From Fundidesulfovibrio soli (lineage in GTDB: Bacteria > Desulfobacterota > Desulfovibrionia > Desulfovibrionales > Desulfovibrionaceae): a DNA stretch of 64,000 nt. The notes under the pieces were generated by a model. The model was not told the origin of the DNA and searched no databases. It saw only the letters and a list, made by a program, of their open reading frames with translations. Shown here in pieces: positions 1-64,000 of this stretch (its first letter is position 1; each line of letters opens with the position of its first letter). Position numbers and translations under genes: made by a program. The stretch lies in NCBI RefSeq assembly GCF_022808695.1, contig NZ_JAKZKW010000001.1, forward strand, positions 1 to 64,000, written 5' to 3'.

Positions 1-188
1 GAGCCGTAAAGGGGCGTCTCCAAAAACTGGGCATCAATGAGACGCATCAGCCCAAGATTCAAGGCACTTTCTCCCTTGGGGCGATGATACCATGTCGACC
101 GAGGCAATTCGAGCATCCGGCATTGCCGGGAAATACTGAGCCTTGGATGGCCAGTTTCGACCATCCCGCGCCTCCGCTCTCGACTCAC
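1..188 (-). CDS. IS3-family transposase OrfB, 5' fragment (type 1)
   Basis: These are the first ~62 codons of the DDE-integrase half of the type 1 IS3 transposase. The gene starts at a GTG overlapping the orfA stop and runs off the window at position 1. It is nearly identical to the full orfB at 3217-4071. The catalytic DDE residues lie beyond the edge, so whether this copy is intact cannot be judged. Confidence 0.85.
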   Translation of the reverse strand, partial: MSRERRRGMVETGHPRLSISRQCRMLELPRSTWYHRPKGESALNLGLMRLIDAQFLETPLYG

Positions 189-469
189 CGTCGAGCGAAG
201 GCTCTCTCCAAAAAATCCTTCTCCACGGTCAGCTGACCGATCTTCGCGTGCAGATCGCGAATTTCAGCTTCGCCATCCTTATTCACGGCAGCGGCCTTTC
301 CGGAGAATGCCGACACCATACCATCCTTGGCCTGACGCTTCCAGGAAGCGATCATCGTGGGATGCACGTCGTACTTGCTCGCCAGTTCAGACAAGGTCAA
401 TTCGCCGATCAATGCCTCCAGGGCCAGCTTGGCCTTGAACTCCGCAGAAAACTTCCTTCTCTTGGACAT
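185..469 (-). CDS. IS3-family transposase OrfA (type 1)
   Basis: This 94-residue OrfA supplies the N-terminal helix-turn-helix DNA-binding part of an IS3-family transposase. A leading KRRKFSAEFKAK segment is followed by the HTH and a leucine-rich C-terminal coiled coil. It differs from the copy at 2936-3220 at only a few residues. In this family OrfA can act alone as a regulator or fuse to OrfB through a programmed -1 frameshift; orfB lies in the next frame here and overlaps the orfA stop. The sequence shows both frames intact up to the window edge. Confidence 0.88.
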   Translation of the reverse strand: MSKRRKFSAEFKAKLALEALIGELTLSELASKYDVHPTMIASWKRQAKDGMVSAFSGKAAAVNKDGEAEIRDLHAKIGQLTVEKDFLERAFARR

Positions 470-536
470 CGTAGACCGTCCTCCTCGCTTGAGGACTCCA
501 GCTTAGCGAACTGTCCAATTTTCCGCATCCACCTCA

Positions 537-999
537 GGCCTTCGAGGACGGCCAATCGGCGAGCTGTGCAACGAGCACGGCATTTCCCAGGCTCAGTATT
601 ACCAGTGGCGCGACCGCTTTCTCGGCAATGCCCACCGCGTGTTCGAGACGGCCACTGTGGACAAGCGCACCCAACGGCTTGAGTCTGAGAATGCCAAACT
701 CAAGGGATTGGTCGGCGAGTTGACCTTGGAGTTAAAAAAAACGGACGGTTGGCCGTGAAACGGCGCGGCTCTTACGCCAAAGTCGCCGCCAGAAACGCCG
801 ACCTTCTGGACCGTATTCGCTCGCTCAAGGCTGATCACCCGTTCTGGGGCTACCGGCGTATATGGGCTCATCTACGCTTCGTTGATGAGCTGACCGTCGG
901 CAAGAACCGAGTGCACCGGCTTATGAAGGAGCACGGGTTGACGGTGCGGAGCAATCAGCTGCTCAAGGCCAAGCGCAAACCGACCGGCAGCAAGCCCAG
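537..999 (+). pseudogene. IS3-family (type 2) transposase remnant, truncated both ends
   Basis: This is the internal part of a type 2 IS: the later two thirds of orfA, the frameshift region, and the first ~80 codons of orfB (from about 749). It is almost identical to the opposite-strand copy at 1000-2135. The type 1 IS cuts its 5' side at 536/537, and the inverted type 2 copy cuts its 3' side at 999/1000. The slippery run has 8 A's (734-741), one more than in the other copy. With 8 A's orfB sits in the -1 frame of orfA, the usual IS3 arrangement. It has no functional transposase because the DDE domain is missing. Confidence 0.85.
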
Positions 1000-1014
1000 T
1001 GTACTGCCCCTCAT

Positions 1015-1800
1015 TTAGCAAGCGTCCGCTAAGTGAGTCTCGCGGCTGAGCTGTTCTGCCTCGAAAGCCTCCGGCGACCTGTAGCCGAGGGTCGAGTGCA
1101 GATAGTTTGCGTTGTAGCCGTCGATCCAGCGGTCCAGAGCCTCCAAGAAGGCAACCGGACTCGTGAACTCGTTGATCCAGACCAACTCTTCCTTGAGCGT
1201 GCGCATGAAGCGCTCCGTATCCGCGTTGCCTTTGGGGTTGGAGTAGCTGGTGAAGGCCTGGTTGATGCCCATGATCCGGCAAGCCTTCATGAAGCTCACT
1301 GATGTCGGCTGGCAGCCGTTGTCGGACATCAAGTTGAGGCCAGATCCCCTCGCGCCATCTAGAAACTGCCGGTTGACGGCCTTGTTCAGGGCGGCCAGCC
1401 AGTGCCAAGCCCTAGCTTGCAACCCGGCATAATGCCACACGACCTTCTTGGTGTTCCAGTCCAGCACGATCACCACGTAGACCCAGCCGAAGCCCTCGAT
1501 CATGACCTTGGTCATGTCGATGCCCCACCATTGATTCGGCCTGCTGGGCCTGGGCTTGTTGCCGGTCGGCTTGCGCTTGGCCTTGAGCAGTTGACTGCCA
1601 CGCACCGTCAACCCGTGCTCCTTCATAAGCCGGTGCACTCGGTTCTTGCCGACGGTCAGTTCATCAACAAAGCGCAGATGAGCCCATATACGCCGGTAGC
1701 CCCAGAACGGATGGTCAGCCTTGAGTGAGCGAATACGGTCCAGAAGATCGGCGTTTCGGGCGGCGACTTTGGCGTAAGAGCCGCGCCGTTTCACGGCCAA
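1015..1800 (-). CDS. IS3-family transposase OrfB (type 2), DDE integrase
   Basis: This 261-residue protein is the catalytic half of an IS3-family transposase. It has an HTH_21-like N-terminal part (ADHPFWGYRRIWAHL), then an rve integrase core. The core shows DMTKV as the first acidic site, SDNG as the second, and the glutamate region near NADTERFMRTLKEE. The length is normal for OrfB. It starts at ATG 1800, overlapping orfA. Because of the single-base difference in the poly-A tract, the fusion frame with orfA looks disturbed. Confidence 0.85.
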   Translation of the reverse strand: MAVKRRGSYAKVAARNADLLDRIRSLKADHPFWGYRRIWAHLRFVDELTVGKNRVHRLMKEHGLTVRGSQLLKAKRKPTGNKPRPSRPNQWWGIDMTKVMIEGFGWVYVVIVLDWNTKKVVWHYAGLQARAWHWLAALNKAVNRQFLDGARGSGLNLMSDNGCQPTSVSFMKACRIMGINQAFTSYSNPKGNADTERFMRTLKEELVWINEFTSPVAFLEALDRWIDGYNANYLHSTLGYRSPEAFEAEQLSRETHLADAC

Positions 1801-2062
1801 CCGTCCGTTTTTTTAACTCCAAGGTCAACTCGCCGACCAATCCCTTGAGTTTGGCATTCTCAGACTCAAGCCGTTGGGTGCGCTTGTCCACGGTGGCCGT
1901 CTCGAACACGCGATGGGCGTTGCCGAGGAAGCGGTCGCGCCACTGGTAATACTGAGCCTGGGAAATGCCGTGCTCGTTGCACAACTCGCCGATTGTCCGT
2001 CCTCGAAGGCCTTCGAGCACGATGAGCGCCTTCTGCTCCGGGGTCCACTTCCGTCGTTTCAT
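1715..2062 (-). CDS. IS3-family transposase OrfA (type 2)
   Basis: This 115-residue OrfA begins KRRKWTPEQKA, typical of the IS3-family HTH subunit, followed by a leucine-zipper-like segment. Its last ~25 residues are probably an artefact. The slippery tract has only 7 A's (T7 on the plus strand, 1808-1814), against 8 in the sister copy. The frame therefore runs past the point where OrfA normally stops, and orfB lies in the +1 frame instead of -1. This copy may be impaired for OrfAB fusion. Confidence 0.82.
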   Translation of the reverse strand: MKRRKWTPEQKALIVLEGLRGRTIGELCNEHGISQAQYYQWRDRFLGNAHRVFETATVDKRTQRLESENAKLKGLVGELTLELKKRTVGRETARLLRQSRRPKRRSSGPYSLTQG

Positions 2063-2100
2063 GGCCGATCTCCTCCTGGGAATCAGCCACGAAAACTCCG

Positions 2101-2805
2101 CTAGCGCAACCGCTCACCAAGCCGGGGGCAGGATACCTGGTAGCTGTCCATTGAGCGGAGGAGGGGAGCTATCTCTTTGGGGTCCGTGATGCTTGGGTGG
2201 TGCTTCTCCTTGACTGGGGGAAGGGCTCCGAGCAAATCGCTGGCGGGGTTACGGTCAGCCCTGCCTGTGGCTATGGCATAGCGGAATACCTGCCCGCAAT
2301 TCTGCAAGGCCCGGTGAGCCGTCTCGATCCGCCCGCGTGCTTCGATTCGCTGAACAACTGTGAGTAACTCCGGGGCCAGGATGTCTCGGATAGGTCTGTT
2401 ACTCACCCAAGGGAAAATATCTTTCTCGAAGCGACGGATGATCCTGTCGGCATGGGAGGGGCTCCAGGTGGGCTGAAACTTGCCGAACCATTCGCGGGCC
2501 ACGCGCTCGAAGGTGTTTTCGTCAATCTCCGCTTCGGCTTTTTGGGCCTTCCGCACTTCTCCAGGGTCAATCCCTTGAGCAAGAAGGCTGCGGGCTTCAT
2601 CCCGGTGTTCCCTGGCGTCCTTCAGGCTCACGTCAGGGTAGACGCCAAGAGAGAGCATCTTTGCCTTGCCGTTGAAGCGATATCTGAAGCGCCAACGCTT
2701 CCCGCCATTTGGGGAGATTTCCAGGCTCAGGCTTCTTTCGTCAGCGATGCGGATAAGTGTAGGGCCGGGTTTTGCGTTTCTCACCGCTAAATCTGTAAGC
2801 GCCAT
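2101..2805 (-). pseudogene. Tyrosine-type integrase, C-terminally truncated by IS (island A)
   Basis: Residues 1 to ~223 match the N-terminal DUF4102 arm-binding and core-binding domains of the intact island integrase at 18868-20097 (MALTDLAVRNAKP against MPLTDVAVRNAKP). Homology stops at about 2136, where the type 2 IS begins; the last ~12 codons are read from the IS. The whole catalytic domain (R, HxxR, H, Y) is absent, so it is inactive. It starts at ATG 2805 behind GGAGG. The upstream arm-type motifs GTTACTCAC suggest an older, related island with a distinct specificity. Confidence 0.9.
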
Positions 2806-2935
2806 GTGAGTAACCTCCGGGGGCTAAGGAGGGCGCGGCTTGCCAGAGTTACTCACGCATCTTTTGCCTGAGGTGGATGCGGAAAATTGGACAGTTCGCT
2901 AAGCTGGAGTCCTCAAGCGAGGAGGACGGTCTACG

Positions 2936-3220
2936 ATGTCCAAGCGAAGGAAGTTTTCTGCGGAGTTCAAAGCCAAGGTGGCCCTGGAGGCTTTGATCGG
3001 CGAATTGACCTTGTCTGAACTGGCGAGCAAGTACGACGTGCATCCCACGATGATCGCGTCTTGGAAGCGTCAGGCCAAGGACGGTATGGTGTCGGCATTC
3101 TCCGGAAAGGCCGCTGCCGTGAAGAAGGATGGCGAGGCTGAGATTCGCGATCTGCACGCGAAGATCGGCCAACTGACCGTGGAAAAGGATTTTTTGGAGA
3201 GAGCCTTCGCTCGACGGTGA
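2936..3220 (+). CDS. IS3-family transposase OrfA (type 1)
   Basis: This 94-residue HTH subunit of the complete element has an N-terminal HTH (KRRKFSAEFKAKVALEAL) and a C-terminal coiled coil ending in [12 protein letters not shown]. The -1 frame is open across the T-run near 3190-3195 into orfB, so an OrfAB fusion by programmed frameshifting is possible. It starts at ATG 2936 behind GAGGA. Confidence 0.92.
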   Translation: MSKRRKFSAEFKAKVALEALIGELTLSELASKYDVHPTMIASWKRQAKDGMVSAFSGKAAAVKKDGEAEIRDLHAKIGQLTVEKDFLERAFARR

Positions 3221-4071
3221 GTCGGGAGCGAAGGCGTGGGATGGTCGAAACAGGTCATCCAAGGCTCAGTATTTCCCGGCAATGCCGGATGCTCGGCTTG
3301 CCCCGGTCGACATGGTATCATCGCCGCAAGGGAGAGAGTGCTATGGATCTTGGGCTGATGCGTCTGATTGATGCCCAGTTTCTGGAGACGCCCTTTTACG
3401 GTTCGCGGCAGATGCGGCTCCATTTCAAGAATCAGGGCATCCTGGTGGGGCGTGGGCGAGTTCGGCGTTTGATGCGCAAGATGGGGCTGACGGCGATTTA
3501 CCAGAAGCCCAGGACCAGCGCCCCGCACCCCGAGCACAGGATTTACCCGTATCTCTTGCGAGGACTGCGGATTGATCGACCGAATCGCGTGTGGTGTGCG
3601 GACATCACGTATGTGCCGATGAAGCGGGGATTCTTGTATCTGGTGGCGATCATGGACTGGCACAGCCGGGCGGTGCTGTCCTGGCGGCTGTCCAACACCA
3701 TGGACGCGGACTTCTGTGTTGCGGCCTTGGAAGAGGCCTTGAATCGACACGGAGTTCCGGAAATCTTCAACACCGACCAGGGAGCGCAGTTTACCAGCCA
3801 GGAATTCACTCAGACCCTCAAAAACGCCGGAGTGGCCATTTCCATGGACGGCAAAGGGCGCTGGATGGATAACGTCTTCATCGAACGCCTGTGGCGCTCG
3901 GTGAAATGGGAATGCCTCTACCTGAGAGAGCTTGAAACCGGCAGCCAGGCGCGACGTGCGCTTGAGCACTGGTTCCATTTTTATAACGAACAGCGACCGC
4001 ATACCGCCTTTGACGGACAGCGGCCCATGGACGTCTACCGGGAAGGAACGGCCTCCCAGAAGGCGGCATGA
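3217..4071 (+). CDS. IS3-family transposase OrfB (type 1), DDE integrase
   Basis: The 284-residue catalytic subunit has an HTH_21-like segment ([15 protein letters not shown]), then an rve core. The acidic triad appears as CADITY, FNTDQG and the glutamate of [10 protein letters not shown]. The family's C-terminal YNEQRPH motif is also present. It starts at GTG 3217, overlapping the orfA stop in the -1 frame. Length and motifs look intact, so this is probably the element able to mobilise its relatives. Confidence 0.93.
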
Positions 4072-4146
4072 TAATCAACCGGACTTTAGCTTAGAAACGC
4101 CGCCAACCTGTCCAACCTACCGGGACCACCTCAGCCGTCCTTCGCG

Positions 4147-4167
4147 GTTACTCACAGAGTTACTCAC
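4147..4167 (+). repeat. GTTACTCAC arm-type repeats of island A
   Basis: GTTACTCAC occurs at 4147-4155 and 4159-4167 (12-bp spacing). It recurs at 2848-2856 just left of the inserted IS and inverted at 2806-2814 at the truncated integrase start. The intact integrase locus has the parallel motif GTTACCCGC in the same relative positions and spacing. By analogy with other tyrosine recombinases, these are probably arm-type binding sites for the island A integrase. Confidence 0.6.
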
Positions 4168-4192
4168 AAAAAAAGTGGATGTCAAAGGACTG

Positions 4193-4301
4193 AAACGGAC
4201 GAAGGCGGCCCTTGCGGCCCGCCTTTTCCTTGAAATTCCTGGGGGTTTTGGACTTTATTGGACTTGGTTGGAAGTCCTGTTGGTGGGGCGGGGGGAGTCG
4301 A
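4193..4301 (+). repeat. Island attachment repeat, left copy (contains tmRNA 3'-end fragment)
   Basis: This stretch of about 110 bp is nearly identical to 20217-20326. Its right end (TGGTGGGGCGGGGGGAGTCGA, 4281-4301) is a slightly degenerate copy of the tmRNA 3' terminus (20305-20326). It therefore marks the distal attachment site of the 16-kb island and, at the same time, the former tmRNA-proximal end of the older island on its left. A GC-rich hairpin (AAGGCGG/CCGCCTT) lies at 4202-4228. Confidence 0.85.
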
Positions 4302-4325
4302 GTCTGTTGCATAATTTACTGAATT

Positions 4326-4760
4326 TTAAAAATAAATTGTTTTCAACGTAATTAAGTTACCCGCGAAGTTACCCGCCTGGAAGTGCTCTTGTCCCTCAAC
4401 TGCCGATCCCCTAGCGCCGAGCAAACAATCCTTTTTCGGGTGGGAATCTCCGAGAATATAAGGGGGGGGTACCCCCCCCTGGCCCCCGTTCAGTGGTTCC
4501 ATCCGCCCCGCGTTGTCGCTTGCGAAACGTCCGGGGAGGGGATAAATGGCTTCGGCTTTTGCGAATAGTTGGCTCAAGACGATGAAGCCGTGTGGGGTAG
4601 AGCGATCCCTGGGTGACTTCATTGGGGCTAGTTGGGTGGTCTTCTCGTAGGCCTCTTGGTCAACCCCTCTGAGGTCGATGTTCTGGTCCTTCGCTTTCGA
4701 GATTCTCGCATAACTAAGAGGCATGGCTTTCATCTCGCGCAAATGCGTTGCTGTCAGCAA
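4326..4760 (-). CDS. Uncharacterised short reading frame at island left end
   Basis: This open frame of 144 codons is not recognised. It contains the 20-bp palindrome at 4461-4480 (encoding GGVPPPY) and ends inside the AT-rich stretch beside the att repeat. Start choice is unclear (ATG 4760 or 4733), and neither has a good ribosome binding site. The N-terminal half looks more protein-like than the C-terminal half, so it may be a decayed gene or non-coding. No function is suggested. Confidence 0.3.
   Translation of the reverse strand: MLTATHLREMKAMPLSYARISKAKDQNIDLRGVDQEAYEKTTQLAPMKSPRDRSTPHGFIVLSQLFAKAEAIYPLPGRFASDNAGRMEPLNGGQGGVPPPYILGDSHPKKDCLLGARGSAVEGQEHFQAGNFAGNLITLKTIYF
4356..4376 (+). 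repeat. GTTACCCGC arm-type repeats, left island end
   Basis: Two copies of GTTACCCGC (4356-4364 and 4368-4376, 12-bp spacing) lie about 55 bp inside the left island boundary. The same motif with the same spacing occurs beside the integrase gene at the other end. These are probably arm-type sites bound by the N-terminal domain of the island integrase. Confidence 0.6.
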
Positions 4761-4921
4761 TTTGTGTACTTATGCAACAATCAAAAACAAGAATATGATC
4801 AAATCCCTGGTGTTAACCAGGGCAAAACACTCCACAGCATGTCAACGAGGTAATGAACAGCCTATGGTGTTCGCATAAGTAACTGTGTTTGCAACACCGA
4901 TCAGATCAAAGGAGAAGACAT

Positions 4922-5428
4922 ATGGGGCGGGATGAACTTGACGGATTCTGGCGGTACAGCGAGTTGAGCGAGGCCCAGCAGGAGGCGATCCCTGTTGAAT
5001 TGCCCGACGATTGGCAATTTTCTGGAACGCCTGACGATGGAGTTGAGCCTGTGTTCGTGTGCCCCATCTGCCAAGAGAAATGCACCTCGGAGCGCGGTGG
5101 ATGTAAGCACTTTGTGTTCGTGTATCGTGGTGAGTCCAATTCATATCTCCACCTTGATCCGAGCTTCGAAGACCTTGTCGTGCGGACGCTCGAAGAGAAG
5201 GGGGTGAACCTTGCGGATGAGCCTTTTGAAGAGAACCCGGCTGTCCGGCCTTGTGAAATCACTGATGTCGATGACGCCGAGTGGCCGGGCTTGGACGTGC
5301 TCCTCCCGAATCTGCATCAAATTCACTTCTCCCTAAGTCACGGGCACGCAGGGTGGGATGACTACGCAGGGTTCCTCGATATCGAAAACGTACTTGTAGC
5401 AAGCCATTTCAATCGTGAACTTGGTTGA
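4922..5428 (+). CDS. Uncharacterised acidic protein with CPxC zinc-ribbon-like motif
   Basis: The 168-residue product is not recognised. ATG 4922 is chosen over an upstream start at 4889 because AAAGGAG lies 6 bp before it. The acidic N-terminal part is followed by a CPICQEKC...CKH cluster at about residues 47-62, which could bind zinc. The C-terminal half is rich in aspartate and aromatic residues and has no membrane segment or signal peptide. It is the first island gene from the left and the only rightward one there. The TGTCC array lies just downstream. The sequence looks like a soluble cytoplasmic protein; a cargo or defence role would be pure inference. Confidence 0.65.
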   Translation: MGRDELDGFWRYSELSEAQQEAIPVELPDDWQFSGTPDDGVEPVFVCPICQEKCTSERGGCKHFVFVYRGESNSYLHLDPSFEDLVVRTLEEKGVNLADEPFEENPAVRPCEITDVDDAEWPGLDVLLPNLHQIHFSLSHGHAGWDDYAGFLDIENVLVASHFNRELG

Positions 5429-5849
5429 CCACCGATGATACTGAGGTCGCTTGAAGGATGGCTGGTGAAGTGTCCAGCGATTGTCCGATGCATGTCCACA
5501 ACGTGTCCGATCTTGTCCGATGCTGTCCACAACGTGTCCGATTTTGTCCGAAGTGACAGATGAAACACGCATCCCGAGTACCGTAATCTGGGAGTTTCGG
5601 TCTATGGCCTCGTCCGGGAATCACCGTGGTTGCTTAATTTCTATATTCCAAGGAGTCAGGGTAGGCCTGAAATCGAGGTGGAGATTCCGAAGCTTAAGAA
5701 GACCACGCAGGCAGTTGGCCCCGCCCTTTAAAAAGGTGTCAGAGTGAGGCCGGGGATGGCATCCAGGTTCCATCCACCGGGGGAAGGTTCACGGGCAACT
5801 TCCAAGCGCAGAAAGGTGGTCCGGTCTCCGGTCTGTGACGACTGTAGGT
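5429..5849. other. Intergenic region with phased TGTCC array
   Basis: There is no convincing gene in these 420 bp between the end of the CPxC protein and the 3' end of the leftward gene at 5850. The region holds the phased TGTCC array (5471-5549). No clear terminator or promoter was seen in the remaining ~300 bp. Confidence 0.5.
5471..5549 (+). repeat. Eight TGTCC motifs phased at 10-11 bp
   Basis: TGTCC begins at 5471, 5482, 5493, 5504, 5514, 5524, 5535 and 5545, so the spacings are 11, 11, 11, 10, 10, 11 and 10 bp. Part of this is a tandem duplication of a 31-32 bp unit (5481-5512 and 5513-5543). The phasing matches the DNA helical repeat, so all copies lie on one face of the helix. This is typical of a cooperative protein-binding array, or of a transposon end with multiple transposase sites. 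The binding protein is unknown. Confidence 0.7.
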
Positions 5850-6413
5850 CTATTTAAAAAGCATTTTAATAACACTCGCTTTGCGCATTTGTTTCGTTTT
5901 GGCATTGTGCTCGCTAATAACAAATGCCTCTCCTAGGCAACGTATTGATGCGTAGAACGCTTCTTTGTCTGTGCGCTCTTGTAGGGCCTTGTTTAGGAGC
6001 GTGTTTTTGCATTCGTTGTATCGATAAAACCCTGAGTGACGCTCTGCAAGGTCTAGAACTCTGGCATACTTAGATTCTTCATCATCTTTTTCAGAGAAGA
6101 ATTCTTCGTATTTTCTACACACTCTATGTCTGTACTTTGTAGAACCATATTGAATAAATATGTGTTTGCTCATCTTGAAAAAGCGCAATAATTTTCTCTC
6201 AAAACATTTTGTCGGAATGTCCGCGCACGTGGCTATGTTGTTAAGTACGGATACGGTTGTTTTCAGATGTCTTGCCAGTGCAGGCATGTCGCTGTCTGAG
6301 ACATGGTTTTCAAGCTTCACCGCCAGTGCCTCTGCAAAGAGTATGACATCCATGAATCTTGCCAAGTTGTCCACTTGCTTCCCTCCATGAGAATGAGGTG
6401 TGGACTTTATCAT
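5850..6413 (-). CDS. Uncharacterised AT-rich island protein
   Basis: The 187-residue product is not recognised. It is predicted helical, rich in Lys, Arg and aromatic residues, and has scattered cysteines (for example ATCAD, NECKN). There is no signal peptide or membrane segment. Base composition is clearly more AT-rich than the restriction operon and core genes, a sign of separate acquisition. The upstream region is also AT-rich. It stands alone between the TGTCC array and the metallopeptidase gene, transcribed leftwards. It could be cargo of the island; no domain supports a specific role. Confidence 0.6.
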   Translation of the reverse strand: MIKSTPHSHGGKQVDNLARFMDVILFAEALAVKLENHVSDSDMPALARHLKTTVSVLNNIATCADIPTKCFERKLLRFFKMSKHIFIQYGSTKYRHRVCRKYEEFFSEKDDEESKYARVLDLAERHSGFYRYNECKNTLLNKALQERTDKEAFYASIRCLGEAFVISEHNAKTKQMRKASVIKMLFK

Positions 6414-6590
6414 GATTCAATTGTGTGGCAAGATCTATTTATGATCATCTCTCTTTGGTTGATTCAATTATGACTTCATCGAAAATTATTATTCATGTAG
6501 GTTGGAGTTGAATTCGGATGGCGTGACATGGTATTTCTCTAAACAATGACAAGACCCAGCTTGCGCATGGGGAAAAACACAAACTATTAC

Positions 6591-7310
6591 TCAATACGAC
6601 CAATCCTCATGCCTCACCGGCAACTGGTTGAGTTGCTCCCGGTGGAACCTCCACTTTGGCATGAGCCGGTCCATGAGGTCGACAAATCGTGAGTTGTGGG
6701 TGGGTTCCACTAAGTGGGCCAGTTCATGGACGACGAGGTACTCCAGGCAGTCCTTGGGCTTCTTGGCGAGGTCGGTGTTGAACCGGATGCTCCGGGTCGT
6801 GGGGTTGCAACTTCCCCATCGGGTTTTCATCCTGCGCACGGAAAACCGTTCAAGCTGAACCCCAAGGCGTTTCTCCCACTTTTTGATGAGTGGGGTAGCC
6901 GCAGCTTTGACTTGGCCCCGATACCACCCTTCGACAATATCCTGCCGCTTGTTTTCATCCGTTCCGGGGCGGACCCTCAAGGTCATCGTGCGGTGCTCAA
7001 GCTCAACACGGGGGACCTCATCCTCTTCAACCACTCTCATGAGATAGCGCCGTCCCCAAAGGAAATGGCTCTCTCTCTCTAGATACTCGCGCGGCGTTTC
7101 GCGTTCCTGGTCGCGGAACTTCGCTTGCTGCTTCCTGATCCAATCGAGCTTCGAGATGGTGAAGACGCGGATGGTGTCCAGGTCCATGCGCGACGGTGCG
7201 GCAACGCGGACCTTTCCGTGCGGGGGATAGACACTCAAGTGAATGTTCTTGATGTCCTTCAGCACAACATCCACCTCGATCTCGCCGAGGCTGATCCTGG
7301 TGACCATCAA
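6591..7310 (-). CDS. YgjP-like zinc metallopeptidase (DUF45 / M48-related)
   Basis: This 239-residue protein belongs to the YgjP/SprT-like family often found beside type I restriction genes. The zinc-binding motif HELAHLVEPTH covers residues 195-205, preceded by the family signature MKTRWGSCNPTTRSIRFN. The N-terminal half is a beta-rich YgjP domain. Its ATG overlaps the hsdR stop by 4 bp (7307-7310), so it is the last gene of the hsdMS operon and probably translationally coupled. Its substrate is unknown. It may process or turn over a component of the restriction system, which is inference from linkage only. Confidence 0.9.
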   Translation of the reverse strand: MMVTRISLGEIEVDVVLKDIKNIHLSVYPPHGKVRVAAPSRMDLDTIRVFTISKLDWIRKQQAKFRDQERETPREYLERESHFLWGRRYLMRVVEEDEVPRVELEHRTMTLRVRPGTDENKRQDIVEGWYRGQVKAAATPLIKKWEKRLGVQLERFSVRRMKTRWGSCNPTTRSIRFNTDLAKKPKDCLEYLVVHELAHLVEPTHNSRFVDLMDRLMPKWRFHREQLNQLPVRHEDWSY

Positions 7311-10300
7311 TATTCGCCCTGCGCCTTGATGATTAGGAAGACGCGCTCCACCTCTGCCGTGTCGCCGTCCAAGATCGGCAGCAGCGCCGCCTTGATGATG
7401 TTCTCCTTGGCCAAGTGCTCTCGCCAGCCATCTGGGCGTATGTTCTTGACCGCGTGATCCACTTTCAGGGCCAGCTCCTCGTCCTGCTTCAGGTTGTTGT
7501 ACAGCGCCCGCTTGCCAGCCGTGTCCAGCGACTTCGGGGTCTCTGGAGATTGCCCGGCTTCCACCTTCACTGCCAGTTCTGCGATGCGCTTCAGGTACTC
7601 CTCGTATTCGATGGCCTTCGCCTTGCGGGCGGCGATGATTTCGTCCAGCAGCGCGGACATCTTTTCGAAGTAGTCTGGGTCGCTCAAGTGCTCCTTGATG
7701 ATCTTCCTGCGGACGTTGTTCTCGATGGTCTCGGCGACTGCGTCCTTGTTGCCTTTGATCCCACCCAGGCGGTCGTTGATGGCCCGGGCGATGCCGGTCT
7801 TCACGATCAGATCCAGCAGTCCCAGATTGTCGAAGGGGGAAATCTTCCTCGGTTCGTCAGCCTCGATGTAGGTGTCGATCAAGTGCCGCATGTCGGCCTC
7901 GTACGCCTTCAGATCGAGTTCTTCCCCGCTGGCCTTGCGGATAATCTCCCGGAGATTCAGGAAGTGGTTCATCTGTTGCCTGAAGCGGCCAACATCGGCT
8001 GCCGTGTAGCCTGCCGACTCCATCTCGTCCGCGATGTTGGCGTAGGCGCGGACCAGGGCCACGATGGCCTTGTAGAGCGCTGCCCGACGGGGCTCCCGCT
8101 CCTTCAGGTCCGAGGGGATCTCCGTGTTGCCGCAGAAATAATGGATATGCTCCAGCTCGCCCTTTGGGGGCTCCACTGCCTCACAGAGCAGGATGACGGC
8201 TTCCAGGGCGTTATCGAGCCGCACCTTCCCTTTTTTGAGGCGATCCTGCAGGAGCACTTCAGGGCTGGCACCTCCCGCGCTGTGGTCCAGCTCGGAGGTG
8301 TAGACGGCGATGGCGTTCTCGACCTTGTTGAACAGGTCCTTGTAGTCCACGATGTAGCCGAAGTCCTTATCGTCGCCGTCCAGCCTGTTCGTGCGGCAGA
8401 TGGCCTGAAACAGGCCGTGGTCCTGCATGGATTTGTCGATGTAGAGGTAGGTGCAGGACGGCGCATCGAAGCCGGTGAGCAGCTTGTCCACCACCACCAG
8501 CAGCTTCATGTTTGCCGGTTCCTTGATGAACAGCCCCTTGGCCCATTCTTCGTAGGTTTCGGTCTTGGTCATTCCCGGTTTGGCTTCGACATCCTTCAGC
8601 AAATCGATGTAGGTATTGTAGAGGAACTGTTTGTCGGTCTCCGTGTTCGCTCCGGTCTCTTCCCTGGTCACATCCTTGGCTTGCGGGTTGTAGGAGGTCA
8701 CCACCGCGCATTTGCCTTTGAAGGGCGTCTTCTGGAACAGGGTGTAGTATTTGCACGCCTCGTAAATGCTGGAGGCCACGAGTATTGCGTTGCCGCGATT
8801 GTTGGACAGCCGGGGCCTCACGCTGAAGTCGAACACGATGTCGTTCAGGACCCGCTCCATGCGCGACCTGGAGGACAGCACGTTCCGCATGGTGCCCCAC
8901 TGTTTCTTCAGCTCGTCCTTCTGCCAGTCGTTGAGACCCCTGGTCCTCGCTTCGAACCAGGCATCAATTTTCTCTTCGGAGCCAAGCCGCTGGTCGATGT
9001 CCCGCGCCTCGTAGATGAGATCCAGCACGACCCCGTCCTCGACGCCCTCGCTGAACTTGTAGGTGTGGATGTAGCCGCCGAACACTTCCAGGCTGGTCTG
9101 CTTGTCCTTCTTCAGGAGGGGCGTGCCCGTGAAACCGATGAACACTGCGTTGGGCATCATGGCCTTCATGACACGGTGCAGCTTACCGGTCTGCGTGCGG
9201 TGGCACTCGTCCACGAAAACGAACACCTCGCCCACGGTCTGGCTGGGTGCTGCTTCAAGCTCCTTGATGAAGGCGTCGAAGTCGTCCACGTCCTTGCGGC
9301 CAAACTTGTGAACCAGGGAGCACAAGAGGCGTGGCGTGGCCTGACCAAGTTGATTCATCAAATCCCGCCCGCTGCTGGTGCGCTTGATCGCCTCGCCCGC
9401 TTCCTTGAAGACGCGTTCGATCTGCTTGTCCAGCTCGTCGCGGTCGGTGATGATCGCCACGCGGGCGTTGGGGTTGTTCTCCAGTATCCACTTGGCCAAG
9501 AGAACCATCACGATGCTCTTGCCGCTGCCTTGGGTGTGCCAGATGATGCCGCCCTTTCGCTCGCGGACATGACGCTGCGCGGCTCTGATCCCGAAGTACT
9601 GGTGGACGCGGGGCAGCTTCTTCACCCCGCCGTCGAAGAGCACGAAGTCGTGCATCAGCTCGATCAGCCGGTCCTTGCTGCACATCTTCAGCAGGTACTT
9701 GTCCAACTTGAAGCGGGTGTTGTCCTGCTCGTCTTCCTTCCATTTCAGGAAGTACTTCTCCGGGGTGCCAACGGTCCCGTATTGCATTCCTTCGGAATCG
9801 TTGCCCGCGAAGATGAACTGCACCGTGCTGAAGAACCATGCATTGAACTCGGGTAGCTGGTTGGAAAGATTCTGGCGGATGCCGTCGCCGATGGAGGTGC
9901 GGCTGTTCTTCAGCTCCAGTACGCCGATGGCGATGCCATTCACGTAGAGCACCAGATCAGGACGCCGGTTGAGGTTGCCTTTGAGAGTCACCTCCTCCGC
10001 GATGGCGAAGTCGTTCTTTTGCGGGTCCTTCCAGTTGATGAGGTGGACGGTTTCGGTCGGCTGGCCTGCCTCGGTCTTCACCGGCACACCATAGCGCAGC
10101 AGGCTGTAGACGGCCTGGTTGTTCCCGTAGAGGCTACGCCCGTGATTGTTGGCCTCTGTGCGCAGCATGTGAATGGCCCTGCTGATTTGGGCAGGGGAGT
10201 AGCCGCTCTTGGTCAGGTGGGCTTCAAGCAAACCGTCCTCGACGTTGGTGTTGCCTTCGCGGTCTGACCAATCGCCCAGGTAGCGGTACCCCAGCTCGTC

Positions 10301-10360
10301 GCGGAACAGGGTAATGACCCGGTTCTGGGTGACGCGTTCCGGCTTGCCGATGTCGGTCAT
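7307..10360 (-). CDS. hsdR: Type I restriction enzyme R subunit (HsdR)
   Basis: The 1017-residue motor and nuclease subunit cuts DNA after ATP-driven translocation when bound to HsdM2S. An N-terminal PD-(D/E)xK nuclease shows RPDLVLYVNG...ELKNS near residues 135-155. Walker A GSGKS lies at 278-282, followed by a DEAD-like box DECH and helicase motif FTGTP. An RecA2 domain (TGFDAPSCTYLYIDK) and a helical C-terminal region complete it. The length is typical. It starts at ATG 10360, overlapping the upstream ATPase gene by 4 bp, and overlaps the metallopeptidase gene downstream. All core motifs look intact. Confidence 0.96.
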   Translation of the reverse strand: MTDIGKPERVTQNRVITLFRDELGYRYLGDWSDREGNTNVEDGLLEAHLTKSGYSPAQISRAIHMLRTEANNHGRSLYGNNQAVYSLLRYGVPVKTEAGQPTETVHLINWKDPQKNDFAIAEEVTLKGNLNRRPDLVLYVNGIAIGVLELKNSRTSIGDGIRQNLSNQLPEFNAWFFSTVQFIFAGNDSEGMQYGTVGTPEKYFLKWKEDEQDNTRFKLDKYLLKMCSKDRLIELMHDFVLFDGGVKKLPRVHQYFGIRAAQRHVRERKGGIIWHTQGSGKSIVMVLLAKWILENNPNARVAIITDRDELDKQIERVFKEAGEAIKRTSSGRDLMNQLGQATPRLLCSLVHKFGRKDVDDFDAFIKELEAAPSQTVGEVFVFVDECHRTQTGKLHRVMKAMMPNAVFIGFTGTPLLKKDKQTSLEVFGGYIHTYKFSEGVEDGVVLDLIYEARDIDQRLGSEEKIDAWFEARTRGLNDWQKDELKKQWGTMRNVLSSRSRMERVLNDIVFDFSVRPRLSNNRGNAILVASSIYEACKYYTLFQKTPFKGKCAVVTSYNPQAKDVTREETGANTETDKQFLYNTYIDLLKDVEAKPGMTKTETYEEWAKGLFIKEPANMKLLVVVDKLLTGFDAPSCTYLYIDKSMQDHGLFQAICRTNRLDGDDKDFGYIVDYKDLFNKVENAIAVYTSELDHSAGGASPEVLLQDRLKKGKVRLDNALEAVILLCEAVEPPKGELEHIHYFCGNTEIPSDLKEREPRRAALYKAIVALVRAYANIADEMESAGYTAADVGRFRQQMNHFLNLREIIRKASGEELDLKAYEADMRHLIDTYIEADEPRKISPFDNLGLLDLIVKTGIARAINDRLGGIKGNKDAVAETIENNVRRKIIKEHLSDPDYFEKMSALLDEIIAARKAKAIEYEEYLKRIAELAVKVEAGQSPETPKSLDTAGKRALYNNLKQDEELALKVDHAVKNIRPDGWREHLAKENIIKAALLPILDGDTAEVERVFLIIKAQGEY

Positions 10361-11868
10361 GTTCCACCCTGTTCCTTTTCAAGAGTCTCCAGCACCCTCT
10401 TTCCCTGGTCCGTGAGCCGGTAGCGCTGTTTGCTGCTCCTGGGCTTGTCGGGGCTGGTCATCTCGATGGTCCCTGCCTCTAGGGCCGGGAGGAGGTAGTT
10501 CTTGCGGAAGTTCTTCTCGTCGCTCAACCCCAATGCCTTCTGGAGGTCGATCCGGCTCACCTCTCCCGCCATGGCCCGCACTACTTGGACAACTGCGGGG
10601 GTGACTTCGGGGGTGACTTCGGGGGTGACTTCGGGGGTGACTTGCTGGGTGGGGACAACGGGCCTGCGCCACAGCGTCGTGGTGAAACCATCGGAGACCG
10701 CGAACTCGGGTTCGGGCAGGGCAGCCTCGCGGCAGCGCCGGATCATGTCACCCGTCCCCGTTCCCATGCGTTCTATGTATTTCGCCAGATACAGCGGCTC
10801 GGCCAGCAGAGGGTTTCCCGGCACCGACCCATGGGCATGACGCAGCTTTTCCAGGGTCAGCGAGGGGGGAAGCGTGCCAGGGTTCCAGATTTCCAGCCTG
10901 TTGGCGAAGAGCATCACCTGCACGCTGCCGGAACTGGTGTAGTCGCGGTGCGCCACCGCGTTGACGATGGCCTCGGCCACCGCATCGCGCGGGATTTCAT
11001 ACTCCACCGGGGCTTCCGGGCCAGCCTCGCGGGTGCCCACGCGCAGATTGATCTTGGACATGACGAAGTCCACGGCCTGATCGACCAAATCAAAGACCGT
11101 GCCCCTGTAGACTTGGTACGACGGGATCGGCTTGGCGACCTCAACACCGTGGAAATGGGCGCACTTCACTTCCGAGGAGATCAAGAATCGCTGCGGCTGA
11201 CGACCGAAGAGCAACACAGCGGCATTGGCGAGGCTGCCCCGGTCGAAAAGATTCAGATGGGTGAGCAGCTCGGCGGGGGTGGCCTCCTCCGGTAGGGGGA
11301 AGTTGCGGGCCAGCCGGGCGCGACGGATAAACATGCTCATGCGTTCCGCGTCCAAATCGTCCAGGGTGGCCTTGGGACAGGCGGACGCGTCGAAGGGGCC
11401 GGTGCGGATCAGCTCCTTGGCTTCCAGGTACTGGATCAACGCGGCATACATGTTCGTGACCAGCTCCGAAGCCGAACCGAAGCTGCGGCGGACAAGCTCG
11501 GCTTCTGCGCGCCGGATCAAGGCCAGCATCTTAGGGTGGCGCGAGGAGGCGTCGGCGCTTTTGATGAAGATCAGACGGTGCTTGTGGAGCAGCGTGGCTT
11601 GGTCGAACTCCCGCTGGGTGGGGGAGACGCCTTCGGGGTCCTCGTAGCCGTAGTCCAGGCCGAACAGGCCGACGTAGATGGCGCAAGCAGCCACTTCATC
11701 CAGGTAGACATGGTCGGCCCGTCTGTCGGCGGCGGGGATGTCCTCGAAGAGGAACGGGGAGAAAAACCGCCGCATCAGCGGGTCGCCGGTCAGGAAGGTA
11801 AGGAGCGCGGCCCGCTCGGCGGCGAACTCCTTCTGCACACTGCTGATGAAGAGGCGGATTGGTTTCAT
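10357..11868 (-). CDS. DUF4062 / RecG-like ATP-binding accessory protein in RM operon
   Basis: This 503-residue protein starts with a DUF4062-type domain (KPIRLFISSVQKEF, about residues 1-110). It continues with a helical region and a GHKL-type ATP-binding segment (EAIVNAVAHRDY, about 285-400) like the C-terminal domain of RecG-like transcription regulators. A VTPE repeat linker at 409-424 is followed by a winged-helix C-terminus. It overlaps hsdS and hsdR by 4 bp each, so it is an integral operon member. DUF4062 proteins often occur in stress and defence gene sets. A regulatory or nucleotide-sensing role in the restriction system is inferred. Confidence 0.85.
   Translation of the reverse strand: MKPIRLFISSVQKEFAAERAALLTFLTGDPLMRRFFSPFLFEDIPAADRRADHVYLDEVAACAIYVGLFGLDYGYEDPEGVSPTQREFDQATLLHKHRLIFIKSADASSRHPKMLALIRRAEAELVRRSFGSASELVTNMYAALIQYLEAKELIRTGPFDASACPKATLDDLDAERMSMFIRRARLARNFPLPEEATPAELLTHLNLFDRGSLANAAVLLFGRQPQRFLISSEVKCAHFHGVEVAKPIPSYQVYRGTVFDLVDQAVDFVMSKINLRVGTREAGPEAPVEYEIPRDAVAEAIVNAVAHRDYTSSGSVQVMLFANRLEIWNPGTLPPSLTLEKLRHAHGSVPGNPLLAEPLYLAKYIERMGTGTGDMIRRCREAALPEPEFAVSDGFTTTLWRRPVVPTQQVTPEVTPEVTPEVTPAVVQVVRAMAGEVSRIDLQKALGLSDEKNFRKNYLLPALEAGTIEMTSPDKPRSSKQRYRLTDQGKRVLETLEKEQGGT
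10597..10644 (-). repeat. Four tandem 12-bp units encoding VTPE linker
   Basis: The 12-bp unit GGGGGTGACTTC (plus strand) is repeated four times, the last with one change. It encodes VTPE-VTPE-VTPE-VTPA in the linker between the ATP-binding and winged-helix domains. Perfect in-frame 12-bp units can expand or contract by slippage without breaking the frame. Confidence 0.9.
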
Positions 11869-13043
11869 ACCAGCCGGATTCTCCCGGTGAGGAGTTCCTG
11901 CATCATGCCTTGCTTGATCTGGCGGGCCTTGGAGAGCTTTGACTCCAGGGTGGAGAGTTCGGCGTCCATGTCAGAGAGGACGGTGGCGATGGCTTCTTGT
12001 TCGGGGATAGAGGGCAGCGGGATTTCTGTCTTCTTCGCTCCAGAAATTGTATAGGTTCCGACCGTAGTACCAGCAGACGCATCGGTAATTTGTTTCATGA
12101 CTATCGTGGTCAAATATAGCTGTCGAAGGAACTCAACTGACACCTTCCCACCGATCTTAAACCAAATGATGTTCCCGTCCTTGAAGTAAAATTCTTTATC
12201 GTCGGTCACAGTGAAAACTTTTCCCAGGGTTCCCACACCAGTCACAAGCATATCACCGACGCTGGGCACACCATGAACACTCCTAAACGATTCGTACAAC
12301 GATTTCGTAATAAACAGGTCGTTTTCTACATGGCCTGCTTCACCAAGGATCGCTAGTTCCCTGGCACGATAGAATGGCACCCCATCTGACTTCCAGTCGC
12401 GCTGAAAAACACGTTTGCTGGATGTAATCTCGAATAGCTCTCCCAGCCTCTTCACTTCCCACTCCCCACTGAACCCCGGCAACCGCCTCTTCCCAGTCAG
12501 CAACTCCTGCATCGCCCCCTGCTTGATGCTCCGCTTCTTGGCGATGAGTTGCTCCAGGGATTCGATGAGGGCGTCAGCATCGGAGAGTGCGGTGGCGATG
12601 ACGCGTTGTTCATAGTAATGCGGAGTTGCGACTTTAATTGGATAAATAAAGTTCCTGTTGAGCGATTGCTGAGCTCCGCCGGAGTTGTGGCTGGTGAAAT
12701 TGATATGGCTAATATAGTAAAATGTGAAGAGTGGGTCGTTTCCAAGAAAGTTGGTTACATACAGAGCTGTGTTGTGAGGCCAATAGTCGTCTTTGCAGTA
12801 ATGAACTTGACCAAAAGAAGCCCCGCTTCGACCGACAATGACTCCTGGACCCTTCGCCAGCGCAGTATCGTGAAACCCATTTTGGCCTGCCGAGCCCATG
12901 ACAGGGATATTACCCGGACAACGCATTCGGTCTGTTAAATCATGGCCTCGCTGGAGAGCCACAAAATCACCGAGAACGCCAGCTTTCCAGTCCTCCGGGA
13001 TCACCCCGACCTCTGTCTGCTTGTAGCCGGGCTTCACGTCCAT
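11865..13043 (-). CDS. hsdS: Type I restriction-modification specificity subunit (HsdS)
   Basis: This 392-residue subunit sets the DNA target for both methylation and cleavage. It has two target recognition domains, each followed by a conserved helical spacer: SIKQGAMQELLTGKRRL after TRD1 and QIKQGMMQELLTGRIRL after TRD2. The TRDs (about 12.60-12.95 kb and 12.05-12.45 kb) are visibly AT-richer than the spacers, consistent with exchange of recognition domains. Its start overlaps the hsdM 3' end by 10 bp, and its stop overlaps the DUF4062 gene. The recognition sequence cannot be read from the protein. Confidence 0.95.
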   Translation of the reverse strand: MDVKPGYKQTEVGVIPEDWKAGVLGDFVALQRGHDLTDRMRCPGNIPVMGSAGQNGFHDTALAKGPGVIVGRSGASFGQVHYCKDDYWPHNTALYVTNFLGNDPLFTFYYISHINFTSHNSGGAQQSLNRNFIYPIKVATPHYYEQRVIATALSDADALIESLEQLIAKKRSIKQGAMQELLTGKRRLPGFSGEWEVKRLGELFEITSSKRVFQRDWKSDGVPFYRARELAILGEAGHVENDLFITKSLYESFRSVHGVPSVGDMLVTGVGTLGKVFTVTDDKEFYFKDGNIIWFKIGGKVSVEFLRQLYLTTIVMKQITDASAGTTVGTYTISGAKKTEIPLPSIPEQEAIATVLSDMDAELSTLESKLSKARQIKQGMMQELLTGRIRLV

Positions 13044-15433
13044 GAGAACCCCATCCTCTCCAGGTGCTTGTTCACCCTCTCTTCCAGTTCAGCCACGCGG
13101 CTGACCATCTGCGGCAGCGGGGCTTCGTACCGTTCCGCCAGTTCCTTCACCCGCTGGGTGAGCGACTGGCTGACCCGGTCCATCTCGCCGTGGATGGCCC
13201 CGACCAGCGCGGCAAGCCATTTGTCGTCCACCACCAGCGACTGGACATCGGCCTCGGTGAGCTTGGGATACTTGGCGTAGGCCAACGCGTCGAGATTGGT
13301 CTCGGCCTCTTTGAGGCTCTTCTTGAGGTCAGCCTCTTCCTCGTTGAGCTTCTTCCACTGTCCCAGCACGGCGGCCTCTTCCTTGGCCTCCTTGTCGCCC
13401 TTGATCTCCTTCAGCCGGGCGGCGACGTTGGCCTTGTTCACCTTGTCGAGTTCGGAGAACGCCCCGTCATCGCCCCCGTGTTCCTCTTCCAGTTCGGCCA
13501 TGCTTGCGCTGACGGCCTCCAGGTCGGCTGCGAGCTGGTCAACGGCCTCCTGCTCCTTGGCGAAATAGCGGGCCACGACCAGTTCCTTGGGCACAAGGTC
13601 GCAGGTCCATCCCTTGTCCTTCTCCTTGCCCTGCTTGTTCTTCACGATGATGCGGCTGGTCTCGGCCTTCCACCCGTCGGAAGCGATAAGGTAGCAGTCA
13701 TCCTGCATGGTCTCGGCCCAGTAGTTCATCAGGTGCTGGTAGACGTCGTAGGGATTGATGAGCGGCTTGCCGGTATAGTGGGTGAGCAGGTCCTCGGCCA
13801 GCGCAGTGATGACCTCCTTCGGGTGGCAGCCGAACTGCAACTGTTTGAGCGTTGCGGCACTCTTCTGCCTCCAGGCGTCGAAGTGGGCGTTCATGCCGGT
13901 AATGAAGTCTGCGAACTGGGAGTGCTCGTAGATGGCCGACTTGATGACGGCCTTGTCCACGGCGAGGTCCAGGTAGCCGGGGCGGTTGTCCTTGAACAGG
14001 GCCTGCTTGAGCTGCGGGCAGACGTCCCAGTAGCGCTGGAGGGCATTCACGTCGGCAACCGGGATGCCGCCCTTCAAGTGGCCCTCGATGTCCTGGAGGT
14101 CCTCGGCCTGCTGGCTGTCGATGTAGCGAGGCAGGTTGAGGTTGAACTCGTTCTTCTCAATCTCCTCCACTGGCACCATGCGTGAGTATCTGGGGACCTC
14201 GATGCACTTGTTGAAAACGTCCACGATCTTGTGGATGTCCTGGTCGCGCAGACGGTTCTTGGGGCCATCCTTCATGAAGCCCGAACTGGCGTCGATCATG
14301 AAGACACCCTTGCGGGCATGGGCGTCCTGCTTATCCACCACCACGATGCAGGCTGGGATGCCCGTGCCGTAAAAGAGGTTCGCGGGAAGGCCGATGATGC
14401 CCTTGATGTAGCCCTTTCGGATGAGCGCCCGGCGAATGTCAGCTTCTGCGTTGCCCCGGAACAGCACGCCGTGCGGCAGAATGCACGCGCCCTTGCCCGT
14501 GCTTTTGAGCGAGCGGATGATGTGCAGCAGGTAGGCGTAGTCGCCCTGCTTGGCAGGAGGCGTGCCGAACGGCTGGAAGCGGTCGTAGGGGTCGTGCAGC
14601 GGGTCGATGCCGGTGCTCCAGCGCTTGTCGCTGAAGGGCGGGTTGGCGACCACGAAGTCGAAAGTCTTGAGGGTGTCGCCTTCCTTGAAACGTGGCGAGG
14701 CCAAGGTGTTGCCCTGCACGATCTCGGCGGTGGGGTTGTTGTGCAGGATCATGTTCATGCGGGCCAGACCGCTGGTGGCCGCGTCCTTCTCCTGCCCGTA
14801 GAGGGTGACATTAGTGGTGGCCTCGTCGGCGACTTTGAGCAGCAGCGAACCCGATCCGCAGGTGGGGTCGTAGACCGTCGTGGTGCTGGTCGTCTGGGCG
14901 TCACGGATGCCGATGATCTTTGCCATGATGCGGCTGACCTCGGCGGGGGTGTAGAACTGGCCCTTACTCTTGCCGCTCTCCGTGGCGAAGTGGCGCATGA
15001 GGTATTCGTATGCGTCGCCCAGAATGTCGTCGCCGTCGGCGCGGTTCTTGGAGAAGTCGAGGGCCTTGTTCTCGAAGATGGCGATGAGGTTGGTCAGTCG
15101 CTCCACCTTCTCCTTGCCGGTCCCGAGCTTGGTGGCGTCGTCGAAGTCCGGCATGTCGGAGAGCTTGTTGGCGTCGGCCAGCGGGGCGATGATCTTCTTG
15201 TTGATCTGGTCGCCGATGTCCGGCTTGCCCTTGAGCGCCACCATGTCCGCGAAGCTGGCCCCCGCTGGGATTGTGATGGGCGCAAACGGCATGCCCGCAT
15301 ACTTGTCGCTGACGTACTTGATGAAGAGCAGGACAAGGACATAGTCCTTGTACTGACTGGCATCCATGCCGCCTCGTAGTTCGTCGCAGGACTGCCAGAG
15401 GGAGGAGTAGAGTTCGGACTTCTTGAGAGCCAT
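13034..15433 (-). CDS. hsdM: Type I restriction-modification methyltransferase subunit (HsdM)
   Basis: The 799-residue N6-adenine methyltransferase subunit has a helical HsdM_N domain (MALKKSELYSSLWQSCDELRGG). The SAM-binding motif DPTCGSG lies at residues 189-195 and the catalytic motif NPPF at 264-267. A long C-terminal coiled coil (about 600-790) is rich in Glu, Lys and Ala. ATG 15433 is preferred over a start 31 codons upstream because the family begins there and a purine-rich AAGGAAA precedes it. It is the first gene of the five-gene leftward operon. It is longer than the ~500-residue E. coli form, but such long HsdM proteins are common. Confidence 0.95.
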   Translation of the reverse strand: MALKKSELYSSLWQSCDELRGGMDASQYKDYVLVLLFIKYVSDKYAGMPFAPITIPAGASFADMVALKGKPDIGDQINKKIIAPLADANKLSDMPDFDDATKLGTGKEKVERLTNLIAIFENKALDFSKNRADGDDILGDAYEYLMRHFATESGKSKGQFYTPAEVSRIMAKIIGIRDAQTTSTTTVYDPTCGSGSLLLKVADEATTNVTLYGQEKDAATSGLARMNMILHNNPTAEIVQGNTLASPRFKEGDTLKTFDFVVANPPFSDKRWSTGIDPLHDPYDRFQPFGTPPAKQGDYAYLLHIIRSLKSTGKGACILPHGVLFRGNAEADIRRALIRKGYIKGIIGLPANLFYGTGIPACIVVVDKQDAHARKGVFMIDASSGFMKDGPKNRLRDQDIHKIVDVFNKCIEVPRYSRMVPVEEIEKNEFNLNLPRYIDSQQAEDLQDIEGHLKGGIPVADVNALQRYWDVCPQLKQALFKDNRPGYLDLAVDKAVIKSAIYEHSQFADFITGMNAHFDAWRQKSAATLKQLQFGCHPKEVITALAEDLLTHYTGKPLINPYDVYQHLMNYWAETMQDDCYLIASDGWKAETSRIIVKNKQGKEKDKGWTCDLVPKELVVARYFAKEQEAVDQLAADLEAVSASMAELEEEHGGDDGAFSELDKVNKANVAARLKEIKGDKEAKEEAAVLGQWKKLNEEEADLKKSLKEAETNLDALAYAKYPKLTEADVQSLVVDDKWLAALVGAIHGEMDRVSQSLTQRVKELAERYEAPLPQMVSRVAELEERVNKHLERMGFSWT

Positions 15434-15583
15434 CTGGTGGATTTTCCTTTTCTTTCTTCGCGTCCCGCCGAGCCTCGCTGGCCTCGGCAACCTGATAGGC
15501 AAACCCCATCGGCCAAAGGCTGTCAAGAATTATGGGCGGCTTGCCTGGTATGGGTGACGTACAGGCTTGCCGGTTGAAATCAG

Positions 15584-15617
15584 AAAAGCCCGTCCACCTG
15601 GTGATGGAACGGGCTTT
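15584..15617 (-). terminator. Rho-independent terminator after Cys-rich island gene
   Basis: On the minus strand, AAAGCCCGT pairs with ACGGGCTTT across a partly paired loop and is followed by a T-rich tail. It sits 28 bp after the stop of the Cys-rich gene and 150 bp before hsdM. It therefore separates the AlpA/DUF3987 operon from the restriction operon, and hsdM probably has its own promoter between 15434 and 15583. Confidence 0.75.
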
Positions 15618-15644
15618 ACGCCGACCTGGATCAGGTCTGGTTCA

Positions 15645-16196
15645 TCAGGAGCCTTGGGGCCGCACCTCCTGCTCGACTTCTGGCTTACATCTTTGAGTCA
15701 GTCTCGTTTGCAAGCTCGACTCCGGGGGGACAGACTTATCTGGTCCCGAGAAAGTCCCTGCGTGACGCTCAATGGGCAAGCGCTCAGGTTTGACCGTGGA
15801 CGCGCTCCCGGAGCCCGATTCCGGCTGTGGTGCAGCAAAATTCATCTGCTGCTTTCCCCGATCTCTGCGCTCCTGCCGCAGATCCTTCCCGTAGTTAGGG
15901 TTCCGGCCGAGGCGGAAAGGCCATAATGGGCAGGGGGGGTGGTGCCCGAAGTCCTGGTAGGCATCACACGCTGCCGCTCCCTCCGGCATGCAGTCCAGGC
16001 ACCGGGCCTTGATGATCGCCATCAGGGATCGTGGCGCACCGGGCTGGATCACACCGAGGCGATAGGGATGGCAAGCGCAATCGGTTGAAGGGCACCGGCT
16101 GACCTCGGACGGCGACCCCCCGCAGCACCAGAGGCAGTATGCGCGGATTCCATCAAGGGGACTGCGGCGTTTACCTTGGAAGTTGGGTGATCTCAT
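15645..16196 (-). CDS. Cysteine-rich island protein of unknown function
   Basis: The 183-residue product is not assigned to a family with confidence. The start at 16196 is chosen because it overlaps the stop of the DUF3987 gene by 4 bp (ATGA). The N-terminal half has a dense Cys pattern (YCLWCCGGSP..VSRCPSTDCACHPYR, then ARCLDC, AACDAY and PPCPLW). This suggests one or two metal-binding ribbons. The C-terminal third is polar, low-complexity and probably disordered. Its place after the replication-like gene suggests a DNA- or RNA-binding role in the satellite module, which is inference. Confidence 0.7.
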   Translation of the reverse strand: MRSPNFQGKRRSPLDGIRAYCLWCCGGSPSEVSRCPSTDCACHPYRLGVIQPGAPRSLMAIIKARCLDCMPEGAAACDAYQDFGHHPPCPLWPFRLGRNPNYGKDLRQERRDRGKQQMNFAAPQPESGSGSASTVKPERLPIERHAGTFSGPDKSVPPESSLQTRLTQRCKPEVEQEVRPQGS

Positions 16197-17698
16197 CTCG
16201 CCCCCCCCTCGGGTAATGCGAGGACCGCAGGCAAGTTTTCCTCCTCTGGTCTTCTCTCGCACTCTGGCGAATGATCCGAATTTTCCGACGGTTCTCCGGC
16301 ACTGGAAATATGTTCGAAAAATTCTGTTTTTTCGTTCAGTCGGAAGATGTTGCGCGGCTTGGTCTTCGTCGCCTCCTTCTCGTGAATGACAATGCCACTT
16401 GACGTGAGTGAACCCAGAGCCTTTTTCATCTGGTCCTGCGAGTAGCTGTTGCCCAAGGCGCGATGGAGTTCTGTCGCGGTCACGGGATGAGGTGAAGCCT
16501 TCAAGGCTGCCAGAATTTTCTCCTGTAAGGGATCGGCCTGCCGACCCTTGAAGATGTACGCGGCGCTGGCCTCGCAGTAATTCCAGAACGCCAGGGCTGC
16601 TTCCAGATGTTTGATGCCGATGACCGCTTCACGATCCAGAAGTGCGTAGATCATGGCGAGTCGCTGGACTTGCGCTTCCGAGCGCCCCACCACGGCTCCG
16701 AATAGCCCGCCGCGTTCCATCGCCAGGGACGGATAGACCCTATCCCAGAGTTCATATGCAGAGTCGTCAAGGGTCATGAGCCCGGCACTATGCGCGAACT
16801 TCAGGCGGTCCAGCAGGACAGCCTGGAGTTTCAGCAGTTCTTCAGCAGGCATCGGGCTAGGCCTGGAGATAAGGCGCGAGCGCCGGGCAAGCACCCACAA
16901 GAAGCGGTTTGCGAAGCCGTTAAAGAGTTCGACTTCGCCGAGGGTTCGCTCAAGTTCCTCGAGGGTGATGTGCGCGACAATGTTGACGTGAGCGTTTGTC
17001 GTTCTCGTTGGACTGGACTTTGTCAGCGGCTGAACGCATCCACTGTCCCAGAACGAGCGTAGAGCTGGCGACAGGGTGTTGCCTTCCCGCTTTGAACACC
17101 TCAATCCTGCTGCCAATTCCTCGTCCATGATGATCAGGCGTTTGTCAGGGACCCCAGGGTCTTTCAGCTTCCATTCTCCGGGGGAGGTTTTCTTGTCCTC
17201 CTCCCAGGTGCGGTATTCGTCCCTGACATTGAATACGATCCCTTCTCCGGTGCTCAGGGGGCCAGGACTGATGGCAGCCATGGGGAGACCTGAGTCGGGT
17301 AGAGTGAAAAGGCGGGTGACCGGTGCGGCACTGGTGCCTTTCCGTGCCTTGCTTGATTGTCCGGCCACCACTGCGAAAAGGCGAGGGTCATGCCGGGAGT
17401 CGCCGATGAGGATATGCGGCCTTGTGGCAGGGTCTGGGCCTCCTGCTTCACACGCGAACCTTACCAGGAAGGTTGCAAGAACCGCCGCCGGGTCGGCTTC
17501 GCTGTTGGCCGTGGCCAAGTCAACGAACTCGCCTGCAAGACCGGGAAGGGCAGCACGGTCAAGGACAGGCCAAGGCTTGAGGGCTGACGGCTCCCATCTT
17601 TCCAGGGAGGGGTCGCTAGCGGGGACGTAGTCACCAACGAGAGCGCGGTTCGGGACCGCCTGCAGGGCGGGTGCCACTGTGCCGATGGCGTTAGGCAT
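16193..17698 (-). CDS. DUF3987-like replication/helicase-type protein of satellite module
   Basis: This 501-residue protein resembles the DUF3987 family of phage and satellite proteins, which are related to primase-helicases. Seen here are a segment GQSSKARKGTS (about 114-124) in the place of a P-loop, an acidic strand LIIMDEELA resembling Walker B, and IVAHITLEELERTL. The C-terminal part has a winged-helix-like region (KASPHPVTATELHRALG). The P-loop lacks the canonical GxxxxGK(S/T) spacing, so ATPase activity is uncertain. It overlaps the AlpA gene by 8 bp upstream and the Cys-rich gene by 4 bp downstream. Confidence 0.72.
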   Translation of the reverse strand: MPNAIGTVAPALQAVPNRALVGDYVPASDPSLERWEPSALKPWPVLDRAALPGLAGEFVDLATANSEADPAAVLATFLVRFACEAGGPDPATRPHILIGDSRHDPRLFAVVAGQSSKARKGTSAAPVTRLFTLPDSGLPMAAISPGPLSTGEGIVFNVRDEYRTWEEDKKTSPGEWKLKDPGVPDKRLIIMDEELAAGLRCSKREGNTLSPALRSFWDSGCVQPLTKSSPTRTTNAHVNIVAHITLEELERTLGEVELFNGFANRFLWVLARRSRLISRPSPMPAEELLKLQAVLLDRLKFAHSAGLMTLDDSAYELWDRVYPSLAMERGGLFGAVVGRSEAQVQRLAMIYALLDREAVIGIKHLEAALAFWNYCEASAAYIFKGRQADPLQEKILAALKASPHPVTATELHRALGNSYSQDQMKKALGSLTSSGIVIHEKEATKTKPRNIFRLNEKTEFFEHISSAGEPSENSDHSPECERRPEEENLPAVLALPEGGAR

Positions 17699-17915
17699 GG
17701 TTCACCCCCTGGCCGGACGCGAGACGTTCGACAAGAGCATCAATCTGACTCTCCGGCCAAGCAACAGCACGGACCCCAATTTTAACGGGACGAGGGAACA
17801 CTCCGAGTCGGACGAGTTCAAGGAATCGGCTACGTTTGTATCCGACTCGGTTGAGGACTTCTGGAAGACGGCAAAGGCGGTCTTTGGTATGGGAAACAAT
17901 TTCCACAGAACTCAT
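17691..17915 (-). CDS. AlpA-family DNA-binding regulator / excisionase
   Basis: The 74-residue winged-helix protein is of the AlpA/MerR-like excisionase type, with RLPEVLNRVGYKRSRFLELVRLGVFPRPVKIGVRAVAW carrying the HTH and wing. AlpA proteins in P4-like and tmRNA-type islands activate the integrase or assist excision. AAAGGAGA lies 5 bp before ATG 17915. It is the first gene of a three-gene overlapping operon. Confidence 0.88.
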   Translation of the reverse strand: MSSVEIVSHTKDRLCRLPEVLNRVGYKRSRFLELVRLGVFPRPVKIGVRAVAWPESQIDALVERLASGQGVNHA

Positions 17916-18059
17916 TCTCCTTTAAGGATATAAGAGTTTGCCACCCTCATGGGGCGGAACGGTCCAGTGGATGCCAAAAAATGATGTCCGGGCATAGCAA
18001 GCCAATTTTTCTAAAAGTGGATTGCAAGCCGAGGGGAGAGGGGGTGGGGGCTACTTAAG

Positions 18060-18839
18060 CTACTTTAAGGTCAACACTCTGACTGAATTGATGCAGAGCG
18101 CTGTTCTGTTGTATAATTTGCTGAATGTTTGATGCCCTGAAACTCCATACCGCTTGTTGACTCCAGGTGAAACAGATTTGATGGTCTCTATAGCTTCAGC
18201 CAAGAAGCCAGTATTTTTTGCAGGAGGATGCACGCCCCATTTTGATTCAACGTAATCCCAAATCCAGATGCCAACTGCCCTTGGAATATTGTCAATTTCA
18301 AATGAGACGTCTTCCATTGAAGAAATTCTTCTGCGTTCTAAGGCAAATATATCACCTGGGTCACTGAAATTCATTTGTTGGTGCTCAACGACTTCTTCAG
18401 AGCCATGATACTTTTCATATTGTTCTGCTATTGACTGGATCAAAGCTTTTAGAGACACGGAGAAGTCAATTTTTGCAAGGCATTGCCCTTTTTTTAGCTT
18501 ATGTCCCTTAGGAATTCTGAGGTCTTCATCCTTTCCGTTGTACGATAAAATCGTTACATTGTTGTCGAGAAACAAAGGGTTGTCTGGGTATTGTATTTTG
18601 GATGTTCCTTCAATTACTCCCAGCATGTCAATTTTTTCTTCAAAATTATGGCAGTAATAGTCAATCCATCCATTGAAGCCCCACGATGTAAGTTTTTTCT
18701 TGTGTGCTTGTTTAACTTCATTGTCACTTGTTCGAAAAACATGTTTGATTGCATCTAAAAAGTCAGTATTCCTCTTCCCGTACTCAAAAGCCCAGAACCT
18801 GTGGAACAGGCAATAGTCTTGGTCTGAAATCAGTGACAT
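18060..18839 (-). CDS. Uncharacterised AT-rich island protein near integrase
   Basis: The 259-residue product is not recognised. Its codons are strikingly AT-rich compared with the flanking integrase and AlpA operon, indicating separate acquisition. It is aromatic-rich (CLFHRFWAFEYGKRNTDF; GIWIWDYVESKWG) with no signal peptide or membrane helix. It stands as a single gene between the integrase 3' end (28 bp) and the AlpA promoter region. Such positions in tmRNA islands often hold variable cargo, including anti-phage genes, but no domain here supports a mechanism. Confidence 0.65.
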   Translation of the reverse strand: MSLISDQDYCLFHRFWAFEYGKRNTDFLDAIKHVFRTSDNEVKQAHKKKLTSWGFNGWIDYYCHNFEEKIDMLGVIEGTSKIQYPDNPLFLDNNVTILSYNGKDEDLRIPKGHKLKKGQCLAKIDFSVSLKALIQSIAEQYEKYHGSEEVVEHQQMNFSDPGDIFALERRRISSMEDVSFEIDNIPRAVGIWIWDYVESKWGVHPPAKNTGFLAEAIETIKSVSPGVNKRYGVSGHQTFSKLYNRTALCINSVRVLTLK

Positions 18840-18867
18840 AGTGACCTGCGTTCACACCTTATTGTTG

Positions 18868-20097
18868 CTAGACGCTTGCTTGTCGCTGGAAGGGGGTAAC
18901 CTTGGCACCAGCCTTGAGTCCGTCCAGGTAATCTGCCCATGCCTGCATCATCTTGCGGCGCTCGGGCAAGAACTCGGCATAGTTGTAAGCCGCCCGGATA
19001 TTGTCACGTTCGGCGTGGGCGAGTTGGCGCTCAATGGCGTCACGGTTCCAGCCCTGCTCGTTGAGCAGTGTAGAGGCCATAGAACGGAACCCATGCCCAG
19101 TCAGTTCGTCCTTGGTGTAACCTAGACGGCGGAGCGCACCGTTGACCGTGTTCTCGGACATGGGTCTTTCCAGGGTCCGCATGGACGGGAAAAGATATTT
19201 TCCGTGGCCGGTGAGGGGGCGCAATTCCTTGATGATGGTGACGGCCTGTATGGCAAGGGGCACGATATGCTGTTCGCGCATTTTCATCTTGTGGCCTGGA
19301 ATCCGCCATTCCCTGTTCTCCAGGTCGATCTCGGTCCACTCTGCGTGCCTGAGTTCTCCAGGGCGCACGAAAACCAGCGGGGCTAGTCGCAGGGCGCAGG
19401 AGGTCACAGGTGAGCCCTGGTAGCTGTCCATGGATCGGAGGAGGGCAGGGATGGCCTTGGGGTCTGTGATGCTTGGGTGATGTTTTTCTTTGACTGGAGG
19501 GAGAGCCCCACGCAAGTCGGCGGCGGGATTCCTCTCGCACCTGCCAGTGGCTACGCCATAACGGAAGACTTGGCCGCACCCCTGGATCGTCCGGTGTGCC
19601 ATCTCCAGCGCCCCACGCGTCTCGATGCGGCGGGCAAGCGTCAGGACTTCTGGAGCAGTGATGTCTTTGATAGGCCGCGAGCCGATCCAGGGGAAGACGT
19701 TCAGTTCCAGGCGACGAAGTATTTGCGTACCGTGTTCCTCGGTCCACGTGGGTTGAAACTTGGCCCACCACTCACGGGCGACACGCTCGAATGTTTCGGC
19801 GTCCTCGGCATCTTCCGCTTTTACCGACTTGCGAACTTGCCCAGGGTCAATCCCCTGCGCGAGCAACCGACGGGCTTCGTCGCGGCGGTCTCTGGCGTCC
19901 TTTAGGGTGACGTCCGGGTAGACTCCAAGGGAAAGCATGTTCTCCCGTCCCCTTAGCTTGTAGCGCAGTCGCCACCACTTCCGGGGTTTGCCGTCCTTTC
20001 CAGCGCTCACTTCCAGAAACAGGCCACGCTCGTCCCGAAGCCGGTAAGGTTTATCTAAGGGCTTGGCGTTCCTGACAGCGACATCGGTAAGGGGCAT
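18868..20097 (-). CDS. Tyrosine-type site-specific integrase of the tmRNA island
   Basis: The 409-residue P4-type integrase inserts and excises the island at the tmRNA 3' end. An N-terminal DUF4102 domain (MPLTDVAVRNAKP) is followed by a SAM-like core-binding domain and the catalytic domain with R245 (FVRPGEL), H335/R338 (HGFR), H361 and nucleophile Y371. All catalytic residues are present. ATG 20097, with GAGG 9 bp upstream, is preferred over a start 7 codons earlier because it aligns with the broken homologue at 2805. It lies 208 bp from the tmRNA 3' end, and GTTACCCGC repeats fill the gap. Confidence 0.95.
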   Translation of the reverse strand: MPLTDVAVRNAKPLDKPYRLRDERGLFLEVSAGKDGKPRKWWRLRYKLRGRENMLSLGVYPDVTLKDARDRRDEARRLLAQGIDPGQVRKSVKAEDAEDAETFERVAREWWAKFQPTWTEEHGTQILRRLELNVFPWIGSRPIKDITAPEVLTLARRIETRGALEMAHRTIQGCGQVFRYGVATGRCERNPAADLRGALPPVKEKHHPSITDPKAIPALLRSMDSYQGSPVTSCALRLAPLVFVRPGELRHAEWTEIDLENREWRIPGHKMKMREQHIVPLAIQAVTIIKELRPLTGHGKYLFPSMRTLERPMSENTVNGALRRLGYTKDELTGHGFRSMASTLLNEQGWNRDAIERQLAHAERDNIRAAYNYAEFLPERRKMMQAWADYLDGLKAGAKVTPFQRQASV

Positions 20098-20138
20098 GAC
20101 GGGTAACCTCGCGTTCAAGGTGCGGCGCGGGGTTTGCG

Positions 20139-20191
20139 GTTACCCACCGCACTGTTACCCGCTTGCCTTCGTTACCCGCCCAGTTACCCGC
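20139..20191 (+). repeat. GTTACCC(G/A)C arm-type repeats beside integrase
   Basis: GTTACCCAC lies at 20139-20147 and GTTACCCGC at 20154-20162, 20171-20179 and 20183-20191. An inverted copy (GGGTAAC) is at 20101-20107 next to the integrase start. The last pair has the same 12-bp spacing as the left-end pair. These are probably integrase arm sites, and may also repress or time int transcription because they overlap its leader. Confidence 0.65.
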
Positions 20192-20216
20192 CGGAATGGT
20201 GGCTGTCAACGGCCCA

Positions 20217-20326
20217 AAACGGACGAAGGCGGACCTTGCGGCCCGCCTTTTCCTTGAAATTCCTGGGGGTTTTGGACTTTATTGGACTTGGTTGGAAGTC
20301 CGGTTGGTGGAGGCGGGGGGAATCGA
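20217..20326 (+). repeat. Island attachment repeat, right copy (overlaps tmRNA 3' end)
   Basis: This is a direct repeat of 4193-4301. From 20305 onward it is the functional tmRNA 3' end, so integration restored the gene. Sequence differences between the copies are few: a G/T change at 20303/4279, a one-base indel at about 20310, and A/G at about 20322. Confidence 0.85.
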
Positions 20327-20654
20327 ACCCCCGTCCGAGAACGCTCCAACATAGCATCTACAGGCGTAGACCGGGATTTGATCTCAGTTCAGACGAGCCT
20401 CCTGGTCGGGCTGAATGAACCCAGTCCATTTAAGTTCTCGCGAACGCTACAACGGACAACTGCGCTCGCCAGTCCAGTGGGGTGTCCCCCGCATCCAGCT
20501 TACCAGACTTAGGCTAGAGGGAGGCTGGCCTTAAGCGGCCAGGGCGTAATCGTAGTCGTTGGCTACTGATTGTTTTTCGCGTTTTTACGAGGCCACGCGA
20601 CCCCTCGGCCTGCAACTGTGTCTTTACAATCCCCGTCGAAACCAGTGCGCCCCC
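20305..20654 (-). ncRNA. ssrA: tmRNA (ssrA)
   Basis: This is transfer-messenger RNA for rescue of stalled ribosomes, about 350 nt. The 5' end GGGGGCG (from 20654) pairs with CGCCTCC before an encoded CCA at 20307-20305. The T-arm GGGGGTTCGATTCCCCC is intact. The tag frame reads ANDYDYALAA followed by TAA (about 20564-20532), inside a conserved GTAGCCAACGAC context. The 3' end serves as the island attachment site; island and integrase lie immediately downstream. Confidence 0.96.
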
Positions 20655-20672
20655 AGGCAGTGGAATCAACTA

Positions 20673-20700
20673 AATATACGACATGCACATGATACGGCAA
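20673..20700 (-). promoter_or_regulatory. Probable sigma-70 promoter of ssrA
   Basis: On the minus strand, TTGCCG (20700-20695) and TATATT (20678-20673) are separated by 16 bp. Transcription would start about 12-15 nt before the mature tmRNA 5' end, leaving a short leader for RNase P. This fits a standard housekeeping promoter. Confidence 0.65.
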
Positions 20701-20780
20701 GCCCCAAATGTGTGAATAGTTCTCGTATTTCAGACCGAAATAGGGTATCTGGCCTGAATCACTGCCTTTGGGAGGTCGTC

Positions 20781-21344
20781 ATGAGCCACGTATCATCCTT
20801 TGATCGCGACATCGCCCGCCGCATCAAGGATCTCCGCGAGGTGCTCGCCCTCACGCCTGAGGACCTGGCGGACAAGACCGGTGTTTCTGTTCAGGATATC
20901 CTCGCATTCGAGTCTGGAAGCCGCGAGGTCCCCGTAAGTTACCTCTACACCATCGCCAAGGCCACCGGCGTCGACCTCACTGCGCTCATTACGGGGTCTG
21001 AGGCCAAACTCCACCAGTACTGCCTGGTGCGCAAATCCGAAGGCCTCTCCGTCACTCGGCGCAAAGCCTACAAGTATCAGGCCCTGGCTTACCGTTTCAG
21101 CCGGCCCGCCATGGAGCCCTTCATCGTCACGGTGCCGCCCGCGCCCCCCAAGCAGGACGTGGATTTCAACCAGCACGCCGGTGAGGAGTTCGTCTTCATG
21201 CTCAAGGGGCGCATGGAAGTGGTGCTGGGTAAGGAGACGGTGATCCTCGAACCGGAGGACAGCCTGTATTTCAGTTCGACGATCCCGCACGCGATGCGCG
21301 CTCTGGACGGCAAGGAAGCGGTGTTTCTGGACGTCATCATCTAA
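20781..21344 (+). CDS. XRE-type regulator with C-terminal cupin sensor domain
   Basis: The 187-residue transcription factor has an N-terminal helix-turn-helix (about 8-65, LREVLALTPEDLADKTGVSV) and a C-terminal cupin (about 110-187, HAGEEFVFMLKGRMEV...PHAMRALDG). Such proteins bind DNA and sense small ligands. GGGAGG precedes ATG 20781 by 5 bp; more upstream in-frame starts lie within the tmRNA region and are rejected. It ends 11 bp before the acyl-CoA synthetase gene, so the two form an operon and the regulator probably controls it. The effector may be an organic acid or CoA thioester (inference). Confidence 0.9.
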   Translation: MSHVSSFDRDIARRIKDLREVLALTPEDLADKTGVSVQDILAFESGSREVPVSYLYTIAKATGVDLTALITGSEAKLHQYCLVRKSEGLSVTRRKAYKYQALAYRFSRPAMEPFIVTVPPAPPKQDVDFNQHAGEEFVFMLKGRMEVVLGKETVILEPEDSLYFSSTIPHAMRALDGKEAVFLDVII

Positions 21345-21355
21345 AGGGACAGCTC

Positions 21356-23020
21356 ATGCAGAAAGAATTCAAAGTATTCGAGACGTTTGACGACTTCAAA
21401 CGCGATTTCTCCGTGGATGTTCCCCCCAAGTACAATTTCGCTTTCGATTTCCTCGACGCCACGGCCGCCGTCGATCCGACACGCCCAGCGATGGTGCACG
21501 TCGACAACGACAACAACCGGCGCGACCTCGACATCGGCTACTTCAGCCGGGAGTCGGCCCGTATGGCCAACGCCTTCAGCGCCATGGGCATCGGCCGGGG
21601 CGACAAGGTCATGCTCGTGCTGCAGCGGCGGGTGGAATTCTGGGTGACGGTGCTGGGCCTGGTGAAGATCGGTGCGGTGCCCGTGCCTTCCCCCCATCTG
21701 CTCACCGCCCACGACGTGGAGTTCAGGGTCAACAAGGCCGGGATCAAGGCGTGCGTGGTGGAGCAGGATTTCGTGGAGCGCGTGGACGCCGTTCGGCACG
21801 CCTGCCCTTGCTTGGCCCATTTCGTCCAGGTGGGCGGCGAGGCCACTGCACCCGGCTGGGCCTCCTATGTCGAGATCGGGGCCAACGCCTCCAATGTGTT
21901 CCCCCGGCCTGCCGATTCGGCCGGCGCGGAAGACGTGATGTTCATCTTCTTCTCCTCCGGCACCACCGGGATGCCCAAGATGGTTGTGCATAATCACAAC
22001 TATCCCCTGGGCCACATCACCACGGGCGTCTATTGGCACGACCTCAAGCCCGGCGACCTGCACCTCACCGTGGCGGATACCGGCTGGGCCAAGTCCATTT
22101 GGGGCAAGTTCTTCGGTCAGTGGATGGCGGGCGCCTGCGTGTTCACCTGGGACTATCGCGGCAAGTTCGTCCCGGCGGACTTGTTGCGCGTCATCAGCGA
22201 GCACAAGGTGACCACTTTCTGCGCGCCCCCCACGATCTATCGGTTCCTTGTCCGCGAGGACGTGGCCTCCTTCGACCTCTCGGCCCTGCGCCATTGCACC
22301 ACGGCTGGCGAGCTGCTCAACGAGAGCGTGTTCCAGGCCTGGAAGAAGGTCACTGGCCTGACCATCTACGAGGGCTACGGCCAGACCGAGACCACCCTGC
22401 AGATCGGCGCCTTCCCCAACATGGAGATCAAGCCCGGCTCCATCGGCAAACCCTGCCCCGGCTGGGACATCGTGCTGCTGGACGCCAAGGGGCACGTCTG
22501 CCCCCCCGGCGAGGAAGGCGAGATCTGCATCCGCCTGGGCAGCGGCAAGACCCTTGGGCTTTTCGACGGCTACCTCTACGAGCCGGAGAAGACCTCCTCC
22601 GTGCTGTTCGGCGGCTACTACCACACCGGCGACAAGGCCTGGCGCGACGAAGACGGCTACTACTGGTTCCTGGGCCGCAACGACGACCTCATCAAGTCCA
22701 GCGGGTACCGTATCGGGCCCTTCGAGGTGGAGAGCGCCCTCGTCTCCCACCCCGCTGTGGTCGAGGCCGCGGTCACCGGCGTGCCCGACCCCGACCGTGG
22801 GCAGGTGGTCAAGGCCACGGTAGTCCTCGGCGCCGGGCTCCAACCCTCGCCGGAACTCGTCAAGGAGCTGCAGGACCATGTGAAGAAGGTCACCGCTCCG
22901 TACAAGTATCCCAGGATCATCGAGTTCCTCCCCGAACTGCCCAAGACCATCAGCGGCAAGATCAAGCGCGCCGAGATCAGGGCCAAGGACGAAGGGAAGA
23001 ATCCCGAACCGACCGTTTAG
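21356..23020 (+). CDS. AMP-forming acyl-CoA synthetase
   Basis: This 554-residue ANL-superfamily ligase activates a carboxylic acid to its CoA thioester through an acyl-adenylate. The phosphate-binding loop SSGTTG lies at 200-205, EGYGQTETT is the A5-type motif, YHTGDKAW the A7, and the catalytic lysine is K535 (ISGKIKR). The family includes acetate, medium-chain and aromatic acid ligases; the sequence does not settle the substrate. It is co-transcribed with the cupin regulator just upstream and followed by a strong hairpin. The pairing suggests use of an external carboxylic acid. Confidence 0.9.
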   Translation: MQKEFKVFETFDDFKRDFSVDVPPKYNFAFDFLDATAAVDPTRPAMVHVDNDNNRRDLDIGYFSRESARMANAFSAMGIGRGDKVMLVLQRRVEFWVTVLGLVKIGAVPVPSPHLLTAHDVEFRVNKAGIKACVVEQDFVERVDAVRHACPCLAHFVQVGGEATAPGWASYVEIGANASNVFPRPADSAGAEDVMFIFFSSGTTGMPKMVVHNHNYPLGHITTGVYWHDLKPGDLHLTVADTGWAKSIWGKFFGQWMAGACVFTWDYRGKFVPADLLRVISEHKVTTFCAPPTIYRFLVREDVASFDLSALRHCTTAGELLNESVFQAWKKVTGLTIYEGYGQTETTLQIGAFPNMEIKPGSIGKPCPGWDIVLLDAKGHVCPPGEEGEICIRLGSGKTLGLFDGYLYEPEKTSSVLFGGYYHTGDKAWRDEDGYYWFLGRNDDLIKSSGYRIGPFEVESALVSHPAVVEAAVTGVPDPDRGQVVKATVVLGAGLQPSPELVKELQDHVKKVTAPYKYPRIIEFLPELPKTISGKIKRAEIRAKDEGKNPEPTV

Positions 23021-23032
23021 CCACTGCATCAT

Positions 23033-23060
23033 CCCGGGCGGGAGGCCTCTCCCGCCCGGG
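23033..23060 (+). terminator. Hairpin terminator after acyl-CoA synthetase
   Basis: There is a perfect 12-bp stem CCCGGGCGGGAG/CTCCCGCCCGGG with a 4-nt loop, 12 bp after the stop codon. The T-tract is poor, so termination may be weak or Rho-assisted. Confidence 0.6.
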
Positions 23061-23278
23061 CCATTCACCGCTTTCTTCCTGTCCTTTCCCTCTCGCGATT
23101 CCACCGTGATTCTCCGCTCCCGGGGCATCGAGCACTTCCGTGACCGGGTTGTCCTGACCTATGTCAAGTATGATATAGAGGGAATCCCCACCTATTCAGT
23201 CCATAAATTGTGTGTTATAAATAGGTGTCGTAGCGGTATGGAATTTGTACGTGCCGTATTCATTCTCTGGGGGGGAGT

Positions 23279-25069
23279 ATGCGTTGGTCTGACATGCGAA
23301 TTGGGCAGAAGATACGAACTGGGTTCTTTTCCATTGCGGCGATATTTCTCGCCGCCATGATCTGGGTGGCCATCGAGTTGTTCGATGTGGAGGGGCACAC
23401 GGGCGGCGCGTTGGTTCAGAACGAACTCTCAATGACGCTCCTGCAGCGGGAGATCGACCACTTGAAGTGGGCCCAATCCCTGGGCCAGTTCGTGCACGAC
23501 CCCAACGCCAAGGAGCTTTCCGTTTCCTCAGACGCCCGAAAGTGCAATTTCGGCCGCTGGTTCTACAGCGACGAGCGCACCGGGCTGGAGTCCACCAGCC
23601 CTGAACTCAAGCCCATGCTTGCGGCCATTGAGGAGCCTCACACCAAACTCCACGAAACCGCCATATCCATCCAGCGGTTCAAGAAGGACGCCAACCTGGC
23701 CGCCGCAACGGATGTGTACGACAACCAGACGCTCAAGCAGCTTGCCCTGGTGCAGTCGCAGTTGTCGTCCATGCGCGACAAGGTGAAGGCCGGCATCGAG
23801 ATGAACCGCAAGGAAGTCATGGGCGGCATCCAGTTCACCAAGCTGCTTTCCTTTACGGCCATCGCGGTTTCGTTGTGCATGGCTGTGCTTCTCAGCTATC
23901 TGATTTCAAAAAGCATTTCCCGTCCTGTGAAGTTTCTGGCGGACTGCTCCGCGGCTATCGCCGGCGGTGATCTCACCCAGGAATGTTCCCTGACGCAGAA
24001 GGACGAACTGGGCAGGCTCTCGGTCTCCATGGGGGAGATGGTTTCCAGCCTCAGGGACAAGATCGAAGAATCGGACCGGAAGGCGCGTGAGGCTGACGAG
24101 CATTCCAAGACAGCCAGCCAGGCATTGGCGCAGACCGAACAGAAAGAGGCGCACATCCAGCAGATGCTCAACATGATCCGCTCCATCGCCAGCGAATCTC
24201 TCGTCCTGTCCGATACGCTTACGGAGCACGCCGAGCGCCTCTCCGCCCAGGTCGAGCAGGTTCGCCGGGGCGCTGAAATCCAGAAGGAACGCCTCTCCGA
24301 GGCGGCTTCCGCCATGGAGCAGATGAACGCCACCGTGCTGGACGTGGCGAGAAACGCCAGCGACGCTGCTGACAGCGCAGGCAAGTCCCTGGAGAAGGCC
24401 CAGGACGGCGCGGACATCGTGACCGAGAGCGTAAAGGCCATCGAGCGCGTCAACAGGGTTTCGGGCCGGCTCAAGGAGAACATGGGCGAGCTCGACGCAC
24501 AGGCGGCCTCCATCGGGCAGGTCATGAACGTCATCAGCGACATTGCTGACCAGACCAACCTGCTGGCCCTCAACGCGGCTATCGAGGCCGCCCGCGCTGG
24601 CGACGCCGGCCGGGGGTTCGCGGTGGTGGCGGACGAAGTGCGCAAGCTGGCTGAAAAGACCATGGGCGCGACCAAGGAGGTCGGCGAGAAGATCCTGGCC
24701 ATCCAGCAGTCCGTGCAGCGCAGCATGAAGGACATGGAGGACGCAGCCAAGGCGGTGAGCACCTCCAACGAATTGGCGGGCGCCTCGGGCGAATCCCTGC
24801 GGGAAATCGTGGCCCTGACCAAGGTCAACACCCAGAACGTCCAGAGCATCGCCGCCGCTGCCGAGGAGCAATCCTCCGCGTCGGAGAACATCAACAGCAG
24901 CATCTCCCAGGTGAACGAAGTGGCCCAGGAAACCGAGGCCGGCATGACCGAGACGGTGGACATCGTGGCCAACCTCTCCGACATGGCCACACGCCTGAAA
25001 GATCTGATCACTCAGATGGGGCAGTCCGGCGATGGAGCAGAGGACGGGCGCAAAGCGCTTGCCGCCTGA
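23279..25069 (+). CDS. Methyl-accepting chemotaxis protein with CZB-like sensor
   Basis: This 596-residue chemoreceptor has an N-terminal membrane helix (about 12-33). The following sensor region carries [13 protein letters not shown]...CNFGRWFY (about 61-100), which resembles the chemoreceptor zinc-binding pattern. A second membrane helix (about 188-210), HAMP, and a long signalling coiled coil follow, with the conserved tip [31 protein letters not shown]. The predicted topology puts the CZB-like motif in the periplasm. A GGGGGGAG site precedes ATG 23279. No che genes are nearby, so it signals to a remote CheA/CheW array. Confidence 0.93.
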
Positions 25070-25121
25070 GATGCATGAACTTGCTGATCCGGCATGACCG
25101 GGCGGCGCTGTGTTATGATTC

Positions 25122-25150
25122 GGGGGGGCTTCGGCTCCCCCGCTTTTTTT
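25122..25150 (+). terminator. Rho-independent terminator after MCP gene
   Basis: A GGGGGGGCTTCGGCTCCCCC hairpin with a CTTCGG tetraloop is followed by a run of T (25144-25150). It is 52 bp after the chemoreceptor stop. Confidence 0.9.
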
Positions 25151-25302
25151 CAGCCGAACCCGGCGGTTCCGCACGCCCTCGTCGGGGAAGCAGGGGAAAG
25201 GAATGGTTTGGGTCCCCATTAGGGACGCTTAAAGCTAGGCTCCATTGAGATGGTTCGAGGAGCCTCTTGCACACGTTCGCCCGATTCTATAACCCAACAC
25301 GC

Positions 25303-25698
25303 ATGGGAATGAACAACGCGGGCGGCACCCCTGGCGGTGCGGGCAAATTTTTTCTGGGGCTGGCGATGCTCATCGCCGGGGGCTACCTATTCCTGAAATC
25401 CATCAGGGTCTACCACATCTTCAACTTCGGCTATCCCTTGATGTCATTCGGGGGGATGCGTTTGACCTCGGGTATGATCCTGATCCCGCTGGTCATCGGC
25501 GTGGGCATGATCTTCATCAATGCCCGCAACCCGCTGGGCTGGCTGTTGGGGCTTGGCAGCCTGGTGGCCATCTGCGCGGGGGTGATCGCCTCCATCGAAT
25601 TCTCGCTGGTGGGCATGTCCCTGTTCGACCTGCTGGTCATCCTGGTGCTGATGGTGGGCGGATTGGGGCTGTTCCTGGGCTCGCTGCGCAGTTCCTGA
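25303..25698 (+). CDS. Small membrane protein, unknown function
   Basis: The product is about 131 residues with four predicted membrane helices (about 12-30, 48-65, 72-95, 103-125). A Gly-rich N-terminus (NNAGGTPGGAGKFFLG) leads in. The start is uncertain: ATG 25303, ATG 25309, or TTG 25267 behind GAGGAG. It stands alone between the chemoreceptor terminator and the convergent sugar-binding protein gene. No family is recognised. Confidence 0.7.
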   Translation: MGMNNAGGTPGGAGKFFLGLAMLIAGGYLFLKSIRVYHIFNFGYPLMSFGGMRLTSGMILIPLVIGVGMIFINARNPLGWLLGLGSLVAICAGVIASIEFSLVGMSLFDLLVILVLMVGGLGLFLGSLRSS

Positions 25699-25723
25699 AG
25701 CAGGGCGGGCCATCGTCCGGCCG

Positions 25724-27061
25724 TCAATTCCTCTTGTCTGGGCTGGCGCCGTAGATTGCGGCGATCTTCTGCTGGGTTCCCAGTAGCAGCGCCTCACTGT
25801 TTCCCGGGGTCCGCAGAAAGGCCCCGAAAAGGCCCAGGCCTATGTCCGCGACCGCAGGCGGGACAGCCAAGTCATAGGGGAAGACCCACATAGGCGCGGA
25901 GCGGATCATCTTGAGGATGGCCAGCCGCTCGGAGCCCAGTTCCGCAGTGGAAGCGAACAGGTTCGGGGCGAAGGCCCCAGAGCCCCGGCACATGGCTTCC
26001 TGGGGGAGCACCGAGGAGAAAAAGCCCATGGCCTGCATGCCGCCCTCACGTTTTCCTTTGGGAGTCAGGACGAGAACGTCGATGGGGCCGCTGCACACCT
26101 GGGGCACGTTCTGCTTGATAGCGGGGAAGGGGAAGAAACCGTAGTCCTTGCCCATGCGCCAGGAGGGGTCGTTGCCGTAATAGCCGATGATCCAGGTCCC
26201 CATGAGCGTCATGGCGGCCTGGCCTCTGCGCACGGCGTCGGCAGCTCCGGCCCAGTCCCAGGTGGCATGGTCGGGGTGGAAATATCCGTTCTGCAGAAGA
26301 CGCCCCCATTCGGCGAAAGCTGCCTTGACCTCTTCGTCGGTGTAGGACTGCCTGCCCTCGGTCAGGCGTTGCCTGTACTCGGGGCCGGCGGTGCGCAGCA
26401 GGATCTGGTCGAACCAGTACTGCGCGGGCCAAAGCTCCCGGGCGCCCAGCGCGATCGGGCTGATTCCCGCCTTGTGGATGCGCTCGCACGCGGCGAGAAA
26501 CTGCTCCCACGTTGCGGGTGGGGCGATGCCCAGCCGTGAGAACACGGCCTTGTTATAGAACATGCCCACCACATGCTGCGTGACGGGGACGGCGTAGTAT
26601 TTACCGTCGTACATGCAGGCCTGCGCCACGCTCGGCGCAAAGAGCCTTTCCAGGGCGTGGCCTTCCCAGAGTTCGTCAAGGGGTGCGGCGTAGCCGGCGT
26701 CGACCATGGAGCGCAGCCTGGCTCCAGCCCAATAGGAGAAAATGTCCGGAGCGGAGCCCCAGGCCAGCATGGACTTGATGCCCGGCTTGAAGGATTCGTG
26801 CTCCATGCCCTGGGCGACTATGCGGGAGTTGGAACTTGTGGCGTTGTAGCTCTCAACCATTTGGGCGATGCCCCCGGCTAAAGAGCCCGTCCAATAATGC
26901 AGCAGTGTGATCTGGGCGCTGCTGGCAGGCAAAGCGGCGATGTGAGCCATGAACAGGGCGAGAACTGCTTGCCGGGCGAAGCGCAGAACGACTGGGGTGG
27001 GGTGGGTCATGGCCGGATGCATCCTCGAGCAGGCTCCTGGGGGCATGGTCCGCAATCGCAC
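25724..27061 (-). CDS. Extracellular sugar-type solute-binding protein (ABC family 1), orphan
   Basis: The 445-residue exported protein has a signal peptide (cleavage near ALPASSAQ; the mature part begins ITLLHYWTG). It then shows the type 1 sugar-binding fold with typical GTWIIGYYG and PFPAIKQN segments. A shorter N-terminus (MTHPTPVVLRF, residue 18) is also possible. No permease or ATPase gene is adjacent, so it is an orphan binding protein. It may feed a remote transporter or serve as the ligand-binding input of the neighbouring histidine kinase, which is divergently transcribed 236 bp away; the latter is inference. Confidence 0.88.
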   Translation of the reverse strand: MRLRTMPPGACSRMHPAMTHPTPVVLRFARQAVLALFMAHIAALPASSAQITLLHYWTGSLAGGIAQMVESYNATSSNSRIVAQGMEHESFKPGIKSMLAWGSAPDIFSYWAGARLRSMVDAGYAAPLDELWEGHALERLFAPSVAQACMYDGKYYAVPVTQHVVGMFYNKAVFSRLGIAPPATWEQFLAACERIHKAGISPIALGARELWPAQYWFDQILLRTAGPEYRQRLTEGRQSYTDEEVKAAFAEWGRLLQNGYFHPDHATWDWAGAADAVRRGQAAMTLMGTWIIGYYGNDPSWRMGKDYGFFPFPAIKQNVPQVCSGPIDVLVLTPKGKREGGMQAMGFFSSVLPQEAMCRGSGAFAPNLFASTAELGSERLAILKMIRSAPMWVFPYDLAVPPAVADIGLGLFGAFLRTPGNSEALLLGTQQKIAAIYGASPDKRN

Positions 27062-27297
27062 ACTAATTTGTAGTGGTGTTGCTGTTTTTCAGGTTGACTA
27101 TCAGAAATGACATGCAGTTACAACATCCATGGTTGACGGACTTCAAGAATGCCTTCAACGCTGTCCGGGAGGGGGATGTTTTCCTATATCCTCCGTCCGG
27201 TCTCGTTGCATACGCCCCAGCTTTGGGGTAGCCTTCATCCAGTTGAGTCGTTCCTGCCCTTCGGGGCTTGCCCTCCTTCTCTAGCGTCGGTGGTCAC

Positions 27298-29187
27298 ATG
27301 CGAAAAAGGACTGTTGCATCCGCGATTTCTCTCGCCCTCATTTCCGTGACCACGCTCGTGCTGGCTGTGTTCGGGGCTGTTGATTTTTACGCCCAGTACT
27401 CCAAAAGCAAGGCGGAACTGCAATCCGGCCTTCAAGTCAGCACTGAGCAACTTGCGCTGAGCCTTGCGCTGCCCATCTGGAACTTCCAGTACGAGCAGGC
27501 CGAAAAAGTGGTCGAAAGTCTCATGCTGCAGCAACGTGTGGCCGGTGTGCTGGTCACGGACATGCTCACCGGTCGTGTGCTGACCCAGCGCTACCGCGAC
27601 ATGCAGTGGCGCCCTTCGGCGGACGCCCCGCTTCAATCCGATGAGGTACTGCTGCACAAACAGGCCGAAGTGACCTTCAACGACAGACGTATTGCCACCG
27701 TCGACATCTGGATGACCGAGAAATTCCTTCGTCAGGAGATGGAGTCCCGCCTGTTTGCCGTTGTGCTCCAGACGCTTGTGGTCAACCTCTGCATCGTCAG
27801 CTTGTTGTGGGTCATCCTCAACCGGAGAGTGGTCCGCCCCCTCAAAGAGGTGGAGCTATACGCCGTCCAGGTCAGTTGCGGGCGGGCCGACGCGGCCAGC
27901 CTGCCCATATCGCCTGAACTGGCGGAGCTTGACCGGCTTCAGGACGCCATCAACGAGATGGTGGCCGAGCTTCAGGGCAGGCTCCTCGAACTGCGCCAGA
28001 CTCGCGACCGGATCCAGAGCATCATGGACTCCATGCCCTCGCTGGTCATCGGCATCGACGGCCAGGAGCGCATCACGCACTGGAACAGGACCACCGAACT
28101 CCAGACCGGCCTGGACGCCGCCCATCTGCTGGGGCGGCCTTTGGCCGAGGCATTGCCGCAACTGGCTCAGTACGCGGCGGATATCAAGCAGGCCATCGAG
28201 CGCATGGAGCCGGTTTCCCGCACGGGGTTGCGCTTCGGGATGCAGGGCGCCGACCGCATCTGCGACCTCCTGGTCTATCCCGTACGCAGCCAGGGGGCGC
28301 ATTGGGCCGTCCTGCGCCTGGACGACGTCACCGAGAAGAGCCGCATCGAGCAACTGATCATCCAGACCGAGAAGATGATGTCACTGGGGGGGCTGGCTGC
28401 GGGCATGGCCCACGAGATCAACAACCCGCTGGCGGGCATTCTTCATAGCGTGCAGAACATCCAGCGCAGGCTCGACCCCTCGCGCGAGGTCAATGTCCAG
28501 GCCGCGCAGGAACACGGGGTGGACATGGATCAGTTGGCCGTCTTCCTGGAGGCGAGGCAGATCCCGGCTTTTCTCCAGGGCATCCGCGATTCCGGAGAGA
28601 GGGCGGCGCGAATCGTCCAGAACATGCTCAGCTTCACCCGCAACACCTGCCAGGACCACGGGAACGTGAACCTTGGCGAATTGGCCGACAGGGTGATCAC
28701 CATCGCCGCGACGGACTACGACCTCAAAAAGAAGTACGATTTCAGGCACGTGCAGATCGTGCGAGACTTTGAGCCAGACATGCCCCCAGTACCATGCTCT
28801 GCCATGGAGATCGAACAGGTCCTGCTCAATCTGCTGCGCAACGCCGCCCAGGCTCTTGCGCTGCGGACGGAAGCTTCGGTGCCGCCCCGGATATCCCTGC
28901 GGATCGCCCGCGACGGCGATTTCGCCGTGATGAGCGTTGAGGACAACGGGCCAGGAATGGAGAAGGACGTCAGCCGCAGGGTGTTCGAACCTTTCTTCAC
29001 CACGAAGAGCCCTGGAGAGGGCACGGGGCTGGGGCTTTCGGTTTCCTATTTCATCATCACAAGAAACCATCACGGTTCAATCGATCTGCAGACAGAACCG
29101 GGCAAGGGGAGCCGCTTCACCGTCCGGCTGCCTCTTGTCGAATCTTGTACATCTCCGGCTTCACTTGAGGAGCGGACGGCGGTCTGA
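27298..29187 (+). CDS. Membrane sensor histidine kinase (PAS, HisKA, HATPase)
   Basis: The 629-residue kinase has TM1 (about 8-28), a periplasmic sensor of ~120 residues, TM2 (about 150-173), a HAMP-like linker and a PAS domain (about 235-345). HisKA has the phosphoacceptor H372 in [12 protein letters not shown]. The HATPase domain has the N-box NLLRNAAQAL, the G1 DNGPGM and the G2 GTGLGLS. It starts at ATG 27298. The gene is followed 24 bp later by a periplasmic binding protein gene. No response regulator is nearby. Its kinase core resembles that of the kinase at 31648-34113. Confidence 0.94.
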   Translation: MRKRTVASAISLALISVTTLVLAVFGAVDFYAQYSKSKAELQSGLQVSTEQLALSLALPIWNFQYEQAEKVVESLMLQQRVAGVLVTDMLTGRVLTQRYRDMQWRPSADAPLQSDEVLLHKQAEVTFNDRRIATVDIWMTEKFLRQEMESRLFAVVLQTLVVNLCIVSLLWVILNRRVVRPLKEVELYAVQVSCGRADAASLPISPELAELDRLQDAINEMVAELQGRLLELRQTRDRIQSIMDSMPSLVIGIDGQERITHWNRTTELQTGLDAAHLLGRPLAEALPQLAQYAADIKQAIERMEPVSRTGLRFGMQGADRICDLLVYPVRSQGAHWAVLRLDDVTEKSRIEQLIIQTEKMMSLGGLAAGMAHEINNPLAGILHSVQNIQRRLDPSREVNVQAAQEHGVDMDQLAVFLEARQIPAFLQGIRDSGERAARIVQNMLSFTRNTCQDHGNVNLGELADRVITIAATDYDLKKKYDFRHVQIVRDFEPDMPPVPCSAMEIEQVLLNLLRNAAQALALRTEASVPPRISLRIARDGDFAVMSVEDNGPGMEKDVSRRVFEPFFTTKSPGEGTGLGLSVSYFIITRNHHGSIDLQTEPGKGSRFTVRLPLVESCTSPASLEERTAV

Positions 29188-29211
29188 TAAGGTAGCAACG
29201 GAAGGATAACC

Positions 29212-30000
29212 ATGCCGCTCCCTTTCGCCCAAGCTCGTTACCAGGGCGTTCACCGACTCGCCCATCGTTCACTGCTGGCGACCCTGTTCGCGTTGGCCTG
29301 CTGCATGCCGTGGCTGACTGCCCCCCCGGCCGTTGCACAGACCGAAACCCAGCAGCCCCTGACCATTGCCACCAAAGACTACCCCCCCCTGAGCACTCCG
29401 GAAGGCACGGGCATGCTCGACAGGTTGCTGCGCGAGGCCTTCCGGCGCATCGGCAGGGAGGTCCGGTTCCAGATGCTGCCGAGCCAACGGGCCCTCTCCG
29501 ACGCGGATGCGGGGGTCGTGGACGGGGACAACAACCGCGTGGCAGGTCTTGAGGCGAAATATCAGAACCTGGTCCGGCTGGATGTGGAGAACATGGTCTG
29601 GGAATTCGCGGCCTTCACCAAGGGCGACGGGATTGCGGTACGCTCCTGGGGGGATCTGTCCGGCCACACCGTGGGCTACATCATCGGCTGGAAGATCCTG
29701 GAGGAGAAGGTCCGCACCTCGAAGGTGGTCCGGGCAGTATCAGGAAGGCAGCTTCTGGCCCTGCTCGATGCGGGGCGCATGGACGTGGCGATCTACGAGT
29801 CGCACGGCGGCCGGGAGCTGATCAAGGAGTTGGGGCTCAAGGGCATCCGCATGCAGCAGCCGTTTTTGGCGCGCGAGAAGATGTACCTCTACCTCAACCG
29901 CAAGCACGCCGCCCTGGTGCATCCCCTTGAAGAAGCCCTGCGCTCCATGCGTCGGGATGGAACCTACGACCTTATCTTCTCCGACAGCAGGCCGAATTAA
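29212..30000 (+). CDS. Periplasmic solute-binding protein (SBP_3-like) paired with kinase
   Basis: The 262-residue exported protein of the amino-acid-type binding family has a signal peptide ending near AVAQTE. The mature part shows LTIATKDYPPLS...GMLDRLLREAFRRIG and DGDNNRVAGL. It is a clear paralogue of the protein at 34451-35158. No permease or ATPase gene accompanies it, and it lies 24 bp after a membrane histidine kinase. A ligand-delivery role for that kinase is likely but inferred. Confidence 0.88.
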   Translation: MPLPFAQARYQGVHRLAHRSLLATLFALACCMPWLTAPPAVAQTETQQPLTIATKDYPPLSTPEGTGMLDRLLREAFRRIGREVRFQMLPSQRALSDADAGVVDGDNNRVAGLEAKYQNLVRLDVENMVWEFAAFTKGDGIAVRSWGDLSGHTVGYIIGWKILEEKVRTSKVVRAVSGRQLLALLDAGRMDVAIYESHGGRELIKELGLKGIRMQQPFLAREKMYLYLNRKHAALVHPLEEALRSMRRDGTYDLIFSDSRPN

Positions 30001-30040
30001 CCGCTCCCACGCTTCCCGCGGGCGGGTGTCTACGAGTGCC

Positions 30041-30325
30041 TCACCATTCGTCTGTCGAGGACTGCGCCCCATAGGAATAGACCTTCCCGTCCACCAGCAC
30101 GATCACGTACTTGGACACGCTGGAGTCCAGGGGCCAGTCGAATACGGCATAATACAGCCGCTCCACGCCGTCCGCGTAGTCGATGTTGTTGGGCTTGCCC
30201 ACCGCGGCGATGACTTCCTCCCTCGACATGCCCGGGGAGATGGCGATCATCTTGCTTGCAGGCCTGGCGCAGGAGCTCAGGGACAGCGACAGGACGACCA
30301 AGGCGATCCACCAGATTCTCTTCAT
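30041..30325 (-). CDS. Small SmpA/OmlA-like lipoprotein
   Basis: The 94-residue lipoprotein has signal sequence MKRIWWIALVVLSLSLSSC, with lipobox LSSC making Cys19 the acylated residue. The remainder has the short BamE/SmpA-like pattern ISPGMSREEVIAAVGKPNNID, then a beta-rich tail. ATG 30325, with GGAGC 6 bp upstream, is preferred over a longer N-terminus that lacks a signal. It faces the solute-binding gene convergently. An envelope role is inferred from the family. Confidence 0.85.
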   Translation of the reverse strand: MKRIWWIALVVLSLSLSSCARPASKMIAISPGMSREEVIAAVGKPNNIDYADGVERLYYAVFDWPLDSSVSKYVIVLVDGKVYSYGAQSSTDEW

Positions 30326-30517
30326 GGACGCTCCTTCAGGTTGACCGTGTTTGATGCCCGCTCCACGCAATCGCCTGCTTGGTGATGCCGCGCAGCACTG
30401 GAGGCCAGGCCCAGCAATTGAACTACTCCGATCAGGGCCCCGATTCAACAGGCTAATGGCGGTCAACGGCGCAGGGGAGGGCGTTCAGCCTCTTTTTCGG
30501 CTGCCGGGGAGCACACC

Positions 30518-30955
30518 TTACCCCGGTTTCCTTGCGACTGCCTTCACCTTGAGAGCGAAGCAATGCCTGCCTGCCCCATGGTGCCAAAAGGGATTGTCGG
30601 CTCTTTCTTCAGCGCCGGCGTCCTGGACGGTCTGGAATTGAGCGCACAGCTCGTAGGTGTCCTGGGTGAGCGGCTTGTATTCGTAGGGCTGCTTCGTTTC
30701 CGGGTCATTGAGATGCAAGCCGTTGAAGCCACTGGGTTGTTGCAGCTGATCCAGGCTGGCTGGCAGATTCTCATGGCTGCGATGATAATTCTCCATGGCA
30801 TTCGAGATATTCCTGAGGTTGTTGACCCTCTGCGTGTCGAGTCGGCGCATGCGGGCTTCCTCCGGCGTGCCGATGGCGTTCAGTCCTGCGGCCAACGCCA
30901 CGAGGACGGCCAGGCCCATCACGCCGAGAAACAGGTTGGAGCGCTGCGCTCTCAT
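30518..30955 (-). CDS. Membrane-anchored protein of unknown function
   Basis: The 145-residue product has one N-terminal membrane helix (about 8-27) and a periplasmic, polar remainder with a pseudopilin-like flavour (VNNLRNISNAMENYHRSHENLPASLDQL). It overlaps the DUF5671-type gene upstream by 4 bp, so the pair is co-translated. Function is unknown. Confidence 0.8.
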   Translation of the reverse strand: MRAQRSNLFLGVMGLAVLVALAAGLNAIGTPEEARMRRLDTQRVNNLRNISNAMENYHRSHENLPASLDQLQQPSGFNGLHLNDPETKQPYEYKPLTQDTYELCAQFQTVQDAGAEERADNPFWHHGAGRHCFALKVKAVARKPG

Positions 30956-31581
30956 TCCGCCTCCTCCTTCCTGATGTCAGTCAGGAAGTACAGGAAGCTG
31001 CTCCCGGCTATGGCCATGACAGTGGCTACCTTCAGGGCGATCCGGACCGAGAGTTCGCCGCCGAGCGCGCTGTTGACCAGGGTGATCATGTCCGCTGCAA
31101 TGATCATGGCCGCGATGAAGAGGGTCATGTAGGTGAGCCACCGGCGCGGCCTGGACTGCCGTCGCGAAGGGTTGGCCGCCATGGCCTTGTTGATGGACCG
31201 GAAAACCACCGCGAATAGGGGGAACGTGATGAGAAGGGCGGAGACGTCCCAGCGCACGGCCTCGCGGAATTGGGCCATGCGGCGCAAGCTCGCCGGGTCA
31301 GGGAAGGAGTGGTCGATGAAGTGGAATGCGATGGAGCCCAGGCTGAACGCCGCGTAATAGAGCGATGCGAACATCAGCAGGTGCAGGAACACCTCGGCGG
31401 CCGAGAGGTATGGCCTGGGCCTGGGAACTGGCACAGGGAAGTCGATGTTCGCGAAACAGGCCATTGCGGAGGCCACGTCGGCCTTGTTCCAGCCGGCATC
31501 CAGCAACGTCTGGATGATCCTGTCGCGCTCTATGCCGCGCTCGAGCGCCTTCCTCGTGAAGTCCACAAGTTCTGTCTGCAA
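30952..31581 (-). CDS. DUF5671-like membrane protein
   Basis: The 209-residue protein has a cytoplasmic N-terminal helical motif (LERGIERDRIIQTLLDAGWNKADVASAMACF) like a small UBA/SHOCT-type bundle. Four membrane helices follow (about 65-90, 112-132, 148-168, 180-200) in the arrangement of DUF5671 proteins. It is the first gene of a two-gene operon, translationally coupled to the next. Function is unknown. Confidence 0.82.
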   Translation of the reverse strand: MQTELVDFTRKALERGIERDRIIQTLLDAGWNKADVASAMACFANIDFPVPVPRPRPYLSAAEVFLHLLMFASLYYAAFSLGSIAFHFIDHSFPDPASLRRMAQFREAVRWDVSALLITFPLFAVVFRSINKAMAANPSRRQSRPRRWLTYMTLFIAAMIIAADMITLVNSALGGELSVRIALKVATVMAIAGSSFLYFLTDIRKEEAE

Positions 31582-31647
31582 TGCATCCTCCTGGATGTTC
31601 CCGGCCGGGCCTCCATGGGCCAGCCGTTTGAGCGCAGTACGGCCTGG

Positions 31648-34113
31648 TCACCTCAAGGACGGTTCGGTGATCGAGGCCTTCTTCCCATAACGGGGCTTCA
31701 GGGGCAGCTTTACGGAAAACCGGGTGCCCTTGCCCGGGGCGGAATGGACGTCCAGAACGCCGCCATGCCGGTTTACCACCAGGAAATAGCTAACCGAGAG
31801 CCCCAGGCCCGTGCCCTTGCTGGGTGCCTTGGTGGTGAAGAACGGGTCGAAAACGCGCCTGCGCACGCGCTCCTCCATGCCCGGGCCGTTATCCTCCACT
31901 TCGATCAGGACATTCTCTCCATCGGTCCTGGCGCGCAGTGTGATGGAGGGTGCGGGTGTCTCCGCTTCGGACATGGCGTGCACGGCGTTGCGCAGCAGAT
32001 TGAGGATGACCTGTTGTACCTGGTTGCCGGAGCAGGGCACGGTGAGTTCATTCGATTCGTAGTCCCGTGTTATGGAGATGTTCTTGAGGTTGTATTTTTC
32101 CGCTAGATTGTGGTCCTGCTGGCAAAGCTCGATGGATTTTTCTATTACTTTGATGATGTTGATCGGATATATGTCGGCGTTATGCCGCTTGCTGAAATCG
32201 AGCATGTTCGCGACGATCAGGCTTGCACGCTTGCCAGCATCCCGGACGCCGTCGAGCAGCGTCAGGATATCCCGGTTCTCAAGGTAGCACTGGAGGCCTT
32301 TCATGGGGCAGCCGCAGATTTCCGCAGCCCTGGTATTGGCCGCGTTGTCCGGCCGGAGGCGCGCGGCGATCACCTGGGCGGACTGCAGGATGCCCGCCAG
32401 CGGGTTGTTGATCTCGTGGGCCATGCCGGCGGCCAACCCGCCTACGCTGGCCATTTTTTCGGTCTGAATCAGGGTCTCCGCCATCTGCTCGCGCTCGGTT
32501 ATGTCCCTGGCGATGCCGAAGATGCCGGTCTTGCGGCCCGATTCGTCGAAGAGCGGCCCCTTGGTCGTGAGGTAGATCCGGTCCCCGTCCCGGGTGGTCA
32601 GGCGCTCCTCGATGGTTTTGGGGGCGTCCTGTTCGAGGATGGCCAGGTCACTCCTCTTGAGCATCTCCGCCTGCGCCGGGGGGAAAATGGCGGTGTCGTC
32701 GCACCCCAGCATCTCTTCCTTGCTTAAATCGAACAAGCTGGCCGTCACGTTGTTCACCAGGACGTAGCGGCCGGCGGCATCCTTGATGAAAATCGCGTCG
32801 GAAGTGCTTTCGATGATGGACAAGAGCATTTGCTTCTGCCGCACTAGTTCCGCCTCCGCCTGCTTGCGGGCGGTGATGTCGGTCAGCATGCCGAAGCTGC
32901 CCAGGAACTCGCCGTCCTTGCTGAAGAGCGGGGTGGTGCTGGCGATGGTCCAGAGCTCCCCCCCATCCTTTCTCCGCAAGCGTCTTTCATAGCGTAGGGG
33001 CTGGCCGAACTGGCGCTGGCGCACCCGCTCGTCGAAGTCCGCCATGTCCCCGGGGAAGAGGAAATTGGACGCGGATAGCCCCACAACCTCCTTGATCTCG
33101 AAACCGAGCATGTCGGCCATGGCCTGGTTTATGAATGTGATCTTGCTGTCCTGGTCCAGGATGCAGATGCCTTCGGCAGTGGTCCGCACGATGGTGCTGT
33201 AGCGATCTTCGCTGGCCCTTAGAGCCTCGTCGGCGAGGTTGCGGTCCGTGACGTCCGTGGTGACGCCGATGACGAGCTTTTCACCGCCGGCCCCCCTGTA
33301 AGGGACCTTCCGGGTGAGGATCTCGCGAATCCTTCCCTGGGCGTCGACGATTTTCTCTTCGGCCGTGCTCACCGTTTCGGTTTTCAGGACGAGTTCCGTG
33401 TCGGCCCACTTGGTCTCCGCCAGCTCAGGCGGCATGATGTCACGCACCGTTTTGCCTAGGAACAGGTCCACGGGTATGCCCAGCTGCTCGCTGAGGGCCT
33501 GGTTGACCAGCACGTGGCGGTGTTGCTCGTCTTCTACGAAGATGGGGTCCGGGAGGCTGTTGATGACGATGTTCAGGAACGAGTGGGCGTCCTGAAGGGC
33601 CTGCTCGGTCTTTTTATGCTCAGTGATGTCCAGGTTGATGCCCACGACACCCAGGATCGCATCCCCGTCGCGGATGGGCGCCGCAATGCAGTGGTAGGTG
33701 CGCAATTCGCTGTTGAGCGCCGCGTACTCGTTCTCGCCCGTAACGACCTCGCCCGACAGGACGCGACGGTTGGTCGCCTTCCAGATGTCGGATGTCCCGA
33801 AACCGGCGAAGGTTTCAGCTACCGGCACCTCAGACAAGTCACCCCAGAGGCGGATGGACTCTTTGCTCTGCATGATGACGTGCTGGTTGGTGTCGCGGGC
33901 CCAGAAGTCGAAGGGCAGGTCGCGGAGGATGGCTTGCAGCAGAGCCTCGTTCGCTCGGAGGGCCTCCTCGACCTTGATCCTGGCGTCCCTCTCGGCCTCC
34001 AGTTCGGCGATGCGTGCCCGGGCCGCTTTCAGTTCCGCCAGGAGGGCCGAGGTGTTCTCTTTGTTTTGCACAGGCAACCACCAAGCTCCCGTTTCATCGG
34101 CATCGAGGCTCAA
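31648..34113 (-). CDS. Soluble multi-PAS sensor histidine kinase
   Basis: The 821-residue kinase has an N-terminal coiled coil (about 12-55) and four PAS/PAC domains (about 60-180, 185-300, 305-425, 430-545). HisKA has H566 ([12 protein letters not shown]). The HATPase domain has [16 protein letters not shown] and GTGLGLS. There are no membrane segments, so it senses in the cytoplasm. A Cys-containing insertion ([12 protein letters not shown]) follows the phosphoacceptor region. It is divergent from the solute-binding gene at 34451. The kinase core is paralogous to the one at 27298-29187. No response regulator is adjacent. Confidence 0.94.
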
Positions 34114-34450
34114 TCAGGAATCAAACGGGGCCAGTAAGCCCGATTATCTTCATTTGGTCAACAGGGGGCGCAATCGCCTGCTCCGCCGTTTATTCCCAGT
34201 GCCAACCGGAACAATCCGGCAACGCGGCGCACGTCATAGGGTAGGCAATGCGGTCAACCGGTAACCCTGCGATACCCCCTAGGTTATGAACTCACAGCAC
34301 TGCGGGCAATGCCTTTCAAGTGATTCACCAGATTGACCCACCTGGGAATGTCGCTTAGGTTGGGCATGGGTCTGTCACCGCTTGAATTCTTTTAGAAAGA
34401 GGCAGGTCCGGATTGGTAGTGTCCGTGTAGGTCGGAGTTGGAGACTCAAT
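34114..34450. other. Divergent intergenic region between kinase and binding protein
   Basis: These 337 bp separate two divergent genes and should contain both promoters. No convincing -35/-10 pair, hairpin or RNA gene was recognised. A GGAG site at about 34440 serves the GTG start at 34451. Confidence 0.5.
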
Positions 34451-35158
34451 GTGCACAAAATAGTCGCCCTCCTCATCATCCTGCTCGCAGTGGCGCACCA
34501 GGCTTTTGCCCAGCCTCCCGCCCTCGTGATTGGCACGACATACGCCCCCCCACTCAGCCTTCCAGACCAGAGCGGGATGCTTGACCGCATGCTCAAGGAG
34601 GCATTTCGGCGTGCCGGAGTTCAGGTGGAGTTTGTTACCCTGCCGAGCGAACGTTCACTCGCCGACGCCGAAGCCGGGCTCATCGACGGCGACAACAACC
34701 GCGTTGCCGGGCTTCAGAACCGTTATCCCAATCTGATTCAGCTTCCCGAAAGCAACATGACCTACGAGTTCATGGCCTTCGCCACGAAGCCCGGCCTGTC
34801 TATCAACGGTTGGCATGATCTTGACCCGTACAGAGTTTCATACGTCATCGGCTGGAAAATTCTTGAGGACAACGTCAAGGCTCAGGATGTCACCAAGGTC
34901 GTAAATCCTACGCAGTTGTTTTCCTTTCTCAAGGCAGGGCGCACGGACATAGTCCTCTATGATCGGTTCGGAGGCGACTACCACCTCAAGGAACACGGAG
35001 TGGCAGGCGGATACGCCGTAGAACCGCCTCTCGCGAAGCGTGAGATGTTTCTCTACCTGAACTCCAAGCACGCGGAACTCGTGGCCCCCCTGGCGGAGGC
35101 GTTGAGGTCGATGAAAGCCGACGGAACGTACGCCCGCTACTTCGCGCCAGCCCAATAG
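34451..35158 (+). CDS. Periplasmic solute-binding protein (SBP_3-like), paralogue of 29212
   Basis: The 235-residue exported protein starts at GTG 34451, with GGAG 7 bp upstream. Translation from the ATG at 34382 would put a charged extension before the signal peptide. The signal runs to about QAFAQP. The mature part shows IGTTYAPPLSL, GMLDRMLKEAFRRAG, DGDNNRVAGLQ and YVIGWKILEDN, the last nearly identical to the other paralogue. It is followed by a terminator. It is divergent from the multi-PAS kinase and has no transporter genes nearby, so it may be a sensory binding protein (inference). Confidence 0.87.
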   Translation: MHKIVALLIILLAVAHQAFAQPPALVIGTTYAPPLSLPDQSGMLDRMLKEAFRRAGVQVEFVTLPSERSLADAEAGLIDGDNNRVAGLQNRYPNLIQLPESNMTYEFMAFATKPGLSINGWHDLDPYRVSYVIGWKILEDNVKAQDVTKVVNPTQLFSFLKAGRTDIVLYDRFGGDYHLKEHGVAGGYAVEPPLAKREMFLYLNSKHAELVAPLAEALRSMKADGTYARYFAPAQ

Positions 35159-35337
35159 CTTCACGGCGGGGTGCTGGCCCACCCCTTATGTGGTGAGCGC
35201 ATGTACTCGTCGTTGACCGCCAAGAGCGGTTCAGGTGACTGGCGCTCTACGTGCCAGCCAACATACTCGTGAGCTCCCTGCGGGCGGATTGAGGCGGAAT
35301 GAAGGACTGCCAGGGGCAGGGTATGGCTGAAATAAGT

Positions 35338-35375
35338 AAAGCCCTCCAGTGTGTTGCACTGAAGGGCCTTCTTTT
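35338..35375 (+). terminator. Rho-independent terminator before tRNA-Met
   Basis: AAAGCCCTCCAGTG and CACTGAAGGGC form a stem with one bulge, followed by CTTCTTTT. It lies downstream of the solute-binding gene and just beside the 3' end of the oppositely oriented tRNA. Confidence 0.8.
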
Positions 35376-35378
35376 GAG

Positions 35379-35455
35379 TGGTAGCGAGGGAGGGAATTGA
35401 ACCCCCGACACTGCGGATATGAGCCGCATGCTCTAACCGACTGAGCTACCTCGCC
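35379..35455 (-). tRNA. tRNA-Met (anticodon CAU)
   Basis: This 77-nt tRNA has an encoded CCA at its 3' end (35381-35379). The acceptor stem GGCGAGG pairs with the 3' strand (one wobble), the D-arm is AGCTCAGTCGGTTAGAGC, the anticodon loop is CTCATAT (CAU), and the T-arm is GGGGGTTCAATTCCCTC. The acceptor start GGCGAGGTAGCTCAG fits the elongator methionine type better than initiator. An Ile2 tRNA with a modified C34 cannot be fully excluded. Confidence 0.93.
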
Positions 35456-35548
35456 ACGTTGTTGCCGCGGTGCGTTTTTTGCGCTCGCGGCAGGACGGGC
35501 TATCTACACAGTCCAGCCCGGGTTGGCAATACCTTTTTTCCATGATTT

Positions 35549-36349
35549 TCAGTGCGGCCAGAATACGAACACCGCGGCCGCCAGGATGATGCGATAGACG
35601 GCGAAGGGGCGCAGCGTCACCCGGCTGACCAGCCCGATGAACCAGCGCACCGCCACCCAGGCCGAAACGAAGGCCACGGCGAACCCCAGGGCCAGGAATT
35701 GGATGTCGGCCACGCTGAATTCGCCCCAGCTCTTGTAGGTTTCGTAGCAGGTGGCCGCGATCATGATGGGCACCGCCGCGATGAAGGAGTACTCGGCGGC
35801 CAGCTTGCGCCGCGCCCCCAGGATCATGGCCCCCAGGATGGTCGCGCCGGAGCGGGAGAACCCGGGCCACAGGGCCAGGCACTGGAAGAGTCCGATGCCC
35901 AGGGCCAGGGCCGGGGAGATGTCGTCGAGGTCGTGATATTTGCTGCGAGCGGTCCGCCTGCTCTCCACGATGAGGATGAGCACCGCGCCGCAGACCAGGG
36001 CCAGGGCCACGGGCAGGGGGGCGAACAGGTGCGCCTTGATGGCCTTGCGGGCCACCAGGCCGAGTACCGCGGCCGGGAGGCTGGTGAGCATCAGCAGGTA
36101 GATGCCGCGTTTGCCGGCGAAGCGCTCCCGGGGCTTGGGGACCAGCAGGGACATGAAGCGGTCCCGGTAGATGGCGAACACTGCCAGAATGGCCCCGAGC
36201 TGGATGATGATGTCGAAGGAGGCCGCCTTGTCGCCTTCCTGCCCGAGGAGCACCCCGGTGAGAATGAGGTGGCCGGTGGAGGAGACAGGTAGAAACTCCG
36301 TCACGCCTTCCACCACGCCCAATATGATCGTACTGAGCCACGGGTCCAT
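35549..36349 (-). CDS. uppP: Undecaprenyl-diphosphatase (UppP/BacA)
   Basis: This 266-residue integral membrane enzyme recycles undecaprenyl diphosphate to the monophosphate carrier for cell-wall synthesis and can confer bacitracin resistance. The N-terminal motif EGVTEFLPVSSTGHLIL and the second motif PGFSRSGATI mark the active site, in a frame of about eight membrane helices. The start is at ATG 36349 (MDPWLST), behind GAGAGGA; a longer upstream frame is rejected. Confidence 0.96.
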   Translation of the reverse strand: MDPWLSTIILGVVEGVTEFLPVSSTGHLILTGVLLGQEGDKAASFDIIIQLGAILAVFAIYRDRFMSLLVPKPRERFAGKRGIYLLMLTSLPAAVLGLVARKAIKAHLFAPLPVALALVCGAVLILIVESRRTARSKYHDLDDISPALALGIGLFQCLALWPGFSRSGATILGAMILGARRKLAAEYSFIAAVPIMIAATCYETYKSWGEFSVADIQFLALGFAVAFVSAWVAVRWFIGLVSRVTLRPFAVYRIILAAAVFVFWPH

Positions 36350-36479
36350 GATGTATGTCCTCTCTTGTCGCAGACACGGCGGAGGTACGGCAATACCTGC
36401 GCGGTTGCAACCCCCGGAGCGTTCGGGTACATGGTACATTGCCGATTGGTAATCAACAGCAACACCGGAGAGATACGCC

Positions 36480-36689
36480 ATGACCACCGTCATGCCGCAG
36501 AAGGAATTGGTGCGCCGCGCCGCGGCCTGGGTGGCCGAGCGCAAGGCCGAGAAGGGCGGTGCCCTGGGCTCGCTGATGGACGAAGCCGGGATGCGCTTCA
36601 ACCTGGGGCCCGCGGACCAGGATTTTCTGAAGAAGCTGTTCGCCGAGGGTGAGGGCGAGACGTTCGCCGCCGGGAAGGATGTCGACTAG
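36480..36689 (+). CDS. Small conserved-looking acidic protein, unknown
   Basis: The 69-residue soluble product is predicted to be helical (KELVRRAAAWVAERKAEKGGALGSLMDEAGMRFNLGPADQDFLKKLFAEG). A CCGGAGAG site lies about 6 bp before ATG 36480. Codon use matches the core genome. It is divergent from uppP. The function is unknown. Confidence 0.72.
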   Translation: MTTVMPQKELVRRAAAWVAERKAEKGGALGSLMDEAGMRFNLGPADQDFLKKLFAEGEGETFAAGKDVD

Positions 36690-36891
36690 ACGGGTGTGCC
36701 GCCAGGCGGCCGAGGCCGGTTCCCTACGCCGCGTGCAGGCCCGGGACTGAAAAGGGCTGCGGATAATCGGTCCGTTCGCCGCAAGTCCTTCGGCCTGTTC
36801 AGGGCTCCGGGTGTCCCGGCGGGTTGGAGCGACATGGTTTTGCCCAGGCCGGGGGCTTTCTCCACCGGCCTGGTTGAGGCCACGCCTTCGG

Positions 36892-37536
36892 TCAGGCCGG
36901 AGGCTCCGTGTCATCGCTCGTGGGTTGGGCCGCCTCTGGGCCGCCTTCCGCGTCCGGGGCGTAGCCGACCGCGGCGTCGAAGCGCGCCCAGAGATCGTCA
37001 TAGCCCATGCCCGTCACCGAGGAGAAGAGCACCGGAGCCGCACCGGCAAGCAGCGGGGTCCACAGCGCCTTTTGGGCCTGGCGTTCGCGCTGGGTGCACT
37101 TGTCGGCCTTGGTGAGCACCCCGATCATGGGGATGCTCTCCGCGCGCAGCCAGGCGACCATGTCCAGGTCACTGGCCTGGGGCGTCAGCCTGCAGTCCAG
37201 CAGGACGGCCACGGCGTGCAGCAGACGGTTGCCCGTGAGATATTTTTCGATCAGCTTCGCCCACTTGGCGCGCTCCGTTTTGGAGTACTTGGCGTAGCCG
37301 TAGCCCGGCAGGTCCACCAGGTAGTAGGCCCCCGGGGCCACCGAGTAGAGGTTGATGCTCTGGGTCTTGCCCGGGGTGGAGCTGGTCTTGGCCAGTTGCT
37401 TCCGCCCGGCCAGCCTGTTCACCAGCGAGGACTTGCCCACGTTTGAGCGCCCGGCCAATGCCACCTGGGGGGCGTCGGGCAGGATCAGGTCGGCGATGGT
37501 GTAGATGGTTTTTTCTATCTGAAGCGTCTTGCGCAT
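36892..37536 (-). CDS. engB: Ribosome-biogenesis GTP-binding protein EngB (YsxC/YihA)
   Basis: The 214-residue TRAFAC GTPase is needed for large ribosomal subunit assembly. G1 GRSNVGKSS is at 29-37, G3 is DLPGYGYAK and G4 is TKAD. The C-terminal ~25 residues after VLFSSVTGMGYDDLW are acidic and variable. The gene faces the small acidic gene convergently. The divergent aroQ begins 79 bp away. Confidence 0.96.
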   Translation of the reverse strand: MRKTLQIEKTIYTIADLILPDAPQVALAGRSNVGKSSLVNRLAGRKQLAKTSSTPGKTQSINLYSVAPGAYYLVDLPGYGYAKYSKTERAKWAKLIEKYLTGNRLLHAVAVLLDCRLTPQASDLDMVAWLRAESIPMIGVLTKADKCTQRERQAQKALWTPLLAGAAPVLFSSVTGMGYDDLWARFDAAVGYAPDAEGGPEAAQPTSDDTEPPA

Positions 37537-37614
37537 GGATGTCGGTCCCGGTTAACGGCTTGTCGTGCGCGTGAGCATACCCGCAAATCCTCCGAAAGCA
37601 AGGCGAGGTTCAAG

Positions 37615-38082
37615 ATGACGAATTGCCGCATCCTGGTGGTCAACGGCCCGAACCTGGGTTTCCTGGGCCGCCGCCAGCCCGAGATATACGGCTCGCAGGG
37701 CATGGACGCCCTGGGGGACATGCTTGCCGACATGATGGGCGAATCCGCCGGGCGCATCGAGCACAGCGTGTTCCAGGCCAACGGCGAGGGCCAGATCATC
37801 GACCGGCTTGAGCAGGCCTGGCGCGACCAGATCGACGGCATCGCGCTCAACGCCGGGGCCTACACCCACACCAGCCTGGCCCTGGCCGACTGCCTGGCCT
37901 GGATCGGCATCCCCTGCGTGGAGGTCCACCTTTCCAACATTCTCGCCCGTACGGACCAGCCTCTGCGCCTGCAGAGCCTTATCGGCAAAAGCTGCATCGG
38001 AGTGATTGCGGGTTTCGGCATGATGAGCTATGCCCTGGCCGTCCGTGCGCTCTGGCAGCACTGGCTCACAAAAAATACCTGA
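37615..38082 (+). CDS. aroQ: Type II 3-dehydroquinate dehydratase
   Basis: This 155-residue shikimate-pathway enzyme converts 3-dehydroquinate to 3-dehydroshikimate. Catalytic Tyr25 lies in RRQPEIYG, with substrate-loop [10 protein letters not shown] and VEVHLSN (catalytic His). The usual NGPNLNLLG motif is NGPNLGFLG here, a mild variation. It starts at ATG 37615 and sits 16 bp before efp, so the two are probably co-transcribed. Confidence 0.95.
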
Positions 38083-38098
38083 GTTTCAAGGAGATACA

Positions 38099-38656
38099 AT
38101 GCTTTCCACCACCGACTTCCGCCGCGGCCTCAAGATCGAGCTGGACAACATCCCCTATGAAATCGTGGATTTCCAGCACGTGAAGCCCGGCAAGGGCGGC
38201 GCGTTCGTGCGCACGAAGCTTCGCAACATGCTCAACGGCCGCGTGGTCGAGAACACCTTCCGCTCCGGCGAGAAGATGGGCAAGCCGGACATGGAGACCC
38301 GCTCCATGCAGTACCTCTACAAGGACGGCACCGGTTTCGTGTTCATGGACATGGAAAGCTACGAGCAGTTCTCCGTGGAGGACGACGTGTTGGGAGACAA
38401 GGGCCGCTTCCTGGTGGACGGCATGGAGCTGACCATGCTCATGTACCGCGGCAAGGCCCTGGACATCGACCTGCCTCCCTCCGTGGTGCTGGAGATCACC
38501 CACACCGAACCCGGCGTGAAGGGCGACACCGTCTCGGGCGCCACCAAACCCGCCACGCTCTCCACCGGGCTGACCATCAACGTGCCCCTGTTCGTCAACG
38601 AAGGCGAAAAGGTGAAAGTGGACACCCGCTCCGGGGAATACCTGGGCCGCGTATAG
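38099..38656 (+). CDS. efp: Translation elongation factor P
   Basis: The 185-residue factor relieves ribosome stalling at polyproline. The KOW-like N-terminal domain has the modification loop [17 protein letters not shown], with the lysine at the tip (K34), then two OB domains. K34 implies a lysyl-type modification, but no modification gene is in the window. AAGGAG precedes ATG 38099. A terminator follows before ftsK. Confidence 0.96.
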
Positions 38657-38682
38657 TGCGTTCGGCGCAAAAAAAGGCTACA

Positions 38683-38715
38683 GGGCCGTGGAGCGCGGGC
38701 TCCACGGCCCTTCTC
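38683..38715 (+). terminator. Rho-independent terminator between efp and ftsK
   Basis: A perfect 12-bp stem, GGGCCGTGGAGC with GCTCCACGGCCC and a 4-nt loop, is followed by TTCTCACTTTTT. ftsK starts within 10 bp, so read-through or a promoter overlapping this region must supply ftsK. Confidence 0.82.
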
Positions 38716-38722
38716 ACTTTTT

Positions 38723-40975
38723 ATGGAAACGACACGAGCGGAGCTTACTACGGAAGCCAGAAAGATTCTGGATGAACTCACAGGGGTGGCGCTATTCTTC
38801 CTGGCGCTGTTCTTCGCCCTGGCGCTGTTCTCCTTCGACCCCCTCGACCCCTCCCTGAACCAGACCTCCATCAAGGGGCGGGAGGTGGCCAACATGACCG
38901 GCGTGGTGGGAGCCTACCTGGCGGGCATCCTCTGCGACCTCTTCGGCCTGGCGGCCTATTTCGTGCCTGCGCTGATCGGCTACGCGGGCGTGCGCAGGCT
39001 CTTCCCGCTCATGGGCATCACCCGCAGACACTGGGCGGGGCTCTTCGGCCTGTTTGTGGCCGTGCTCATCTGCCTCGGGTCGGACTGGCCCGGGCCCGGG
39101 CTGGCCCTGGGCAAGCTCGAAGGGGGAGGCTGGCTCGGCGGGGCCTTCTACCGCCTGGGCGCCAAGCTCATCCACCCCGTGGGCATGTACCTGCTGGTCA
39201 CCTTTCTGGGCATCGTCTCCGTGCAACTGCTCCTGGGCATCTCCTGGGACAGCCAGCGCGTGCGCGTCCACGCCTTCTTCGCGGACATCTGGGAGGTGAT
39301 AGGCCCCTCGGTCACTCGCTTCCTGTTCGGCCCCGGCAAGCAGGAGCGCGAGGAGCTCACCGAGGAGCGCAAACGGGCCATGGAGGCCATGGAGCAGGGA
39401 GAGCTGTTCCCGGACGCCTCGGACCCGGACGCCGTGCATGAGGTGAAACCCCAGGCCAAAGCCCAGCGGCGCGAGCCCGCCAAGCCCAAAGCCCAGCCCA
39501 GGCAAGCCGCGCGCAATTCTTTCGCCTCGGGCGACCTGCCCGCGCTGGACCTGCTCACGCCCCCGCCCGCCCAGGCCGGAGGCCCCAGCGAGGAGTCCCT
39601 GCGCGCCCAGGCCGCCAGCCTGACCACCTGCCTGGCCGATTTCGGCATCCAGGGCGAGGTGATGCGCATCGTGCCCGGCCCGGTGGTCACCATGTTCGAG
39701 TTCAAGCCCGCGCCGGGCGTGAAGGTCAGCCGCATCGCGGGCCTCTCCAACGACATCGCCCTGGCCATGAAGGCCCTGGCCGTGCGCATCGAGGCCCCCA
39801 TCCCCGGCAAGGACACCGTGGGCGTGGAGATACCCAACGCCAAGCGCCAGACCGTCTACCTGCGGGAGATTTTGCAGGCCGAGCCGTTCACGGGCTCCGC
39901 CTCCCGGCTGACGCTCTCCATCGGCAAGGACATCCAGGGCCGCCCCTTCGTGGCCGACCTGGCCCGCATGCCCCACCTGCTGGTGGCGGGCGCCACGGGC
40001 AGCGGCAAGAGCGTGTGCATCAACGGCATCCTGCTCTCCATCCTCTACAAGGCCCAGCCCGACGAGGTGAAGCTGCTGCTCATCGACCCCAAGCGCATCG
40101 AGCTGGCCGTCTACGCGGATCTGCCGCACCTGGTGCACCCCGTGGTCACGGACATGGCCATGGCCAAGTCCGCCCTGGACTGGTGCGTGGCCGAGATGGA
40201 CCGCCGCTACGAGGCCATGGCCCTGCTCGGCGTGCGCAACCTGGACGGCTACAACGAGAAGGTGGCCAAATCCGGCGGCGAACCCCAACCGGACGGAACG
40301 GTGCTCGAGCCCATGCCCTACCTGGTGCTCATCATCGACGAACTGGCCGACCTGATGATGACCGCCGCCAAGGAGGTGGAGATCTCCATCGTGCGCCTGG
40401 CCCAGTTGGCGCGCGCGGCGGGCATCCACATGATCCTGGCCACCCAGCGCCCCAGCGTGGACGTTGTCACCGGCCTGATCAAGGCCAACTTCCCAACGCG
40501 CATCGCCTTCCAGGTGACCAGCCGCCACGACTCCCGCACCATCCTGGACACCGTGGGCGCGGAGCACCTGTTGGGGCGCGGCGACATGCTGTTCAAGCCC
40601 AGCGGCGGCAAGATGACGCGCATGCACGGGGCCTTCGTCTCCGACGAGGAGACCGCCCATGTTGTGGACTACTGGAAGGATCGCCAGGCCCCCAGCTACC
40701 TCATGGACCTTGGCAGCTGGAAGGACGACGCCCAGGACGACGGCTCCGGCCTCGGAGGCGGCGATGGGGGAGGGGACTCGCTGAACGACCCCGTTTACCC
40801 CCAGGCCCTGGACTTCGTGATGGAGCAGGGCAAGGCCTCCATTTCACTCATCCAGAGGCGCTTCCGCATCGGTTTCAACAGGGCTGCGCGCTTCATCGAG
40901 CAGATGGAACGCGACGGGCTGCTGGGCCCGGCGGACGGCAGCAAGCCCCGCGTGGTGCTCAGGGGCAAGGATTAG
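38723..40975 (+). CDS. ftsK: DNA translocase FtsK
   Basis: This 750-residue septal DNA pump clears the chromosome from the division site. Four N-terminal membrane helices (about 15-180) are followed by a charged Pro/Ala-rich linker (about 215-290) and the alpha/beta motor. Walker A GATGSGKS lies at 423-430 and Walker B is LVLIIDELADLMM. A C-terminal winged-helix gamma domain (LDFVMEQGKASISLIQRRFRIGFNRAARFIEQM) reads polar KOPS-type sites. The start is ATG 38723. Confidence 0.96.
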   Translation: METTRAELTTEARKILDELTGVALFFLALFFALALFSFDPLDPSLNQTSIKGREVANMTGVVGAYLAGILCDLFGLAAYFVPALIGYAGVRRLFPLMGITRRHWAGLFGLFVAVLICLGSDWPGPGLALGKLEGGGWLGGAFYRLGAKLIHPVGMYLLVTFLGIVSVQLLLGISWDSQRVRVHAFFADIWEVIGPSVTRFLFGPGKQEREELTEERKRAMEAMEQGELFPDASDPDAVHEVKPQAKAQRREPAKPKAQPRQAARNSFASGDLPALDLLTPPPAQAGGPSEESLRAQAASLTTCLADFGIQGEVMRIVPGPVVTMFEFKPAPGVKVSRIAGLSNDIALAMKALAVRIEAPIPGKDTVGVEIPNAKRQTVYLREILQAEPFTGSASRLTLSIGKDIQGRPFVADLARMPHLLVAGATGSGKSVCINGILLSILYKAQPDEVKLLLIDPKRIELAVYADLPHLVHPVVTDMAMAKSALDWCVAEMDRRYEAMALLGVRNLDGYNEKVAKSGGEPQPDGTVLEPMPYLVLIIDELADLMMTAAKEVEISIVRLAQLARAAGIHMILATQRPSVDVVTGLIKANFPTRIAFQVTSRHDSRTILDTVGAEHLLGRGDMLFKPSGGKMTRMHGAFVSDEETAHVVDYWKDRQAPSYLMDLGSWKDDAQDDGSGLGGGDGGGDSLNDPVYPQALDFVMEQGKASISLIQRRFRIGFNRAARFIEQMERDGLLGPADGSKPRVVLRGKD

Positions 40976-40981
40976 GCGGCC

Positions 40982-41974
40982 ATGCAGATCATCCAGGATC
41001 AGGAAACGGCGCGGGCAGCCCTGCAAAAGTTCATGCTCTGCTTGAAGAACGCGGCCGCGAAGGTCACGGCGGACGTCCAGTGGAGCGGGCGCGCCTGGGA
41101 GGGCGAGACATTCTGGAACACTTCGGAATGTTTCTGGTTCTCCTCTGTGGAGGAGCCAGGGCTCTTCCGGCTCCGCCTGGGACTTCGCTTGCCTGCGGAC
41201 AAGGCCGCGCTCGAGCCGGTCTGCGAGCTGGACTTCGACGTGTCCGGGGCGGACGGCGGCGCAAGCGGGGTGCTGCTGCGCTTCGGCCGCGACGTGCTTC
41301 TTGCCTATGCGGCCCCGGCCCCGCTTGTTCAGTTCCTGGGGGCGCACGAATGCGATTTCACCGTCCTGCAGGCCGTGCCGCAAGCGGGAGAGCCCAGGGA
41401 TGCGCTGGTCATCTCCAGCGCCGGGGCCGACACGGCCCCGGCAGGAGTCGCGCGCTTCGTCCGCGCCGTCAGGGACTTTCAGGCCTGGAAGGCGCAGGGG
41501 CTGCTTCCTGCCGAGAGCCACGGCCTGGATTTCGGCCCAGGCCCCGCATCCGGCCCCGGACATGGCTCCGCCGGGCGCGACCTCCCCTCGCCGCGCCTGC
41601 TGGAGCTCGCGACGCGCAGCCTGCGCGAGCAACTGGACAAATTCTCGGAATCCCGCAACCTCGGCCACAGGACTGCCTACACCCAGCACGGGGAGCTCGT
41701 CCTGGCAGACGCGGAACAATCCGTCACGGCTGTTTTCCAGGTGGCTGCGGACCTCGACCCCAACGCCCTGCGGGAGGCCGTGGGCCGCCTGATCCTGTCG
41801 CGCCTTCCGTTGCACGCCGCGAGATTTCTGGCTCTTCCCGGCGCGCTGGGCGCGTATTTCTCACAGGCGCTTTTCAGGCACGGCATCCACGTGCTCACAT
41901 ACAAACACACCCAGGACATGTCCGTGGTCTTCGACGCCGAGGCCGTCTTCGACATCGTTCGCGGGGTGGACTGA
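40982..41974 (+). CDS. Unknown 330-residue protein between ftsK and lolA
   Basis: The product is not recognised. It is soluble, with no signal or membrane segment. The N-terminal half looks beta-rich and the middle (about 185-200) is a Gly/Pro-rich linker. A C-terminal domain (about 205-330) ends in HTQDMSVVFDAEAVFDIVRGVD. It starts 6 bp after the ftsK stop and ends 10 bp before lolA, so it is an operon member. A structural or division-linked role is possible only by context. Confidence 0.8.
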   Translation: MQIIQDQETARAALQKFMLCLKNAAAKVTADVQWSGRAWEGETFWNTSECFWFSSVEEPGLFRLRLGLRLPADKAALEPVCELDFDVSGADGGASGVLLRFGRDVLLAYAAPAPLVQFLGAHECDFTVLQAVPQAGEPRDALVISSAGADTAPAGVARFVRAVRDFQAWKAQGLLPAESHGLDFGPGPASGPGHGSAGRDLPSPRLLELATRSLREQLDKFSESRNLGHRTAYTQHGELVLADAEQSVTAVFQVAADLDPNALREAVGRLILSRLPLHAARFLALPGALGAYFSQALFRHGIHVLTYKHTQDMSVVFDAEAVFDIVRGVD

Positions 41975-41984
41975 CGGAGTATAT

Positions 41985-42653
41985 ATGATCGCTCGCATCA
42001 CGGTCCTGCTGGCGCTGCTGCTTCTGGCGGCGACCGGCGCGCAGGCGGCGGACATCGCCGCGCTCACGGCCAAGATCCAGAAGCAGTACCAGTCCATGAA
42101 CTCCTTCTCGGCGGACTTCAGCCAGCGGCTGCAGAACGCCACCAGCAAGGAGACGGAAGTCCGCACCGGCAAGCTGGTGTTCGCCCAGCCCGCACTCATC
42201 CGCTGGGAGACCGTGGTCCCCGAGAAGGAGCTTCTGGTGGTCGGCAAGGACGCCGTCTGGAACGCCTTCCCCGAGGAGAAGAGCGCCTACCGCTATTCCG
42301 TGGAGGAGGTGCTCGGATCCAAGACCATGCTGCGCTTCCTGTCCGGCAAGGCGCGCCTCAGCGAGGATTTCCACATCCAGCAGGAGCCCGATGCCACGGC
42401 GGGGCAGGTCAAGCTGCGCCTGGTGCCCCGCGAGGCGGAGCCCGGGCTGGTGCTGGCCTACGCCTGGGTGGACGAGCGCACCAACATGCTCACGCGCATC
42501 TCCATCGAGGATTTCTACGGCAACATCAACGACCTGACGCTCTCAAACGTCACGCTCAACGCCAAGACCTCGCCCGAGCAGTTCCAGTACACCCCCCCGG
42601 CGGGGTATTCCATCTTCGACAACGAGGCCCTGCAGGGCAAGAAGCCCCAATAG
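41985..42653 (+). CDS. lolA: Outer-membrane lipoprotein carrier LolA
   Basis: The 222-residue periplasmic chaperone carries lipoproteins from LolCDE to the outer membrane. The signal peptide ends near AQA/AD. The mature part begins with a helix (LTAKIQKQYQSMNSFSADFSQRLQ) and then shows the LolA beta-fold (GKLVFAQPALIRWETV, DAVWNAFPEEK, ISIEDFYGNINDLTLSNV). It is the last gene of the ftsK operon. The typical length supports the call. Confidence 0.92.
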   Translation: MIARITVLLALLLLAATGAQAADIAALTAKIQKQYQSMNSFSADFSQRLQNATSKETEVRTGKLVFAQPALIRWETVVPEKELLVVGKDAVWNAFPEEKSAYRYSVEEVLGSKTMLRFLSGKARLSEDFHIQQEPDATAGQVKLRLVPREAEPGLVLAYAWVDERTNMLTRISIEDFYGNINDLTLSNVTLNAKTSPEQFQYTPPAGYSIFDNEALQGKKPQ

Positions 42654-42699
42654 CGACCAACAGGCGCGGACATATACGCATTCAAGGAAAGGACAGACG

Positions 42700-43170
42700 A
42701 TGAAGTGCACATTGAAGGTCAATTCGAGCAGTCTGGGCATCGCGCTGGACATGCAGCCCACCGACGCGGGCTACTCCGTGGAGATCATCACCACCATCGA
42801 CGGCAAGCCCGTGTTCAACCCGGCCCTGCAGGTGACCGACGACTACTCCGGGGCCAGGATGAACCTCTACGCCGACGCGGTGAAGTACACCATCGACGGC
42901 CTCCAGGCCATCGTGGGCGGCTACGGCGCGGCCCGCATCGACCTGCTTGACCCCGACGGCAGCCTGATCTTCACCCGCTATTACGAGAAGCCCAACACGG
43001 TCTACGTGGACATCGACCTGGACATCTGCTGCTTCAGCGACGCCCACTGCTTCTCCTCCGACGGCATCGCCATCAAGACGGACATGACCTTCGAGGACTT
43101 CAAGACCTTCGTCACCGACTTCGCCCTCAAGCTGGACAAGTTCAACGCCAGCTCGGACTACAAACACTAA
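42700..43170 (+). CDS. Uncharacterised 156-residue protein
   Basis: It is not recognised. The product is soluble and beta-rich, with no signal peptide, and includes a Cys-containing segment [17 protein letters not shown] (about 109-126). It ends in a predicted helix [25 protein letters not shown] precedes ATG 42700. It lies 17 bp before pgm and is probably co-transcribed with it. Confidence 0.78.
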
Positions 43171-43187
43171 TCCACAGGAGCCGCTCC

Positions 43188-44837
43188 ATGTCCGTTCATC
43201 CCCTGGCCGGTAAGAAGGCCCCGCGCTCCCTGCTGGTGGACGTGCCCAAGCTCGTCAGCGCCTACTACAGCCTCGCCCCAGACCCCGAGAACCCGGCCCA
43301 GGCCGTGAGTTTCGGCACCTCCGGGCACCGGGGCACCTCGCTGGCGGGCACCTTCAACGAGGCCCACATCCTGGCCACCACCCAGGCCATCTGCGACTAC
43401 CGCAAGGCCAAGGGCATCGACGGCCCGCTCTACATCGGCATGGACACCCACGCCCTCTCGGCCCCGGCCATGACCAGCGCCCTGGAGGTGCTGGCGGCCA
43501 ACGGCGTGCAGGCGCGCATGTGCTGGGACGGCTACACCCCCACGCCGGTGATATCCCACGCCATCCTGACCTGGAACAAGGGGCGCGCCTCCGGCCTGGC
43601 GGACGGCATCGTCATCACGCCCTCGCACAATCCGCCCCAGGACGGGGGCTTCAAGTACAACCCCCCCGCGGGCGGCCCCGCGGATACGGACATCACCCGC
43701 AGGGTGCAGGCCATGGCCAACGCCTACCTGGCGAACAAGCTCTCGGGCGTGAATCGCATGGACTTCTCCCGCGCGCTCAAGGCTTCCAACATTGTCGCGC
43801 ACGACTTCATCACCCCCTATGTGGCGGACCTGGAGAACGTGGTGGACATGGCGGCCATCAAGGCTAGCGGCCTGCGCATCGGAGTGGACCCGCTGGGCGG
43901 CTCGGGCATCGCCTTCTGGCGGCCCATGGCCGAGCGCTACGGGCTGGACCTGGAAGTGGTGGACGACACCGTGGATCCCACTTTCAGCTTCATGAGCGTG
44001 GACCGCGACGGCAAGATCCGCATGGATTGCTCCTCGCCCTACGCCATGGCCCGGCTCATCGGCCTGAAGGACACCTACGACGTGGCCTTCGGCAACGACC
44101 CTGACTACGACCGCCACGGCATCGTCACCCCTTCCGGCGGGCTCATGAACCCCAACCACTACCTCTCCGCCGCCATCTGGTACCTTTTCCAGCACAGGCC
44201 CGGTTGGAGGGCGGACGCCGCCATCGGCAAGACGCTGGTCTCCAGCGCCATGATCGACCGCGTGGCCGCCGCGCTGCCCCGCGCCATGCGCGAGGTGCCG
44301 GTGGGCTTCAAGTGGTTCGTGGACGGGCTGCTCTCGGGCGAACTGGGCTTCGGGGGCGAGGAGAGCGCCGGGGCCTCCTTTCTGCGCAAGGACGGCTCTG
44401 TCTGGACCACCGACAAGGACGGCTTCATCATGGACCTGCTGGCCGCCGAGATCACCGCCGTCACCGGCAAGGACCCGGCCCAACTCTACGGCGAGCTTTC
44501 CGCACGCTTCGGCTCACCCGTGTACGAGCGCGTGGACGCGCCCATCACGGACGCCCAGAAGCAGGCCTTCGCCCAGCTGACCCCGGAGTCCATCCTCCAG
44601 ACCAGCCTGGGCGGGGAGGCCATCACCGCCAAGCTGACCAAGGCCCCCTCCAACGGGGCCTCCATCGGCGGGCTGAAGGTCGTGGCGGAGAACGGCTGGT
44701 TCGCGGCCAGGCCATCGGGCACGGAGGCGGTCTACAAAATCTACGCCGAGAGCTTCATCAGCGTCGAGCATCTGCACCGCATCCAGGACGAGGCCAAGGC
44801 CATGCTGGACGAGGCGTTCAAGGCAGCGGGGGCCTAG
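43188..44837 (+). CDS. pgm: Phosphoglucomutase
   Basis: This 549-residue alpha-D-phosphohexomutase interconverts glucose 1- and 6-phosphate. The catalytic phosphoserine is S146 in ITPSHNPP. The magnesium loop is DPDYDRHG, and the sugar- and phosphate-binding segments are [10 protein letters not shown] and [21 protein letters not shown] lies near the N-terminus. Length and serine position match the E. coli Pgm type. A long hairpin terminator follows. Confidence 0.96.
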
Positions 44838-45184
44838 CGCAACGAGCCGAAAGTACGATCTGCATTCGCAAGCCGGGCCTGGGCTGTTTCCCCTCCCGCG
44901 CCGCCGATGGTTTCATACCCTCGGCCTAAGCGCCGGAGACGGGTGACGCCCAGGCCCGGCTTTCTTTTTTGGGGGCGCAGGGGCGGCGGGCAGGCAATCC
45001 CACCCGTTGGCGCAACAACCGTCATGCTTTCGTATAGTTCGGCGAGGGCCATGTCATGGGCAAGGGAATTCTGTACTCGACCAGGTATGGCCTTTGACGT
45101 ATCGGATAGACTCGCCCCTGTATGATGAGCCGGGCCTGCTCGTCGTTCCCCGGACTTCTGCCAACTGGAAAGTGAGGGAGCTCC
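44838..45184. other. Intergenic region with structured hairpin after pgm
   Basis: The region contains the long hairpin at 44870-44970 and then about 200 bp leading to the DUF4239-like gene. No gene is supported in the latter part. GAGGGAG at about 45173-45179 is the ribosome binding site for the next gene. Confidence 0.5.
44870..44970 (+). terminator. Large structured terminator-like hairpin after pgm
   Basis: Perfect 15-bp arms AAGCCGGGCCTGGGC (44870-44884) and GCCCAGGCCCGGCTT (44948-44962) enclose 63 nt. Within these, GCGC-rich segments and a CCGA/TCGG hairpin can also pair. It ends with TTTCTTTTTT. The enclosed structure is larger than a normal terminator and might be a processed small RNA or a riboregulator. 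Confidence 0.65.
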
Positions 45185-45964
45185 ATGAACTTTACCGCCA
45201 CGATGGTGTTGCTCGCTGTTGGATTCTGTCTGGGAATGCTGGGCTGTCTGGAGTTGGGCAAATGGCTGGGGACGAGGTCGGCGGAGAGAAGGCCGGACGA
45301 GGCCAAAAGCAAGGCCGCCGCGACGCTGGAGGCCGCCGTGTTCGGCCTGGTGGGCCTGCTCATCGCCTTCACCTTCAGCGGAGCCACGTCCAGGTTCGAT
45401 CATCGCCGCCATCTGATCGTGGAGGAGGCCAACGCCATCGGCACGGCCTGGCTGCGCCTGGATGTGCTTCCGCAAAGCGCTCAGCCAGCCGTAAAGGAGC
45501 TGTTCCGCAAGTACCTCGACTCGCGTCTGGCGACCTACGCCGCAATGCCCGATGTGGACGCCGCCCAAGCTGAACTGGGCCGCACGGTATTGCTGCAGAA
45601 CGAGATATGGAAGGCCTCCGTGGCGGCCTGCCGGACGGAGGAGGGTCAGCGCGCCATGATCCTGGTCCTCCCGGCGCTCAACAACATGATCGACATCACC
45701 ACCACAAGAACCATGGCGACCTTGTTCCACCCGCCCTCGGTCATCTTCGCCCTGATGTTCGGGCTCGTTCTGGGCAGCATGGTGATGGTCGGCTACGACC
45801 ATGCCTTGGCCAAGTCGAGGAGCTGGGTCCACATACTGGGATTTGCCGCGCTCATGGCTGTGACGGTATTCGTCATCATGGATCTTGAATTCCCCAGGCT
45901 GGGGGTGATCCGCGTGGACGATTTCGACAAGGTCCTGCGCGAGCTGCGGCAGTCCATGGGTTAA
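45185..45964 (+). CDS. DUF4239-like integral membrane protein
   Basis: The 259-residue protein has membrane helices at about 5-22, 52-72, 184-205 and 215-235, around a cytoplasmic helical region. The middle shows EEANAIGTAWLRLDVLP, the signature seen in bestrophin-like/DUF4239 proteins. GAGGGAG precedes ATG 45185. A channel-like role is suggested by the family only. It is monocistronic. Confidence 0.78.
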   Translation: MNFTATMVLLAVGFCLGMLGCLELGKWLGTRSAERRPDEAKSKAAATLEAAVFGLVGLLIAFTFSGATSRFDHRRHLIVEEANAIGTAWLRLDVLPQSAQPAVKELFRKYLDSRLATYAAMPDVDAAQAELGRTVLLQNEIWKASVAACRTEEGQRAMILVLPALNNMIDITTTRTMATLFHPPSVIFALMFGLVLGSMVMVGYDHALAKSRSWVHILGFAALMAVTVFVIMDLEFPRLGVIRVDDFDKVLRELRQSMG

Positions 45965-46058
45965 ATGGGGGCTGATCCGCGGACTGATTGGGCAGCCAGA
46001 TGAGGCGGGATGGTGGAGCGGGGAAGGGGGCCGGTGCGAAGGGACCCGGCCCCCAGGG

Positions 46059-46718
46059 CTAGCGGGGCAGTTGCAGCAGCTGGGAGACGCCGGTCCAGAC
46101 GATCTCCATCCCGATGCAGACCAGGATGAAGGCCGAGAGCCGAAGCAGCACGTTGATGCCGCTCTGGCCGAAGATCTGCACGATCCTGCGGGCATAACGG
46201 TAGCACAGGTAGACCGTGGCCGAAACCGCCGCCAGCCCGATCACGGCCGCGCAGCCCATCAGGACGGATTGGGCCAGCCCCATGTCGCCCAGGGGCCTGC
46301 GGCTGCCCAGGGTGATGGCCACGGAGAGCGAGCCCGGGCCGATGGTCAGGGGCAGGGTCAGGGGATAGAAGGAGTCGGCCAGCCCCACCTTGCCGCCGGA
46401 GGAGTCGGTTCCGTCGTGGTCTTTGGGGTGCTCCCCGGCGTGCAGCAGCTTCCAGCCGAAGGCGGTGACCACCGATCCGCCCGCCACGCGCAGCACCGGC
46501 ATGGTGATGCCGAAAAATTCCAGCACGTGTGAGCCGACGAACAGCGCCGACAGCAGCAGGAAGAACCCGTTGACCGCCACGCGCCGGGCCAGGACGGAGC
46601 GCTCCTGCTCGGAGTTGCCCAGGGTCATGCCCAGGAAGATGGGCGCGCCGCCCACGGGGTTCACTATGGGGAACAGGCCTGCGTAAACCAGCAGGAAGGT
46701 GTTGACGAAGTCGTTCAT
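46059..46718 (-). CDS. MarC-family membrane protein
   Basis: The 219-residue protein has six membrane helices and the MarC pattern: NPVGGAPIFLGMT near the N-terminus, and YPLTLPLTIGPGSLSVAITLG in the middle. The family's role is unresolved despite its historical link to multiple antibiotic resistance. The gene ends 95 bp from the convergent DUF4239-like gene and starts 17 bp after the GNAT gene, so it is probably co-transcribed with it. Confidence 0.92.
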   Translation of the reverse strand: MNDFVNTFLLVYAGLFPIVNPVGGAPIFLGMTLGNSEQERSVLARRVAVNGFFLLLSALFVGSHVLEFFGITMPVLRVAGGSVVTAFGWKLLHAGEHPKDHDGTDSSGGKVGLADSFYPLTLPLTIGPGSLSVAITLGSRRPLGDMGLAQSVLMGCAAVIGLAAVSATVYLCYRYARRIVQIFGQSGINVLLRLSAFILVCIGMEIVWTGVSQLLQLPR

Positions 46719-46735
46719 TTGGATGGCCGAGGCGG

Positions 46736-47257
46736 TTAGAGTTCCAGTTCCAGGTAGCGCGCGCCCTCGTGGGGGTTCACGCAGTAGGCCGGGATGTCCT
46801 TGAAGCCCAGGCTCTCATAGAGGGCGATGGCCCGCCCCATGGAGGGCAGGGTGTCCAGGCGCATCCTCCTGTAGCCGCGCAGGCGCGCCTCGGCCACGAT
46901 CCGTTCGGCCATGGCCCTGCCCAGCCCGCGCCCCCTGGCCTGGGGCCGCACGTAGAGGCGCTTCATCTCGCAGGTCTCATCGAGTCCGATTGGCGCTTGG
47001 TACGCCGCTTCCGCCCCTTCGGCGGTGCACAGCGGCCCTTCCAGCGGGCGCAGGGCCACGCAGGCCAAAGGCTCGGCGCCCTCCACAGCCAGGAGCAGAG
47101 CGCCCCGGGGAGGGGCGTAGGCTCCGGGCAACCCCGCAAGCTCCTGCTCGAAGTTCTGGAAGCACAGGGAGAGCCCGAGGCTGGCGGCGTATTCGACAAA
47201 GAGGTTCCTGGCCTGCTCCACGCGCCCGGGGGTGCTGGCGTCGAGTATCTCGATCAA
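46736..47257 (-). CDS. GNAT-family N-acetyltransferase
   Basis: The 173-residue acetyltransferase has acetyl-CoA-binding motif A, LYVRPQARGRGLGRAMAERIV (about 98-118), followed by RMRLDTLPSMGRAIALYESLGF. The substrate is unknown. It is upstream of marC in the same direction and divergent from the beta-CASP nuclease gene. Confidence 0.92.
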   Translation of the reverse strand: MIEILDASTPGRVEQARNLFVEYAASLGLSLCFQNFEQELAGLPGAYAPPRGALLLAVEGAEPLACVALRPLEGPLCTAEGAEAAYQAPIGLDETCEMKRLYVRPQARGRGLGRAMAERIVAEARLRGYRRMRLDTLPSMGRAIALYESLGFKDIPAYCVNPHEGARYLELEL

Positions 47258-47345
47258 GCGCGCTGCTCCTTGGAATCCGTGCGTTATTGTTGTAGTTTAC
47301 AACCCTGCGAAACATCGCGCAATCAGCAACGAAACAGAGGTGCCG

Positions 47346-48953
47346 ATGAAAATCAAGTTCCTGGGAGCGGCGAAGACCGTCACTGGTTCCTGCTACATGA
47401 TGGAAACCGGCGGTATCCGCTTCGCCGTGGACTGCGGCCTGCACCAGGGCAACCGCGAGATCGAGGCCCGCAACCTGGATTTCACGGTCTACCAGCCCCA
47501 CAAGGTTGACTTCTTCCTCATCACCCATGCCCACATGGACCATTCCGGCCTGCTGCCGAGGATGGTCAAGAACGGCTTCGCGGGCAAGGTCTACCTGACC
47601 CCGCCCACCAAGGACCTGCTCTGGATCATGCTCCAGGACAGCGCCCACATCCAGGAGATGGAAGCAGAGCAGTTGAACCGCAAGAACGCCCGGCGCGGCG
47701 GCAAGCCCGCGGAGCCGCTCTACACCCAGTCCGACGCCACGGCCGTGATGCCGCTCATGCGCACGGTGGAATACAACGAGCCCTTCGAGCCCGCCCCGGG
47801 CGTGAAGGTGGTCTACCGCGACGCGGGGCACATCCTGGGCTCCGCCTTCATCGAAATCTGGATCACCGAGAACGGCACCACCAACAAGCTCGTCTTCTCG
47901 GGCGACCTGGGCAAGCCCGACCAGCTCATCATCAAGGACCCCACCTTCGCCGAGTCGGCCAATTACCTCTTCCTGGAGTCCACCTACGGCGACCGCGACC
48001 ACAAGGACCCCAACACCAGCCTGGAGGAGCTGGCCCAGGCCATCTCCTACTCCTACGCCCACGGCGAGAAGGTCATCATCCCGGCCTTCGCGGTGGAGCG
48101 CACGCAGGAGGTGCTCTACTCGCTGCACATGCTCTCCAAGGGCGGCAAGCTCCCCAAGGACATGCCCGTCTACGTGGACAGCCCCCTGGCCATCCGCGCC
48201 ACGGAGATATTCCGCCAGCACCCTGAATACATGGACGCGGACATCGGCAGCGGCATGCAGAACGGGGAGGACCCCTTCAGCCTGCCCAACCTGCGCTTCA
48301 CCCTCACGGCGGACGAATCCCGCTCCATCAACAGCCTGGACGGTCCGGCCATCGTCATCTCGGCCAGCGGCATGTGCAACGCCGGGCGCATCAAGCACCA
48401 TCTGCGCCACAACATCTGGCGCAAGGGCGCGAGCATCGTGTTCGTGGGCTACCAGGGGCAGGGCACCCCGGGGCGCAAGATCGTGGACGGGGCCAAGACC
48501 ATCAAGATCATGGGCGAGGATCTGCAGGTCGCGGCCAAGGTCTGGACCATCGGCGGCTTCTCGGCCCACGCCGGGCAGAGCCAGATCCTTCAGTGGCTGG
48601 GCCACTTCAAGAAGAACGGCATGGAGGTGTTCCTGGTGCACGGCGAAAGCAACGCCATCAGCACCCTGGCGGGGCTGATCGAGTCGCGCTTCGGGTTCAC
48701 GGTGCACACGCCGGAATACCTGGAGGAATGCACCCTCAAGCCGGGCATCGAGACCGCCGTCACCCTGGACACCGAACGCGCAATGCCCAAGGTGGACTGG
48801 GGCTTCCTGCTTTCCGACACGGAAGCCAAGTTCCAGCTGCTGCGCCAGCGCCTGGACCGCACGGCGGAGAAGCCGTGGGTGGACCAGGTGGAGTTGCGCG
48901 ACAAGCTCCTGGAGGTCAACAAGGACCTCATGGAGCTGATCTCGGAGATGTAG
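47346..48953 (+). CDS. Beta-CASP metallo-beta-lactamase RNA hydrolase
   Basis: This 535-residue protein of the YSH1/CPSF-like family is predicted to act as an RNA endo- or exonuclease. The metal motif HAHMDH is at 61-66, with DAGHILGSAF and FSGDLG downstream. The beta-CASP domain is inserted at about 240-390 (AFAVERTQEVLY, SGMCNAGRIKHH), with the final GGFSAHAGQ and LVHGE ligands. ATG 47346 fits the family N-terminus KIKFLGAAKTVTGSCY. A C-terminal coiled tail (about 480-535) follows. Confidence 0.93.
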   Translation: MKIKFLGAAKTVTGSCYMMETGGIRFAVDCGLHQGNREIEARNLDFTVYQPHKVDFFLITHAHMDHSGLLPRMVKNGFAGKVYLTPPTKDLLWIMLQDSAHIQEMEAEQLNRKNARRGGKPAEPLYTQSDATAVMPLMRTVEYNEPFEPAPGVKVVYRDAGHILGSAFIEIWITENGTTNKLVFSGDLGKPDQLIIKDPTFAESANYLFLESTYGDRDHKDPNTSLEELAQAISYSYAHGEKVIIPAFAVERTQEVLYSLHMLSKGGKLPKDMPVYVDSPLAIRATEIFRQHPEYMDADIGSGMQNGEDPFSLPNLRFTLTADESRSINSLDGPAIVISASGMCNAGRIKHHLRHNIWRKGASIVFVGYQGQGTPGRKIVDGAKTIKIMGEDLQVAAKVWTIGGFSAHAGQSQILQWLGHFKKNGMEVFLVHGESNAISTLAGLIESRFGFTVHTPEYLEECTLKPGIETAVTLDTERAMPKVDWGFLLSDTEAKFQLLRQRLDRTAEKPWVDQVELRDKLLEVNKDLMELISEM

Positions 48954-48960
48954 CCGAAGA

Positions 48961-48990
48961 GAGGCCCCCCGGACGGGGGGCCTCTTATTT
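48961..48990. terminator. Terminator between beta-CASP gene and infA
   Basis: GAGGCCCCCC and GGGGGGCCTC form a 10-bp GC stem between two convergent genes. A TTATTT tail on the plus strand serves the nuclease gene. The right part overlaps the infA stop region. Confidence 0.8.
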
Positions 48991-49203
48991 CATGCGGTAG
49001 GTGATGCGGCCGCGGGAAAGGTCGTAGGGGGAGAGCTCCACCTTGACCTTGTCGCCGGGGAGGATGCGGATGTAAAACTTGCGCATCTTGCCGGATATGT
49101 GGGCGAGCACTTCGTGCCCGTTCTCGAGTTCAACGCGGAACATGGCGTTGGGCAGTGCTTCTTGGACGGTTCCGTCCACTTCTATGGCGTCTTCTTTCGG
49201 CAT
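48985..49203 (-). CDS. infA: Translation initiation factor IF-1
   Basis: The 72-residue S1/OB-fold factor binds the 30S A-site. It has the full family sequence pattern ([48 protein letters not shown]) and exact family length. GGAGCG precedes its ATG. Confidence 0.97.
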
Positions 49204-49243
49204 ATGTCGCTCCTGTTGTGTTTGCGAAGCGGCAACCCGTAAC

Positions 49244-50419
49244 CTATTTTCCAGCGGGCTTCAAGCCATCCCCTCCAGGCAGACGCAAAACAGCAAGGGT
49301 TCCTCCCTCCTGGATGGGGGAAATCTCCAGTTCGCCGCCCTGATCGCGCATCCACTTCCTGGCTTTGGCCAACCCCATGCCCACGCCGACGGATGTGGTG
49401 GTGAAGAACGGGTCGAACACGAAGGGCAGGTGGTCCGCTGCTATGCCAGGGCCATCGTCCAGAACCTCGATGCGGACGAAATCCTTCTCCACCGCGCACC
49501 GAACCCTGACCGAGCCGCCGCCCGCGGGCAGGGCCTCGAAGGCGTTGGCCAGCACCTCGCGCAAAGCGTCGGCGGTCATGGCGGGGTCCGCCGTGAGGGT
49601 CGCGCCCTCGCCGTCGAAGCCCACCGCCACCCCGGAGGGCGGGGCGGGCATGGCGGCAAGGACGCCCCGCGCCAATCCAGCCGCATCCAGCAATTGCGGC
49701 GCTGGCTGGCGGGAGGCGGTGAACTGCGTCACCGCCTGGACCACGTCCTCCAGGCGCATGGCCGCCTCCATGATGATATCCATGTGGTTGCGCGAGGGTT
49801 CCGGCATGTCGGCGCGCTTCATGAGCAGGCGGGTGAAGCCGCCGATGGTCATCAGAGGGTTGCGGACCTGGTGCGCGATGGACATGGAGAGCCTGGCCAG
49901 GCCGTCGATGCGCTCCTGTTGCAACCGGCTCTGGCGCTGGTGCAGATCGTAGATGTGGGAAAGGTCGCTCAGTTGCAGGATCACGCCGAAAATCTTCTCG
50001 TACTCCACCAGGCGGGAGACGGCCAGGGTGAAATGGCGCAGGCCCAGCTCCGGGTGATCGTAGCGGGCCAGGATGTCGCCCGTGGCCGGGATGCGCGTGT
50101 CGTCCAGGGCTTCGTCCAGCAGGGCCTGGACCTCGGCGCGGTTCTCGAAGCGGTCCAGGCGGGGGCCGTTCAGGCTGGAGGAGAGGAGCTCCTCCCGGCT
50201 CAGGCCCATCATGCGCGCGGCGGAGGCGTTGGCGGCGTAGACGTTCCCTCGGATGTTCACGATGACCACGCCTGTGGCCAGCGACTCCAGCAGGGAGTTC
50301 AGGTACGAGGAGCGGATGAAAGGCAGCATGGCGTAAGGGACCTCCAGGCCAGGCTCGCACATGCGTGTGACGAAACCGCGACGCCCTGGAAGCTTTACAT
50401 CCGCGTGGTATTTGGGCAC
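49244..50419 (-). CDS. PAS-containing sensor histidine kinase
   Basis: The kinase has up to 391 residues and no membrane helix. A PAS domain (about 40-150) is followed by a coiled linker and HisKA with [16 protein letters not shown], where Val-Arg replaces the usual Glu after the His-Gln step. The HATPase domain has [14 protein letters not shown] and [13 protein letters not shown]. The start is uncertain: GTG 50419, ATG 50362 or ATG 50329, all with weak binding sites. There is no cognate regulator nearby. The divergent aminopeptidase gene begins within 50 bp. Confidence 0.88.
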
Positions 50420-50466
50420 AGGGCCTGTACACCGACCCTCAACCCATCACAGGGAGCCTACTGCTC

Positions 50467-51666
50467 GTGCTGACCCCAAAACTGCTTGATAAATATGCCG
50501 ATGTTCTCATCTGGGGCCTGGAGACCTCCCGCCCCGCCGGCTACCAGCCGGGTGACAACGTGCTTGTCCAGTTCGACCTGGCCGGGCTCAAGCTGGCGGA
50601 GGCCCTCTTCGCCAAACTGCTGGCGCGAGGCATCAACGTGATCCCGCGCATGGGCCTGACCTCCCGCATGGAGCTCGACTTCTACAAGGGCGCGAGCGAC
50701 GCCCAGCTCTCCTTCATCGCTCCGGGCACCCGGGAGCTGTTCGACAACCTGCACGGCTCGGTCTACATCCTGGCCCCGGACAGCCTGACCCACCTCTCCG
50801 GCATCGACCCCAAGCGCATCGCCCAGACCGCCATCGCCCGCAAGCCCTACCGCGACATCCTGGTGCGCCGCGAGGAGGCCGGGAACTTCGGCTGGACCCT
50901 GTGCGTGCACCCCACGGACGAATACGCCCGCTGCGCCGGCCTGACCCGCAAGGAGTTCACCGAACAGGTCATCAAGGCCTGCCACCTGCGCGCGGCCGAC
51001 CCCGTGAAGGAGTGGAAGAAGATTTTCGACGAGGCCATGGAGATCAAAAACTGGCTCAACGCCCTGCCTGTTGAGTCGTTCCATATCGAATCCGCCAATG
51101 TGGACCTGGTCGTGACCCCCGGCCTGCACAGGCGCTTCAAGGGCATCTCCGGGCACAACATCCCCAGCTTCGAGCTTTTCCTTTCGCCGGATTGGCGCGG
51201 CACCGAGGGCGTCTACTATGCGGACCAGCCTTCCTACCGCAGCGGCAACCTGGTGCGCGGCGTGCGCCTTGTGTTCCGCAAGGGCGAGGTGGCCGAGGTC
51301 AGCGCGGAGGAGGGCGAGGAGTTCGTGCGCAAGCAGGTGGCCATGGACGGCGGCTCCGACAAGTTGGGCGAGTTCTCGCTCACGGACAAGCGCTTCTCCA
51401 AGATCGACAAGTTCATGGCCAACACCCTCTTCGACGAGAACTTTGGCGGCGAGCACGGCAACTGCCACGTGGCCCTCGGAAGCTCCTACTCCGACACCTA
51501 CGACGGCGACCCGGCCGAACTCACCGACGCCCGCAAAGCGGAACTCGGCTTCAACGACTCCGCCCTGCACTGGGACCTGGTGAACACCGAGAAGAAGCGC
51601 GTCACCGCCAAGCTGCGCGGCGGCGGCAGCAAGCTCATCTACGAAGACGGCCAGTTCGCCTGCTGA
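50467..51666 (+). CDS. M29-family metallo-aminopeptidase
   Basis: The 399-residue aminopeptidase resembles the thermophilic M29 family. Segments carrying the metal ligands are visible: FELFLSPDWRGTEGVYYAD, GEFSLTDKRFSKI and HGNCHVALGSSYSD. It has no signal peptide, so it acts in the cytoplasm. It starts at GTG 50467. A strong terminator follows 22 bp after the stop. Confidence 0.92.
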   Translation: MLTPKLLDKYADVLIWGLETSRPAGYQPGDNVLVQFDLAGLKLAEALFAKLLARGINVIPRMGLTSRMELDFYKGASDAQLSFIAPGTRELFDNLHGSVYILAPDSLTHLSGIDPKRIAQTAIARKPYRDILVRREEAGNFGWTLCVHPTDEYARCAGLTRKEFTEQVIKACHLRAADPVKEWKKIFDEAMEIKNWLNALPVESFHIESANVDLVVTPGLHRRFKGISGHNIPSFELFLSPDWRGTEGVYYADQPSYRSGNLVRGVRLVFRKGEVAEVSAEEGEEFVRKQVAMDGGSDKLGEFSLTDKRFSKIDKFMANTLFDENFGGEHGNCHVALGSSYSDTYDGDPAELTDARKAELGFNDSALHWDLVNTEKKRVTAKLRGGGSKLIYEDGQFAC

Positions 51667-51687
51667 GCAGCAAAGACCCTTCTGGTT

Positions 51688-51727
51688 CCACGAAAAAGTC
51701 CGGCCCCTGGCCGGACTTTTTCGTGGA
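51688..51727 (+). terminator. Strong terminator after M29 aminopeptidase
   Basis: A perfect 18-bp stem, CCACGAAAAAGTCCGGCC with its complement and a 4-nt loop, has internal A5/T5 tracts. It can act in both directions. Confidence 0.88.
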
Positions 51728-51766
51728 ATTCTTTACACTCCGCTACGTTGCACCTATTTTGCCGCC

Positions 51767-53593
51767 ATGAGTAAAGAAGACAAGGCCCCGCCGGACGGGG
51801 GCCTGGCGCCGGGCGCACTCCTGCGGAGGCTTACCGCGCTCGTTCTCTTGGTGGCGCTTGGCCTGTTCGGATGGGGATACAGGGGCCAGGGAAGTGAGAT
51901 CCTCTACCAGGGGCCTGGCATCCCGGCTCCGGCGCAAGCTCCGGGAGGCGCCGGGTTGGAAACGGCCTCCTTCCCGCTGGAATCACTCGATATCCTGCGT
52001 CTCAGCGTGGACGCCCCCGCAGGGGCTGGCTACGCGGTCTCCTGGAACCTGCCCGCCATGGGCGCCATCAAGGAGGACCCGTTCCCGCCGCCCGAGGGTG
52101 CGTCCGGCAGGGAGACGCGCGCCTACCTGCTGGACTGCCAGCTCTGCATCGGCATGGTGTCCGCCCATGTGGAGCTGACTGACGATGACGGCGCGATCAC
52201 GCTGCGGCTGGAGCGTCAGTCCCGCCTCTCCCTGCTGGCCGAATCCTTGAGGATAGTCTTTCCGGTGCTGGCCGCGCTGCTGCTGGCGGCCTTCGCCTGG
52301 CCCAGCCGCTTCCTGGCCCCGGCGCTCGCCGCCCTGGCCTGCTTCGCCGTCTATTCCGTGGCGGCCCCAGCGCCGAGCGGGGCGCAGTCCGGCGACAACC
52401 GCTGGTATCTGCCCACCGCCGCCGCCCTGCTGCACGGGGACATGAGCCTTGAATCGTACGAGAAGCGTCTGGCGGGCATCCGGGCCATGTCGGTACGCAG
52501 CCTGCCGGACGGCCGGGTGGTGAACTACTATCCACCAGGGCTTTCCCTTGCCCTGGTGCCCGTGGCAGCCTGGACAAATCTGCTGGACACGCCCGAGGCA
52601 CTGGTGGCGGAGGCTTCGGCCAAGCTGATCGCCGCCCTGGCAGTGGGCATGTTCCTGTCCGTCTGCCTGCGCCTTTGCCTCGGGTGGGGCATGGCCTGCC
52701 TGGCCGCAGCGGCGTTCGCCCTGTGCACCAGCCAGTTCTCGGTCCACGCCGGGGCGCTCGCCTCGCACAATCTGGCCTGCCTGCTCTCCCTGGGCATGCT
52801 CCGGCTGCTCCTGGAGGGGCGCAACGTCCCTGCCTGGGGCTTGGCGATCCTGGGCGTGTTCGGAGTCATGGTCCGCCACGACATGGCCTTCATGCTCCTG
52901 GGCAGCGGGGCCACGCTGTGGTTGGCCGGCCGCCGCGCGCTCGTCCGATTTGTGTGCTGGTGCGGTCTGTTCGCCGCCGTCTGGCTGGGCCTGAACCAAT
53001 GGATGTACGGAGCGTTGCTGCCGCCCTACATGCTGGAGCAGGGTCCGTCCGGCAGCCTCTCCGCCGCCCCGGCCACACTCATGGGGTTGTTGGTAAGCCC
53101 CAACCGGGGGCTGCTGGTGTATAATTCCGTTTTCCTGCCCGGGTTCTGCTACGCCATCTGGCGTATATTGCGTCCGCGCGCCGATTCCGCCTGGGACCAG
53201 GGGGCCGGGTGGGGGGCCTCGCTGGCCCTGCTCGTGTTTCTCGGCGCACTCTCCATGTTCCCCATGTGGTGGGGCGGGTGGTCCTACGGCCCGCGCCTGT
53301 TCGGGAGCATGTACGGAGTACTCGCCATGTTGAGCGTCCTGGGGCTTCGCCTGTGCCTTGAGCGCGCACCGGCCCCCGGGAGAAAGTTGCTGCTGGCGGC
53401 GCTGCTGCTGCCGCTGCTCGCCTGGGGCGGATTTGCGAACCTGAAGGGGGCCGTGGTGGGCGACTCCTGGAACGAAACGCCCCGCGACGTGAACGTCCAC
53501 CCCGAGCGCCTCTGGGACTGGGGCGACATGCAGGCCCTTCGGGACGCCGAGGTGTTGCGCGAAGTTCTGCGCCGGGCTTTACACGTCGATTGA
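51767..53593 (+). CDS. Polytopic membrane protein, GT-C glycosyltransferase-like
   Basis: The 608-residue protein has about 11-12 membrane helices. TM1 (about 23-43) is followed by a ~110-residue periplasmic domain, then the helix bundle. The first large loop after TM has SGDNRWYLPTAAALLHGD, and RSLPDGRVVNYYPPGLSLALVP follows. Both resemble GT-C enzymes of the DUF2029/PMT type that use polyprenol-linked sugars. The catalytic acid cannot be fixed. It is followed 51 bp later by an exported protein gene. Confidence 0.75.
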   Translation: MSKEDKAPPDGGLAPGALLRRLTALVLLVALGLFGWGYRGQGSEILYQGPGIPAPAQAPGGAGLETASFPLESLDILRLSVDAPAGAGYAVSWNLPAMGAIKEDPFPPPEGASGRETRAYLLDCQLCIGMVSAHVELTDDDGAITLRLERQSRLSLLAESLRIVFPVLAALLLAAFAWPSRFLAPALAALACFAVYSVAAPAPSGAQSGDNRWYLPTAAALLHGDMSLESYEKRLAGIRAMSVRSLPDGRVVNYYPPGLSLALVPVAAWTNLLDTPEALVAEASAKLIAALAVGMFLSVCLRLCLGWGMACLAAAAFALCTSQFSVHAGALASHNLACLLSLGMLRLLLEGRNVPAWGLAILGVFGVMVRHDMAFMLLGSGATLWLAGRRALVRFVCWCGLFAAVWLGLNQWMYGALLPPYMLEQGPSGSLSAAPATLMGLLVSPNRGLLVYNSVFLPGFCYAIWRILRPRADSAWDQGAGWGASLALLVFLGALSMFPMWWGGWSYGPRLFGSMYGVLAMLSVLGLRLCLERAPAPGRKLLLAALLLPLLAWGGFANLKGAVVGDSWNETPRDVNVHPERLWDWGDMQALRDAEVLREVLRRALHVD

Positions 53594-53643
53594 GCGGATT
53601 TATCTTCACCATCTATGCGTTGTTCACAATCCTCGGAGGTATC

Positions 53644-54135
53644 ATGACCCGCATCCTCAATCCGCTGCTGTTCGCCGTTCTGGCGTTGGTGTTCATCTGC
53701 TCCCAGGCCTCGGCCGCCAAAGACAAGCCCGACATCGCGGGCTGGGAAAAGGGCGGCGCCTACGACAAGTTCTATGACGCCAAGGAGGCCGACTCCTTCA
53801 AGGGCAAGGTGGAGCAGATCATCGAGATCGTGCCCCTGCCCGGCATGGCCAAGGGCGTGGGGCTCGTGGTCCGCGACAAGAAGGACAACAAGACCGAGAC
53901 CGTGCATCTGGGCCCCAAGGATTTCGTGGACGTCGAGAGCATCGGCCTGCGCACGGGCGACACCATCAAGGTCAGCGGCGTGTGGGCCACCATCGGCGGC
54001 AAGGAGGTCGTGATGGCCTCCAAGATCAAGAAGGACGAGGGCGCGGAGCTCAAGGTCCGCCGCTCCAAGGACGGCACCCCCTGGTGGACCCTCAGCCCCG
54101 AGGAGCTGGCCCAGGAAAAGAAGGCGGGCAACTAG
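53644..54135 (+). CDS. Exported protein with OB-like domain
   Basis: The 163-residue secreted protein has a signal peptide (MTRILNPLLFAVLALVFIC, cut near ASAA/KD). The mature part GKVEQIIEIVPLPGMAKGVGLVVRDK...VHLGPKDFVDV...GDTIKVSGVW resembles a periplasmic OB fold. ATG 53644, with CGGAGG 5 bp upstream, is preferred over a start 18 codons earlier. The lipoprotein gene begins 2 bp after its stop, so the pair is an operon. Confidence 0.85.
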   Translation: MTRILNPLLFAVLALVFICSQASAAKDKPDIAGWEKGGAYDKFYDAKEADSFKGKVEQIIEIVPLPGMAKGVGLVVRDKKDNKTETVHLGPKDFVDVESIGLRTGDTIKVSGVWATIGGKEVVMASKIKKDEGAELKVRRSKDGTPWWTLSPEELAQEKKAGN

Positions 54136-54136
54136 C

Positions 54137-54742
54137 GTGCGCCGCGCAGCGCCGATTTTCCTGATGGTTCTGTTGGCGGCGTTCGCCTGGGGCTGCGCTC
54201 CCAAGGGCGCTCCGGTCGCCTCCATGCCCGAGGCCAGCGCGCCCAAGTGGAAGCCCGGGGACTATTGGGAGTTCACCGGCAACAACCGCAGCGCCTTCGC
54301 CGTTTCCGACCGCATGGAGGTCGTCTCCGTGGGGGACGAGATCGTGCTGCGAGGCAGGGGCGACATCGGCAGGCAGACCACCCTGGCGGGCGACCTCTCC
54401 GTCACCGGCACCAAGGGCGGCAAGATCTCCTACGGCGTCATCAGCGGCAAGGACGCCTACCTGATCTTCCCCATGAAGGTCGGGGCCAGCCAGACATTCC
54501 GCCACAGCGCCACAACGCCCAAGGGGACGCAGAACTACACCATGACCGTCACCGTGGAGGCCGCCGAGGAGGTCGCCGTGCCCGCCGGGACCTTCAAGGC
54601 CTTCCGCCTGCGCGTGGCCAAGAAGAACGACACCGGTTGGACCGGTGACTACATGATGTGGTACGCCCCGGAAGTGGGGTATTTCGTGCGCATCTCCGAC
54701 ACACAGGGCAACCAGGTGTCGCTGGTGCGGTACGGGCGCTGA
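54137..54742 (+). CDS. Predicted lipoprotein, beta-rich
   Basis: The 201-residue lipoprotein starts at GTG 54137, 2 bp after the upstream stop. The signal sequence has lipobox AWGC (Cys19 or 20). The mature part is beta-rich and ends with VAVPAGTFKAFRLRV...MMWYAPEVGYFVRI, a pattern like DUF3108-type periplasmic proteins. It is co-transcribed with the OB-like exported protein and followed by a terminator. The function is unknown. Confidence 0.85.
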   Translation: MRRAAPIFLMVLLAAFAWGCAPKGAPVASMPEASAPKWKPGDYWEFTGNNRSAFAVSDRMEVVSVGDEIVLRGRGDIGRQTTLAGDLSVTGTKGGKISYGVISGKDAYLIFPMKVGASQTFRHSATTPKGTQNYTMTVTVEAAEEVAVPAGTFKAFRLRVAKKNDTGWTGDYMMWYAPEVGYFVRISDTQGNQVSLVRYGR

Positions 54743-54765
54743 CGGGCGACAGGCACCGAATGAGA

Positions 54766-54799
54766 AAGCCGGTAGGACGCGCGTCCTTCCGGCTTTTTT
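54766..54799 (+). terminator. Terminator after lipoprotein operon
   Basis: GCCGGTAGGACGC and GCGTCCTTCCGGC form a 13-bp stem (one G-T pair), followed by TTTTTTG. Confidence 0.88.
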
Positions 54800-54820
54800 G
54801 TTGGATACTTTCAAGGGGAG

Positions 54821-55080
54821 AAGCCTCCGGCGGCCAAAGGACGAAGTCCTGCTTCGCCCTTTTAAATCCCGAACAGGAGGTGTCGGGTTGGAGTCTCCCC
54901 AGCGGGCCTGGAGCGGACGGCGCACGCCGACATATCGGAAGAATATCGTCATGCGCCGTCCGCTCCAGGTCCGCTGGGGAGACAACGAGGTTCACGGCGC
55001 CAAACCAGGCTATTCTCCCCTGGTCTACGCGAAGCTATAGGGGAGTCCAGAGCCGAAGGCCCTTTGGCCGCCGGAGGCTT
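54821..55080. repeat. Nested inverted-repeat element, ~260 bp
   Basis: The outer arms are perfect over 20 bp (54821-54840 with 55061-55080). The inner arms match 31 of 32 bp (54893-54924 with 54952-54983), the one difference being a G-U-compatible change. The inner loop of 27 nt carries further near-pairing ATAT segments. A small CGAAG/CTTCG hairpin sits at 54843-54857 and a CTCCCCT/AGGGGAG pair at 55015-55044. The layout resembles a MITE- or REP/BIME-like intergenic element, or a strongly folded RNA. Confidence 0.8.
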
Positions 55081-55096
55081 TCCCGGAAAATGAGGC

Positions 55097-55144
55097 AAAA
55101 AAAGATCGGGCGTCCCTGTGCTCGTCGATCACAAGGACGCCCGT
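55097..55144 (-). terminator. Terminator after lysA
   Basis: On the minus strand GGGCGTCCTTGTG and CACAGGGACGCCC pair around a 9-nt loop, followed by GATCTTTTTTTG. It sits 25 bp after the lysA stop. Confidence 0.88.
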
Positions 55145-55168
55145 TTCTAGCGCGGCAGTCTGGAGCGG

Positions 55169-56410
55169 CTAGTTCTTTTCCAGGGCGATCAGGTCGTCGA
55201 GGGTCTCGCGCCTGCGGGCCAGCTTCACTTTGTCGCCGTCCACCAGCACCTCGGCCGCCCTGGGGCGGGAGTTGTAGTTGGAGGACATGGTGAAGCCGTA
55301 GGCCCCGGCCGAGAACACGGCCAGCAGCTCCCCCCGCTCCACGGCGGGGATGTTGCGGTCCTTGGCGAGGAAGTCGCCGGATTCGCAGATGGGGCCCACC
55401 ACGTCCACGTCCACGTCCGGGCGGCCCTTGGGCTCAACCTCGCGGATGGCGTGGAAGGAGCCGTAGAGCGAGGGGCGCACCAGGTCGTTCATGCCCGCGT
55501 CCACGATGATGAAGTCCTTGGTGGGGGTCTTCTTGGTGTAGACCACCTCGGTGAGCAGGATGCCGGAGTTGCCCGCGATCACGCGGCCGGGCTCCAGGAT
55601 GATGGTCATGGGGTGGTCCTTGAGGACCTTCACCAGGGCGTCGCCGAACTCGGTGGGGTGGGGCGGCTCCTCGTCATTGTAGGGGATGCCCAGGCCGCCG
55701 CCCAGGTCCAGGTGGGTGATCGTAAGCCCCAAGGCGGTCAGGCGCTCATGGAAGCGCATGATGCGGTCCAGCGCTTCCAGGAAGGGGTCCAGGCTGGTGA
55801 GCTGGGAGCCGATGTGGCAGTCGATGCCGATGGGCTCGATGCCGGGCAGGGCCATGGCGCGCTGGTAGGTGGCCAGGGAGGACTCGATGTCCAGGCCGAA
55901 CTTGTTCTTCTTCATCCCCGTGGAGATGTAGGGGTGGGTCTTGGGGTCCACGTCGGGGTTGATGCGCAGGCTGATGCGCGCGGTCTTGCCCATGTCGGTG
56001 GCGACGGCGGAGAGCAGCTCCAACTCGGCGGCGGACTCCACGTTGAACATCAGGATGTCGGCGGCCAGGGCCTGGCGCATCTCGTCGGCGCGCTTGCCCA
56101 CGCCGGAGTAGACGATCTTGTCCGGCGCGACGCCGGCGGTCAGGGCGCGGTGCAGCTCGCCGCCGGAGACGATGTCCATGCCGGCCCCGCAATCCTTGAG
56201 CAGGGAGAGCAGGCTCAGGTTGGAGTTGGCCTTCACCGAATAGCAGGTCAGGTGGGGCACGCCCGCGAAGGCCGAGTCGAAGGCCTCGAAGTGGCGGCGC
56301 AACGTGGCGGCGGAGTAGACGTAAAGGGGGGTGCCGAACTTGCGGGCCAGTTCGGCCGCCGGGACGCCCTCGGCGAAGAGCTGGCCGTCCTTGTATTCGA
56401 AGAAATGCAT
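55169..56410 (-). CDS. lysA: Diaminopimelate decarboxylase
   Basis: This 413-residue PLP enzyme carries out the last step of lysine synthesis. The PLP lysine is K60 (CYSVKANSN), with HIGSQLTSLDPF, LDLGGGLGIPY, EPGRVIAGNSG and GPICESGDF (catalytic Cys) following. AGGAGA precedes ATG 56410. It begins 5 bp after the mutS stop, so it is the downstream gene of a mutS-lysA operon. Confidence 0.96.
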   Translation of the reverse strand: MHFFEYKDGQLFAEGVPAAELARKFGTPLYVYSAATLRRHFEAFDSAFAGVPHLTCYSVKANSNLSLLSLLKDCGAGMDIVSGGELHRALTAGVAPDKIVYSGVGKRADEMRQALAADILMFNVESAAELELLSAVATDMGKTARISLRINPDVDPKTHPYISTGMKKNKFGLDIESSLATYQRAMALPGIEPIGIDCHIGSQLTSLDPFLEALDRIMRFHERLTALGLTITHLDLGGGLGIPYNDEEPPHPTEFGDALVKVLKDHPMTIILEPGRVIAGNSGILLTEVVYTKKTPTKDFIIVDAGMNDLVRPSLYGSFHAIREVEPKGRPDVDVDVVGPICESGDFLAKDRNIPAVERGELLAVFSAGAYGFTMSSNYNSRPRAAEVLVDGDKVKLARRRETLDDLIALEKN

Positions 56411-56414
56411 GGGG

Positions 56415-59111
56415 CTAATCTCCTTGGGTTCCTGCTTCCCCGTCCAGCTTGGCCTTGAGGCCTCCCAGGATGTTCAGGGCTTCCAGGGGGGTGATGCTAT
56501 CGAGTTTGAGGTTGCGGATGTCTTCCAGCACGGGGTGCGCCTGTTCGGGCGGGAACTCCTGGGCCTCGCTGGCCAGCCCGGGGAGCCCGGGGAGCATGGA
56601 GCGCTGGGCGGTCGGCTGCGGGGCGGCCCCGCGCGTCTCCCGCGCCTTCTTCTCCAACCCGGCCAGGATGTCCTTTGAGCGCTGTACCACCCGGCTGGGC
56701 ACGCCCGCAAGCCGGGCCACCTCGATGCCGTAGCTGCGGTCCGAGGGGCCGGGCACCAGCCTGCGCAGAAAGATGATGTCGCCGCGCCACTCCTTCACGG
56801 CGATGTTCACGTTGCGCAGGCCCGGAAGTTTGCCTTCCAGCTGCGTCAGCTCGTGATAGTGGGTGGCGAAGAGGGTGCGGATGCCGCCGCCGTCGCTGGA
56901 GTCGCCTTTGCGGCCGCGCCCGGCAAGATCTTCCACCACGGCCCAGGCCAGGGCCAGGCCGTCGAAGGTGGAGGTGCCCCGCCCGATCTCGTCCAGTATG
57001 ACGAGGCTCTTGCGGGTGGCCTGGCGCAGGATGCGCGCCGTCTCCATCATCTCCACCATGAAGGTGGAGTGGCCCTGGGCGAGGTTGTCCGAGGCGCCAA
57101 CGCGGGAGAAGATGCGGTCCGTCAGGCCGAGGCGCGCCTTGGCCGCGGGCACGTAGGAGCCGATCTGCGCCAGCAGGCACATGATGGCCACCTGGCGCAG
57201 CACCGTGGACTTGCCCGCCATGTTGGGTCCGGTGATGAGCAGCAGGCGCGTATCCCCGGTGATGCTCAGATCGTTGGGGATGTAGTTGGCTGGGCCCTGA
57301 ACGGCTTCCACGGCGGGGTGTCGTCCCGCCTGGATGGCGATCTCCAGCCCCTGGTGCAGGGCGGGCTTGGTCCATTCCCACTTGCGGGCCGTGTCCGCCA
57401 GGGCCTGCCAGTAGTCCAGGTCGGCCAGGGCGCGGGCCATGGACTTGAAGCGCGGGCGGGCCTTGGCGACGATTTCGCGCAGCTCGCCGAAAAGGCGGTA
57501 TTCCAGATCCTTGCGGCGCTCGCTTGCGGAGAGCAGCTTGTCCTCCAACTCCTTGAGGGCCGGGGTGATGTAGCGCTCGGCGTTGGCAAGTGTCTGGCGG
57601 CGCACGAAATGCTCGGGCACATGGCCGCCAGCGCGGGAAAGTTCGAAGTAGTAGCCGAACACCCGGTTGTAGCCCAGCTTGAGCTTGGGCAGGGAGTTGG
57701 CCTCCTGCTCGCTCAGCAGCAGCTCCTTGAGCTTGGATTCGCCGTGCTCGGTGAGCTCCATCAGCTCGTCCAGGCCCGAGTGGTAGCCGAAGCGGAACAG
57801 GCCGCCCTCGGTGATGGTGGCCGGGGGCGAATCGGCGAGCGCGGCGGCCAGCAGTTCGCGGACGTCCTCCAACTGGTCCCAGGTTTGGAGCACGCGGCCC
57901 AGGGCCCGGGGCTTCTCCACGCTGAAGACCGCTCCGTCCAGGCCGTCTCCCGCCAGCAGGCCGTGGATGCCCGGCAGCGCGGTCAGGGTGTTGCGCAGGG
58001 CCAGGAAATCCTTGGGCGTGGCCCGGCCCAGGAAGATGCGCGTGGAGAGGCGCTCCAGGTCGTAGACTTCGTCCAGGGCGTCGCGCATGGCCTCCCGCAG
58101 GCCGTCTTCCTTGAAAAAGAAGCGTACGGCCTCCTGGTTCTCCAGGATGGTCTCAAGATCCACCCAGGGCTGGCGCAGCCGGATCTCCAGCAGGCGGCCG
58201 CCCATTGGGGTCACGGTGCGGTCCAGCACATGCCAGAGGGTGCCGGGACCCTTGCGGCCGTCCAGGCGGCGGAAAATTTCCAGGTTGCGTTCCGTGACCT
58301 CGTCCACCAGCAGATGGCGGCTCAGGTTCAGGGGGCGGAAGGCGCTCAGGTGCCCAAGGCCCTGCTTCTGGGTCTGAGTCAGGTAGGAGAGCATGGCCCC
58401 CATGGCCCGCACCAGCTGCGGCTTGTCGCCGAGGTCCAGGGTTTCCAGGCTGGAGACCTCCTGGGCCTCCAGCACGCGGCTGGAGGCGGCCGCCAGGTCG
58501 AAATGGGGCTTGTGGGGAAAATTGGTGATCTGGATGCCCAGTTCCGGCACGTGCCTGGGCGGGGCCTTCATGTCCGGCAGCAGGAGCTCCTTGGGCTGGA
58601 TCTTCTCGACCCACTGCCAGAGCTGGGCCTCGTCGCGGCTGTGCAGGCCGGACCACTCGCCCGTGGAGAATTCGATCCAGGCCAGGCCGCCCGCGCGCTC
58701 GTCGGGCTCCCAGAACAGGGCGGCCAGGTAGTTGTTGCGCTTGGCCTGGAGGTTGACGTCCTCCACCACGGTGCCGGGCGTGAGCACCCTCGTCACCTCG
58801 CGCTTCACTAGGCCCTTGGCCTGCTTCGGGTCCTCCACCTGGTCGCAGATGGCCACCTTGTAGCCCTTTTCCAGCAGCTGGCTCAGGTAGGCCGAAAGCG
58901 CGTGATGCGGCACGCCGCACATGGGGACCGGAGTCTCGGAGTTCTTGTCGCGCGAGGTCAGCGCGATCTGAAGCTCCCGGGCGGCCACTTCGGCGTCCTC
59001 GAAGAACATCTCGTAGAAGTCGCCCATGCGGTACATGAGCAGGCAATCAGGGTATTCTCCCTTGATCGACAGGTACTGCTCCAGCATGGGGGTGAGCTTG
59101 ACGGTGCTCAT
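56415..59111 (-). CDS. mutS: DNA mismatch repair protein MutS
   Basis: The 898-residue mismatch sensor has a mismatch-binding N-terminal domain with FYEMF (about residues 38-42). Connector, core and clamp domains follow, then the ATPase with Walker A GPNMAGKST at 628-636, the signature STFMVEMMETA and the Walker B DEIGRGTST. ATG 59111 (MSTVKLTPM) is preferred over a start 29 codons upstream, which lies in poor context. The C-terminal ~60 residues contain the tetramer-type tail. Confidence 0.96.
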   Translation of the reverse strand: MSTVKLTPMLEQYLSIKGEYPDCLLMYRMGDFYEMFFEDAEVAARELQIALTSRDKNSETPVPMCGVPHHALSAYLSQLLEKGYKVAICDQVEDPKQAKGLVKREVTRVLTPGTVVEDVNLQAKRNNYLAALFWEPDERAGGLAWIEFSTGEWSGLHSRDEAQLWQWVEKIQPKELLLPDMKAPPRHVPELGIQITNFPHKPHFDLAAASSRVLEAQEVSSLETLDLGDKPQLVRAMGAMLSYLTQTQKQGLGHLSAFRPLNLSRHLLVDEVTERNLEIFRRLDGRKGPGTLWHVLDRTVTPMGGRLLEIRLRQPWVDLETILENQEAVRFFFKEDGLREAMRDALDEVYDLERLSTRIFLGRATPKDFLALRNTLTALPGIHGLLAGDGLDGAVFSVEKPRALGRVLQTWDQLEDVRELLAAALADSPPATITEGGLFRFGYHSGLDELMELTEHGESKLKELLLSEQEANSLPKLKLGYNRVFGYYFELSRAGGHVPEHFVRRQTLANAERYITPALKELEDKLLSASERRKDLEYRLFGELREIVAKARPRFKSMARALADLDYWQALADTARKWEWTKPALHQGLEIAIQAGRHPAVEAVQGPANYIPNDLSITGDTRLLLITGPNMAGKSTVLRQVAIMCLLAQIGSYVPAAKARLGLTDRIFSRVGASDNLAQGHSTFMVEMMETARILRQATRKSLVILDEIGRGTSTFDGLALAWAVVEDLAGRGRKGDSSDGGGIRTLFATHYHELTQLEGKLPGLRNVNIAVKEWRGDIIFLRRLVPGPSDRSYGIEVARLAGVPSRVVQRSKDILAGLEKKARETRGAAPQPTAQRSMLPGLPGLASEAQEFPPEQAHPVLEDIRNLKLDSITPLEALNILGGLKAKLDGEAGTQGD

Positions 59112-59203
59112 GGCTTCCGGGGGTGATTTGACGATAATGTTAATAATGGGGGCTCTCGGGCCTGGGTTTAACTTGCCTGGACATTTTGGTGGAGTCAACA
59201 GGG

Positions 59204-59239
59204 AAAAAAAAGGCCGGGCGCGCGATACGTCCGGCCTTT
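59204..59239 (-). terminator. Terminator after lapA-like gene
   Basis: On the minus strand AAAGGCCGGACG and CGCGCCCGGCCTTT pair and are followed by eight T's. It separates the lapA-like gene from mutS. Confidence 0.88.
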
Positions 59240-59258
59240 GGTCACACGGAGCGTACGG

Positions 59259-59621
59259 CTAGGACTTGGCCTCCTCGGCGGCAGCCGGGGCGGGGGCGGC
59301 GGGAGCGGGCACGTTGATGGCCTGCTTGGCCTTGAGTCCGTCCAGCTCGGACTGGAGGGCGCTGGCCTTGGCTTTGGCTTCGCTGCAGAGGGAGCCGATG
59401 CGGATGCGGTCGATGACGAAGAAGACCGTGCTGAAGAGCGCGCCCAGCACAAAGAAGATGAGCACCACCAGGTAGAACGGGATAGGCTGTGCCTGCCAGT
59501 TCAGGGTGAACATGCTGAACTTCAGCTCCAGCAGGGCGCCAAGCTGGGCGTTGTTCTGGACGAAGAACACCATGAAGAACAGGAAGAACAGCACCAACAG
59601 CACGAACTTGATGAAACGCAT
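59259..59621 (-). CDS. LapA-domain (DUF1049) membrane protein
   Basis: The 120-residue protein has two membrane helices (about 3-22 and 47-70). They frame the DUF1049/LapA pattern FFVQNNAQ and PFYLVVLIFFVLGALFS. A cytoplasmic coiled coil (EAKAKASALQSELDGLKAKQ) follows, then an Ala/Pro-rich tail. Relatives in enterobacteria act in lipopolysaccharide assembly control; a similar envelope role here is inferred. It starts 14 bp after the HIT gene stop, so it is co-transcribed. Confidence 0.87.
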   Translation of the reverse strand: MRFIKFVLLVLFFLFFMVFFVQNNAQLGALLELKFSMFTLNWQAQPIPFYLVVLIFFVLGALFSTVFFVIDRIRIGSLCSEAKAKASALQSELDGLKAKQAINVPAPAAPAPAAAEEAKS

Positions 59622-59635
59622 ATCCGCCTCCCTCG

Positions 59636-60136
59636 TCAGATGTTGCTAAATATGGCCGCGCGGTCGAAACGCGGTTTGATCCTGTCGTAGGTTTGCAGCA
59701 GCAGTTCGGGTATGACGTGGGTCTCGCCGAACACCGCCATGAAAGAGTTGTCGCCGTTCCAGCGCGGCACGATCTGGAAATGCAGATGCGAGGCGATGCC
59801 AGCCCCGGCGGCCTCGCCAAGGTTCAGGCCCGCGTTGACGCCGTGCGGCCTGAAGCACTCGTTGATGATGGCCACGGTCTCCTGGAGGGCGGCCATCATC
59901 TCGCCGGACTCCTCCTGCGTGAGTTCGGTGATGCAGCTGATGTGGCGGTACGGTGTGACCATGAGGTGCCCGCTGTTGTAGGGGTACTTGTTCATGATCA
60001 CGAAAGTGTGCTTTCCCCTGGCCAGCACGAGGCGGTCCCTGTCCTCCCCGGTGTGGGCGGGGATGCAGAAAACACAGGAGTCGGGCTTGGGGCCGAGGAT
60101 GTAATCCATCCGCCAGGGTGCCCAGAGCACGTCCAT
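59636..60136 (-). CDS. HIT-family nucleotide hydrolase
   Basis: The 166-residue HIT protein carries the histidine triad HLHFQ (H117, H119, Q121), with Gln in place of the last His as in the Fhit/Ap4A-type branch. An N-terminal CVFC pair may bind metal. ATG 60136 (MDVLWAPWRMDYI) is preferred by family alignment. It probably hydrolyses dinucleoside polyphosphates or adenylylated compounds. It is divergent from uvrC. Confidence 0.92.
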   Translation of the reverse strand: MDVLWAPWRMDYILGPKPDSCVFCIPAHTGEDRDRLVLARGKHTFVIMNKYPYNSGHLMVTPYRHISCITELTQEESGEMMAALQETVAIINECFRPHGVNAGLNLGEAAGAGIASHLHFQIVPRWNGDNSFMAVFGETHVIPELLLQTYDRIKPRFDRAAIFSNI

Positions 60137-60332
60137 CAGCGGAGCCCCGCGGGACGCAAGGCGCGTGAAACAGCCGCCCGGCATGGAGCGGTTATGCGGG
60201 ATGTGTCGGAAGCGGGCCGTTTCATTCTCGATTCTATCCTTGTGGAACGCTTTTCAGTACACACAACACGCCCCGAGGGCAAGGGTGCATGGACCCCTTG
60301 TTTGCGGGGCCGCTTCGGGGCATGAGGGGGAA

Positions 60333-62162
60333 ATGTTCGAATTCGTCACCAAGGACTATCCCACCGATCCCGGCGTGTATTTGATGAAGAACGCCCAGGG
60401 CAAGGTGCTCTACGTGGGCAAGGCCGTGAACCTGCGCTCGCGACTGTCCTCCTACTTCCGGGGCGAGGTGGCCCACCCCAAGACCAGGGCGCTGGTGGCC
60501 AGGGTGGCCGGGGTGGACGTTCTGGTCACGGGGACTGAGAAAGAGGCCCTGCTCCTGGAGGCCAGCCTCATCAAGAAGCACCGGCCCCGCTACAACATCG
60601 TCCTGCGCGACGACAAAAGCCACATCCTCTTCAAGCTGGACAAGACCCACGACTTTCCCAAGATCGCCTTCACCCGCCGCGTGGTGCGCGACGGCTCCAC
60701 CTATTTCGGGCCCTTCACCTCGGCCCAGGCCGCCCGCAAGACCTGGCGGGAGCTCAACCGCCTGTTCCCGCTGCGCAAATGCCGCGACGTCAGCTTCAAG
60801 AACCGCGTACGCCCCTGCCTCTACCACTTCATCGGGCAGTGCCTGGCCCCGTGCGTGGGCGCGGTCGGCAAGGCGGACTACGCCGTACTGGTGCGGCGGG
60901 TGGAGGCCTTCCTCTCCGGCAAGTCGGCGGACGTGCTCAAGCGGGCGGAGCGCGAGATGCTGGAAGCCTCCGAGGCTTTGCAGTTCGAGCGGGCGGCCGA
61001 GCTGCGCGACCTGCTGGCTGCCATGCGCGCCACCATCGAGGGCCAGGCCGCGGTGCTGCCCAACCACCCGGACCTGGACGCCCTGGACGTGTTCTCCGCC
61101 GGCGGCGGCATGGGCCTCACCGTGCTCTTCGTGCGCCAGGGCAGGCTGCTGGACAGGGCCAATTTCTTCTGGCCCGATTTCACCGACGAGGAGCTGCCCG
61201 AAGCCCTGCCGAGCTTTTTGGCCCAGTACTACAAGCCGGAGAGCTTCGTGCCCGGGCGGGTGATGCTCTCGCAACGGATGATGGAGGCCATGGGCGAGGA
61301 AGCCGCCGCCGTGACCGCGGACATCCTGGGCGAGCGGCGCGGAGCCAGGGTGGTGCTGAACGCGCCGCGCACGGACGAGGAGCGCCGCCTGGTGGAGATC
61401 GCCTCGGCCAACGCGGCCAGGGCGGTGGCCGAAGCAGGCGCGGGCGGGGCGCAGGAGTCCATGCCGGCGCTCCTGGGTCGCAAGCTCCAGGTCGGCCGGG
61501 AGATAGGGCGAATCGAGGTCGTGGACGTCTCCCACCTGGGCGGCAAAGGCATGCGCGTGGGCATGGTGGTCTATGAGGACGGCAGATTCGACCGCCAGGA
61601 ATACCGGCAGTACGCCTTCCCGGAGCTGGAGGGTTCCTCGGACGACTACGCCGCCCTGGCCCGCTGGGTGGAGAAGCGCATCGACTCCGGCGAGCCCTGG
61701 CCGGACCTGGTGCTCATCGACGGAGGCAAGGGCCAGTTGGCGGCAGTGGAGCGGGCCATGGGGGCGGCCGGGCTGCCCCACCTGTGGGAGATCGCCTCCA
61801 TCGCCAAGTCCGGCAGAGCCATGAACGCCCAGGACGACCAGGTGTTCCGGCCCGGGCGCAAGAATCCCCTGGCGTTGCGCCCCGGCAGCAGGGAACTGCT
61901 CTTCCTGCAGCGCCTTCGCGACGAGGTGCACCGCTTCGTCATCGGCCGCCAGCGTCAGGTGCGCAAGAAGCAGGCTTTCGCCAGCGAGGTGCTGAACCTG
62001 CCGGGCGTGGGGCCGAAGACCGCCAAGCTGCTCTGGGAAAGGTTCTCCACCCTGGAGGGCATCAAGTCCGCCACGGTGGAGCAACTGGCCGAAATCAAGG
62101 GCCTGGGCCCCAGGAAGGCCGCCGTCGTCCACGCGGCCCTGCATTCCTCCCCGCCTCGTTGA
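60333..62162 (+). CDS. uvrC: Excinuclease ABC subunit C
   Basis: This 609-residue dual-incision nuclease acts in nucleotide excision repair. The GIY-YIG domain is PGVYLMKNAQGKVLYVGKA at about 13-31, with a UVR motif near 210-240. The RNase H-like C-terminal nuclease carries VDVSHLGGKGMRVGMVVYEDG and VLIDGGKGQL, and a tandem helix-hairpin-helix follows at the end (LNLPGVGPKTAKLLWERF, IKGLGPRKAAVV). ATG 60333 follows GAGGGGGA. Confidence 0.96.
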   Translation: MFEFVTKDYPTDPGVYLMKNAQGKVLYVGKAVNLRSRLSSYFRGEVAHPKTRALVARVAGVDVLVTGTEKEALLLEASLIKKHRPRYNIVLRDDKSHILFKLDKTHDFPKIAFTRRVVRDGSTYFGPFTSAQAARKTWRELNRLFPLRKCRDVSFKNRVRPCLYHFIGQCLAPCVGAVGKADYAVLVRRVEAFLSGKSADVLKRAEREMLEASEALQFERAAELRDLLAAMRATIEGQAAVLPNHPDLDALDVFSAGGGMGLTVLFVRQGRLLDRANFFWPDFTDEELPEALPSFLAQYYKPESFVPGRVMLSQRMMEAMGEEAAAVTADILGERRGARVVLNAPRTDEERRLVEIASANAARAVAEAGAGGAQESMPALLGRKLQVGREIGRIEVVDVSHLGGKGMRVGMVVYEDGRFDRQEYRQYAFPELEGSSDDYAALARWVEKRIDSGEPWPDLVLIDGGKGQLAAVERAMGAAGLPHLWEIASIAKSGRAMNAQDDQVFRPGRKNPLALRPGSRELLFLQRLRDEVHRFVIGRQRQVRKKQAFASEVLNLPGVGPKTAKLLWERFSTLEGIKSATVEQLAEIKGLGPRKAAVVHAALHSSPPR

Positions 62163-62216
62163 TTTTGCACGCGAAAGGCTGTATCGCGGCCTGTCACGTC
62201 ACGCCAAGGAGTCCTC

Positions 62217-62903
62217 ATGCCCCGTTTTCAACGGCTGCGCGAGCACGTGTCCCGGCTGGAGCCGGAGCACGTCTACCGCACCATCTATGATGAGAATCTG
62301 GCCCCCGTCATCCTGGGCACGGAAGACCTCGACCACCAGGGGCTGGAGGATTTCCGCAAGGTGGACTTCACCGGCAGGACAGTTGTGGACCTTGGCTGCA
62401 ACTTCGGCTTCTTCACCTTCGAGGCCCGGCGAAGGGGCGCGGCGAGCGTGACGGGCGTGGATCGGGAGGATCGAGTGCTTGAGGGCGCGGTCATGATGCG
62501 CGACATCCTCGGCATGGACGGCGTGGAATTTGTCTCCTGCGACATCGAGAAGCCCGTGCACTGCCTGACGGGCATGAAGTACGACATCGCCATGCTGGTG
62601 GAGTTCATCGGCAAGACCTTCGTGCGCCTGGGGTACATCCCCAAGGTGCTGGCCTTCCTGGAGAGCCTTTCCGACCGCGAGCTGGTGCTCTCAGTTCAGA
62701 AATCCTACATGGTCAACAAGGAGCTGGGCTCCACCATGCGGGAAATGAGCGCCTACTACCCCCCTGCCTACCTCAAGGACGGCGAGGTCCTGGTCCTGGA
62801 GTACGTGGTGGATTTCTTCAAGCAACGCTGGAAGGTCGAGATGCTTTCCAGCCTGTCCGTTGGATACGAAAAGCCCAGGAAATACCTGCGCTTGCACAGG
62901 TAG
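62217..62903 (+). CDS. SAM-dependent methyltransferase
   Basis: The 228-residue class I methyltransferase has motif I VVDLGCNFGFFTFEARRRGA (about 57-76), followed by VTGVDREDRVLEGA. The segment YDIAMLVEFIGKTFVRLGYIPKVLAFLESL includes the post-II region. The substrate is unknown; the family resembles small-molecule or tRNA-type enzymes with no clear match. It starts 55 bp after uvrC behind AAGGAG. Confidence 0.85.
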   Translation: MPRFQRLREHVSRLEPEHVYRTIYDENLAPVILGTEDLDHQGLEDFRKVDFTGRTVVDLGCNFGFFTFEARRRGAASVTGVDREDRVLEGAVMMRDILGMDGVEFVSCDIEKPVHCLTGMKYDIAMLVEFIGKTFVRLGYIPKVLAFLESLSDRELVLSVQKSYMVNKELGSTMREMSAYYPPAYLKDGEVLVLEYVVDFFKQRWKVEMLSSLSVGYEKPRKYLRLHR

Positions 62904-63075
62904 TACCCCTCACCCAGCCCATCCGCCTACAGTATTAGATACTCCGGCCCGGCCGGGCGGCGCGCCAGGCGCACAGCCCCGGCCGCCCGGGAGCCCCGGC
63001 AGGATGTCAGCACGAGCACCTGATCCGCGCTGCGGCCCTGATTGTCCGGAGTACATGCGGCTGACCGGGTAGAGA

Positions 63076-63099
63076 CCCCGCCGCGTGCGCGGCGGGGCC
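63076..63099 (+). terminator. GC hairpin, possible terminator
   Basis: CCCCGCCGC and GCGGCGGGG pair around a 4-6 nt loop between two convergent genes. There is no T-run, so function is uncertain. Confidence 0.45.
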
Positions 63100-63113
63100 T
63101 ACGGCGATGAGAA

Positions 63114-63629
63114 TCATTTGCAGATGATAGCCTGGAGGGATTCCATGGCGCTTCCGCTGACGATGGGCTTGAACTTCTGATCTTCGGGGTCGATTGAGTT
63201 CAGAATCTTCCCGCTCTTGTCGGAATCCACGACCTTCTTGATCACGTACGACTTGGCCCCGCAGTCCATGGCCATGATCTGCATGGATTTGTGGCAGACG
63301 TCCGAGTAGCCTTGTTGGCTCGAATATTTCTTGGCGTTCTCCTCGGACATGCGCACGACGTTTATGAAGGAGAAGACTCCTTTCCCTTCCTCCCGGACAG
63401 AGCCTTTGTCGTAGAGGATCTCATCGCCGTTCTTTGTGGCGTATTGCATCAGCTCCTGGGTCTGTGTCTGGGGCTGAGCCTGTGCCTTGGGCTGGGCCTG
63501 AGTCTGGGGCTGAGTCTGGGGCTGAGCCTGTGCCTTGGGCTGGGCCTGAGTCTGGGGCTGAGCCTGGGCCAGGCCCGACTGGAGCAGGCCCGTGCAAATC
63601 GCTAACACCGCCGCGCCTTTGAGCGTCAT
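63114..63629 (-). CDS. Exported protein with Q/P/A repeats and C-terminal surface-adhesin-like domain
   Basis: The 171-residue secreted protein has a signal peptide (MTLKGAAVLAICTGLLQ, cut near GLAQA). An imperfect Q-A-Q-P repeat region (about 22-55) precedes a ~110-residue domain with two Cys (DVCHKSMQIMAMDCGAK). This domain resembles the small surface-adhesin E-type fold. ATG 63629 is chosen because it begins the signal peptide; earlier in-frame starts give a charged N-terminus. The repeats are encoded by near-tandem DNA and may vary in number. Confidence 0.75.
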   Translation of the reverse strand: MTLKGAAVLAICTGLLQSGLAQAQPQTQAQPKAQAQPQTQPQTQAQPKAQAQPQTQTQELMQYATKNGDEILYDKGSVREEGKGVFSFINVVRMSEENAKKYSSQQGYSDVCHKSMQIMAMDCGAKSYVIKKVVDSDKSGKILNSIDPEDQKFKPIVSGSAMESLQAIICK

Positions 63630-63648
63630 TTTGATCCAATTTGAAGTA

Positions 63649-64000
63649 TCAGTCACAACCGCAATCCTCGCTGAAGACGTTTTTCTGAAGGGCCACAGTT
63701 TGTCCGGGCGCACACTCGACGAGCGATGTGTCAACGCCCAGGTCGTCCAGGGCCAGTCCGAAAGCCCTGGTATTCTTCTCCAGCACGGGGAAGCTGCCCC
63801 AGTGCATGGGTATCACCTGTTTGCAGCGCAGCAGCTTGCAGGCCACGGCGGCCTGGCGGGCGTCCATGGTGAAGGTGCCGCCCACCGGAAGCAGCGCGGT
63901 GTCGATGGAGAAGAGCTTTCCGTAGATATCCATGGTGGCGAACACGGCCGTGTCGCCCGCGTGGTAGAGCGTGTAGCCGTCGGCCATGGTCAGCACGTAG
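63649..64000 (-). CDS. UPF0173-type metal-dependent hydrolase, 3' part
   Basis: These are the last ~117 residues of a metallo-beta-lactamase-fold hydrolase; the gene enters from beyond the window's right edge. Seen are YHAGDTAVF (metal-binding Asp loop), LLPVGGTFTMDARQAA and the final ligand in PMHWGSFPVL, all typical of the UPF0173 family. The N-terminal HxHxDH motif is outside the window. The substrate is unknown. It ends 20 bp before the Q/P/A-repeat protein gene. Confidence 0.85.
   Translation of the reverse strand, partial: YVLTMADGYTLYHAGDTAVFATMDIYGKLFSIDTALLPVGGTFTMDARQAAVACKLLRCKQVIPMHWGSFPVLEKNTRAFGLALDDLGVDTSLVECAPGQTVALQKNVFSEDCGCD

Follow-up and report, generated by a model that had tools for sequence, protein, structure and literature searches.

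What distinguishes two related genomic islands that share one attachment site is the question raised by a tmRNA gene (ssrA) of Fundidesulfovibrio soli (assembly GCF_022808695.1). The window, meaning the whole stretch of DNA that was analysed, consists of bases 1-64000 of contig NZ_JAKZKW010000001.1 (64,000 nt). To our knowledge, work on how tyrosine integrases recognise their arm sites has for the most part dealt with single elements.

Anatomy of the stack at ssrA

The ssrA gene (20305..20654, minus strand) encodes the tag ANDYDYALAA, and the 3' end of the gene serves as attachment core. An earlier note on this DNA had proposed that two islands are stacked at this gene, with island B between island A and ssrA; both islands prove to be P4-type and stand in tandem at ssrA, and the order of elements along the window (A integrase, A arms, core, B distal arms, B, B integrase, B arms, ssrA) supports the placement of B. 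Island A is an inactivated element; island B, apparently complete, would have inserted between A and ssrA. The far end of island A lies off the contig. The broken and the intact integrase, said earlier to have N-terminal sequence in common, are 66-67% identical over 229 amino acids.

The intact integrase gene, intB (18868..20097, minus), encodes a P4-type tyrosine integrase of 409 amino acids with PF13356, PF22022 and PF00589; its Arm-DNA-bind_3 domain matches at 1.6e-24, and the central (PF22022) and catalytic (PF00589) domains are both present. The cargo of island B (6591..15526, minus) comprises type I restriction-modification and other genes: a YgjP-like metallopeptidase (6591-7310), HsdR (7307-10360), a DUF4062/HATPase_c_4/Fic-like_C protein (10357-11868), HsdS (11865-13043), and HsdM (13034-15526). 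The predicted arm sites of island B flank the core on both sides, with GTTACCCGC on the plus strand at 20154..20162 and as a 12-bp pair at 20171..20179 and 20183..20191, and again as a distal pair, 12 bp apart, at 4356..4364 and 4368..4376 (plus). Two further sites had been overlooked, GTTACCCAC at 20139..20147 (plus) and an inverted site, GTTACCCGT, that adjoins the intB start codon (20099..20107, minus).

In island A, intA (2131..2805, minus) retains the arm-binding domain (PF13356; Arm-DNA-bind_3 match 1e-27) and the central domain (PF22022) but has lost the catalytic domain, PF00589 being absent from IntA in a Pfam search. The broken reading frame spans 2805-2101, similarity to IntB stops at 2131, and the gene is cut short by an IS3-family element with its transposase at 1015-1800. 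An IS3-family element (transpos_IS3) also splits the arm array at 2866..4135 (plus; ends approximate, placed by eye) and contains ORFs at 2936-3220 and 3217-4071; positions 1-539 and 2866-3404 are inverted copies. The arm sites of island A read GTTACTCAC and are found adjoining the intA start codon (2806..2814, minus), at 2848..2856 (plus), and as a 12-bp pair at 4147..4155 and 4159..4167 (plus). Two more copies, also overlooked earlier, lie within intA itself (2360..2368, minus; 2398..2406, plus). Own-type motifs within int genes are enriched across the integrase set.

The positions and the 12-bp spacing first listed for these motifs are correct. The two islands differ in motif (GTTACTCAC vs GTTACCCGC), both in 12-bp pairs, and GTTACYCRC is present in 12 copies in the window, where 0.74 would be expected, a count reached in none of 100 shuffles; all 12 copies are inside the two att/int regions. 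A -35-like hexamer, TTGACA, was seen by eye at 20204..20209 (minus). Many relatives, again by eye, have this hexamer on the upstream side of their arm array. A strict promoter scan returned no promoter, and a sigma-70 promoter with its -10 overlapping the arm sites is weakly supported.

The attachment repeat is shorter than had been thought. Two repeats (4193-4301 and 20217-20326) are indeed present and are 96% identical, but only about 21 bp of the supposed ~110 bp are derived from ssrA (4281-4301; 20305-20326), and it is this 3' end of ssrA that recurs as a direct repeat where island B ends distally. The junction core (4281..4301, plus) is a copy of the ssrA 3' end minus one base (GCCCCACCA vs GCCTCCACCA). 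The remaining ~88 bp are integrase-side element DNA, because a like block adjoins two tRNA-Ser genes elsewhere in the genome. The element-borne block of island A (4193..4280, plus) has a hairpin and the sequence GGACTT...AAGTCC; that of island B (20217..20304, plus) has a terminator-like hairpin (20226-20249, minus; one found vs 0.6 expected in shuffles). An attachment core of the whole 110 bp was rejected on account of the blocks flanking tRNA-Ser genes and of the DNA past the far-end core in G199, G021, and G001C51, which differs from the block. On an empty site in relatives, whose absence had been named as a refuting condition, the answer is partial. The ssrA locus of G001 lacks both the block and an integrase of the P4-type family, but may hold other DNA, and that of G002 has a degenerate block and no integrase. 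A script for ssrA occupancy, which missed the tmRNA end in nine of 30 loci and had scant downstream DNA in two more, placed a family integrase within 1.2 kb at four of the 21 loci with the tmRNA end located, an undercount. Many loci in the viral-contig scans are cut near the integrase.

Arm motifs and the arm-binding domain

That the motif should track integrase type had been set beforehand as a refutation test; the relation held in 141 loci and was narrowed to the N-terminal arm-binding domain. Over the 9870 pairs of these loci, motif similarity has a partial Spearman correlation of 0.36 with the N-domain (0/300 permutations) and of 0.016 with the catalytic domain or body (117/300 permutations). 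Where the nearest N-domain and C-domain neighbours differ (98 loci), the motif is closer to that of the N-neighbour in 79, to that of the C-neighbour in 16, and tied in three. The training set comprised 203 loci, with 61 dropped for weak or ill-fitting motifs and two rows kept by hand, IntA and L011, the latter matching the family template poorly.

The correlation is highest at residues 41-62 (IntB numbering throughout), and the check proposed earlier, for covariation of motif bases with residues of the N-domain, points to 41, 45, 47, 52, and 54. The top covarying pairs are 52-p7, 45-p7, 47-p9, 41-p2, 54-p4, 43-p3, and 45-p8; the pairs 43-p3 and L281-p6 depend on columns that hardly vary, residue 43 and base 3 both being nearly constant. 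Among the top 45 pairs, 23 involve the N-domain, eight the central domain, and 14 the catalytic part. In 54 disjoint close pairs of loci, 47-p9, 54-p4, 56-p2, and 45-p8 head 2312 tests, a catalytic-domain column (S339-p9) is sixth, and 52-p7 is only twentieth (p 0.001). A structure model with beta strands at 38-48 and 51-60 (mean pLDDT 87) points to a location of residues 41, 45, 47, 52, and 54, which would set the motif, on these two strands.

Drift of motif and integrase together with phylogeny, such that the correlation reflects shared ancestry and no functional code, is very improbable. The loci are related, motifs fall into clustered classes, and the body too has some scoring columns; however, the body has that same ancestry yet predicts the motif poorly, the close-pair contrasts largely indicate the same residues, and the chimeras described below break the linkage. 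Equally improbable is that the motif is an operator for another protein (an excisionase or AlpA-type factor, or a repressor), with which the integrase type travels by linkage. The sites do lie upstream of int near TTGACA, and some correlation is to be expected from neighbouring DNA through linkage. Linkage does not, however, predict that the correlation peaks at alternating residues along a beta hairpin, or that the far end of an island, as much as ~18 kb away, has matching sites, and in the phage P4 attP record the core is flanked on either side by predicted sites. Own-type pairs were found at the far end in 9/53 loci, with no foreign and no reversed motifs.

Several residue-base tendencies are seen: Trp41/Leu41 with T/A at base 2, Arg54 with G at base 4, Glu52/Gln52/Arg52 with C/A/G at base 7, Lys45 with C at base 8, and Arg47/Trp47 with C/G at base 9. 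At residues 41, 47, and 52, IntA has R, R, and A where IntB has W, K, and E, a difference in keeping with GTTACTCAC in the one and GTTACCCGC in the other. The rule was written down before testing on 66 held-out proteins, none among the 203 training proteins, and gave 330/352 bases correctly (94%) in loci related to the training loci (median best N-domain identity 63%), while 500 shuffles had a mean of 64% and a maximum of 72%; every predicted base was right in only 50 of the 66. Because there is little variation at p5 and p9, correct predictions at these positions are mostly baseline (shuffles 0.98 and 0.81); without p5 the rule scored 266/287, the nearest N-domain 237/286, and the nearest body 166/287. 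Because loci with weak or ill-fitting motifs were dropped from the held-out set (46/112) as from the training set, what is known of the rule applies to clear motifs only. The single held-out case of Trp47 (L463) was wrong at p5 and p8. For phage P4 the rule predicted NRTGCNCCC and five arm sites were found (shuffle mean 0.06, 0/300), while in six more distant phages (34-42% identity) arm sites were not predicted (at best 12/300). The residue-base code is rated as new and testable, and the kind of system as already known; among the matches listed, from open-licence literature only, no title or abstract gave a rule linking residues to bases at DUF4102 arm sites.

Chimeric integrases and cassette exchange

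The earlier note had attributed the paired differences to co-divergence of integrase and arm sites. The motif does follow integrase type, but at least one change occurred by exchange of the N-domain with the arms. The ssrA integrases of G004 and G005, from the same genus, have bodies 87-92% identical to B, N-domains 83-87% identical to A and 67% to B, and A-type arms. The N-domain tree groups them with A (support 100), while the central-domain tree sets five ssrA bodies apart from A (support 99). These chimeras rule out gradual co-divergence as the only route and argue that N-domain and arm sites were exchanged together on a constant body at least once in this genus. G004 and G005 may derive from one event.

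The explanation that joins the observed anatomy, tracking, predictive rule, and chimeras is very probably correct as a whole: stacked P4-type islands in which the central and catalytic domains, the body of the integrase, would pick the shared ssrA core, while the N-terminal domain would read a 9-bp arm motif with copies to either side of that core. The outward residues of the two beta strands (41, 45, 47; 52, 54) would set that motif, and a contiguous cassette of arms plus roughly the first 60-70 codons would, at least once, have been exchanged between integrases with the same body. This presumes that Int binds the arm sites and that integration and excision work; the cassette could move in the excised circle, where both arms would adjoin the core.

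Whether the A and B arms differ in order to stop cross-talk, such that stacked islands are excised independently under selection for orthogonality, is a separate matter, and such selection is unlikely. The two arm types do differ here, a second stack (G172) has GTTGCCCCC in front and an GTTGTCCGG-type remnant behind, and by eye G003 and G006 have decayed A-like remnants behind other types. The stacks number just four, however, and for two of these the judgement relies on decayed sites; IntA is dead. Among 16 islands whose far end was located, some followed by <800 bp of sequence, a second clean arm pair within 1.5 kb was present in the window only and a second int fragment within 1.5 kb only in G172. 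Arm types are also highly diverse, so stacked neighbours would usually differ by chance. A broader extension of the cassette-exchange explanation is tentative, possible rather than probable: a simple, portable arm-hairpin code, passed among elements with the same target in a cassette of distal arms, core-side arms, and first ~65 codons, might yield orthogonal, stackable islands that do not excise each other, with own-type sites even kept inside some int genes.

Being able to predict arm sites from sequence would aid the search for attP ends in P4-type islands; with the rule, the boundaries and far ends of islands could be called, and it would suggest orthogonal integrase/arm pairs with one common target. 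The coexistence of related elements at one att site becomes testable, in that arm identity may or may not decide which neighbour excises.

Relation to known systems

The target of phage P4 is tRNA-Leu, whereas here it is ssrA. The P4 integrase and attP (X05947) are alike in domain family, in predicted 12-bp pairs that flank the annotated core, and in an inverted site before the int start; the annotated -10 overlaps a predicted arm site. Unlike the present locus, the motif is ATGCCCCC and the record holds no stacked partner. In KplE1, according to an excerpt of PMC2951348, the intS promoter and the att region overlap, and repression by Int takes place near the -10 box; that excerpt concerns regulation of the integrase gene, not divergence of motifs. 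Tandem islands of Dehalococcoides are likewise stacked, several at one ssrA with short direct repeats, but their integration module has serine recombinases, and the portion of PMC3146451 consulted contains no word starting with "arm". The IntSXT subgroup of tyrosine recombinases has the same N-terminal DUF4102 arm-binding domain; the corresponding portion of PMC8138268 treats domain gain in evolution, not arm motifs or domain exchange among close relatives, and the words "swap" and "modular" are absent from it. The best matches of the IntB N-domain in both sequence and fold are the arm-binding domains of the HPI and HAI7 integrases (PDB 3jtz, 3ju0, and 3rmp), and the entry title of 3rmp refers to the structural basis of attP substrate recognition by P4-like integrases.

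Order of elements at ssrA

The ssrA gene (20305-20654, minus strand) is adjoined by island B, whose intact integrase IntB (20097-18868) has Arm-DNA-bind_3, central, and catalytic domains. Island A has the broken integrase IntA (2805-2101), with Arm-DNA-bind_3 and central domains only. Its gene is truncated by an IS3-family element, and another IS3 element interrupts the A arm array. Read from left to right, intA is followed by the arms and block of A and then by the core; next come the distal arms, cargo, integrase gene, remaining arms, and block of B, and finally ssrA. Here the core is the copy of the ssrA 3' end and the block is the ~88-bp integrase-side part of each ~110-bp repeat. Such an order is expected if B inserted between A and ssrA, as the earlier note had proposed, and the coordinates given in that note were borne out. 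The arm sequence GTTACYCRC has 12 copies in the window, which spans the initial 64 kb of contig C1 (0.74 expected), and the pair GTTACYCRC-N3-GTTACYCRC occurs in three places genome-wide: 4147/4159, 4356/4368, and 20171/20183. P4-type integrases, arm sites, and tandem islands at ssrA are already known. A family integrase adjoins ssrA in five of the seven genomes of the genus (G000 and G003-G006); the ssrA of G001 lacks both the block and a family integrase and may hold other DNA, and that of G002 adjoins a block at 71% identity but no integrase.

The cargo of B is type I restriction-modification; between HsdR and HsdS lies a protein (10357-11868) with the domains DUF4062, HATPase_c_4, and Fic-like_C. 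B also contains a 28-bp direct repeat in two copies 31 bp apart (5493-5551, TGTCCACAACGTGTCCGAT..). At the contig end (1-2100), IS3-family fragments are nested or inverted, which probably marks a break in the assembly at repeats.

The ~110-bp repeat (4193-4301 and 20217-20326), previously described as an att repeat, does exist in two copies (96% mutual identity), but only its outer ~21 bp are the ssrA 3' end and the rest is not target DNA. By eye, a comparable block, with GGACTT...AAGTCC followed by a hairpin, adjoins two tRNA-Ser genes elsewhere in the same genome, and DNA beyond the core at island far ends in three other cases (G199, G021, and G001C51) differs from the block. These observations rule out the whole repeat as target DNA, and the block is therefore integrase-side element DNA common to A and B. 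Arm-like sites at the tRNA-Ser block on contig C4 are spelled differently again by eye (GTTACCCAG/GTTACCCGG), and a truncated integrase N-domain adjoining a tRNA-Ser gene of this genome (L010, C1:327663-327872) has GTTACCCGG-like arms. In the window, G003, G005, and G006, the far-end core copy is GCCCCACCA and that of ssrA is GCCTCCACCA; this one-base difference suggests strand exchange 3' of the distinguishing base. The blocks at 4193-4280 and 20217-20304 show just two differences by eye, though the adjoining arms differ, and the G003 copies (L210/L360) are likewise alike by eye. Such near-identity within one genome may reflect local homogenisation or donation at integration.

Arm motif and N-terminal domain

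From 218 distinct integrases, 203 had at least 150 bp upstream and at least 180 amino acids. A best repeated 9-mer score of 2.6 was reached in 152/203 real regions vs 5/609 letter-shuffled regions; 142 loci whose motif was clear and family-like were retained and 61/203 dropped, with IntA and L011 (motif clear, unlike the template) retained by hand. In the distance tests (141 loci, truncated IntA omitted), the Spearman correlation with motif distance was 0.38 for the N-terminal arm-binding domain (N-domain), 0.17 for the central domain, and 0.10 for the catalytic domain. The expectation that the motif follows integrase type thus holds specifically for the N-domain: the partial correlation was 0.36 for N given C (0/300 permutations) vs 0.016 for C given N (117/300). 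Along the protein, maxima lie at residues 41-52 (0.45) and 51-62 (0.36), with other windows at most 0.24.

The strongest covariation between residues (IntB numbering) and motif positions (p1-p9) was for 52-p7, 45-p7, 47-p9, 41-p2, 54-p4, 43-p3, and 45-p8; residue 43 and p3 are near-invariant, so that 43-p3 counts for little. Of the 45 top pairs, 22 fall outside the N-domain, with lower scores. Arg54 is accompanied by G at p4 in 33/40 loci vs 0/102 for other residues. Glu52 goes with C at p7 (79/82), Gln52 with A (11/11), and Arg52 with G (22/29); Trp47 goes with G at p9 (10/10) and Ala52 with T at p6 (6/8). A close-pair test ranked 47-p9, 54-p4, 56-p2, and 45-p8 highest and 52-p7 twentieth. 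The rule residues are on strands 38-48 and 51-60 of a predicted fold matching 3ju0, 3jtz, and 3rmp. Among the matches listed, the open-licence literature had no residue-base rule (the 3rmp entry, by its title, concerns recognition of attP substrates by P4-like integrases) and no exchange of arm domain and arm sites on a constant body.

The rule was fixed in writing before held-out loci were retrieved. These 173 loci yielded 138 distinct integrases having sufficient upstream sequence; 112 of these shared less than 90% N-domain identity with the training set, and 66 of the 112 had a usable motif, none of them among the 203 training-stage integrases. Correct bases numbered 48/55 at p2, 63/66 at p4, 64/65 at p5, 60/62 at p7, 45/50 at p8, and 50/54 at p9, a total of 330/352 (residue shuffles: mean 64%, maximum 72%), and every predicted base was correct in 50/66 loci. 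At p5 the rule was no better than shuffles (0.98); with p5 omitted, it gave 266/287, vs 237/286 for the nearest N-domain and 166/287 for the nearest body (central and catalytic domains). Below 65% identity (42 loci), it gave 168/181. Phage P4 residues predict NRTGCNCCC, which has five matches in the P4 attP record: the annotated core is flanked on either side by a 12-bp pair, and the fifth site is at the int start. Stenotrophomonas phage S1 also agrees (three sites, equalled in 1/300 shuffles). In six phages at 34-42% identity the prediction failed (best 12/300 shuffles), so the rule is claimed for the near family only.

Natural exchanges of the arm domain

In G004 and G005, the integrases at ssrA match IntB at 83-85% identity overall and at 87-92% in the central and catalytic domains; their N-domains have 83-87% identity to IntA vs 67% to IntB, and their arm motif is GTTACTCAC. 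They cluster with A in the N-domain tree (support 100), while the central-domain tree separates them, together with B, G003, and G006, from A (support 99). At sites where B equals G003 and differs from A and where the two chimeras are identical to each other, they match A at 20 of the first 28 and then B at 73 of 74, which places the break near codons 61-71. The G005 far-end sites are A-like too (GTGAGTAAG/GTGAGTAGC, by eye, one mismatch each). Both chimeras may derive from a single event. G006 (L011) has a third N-domain type with the motif GTTATACGG.

Far ends, stacks, and motifs inside integrase genes

In seven of the ten islands examined first, the far end has a 12-bp pair whose type is that of the island or close to it. 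The pairs of G005 and G006 are degenerate own-type by eye, with no further pair within the next 20 kb, and the far end of G004 is beyond the contig end. A systematic scan, sharing two loci with the first set (window B and G003), found an own-type pair in 9/53 loci, many spanning only ~10 kb of downstream DNA, and no pair of foreign motifs or of the reversed motif. A second stack, at tRNA-Ser in G172 (L221, near 18389-18800), has a GTTGCCCCC island before a remnant of GTTGTCCGG type that includes an int fragment, and G003 and G006 have decayed A-like arms behind another type (by eye). Stacks with differing arm types are too few to judge whether divergence keeps A and B separate, as had been suggested, and IntA is dead.

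Exact own-type motifs lie inside the int gene in 17/126 loci, vs a 0.7% rate for foreign motifs; with one mismatch allowed there are 81 vs 26 expected, with a maximum at codons 30-35. This excess may derive partly from the conserved VxPxGGK coding sequence. Own-type motifs inside int genes are found at 2360-2368 and 2398-2406 in intA and in loci L193, L196, L239, L026, L040, L198, and L088.
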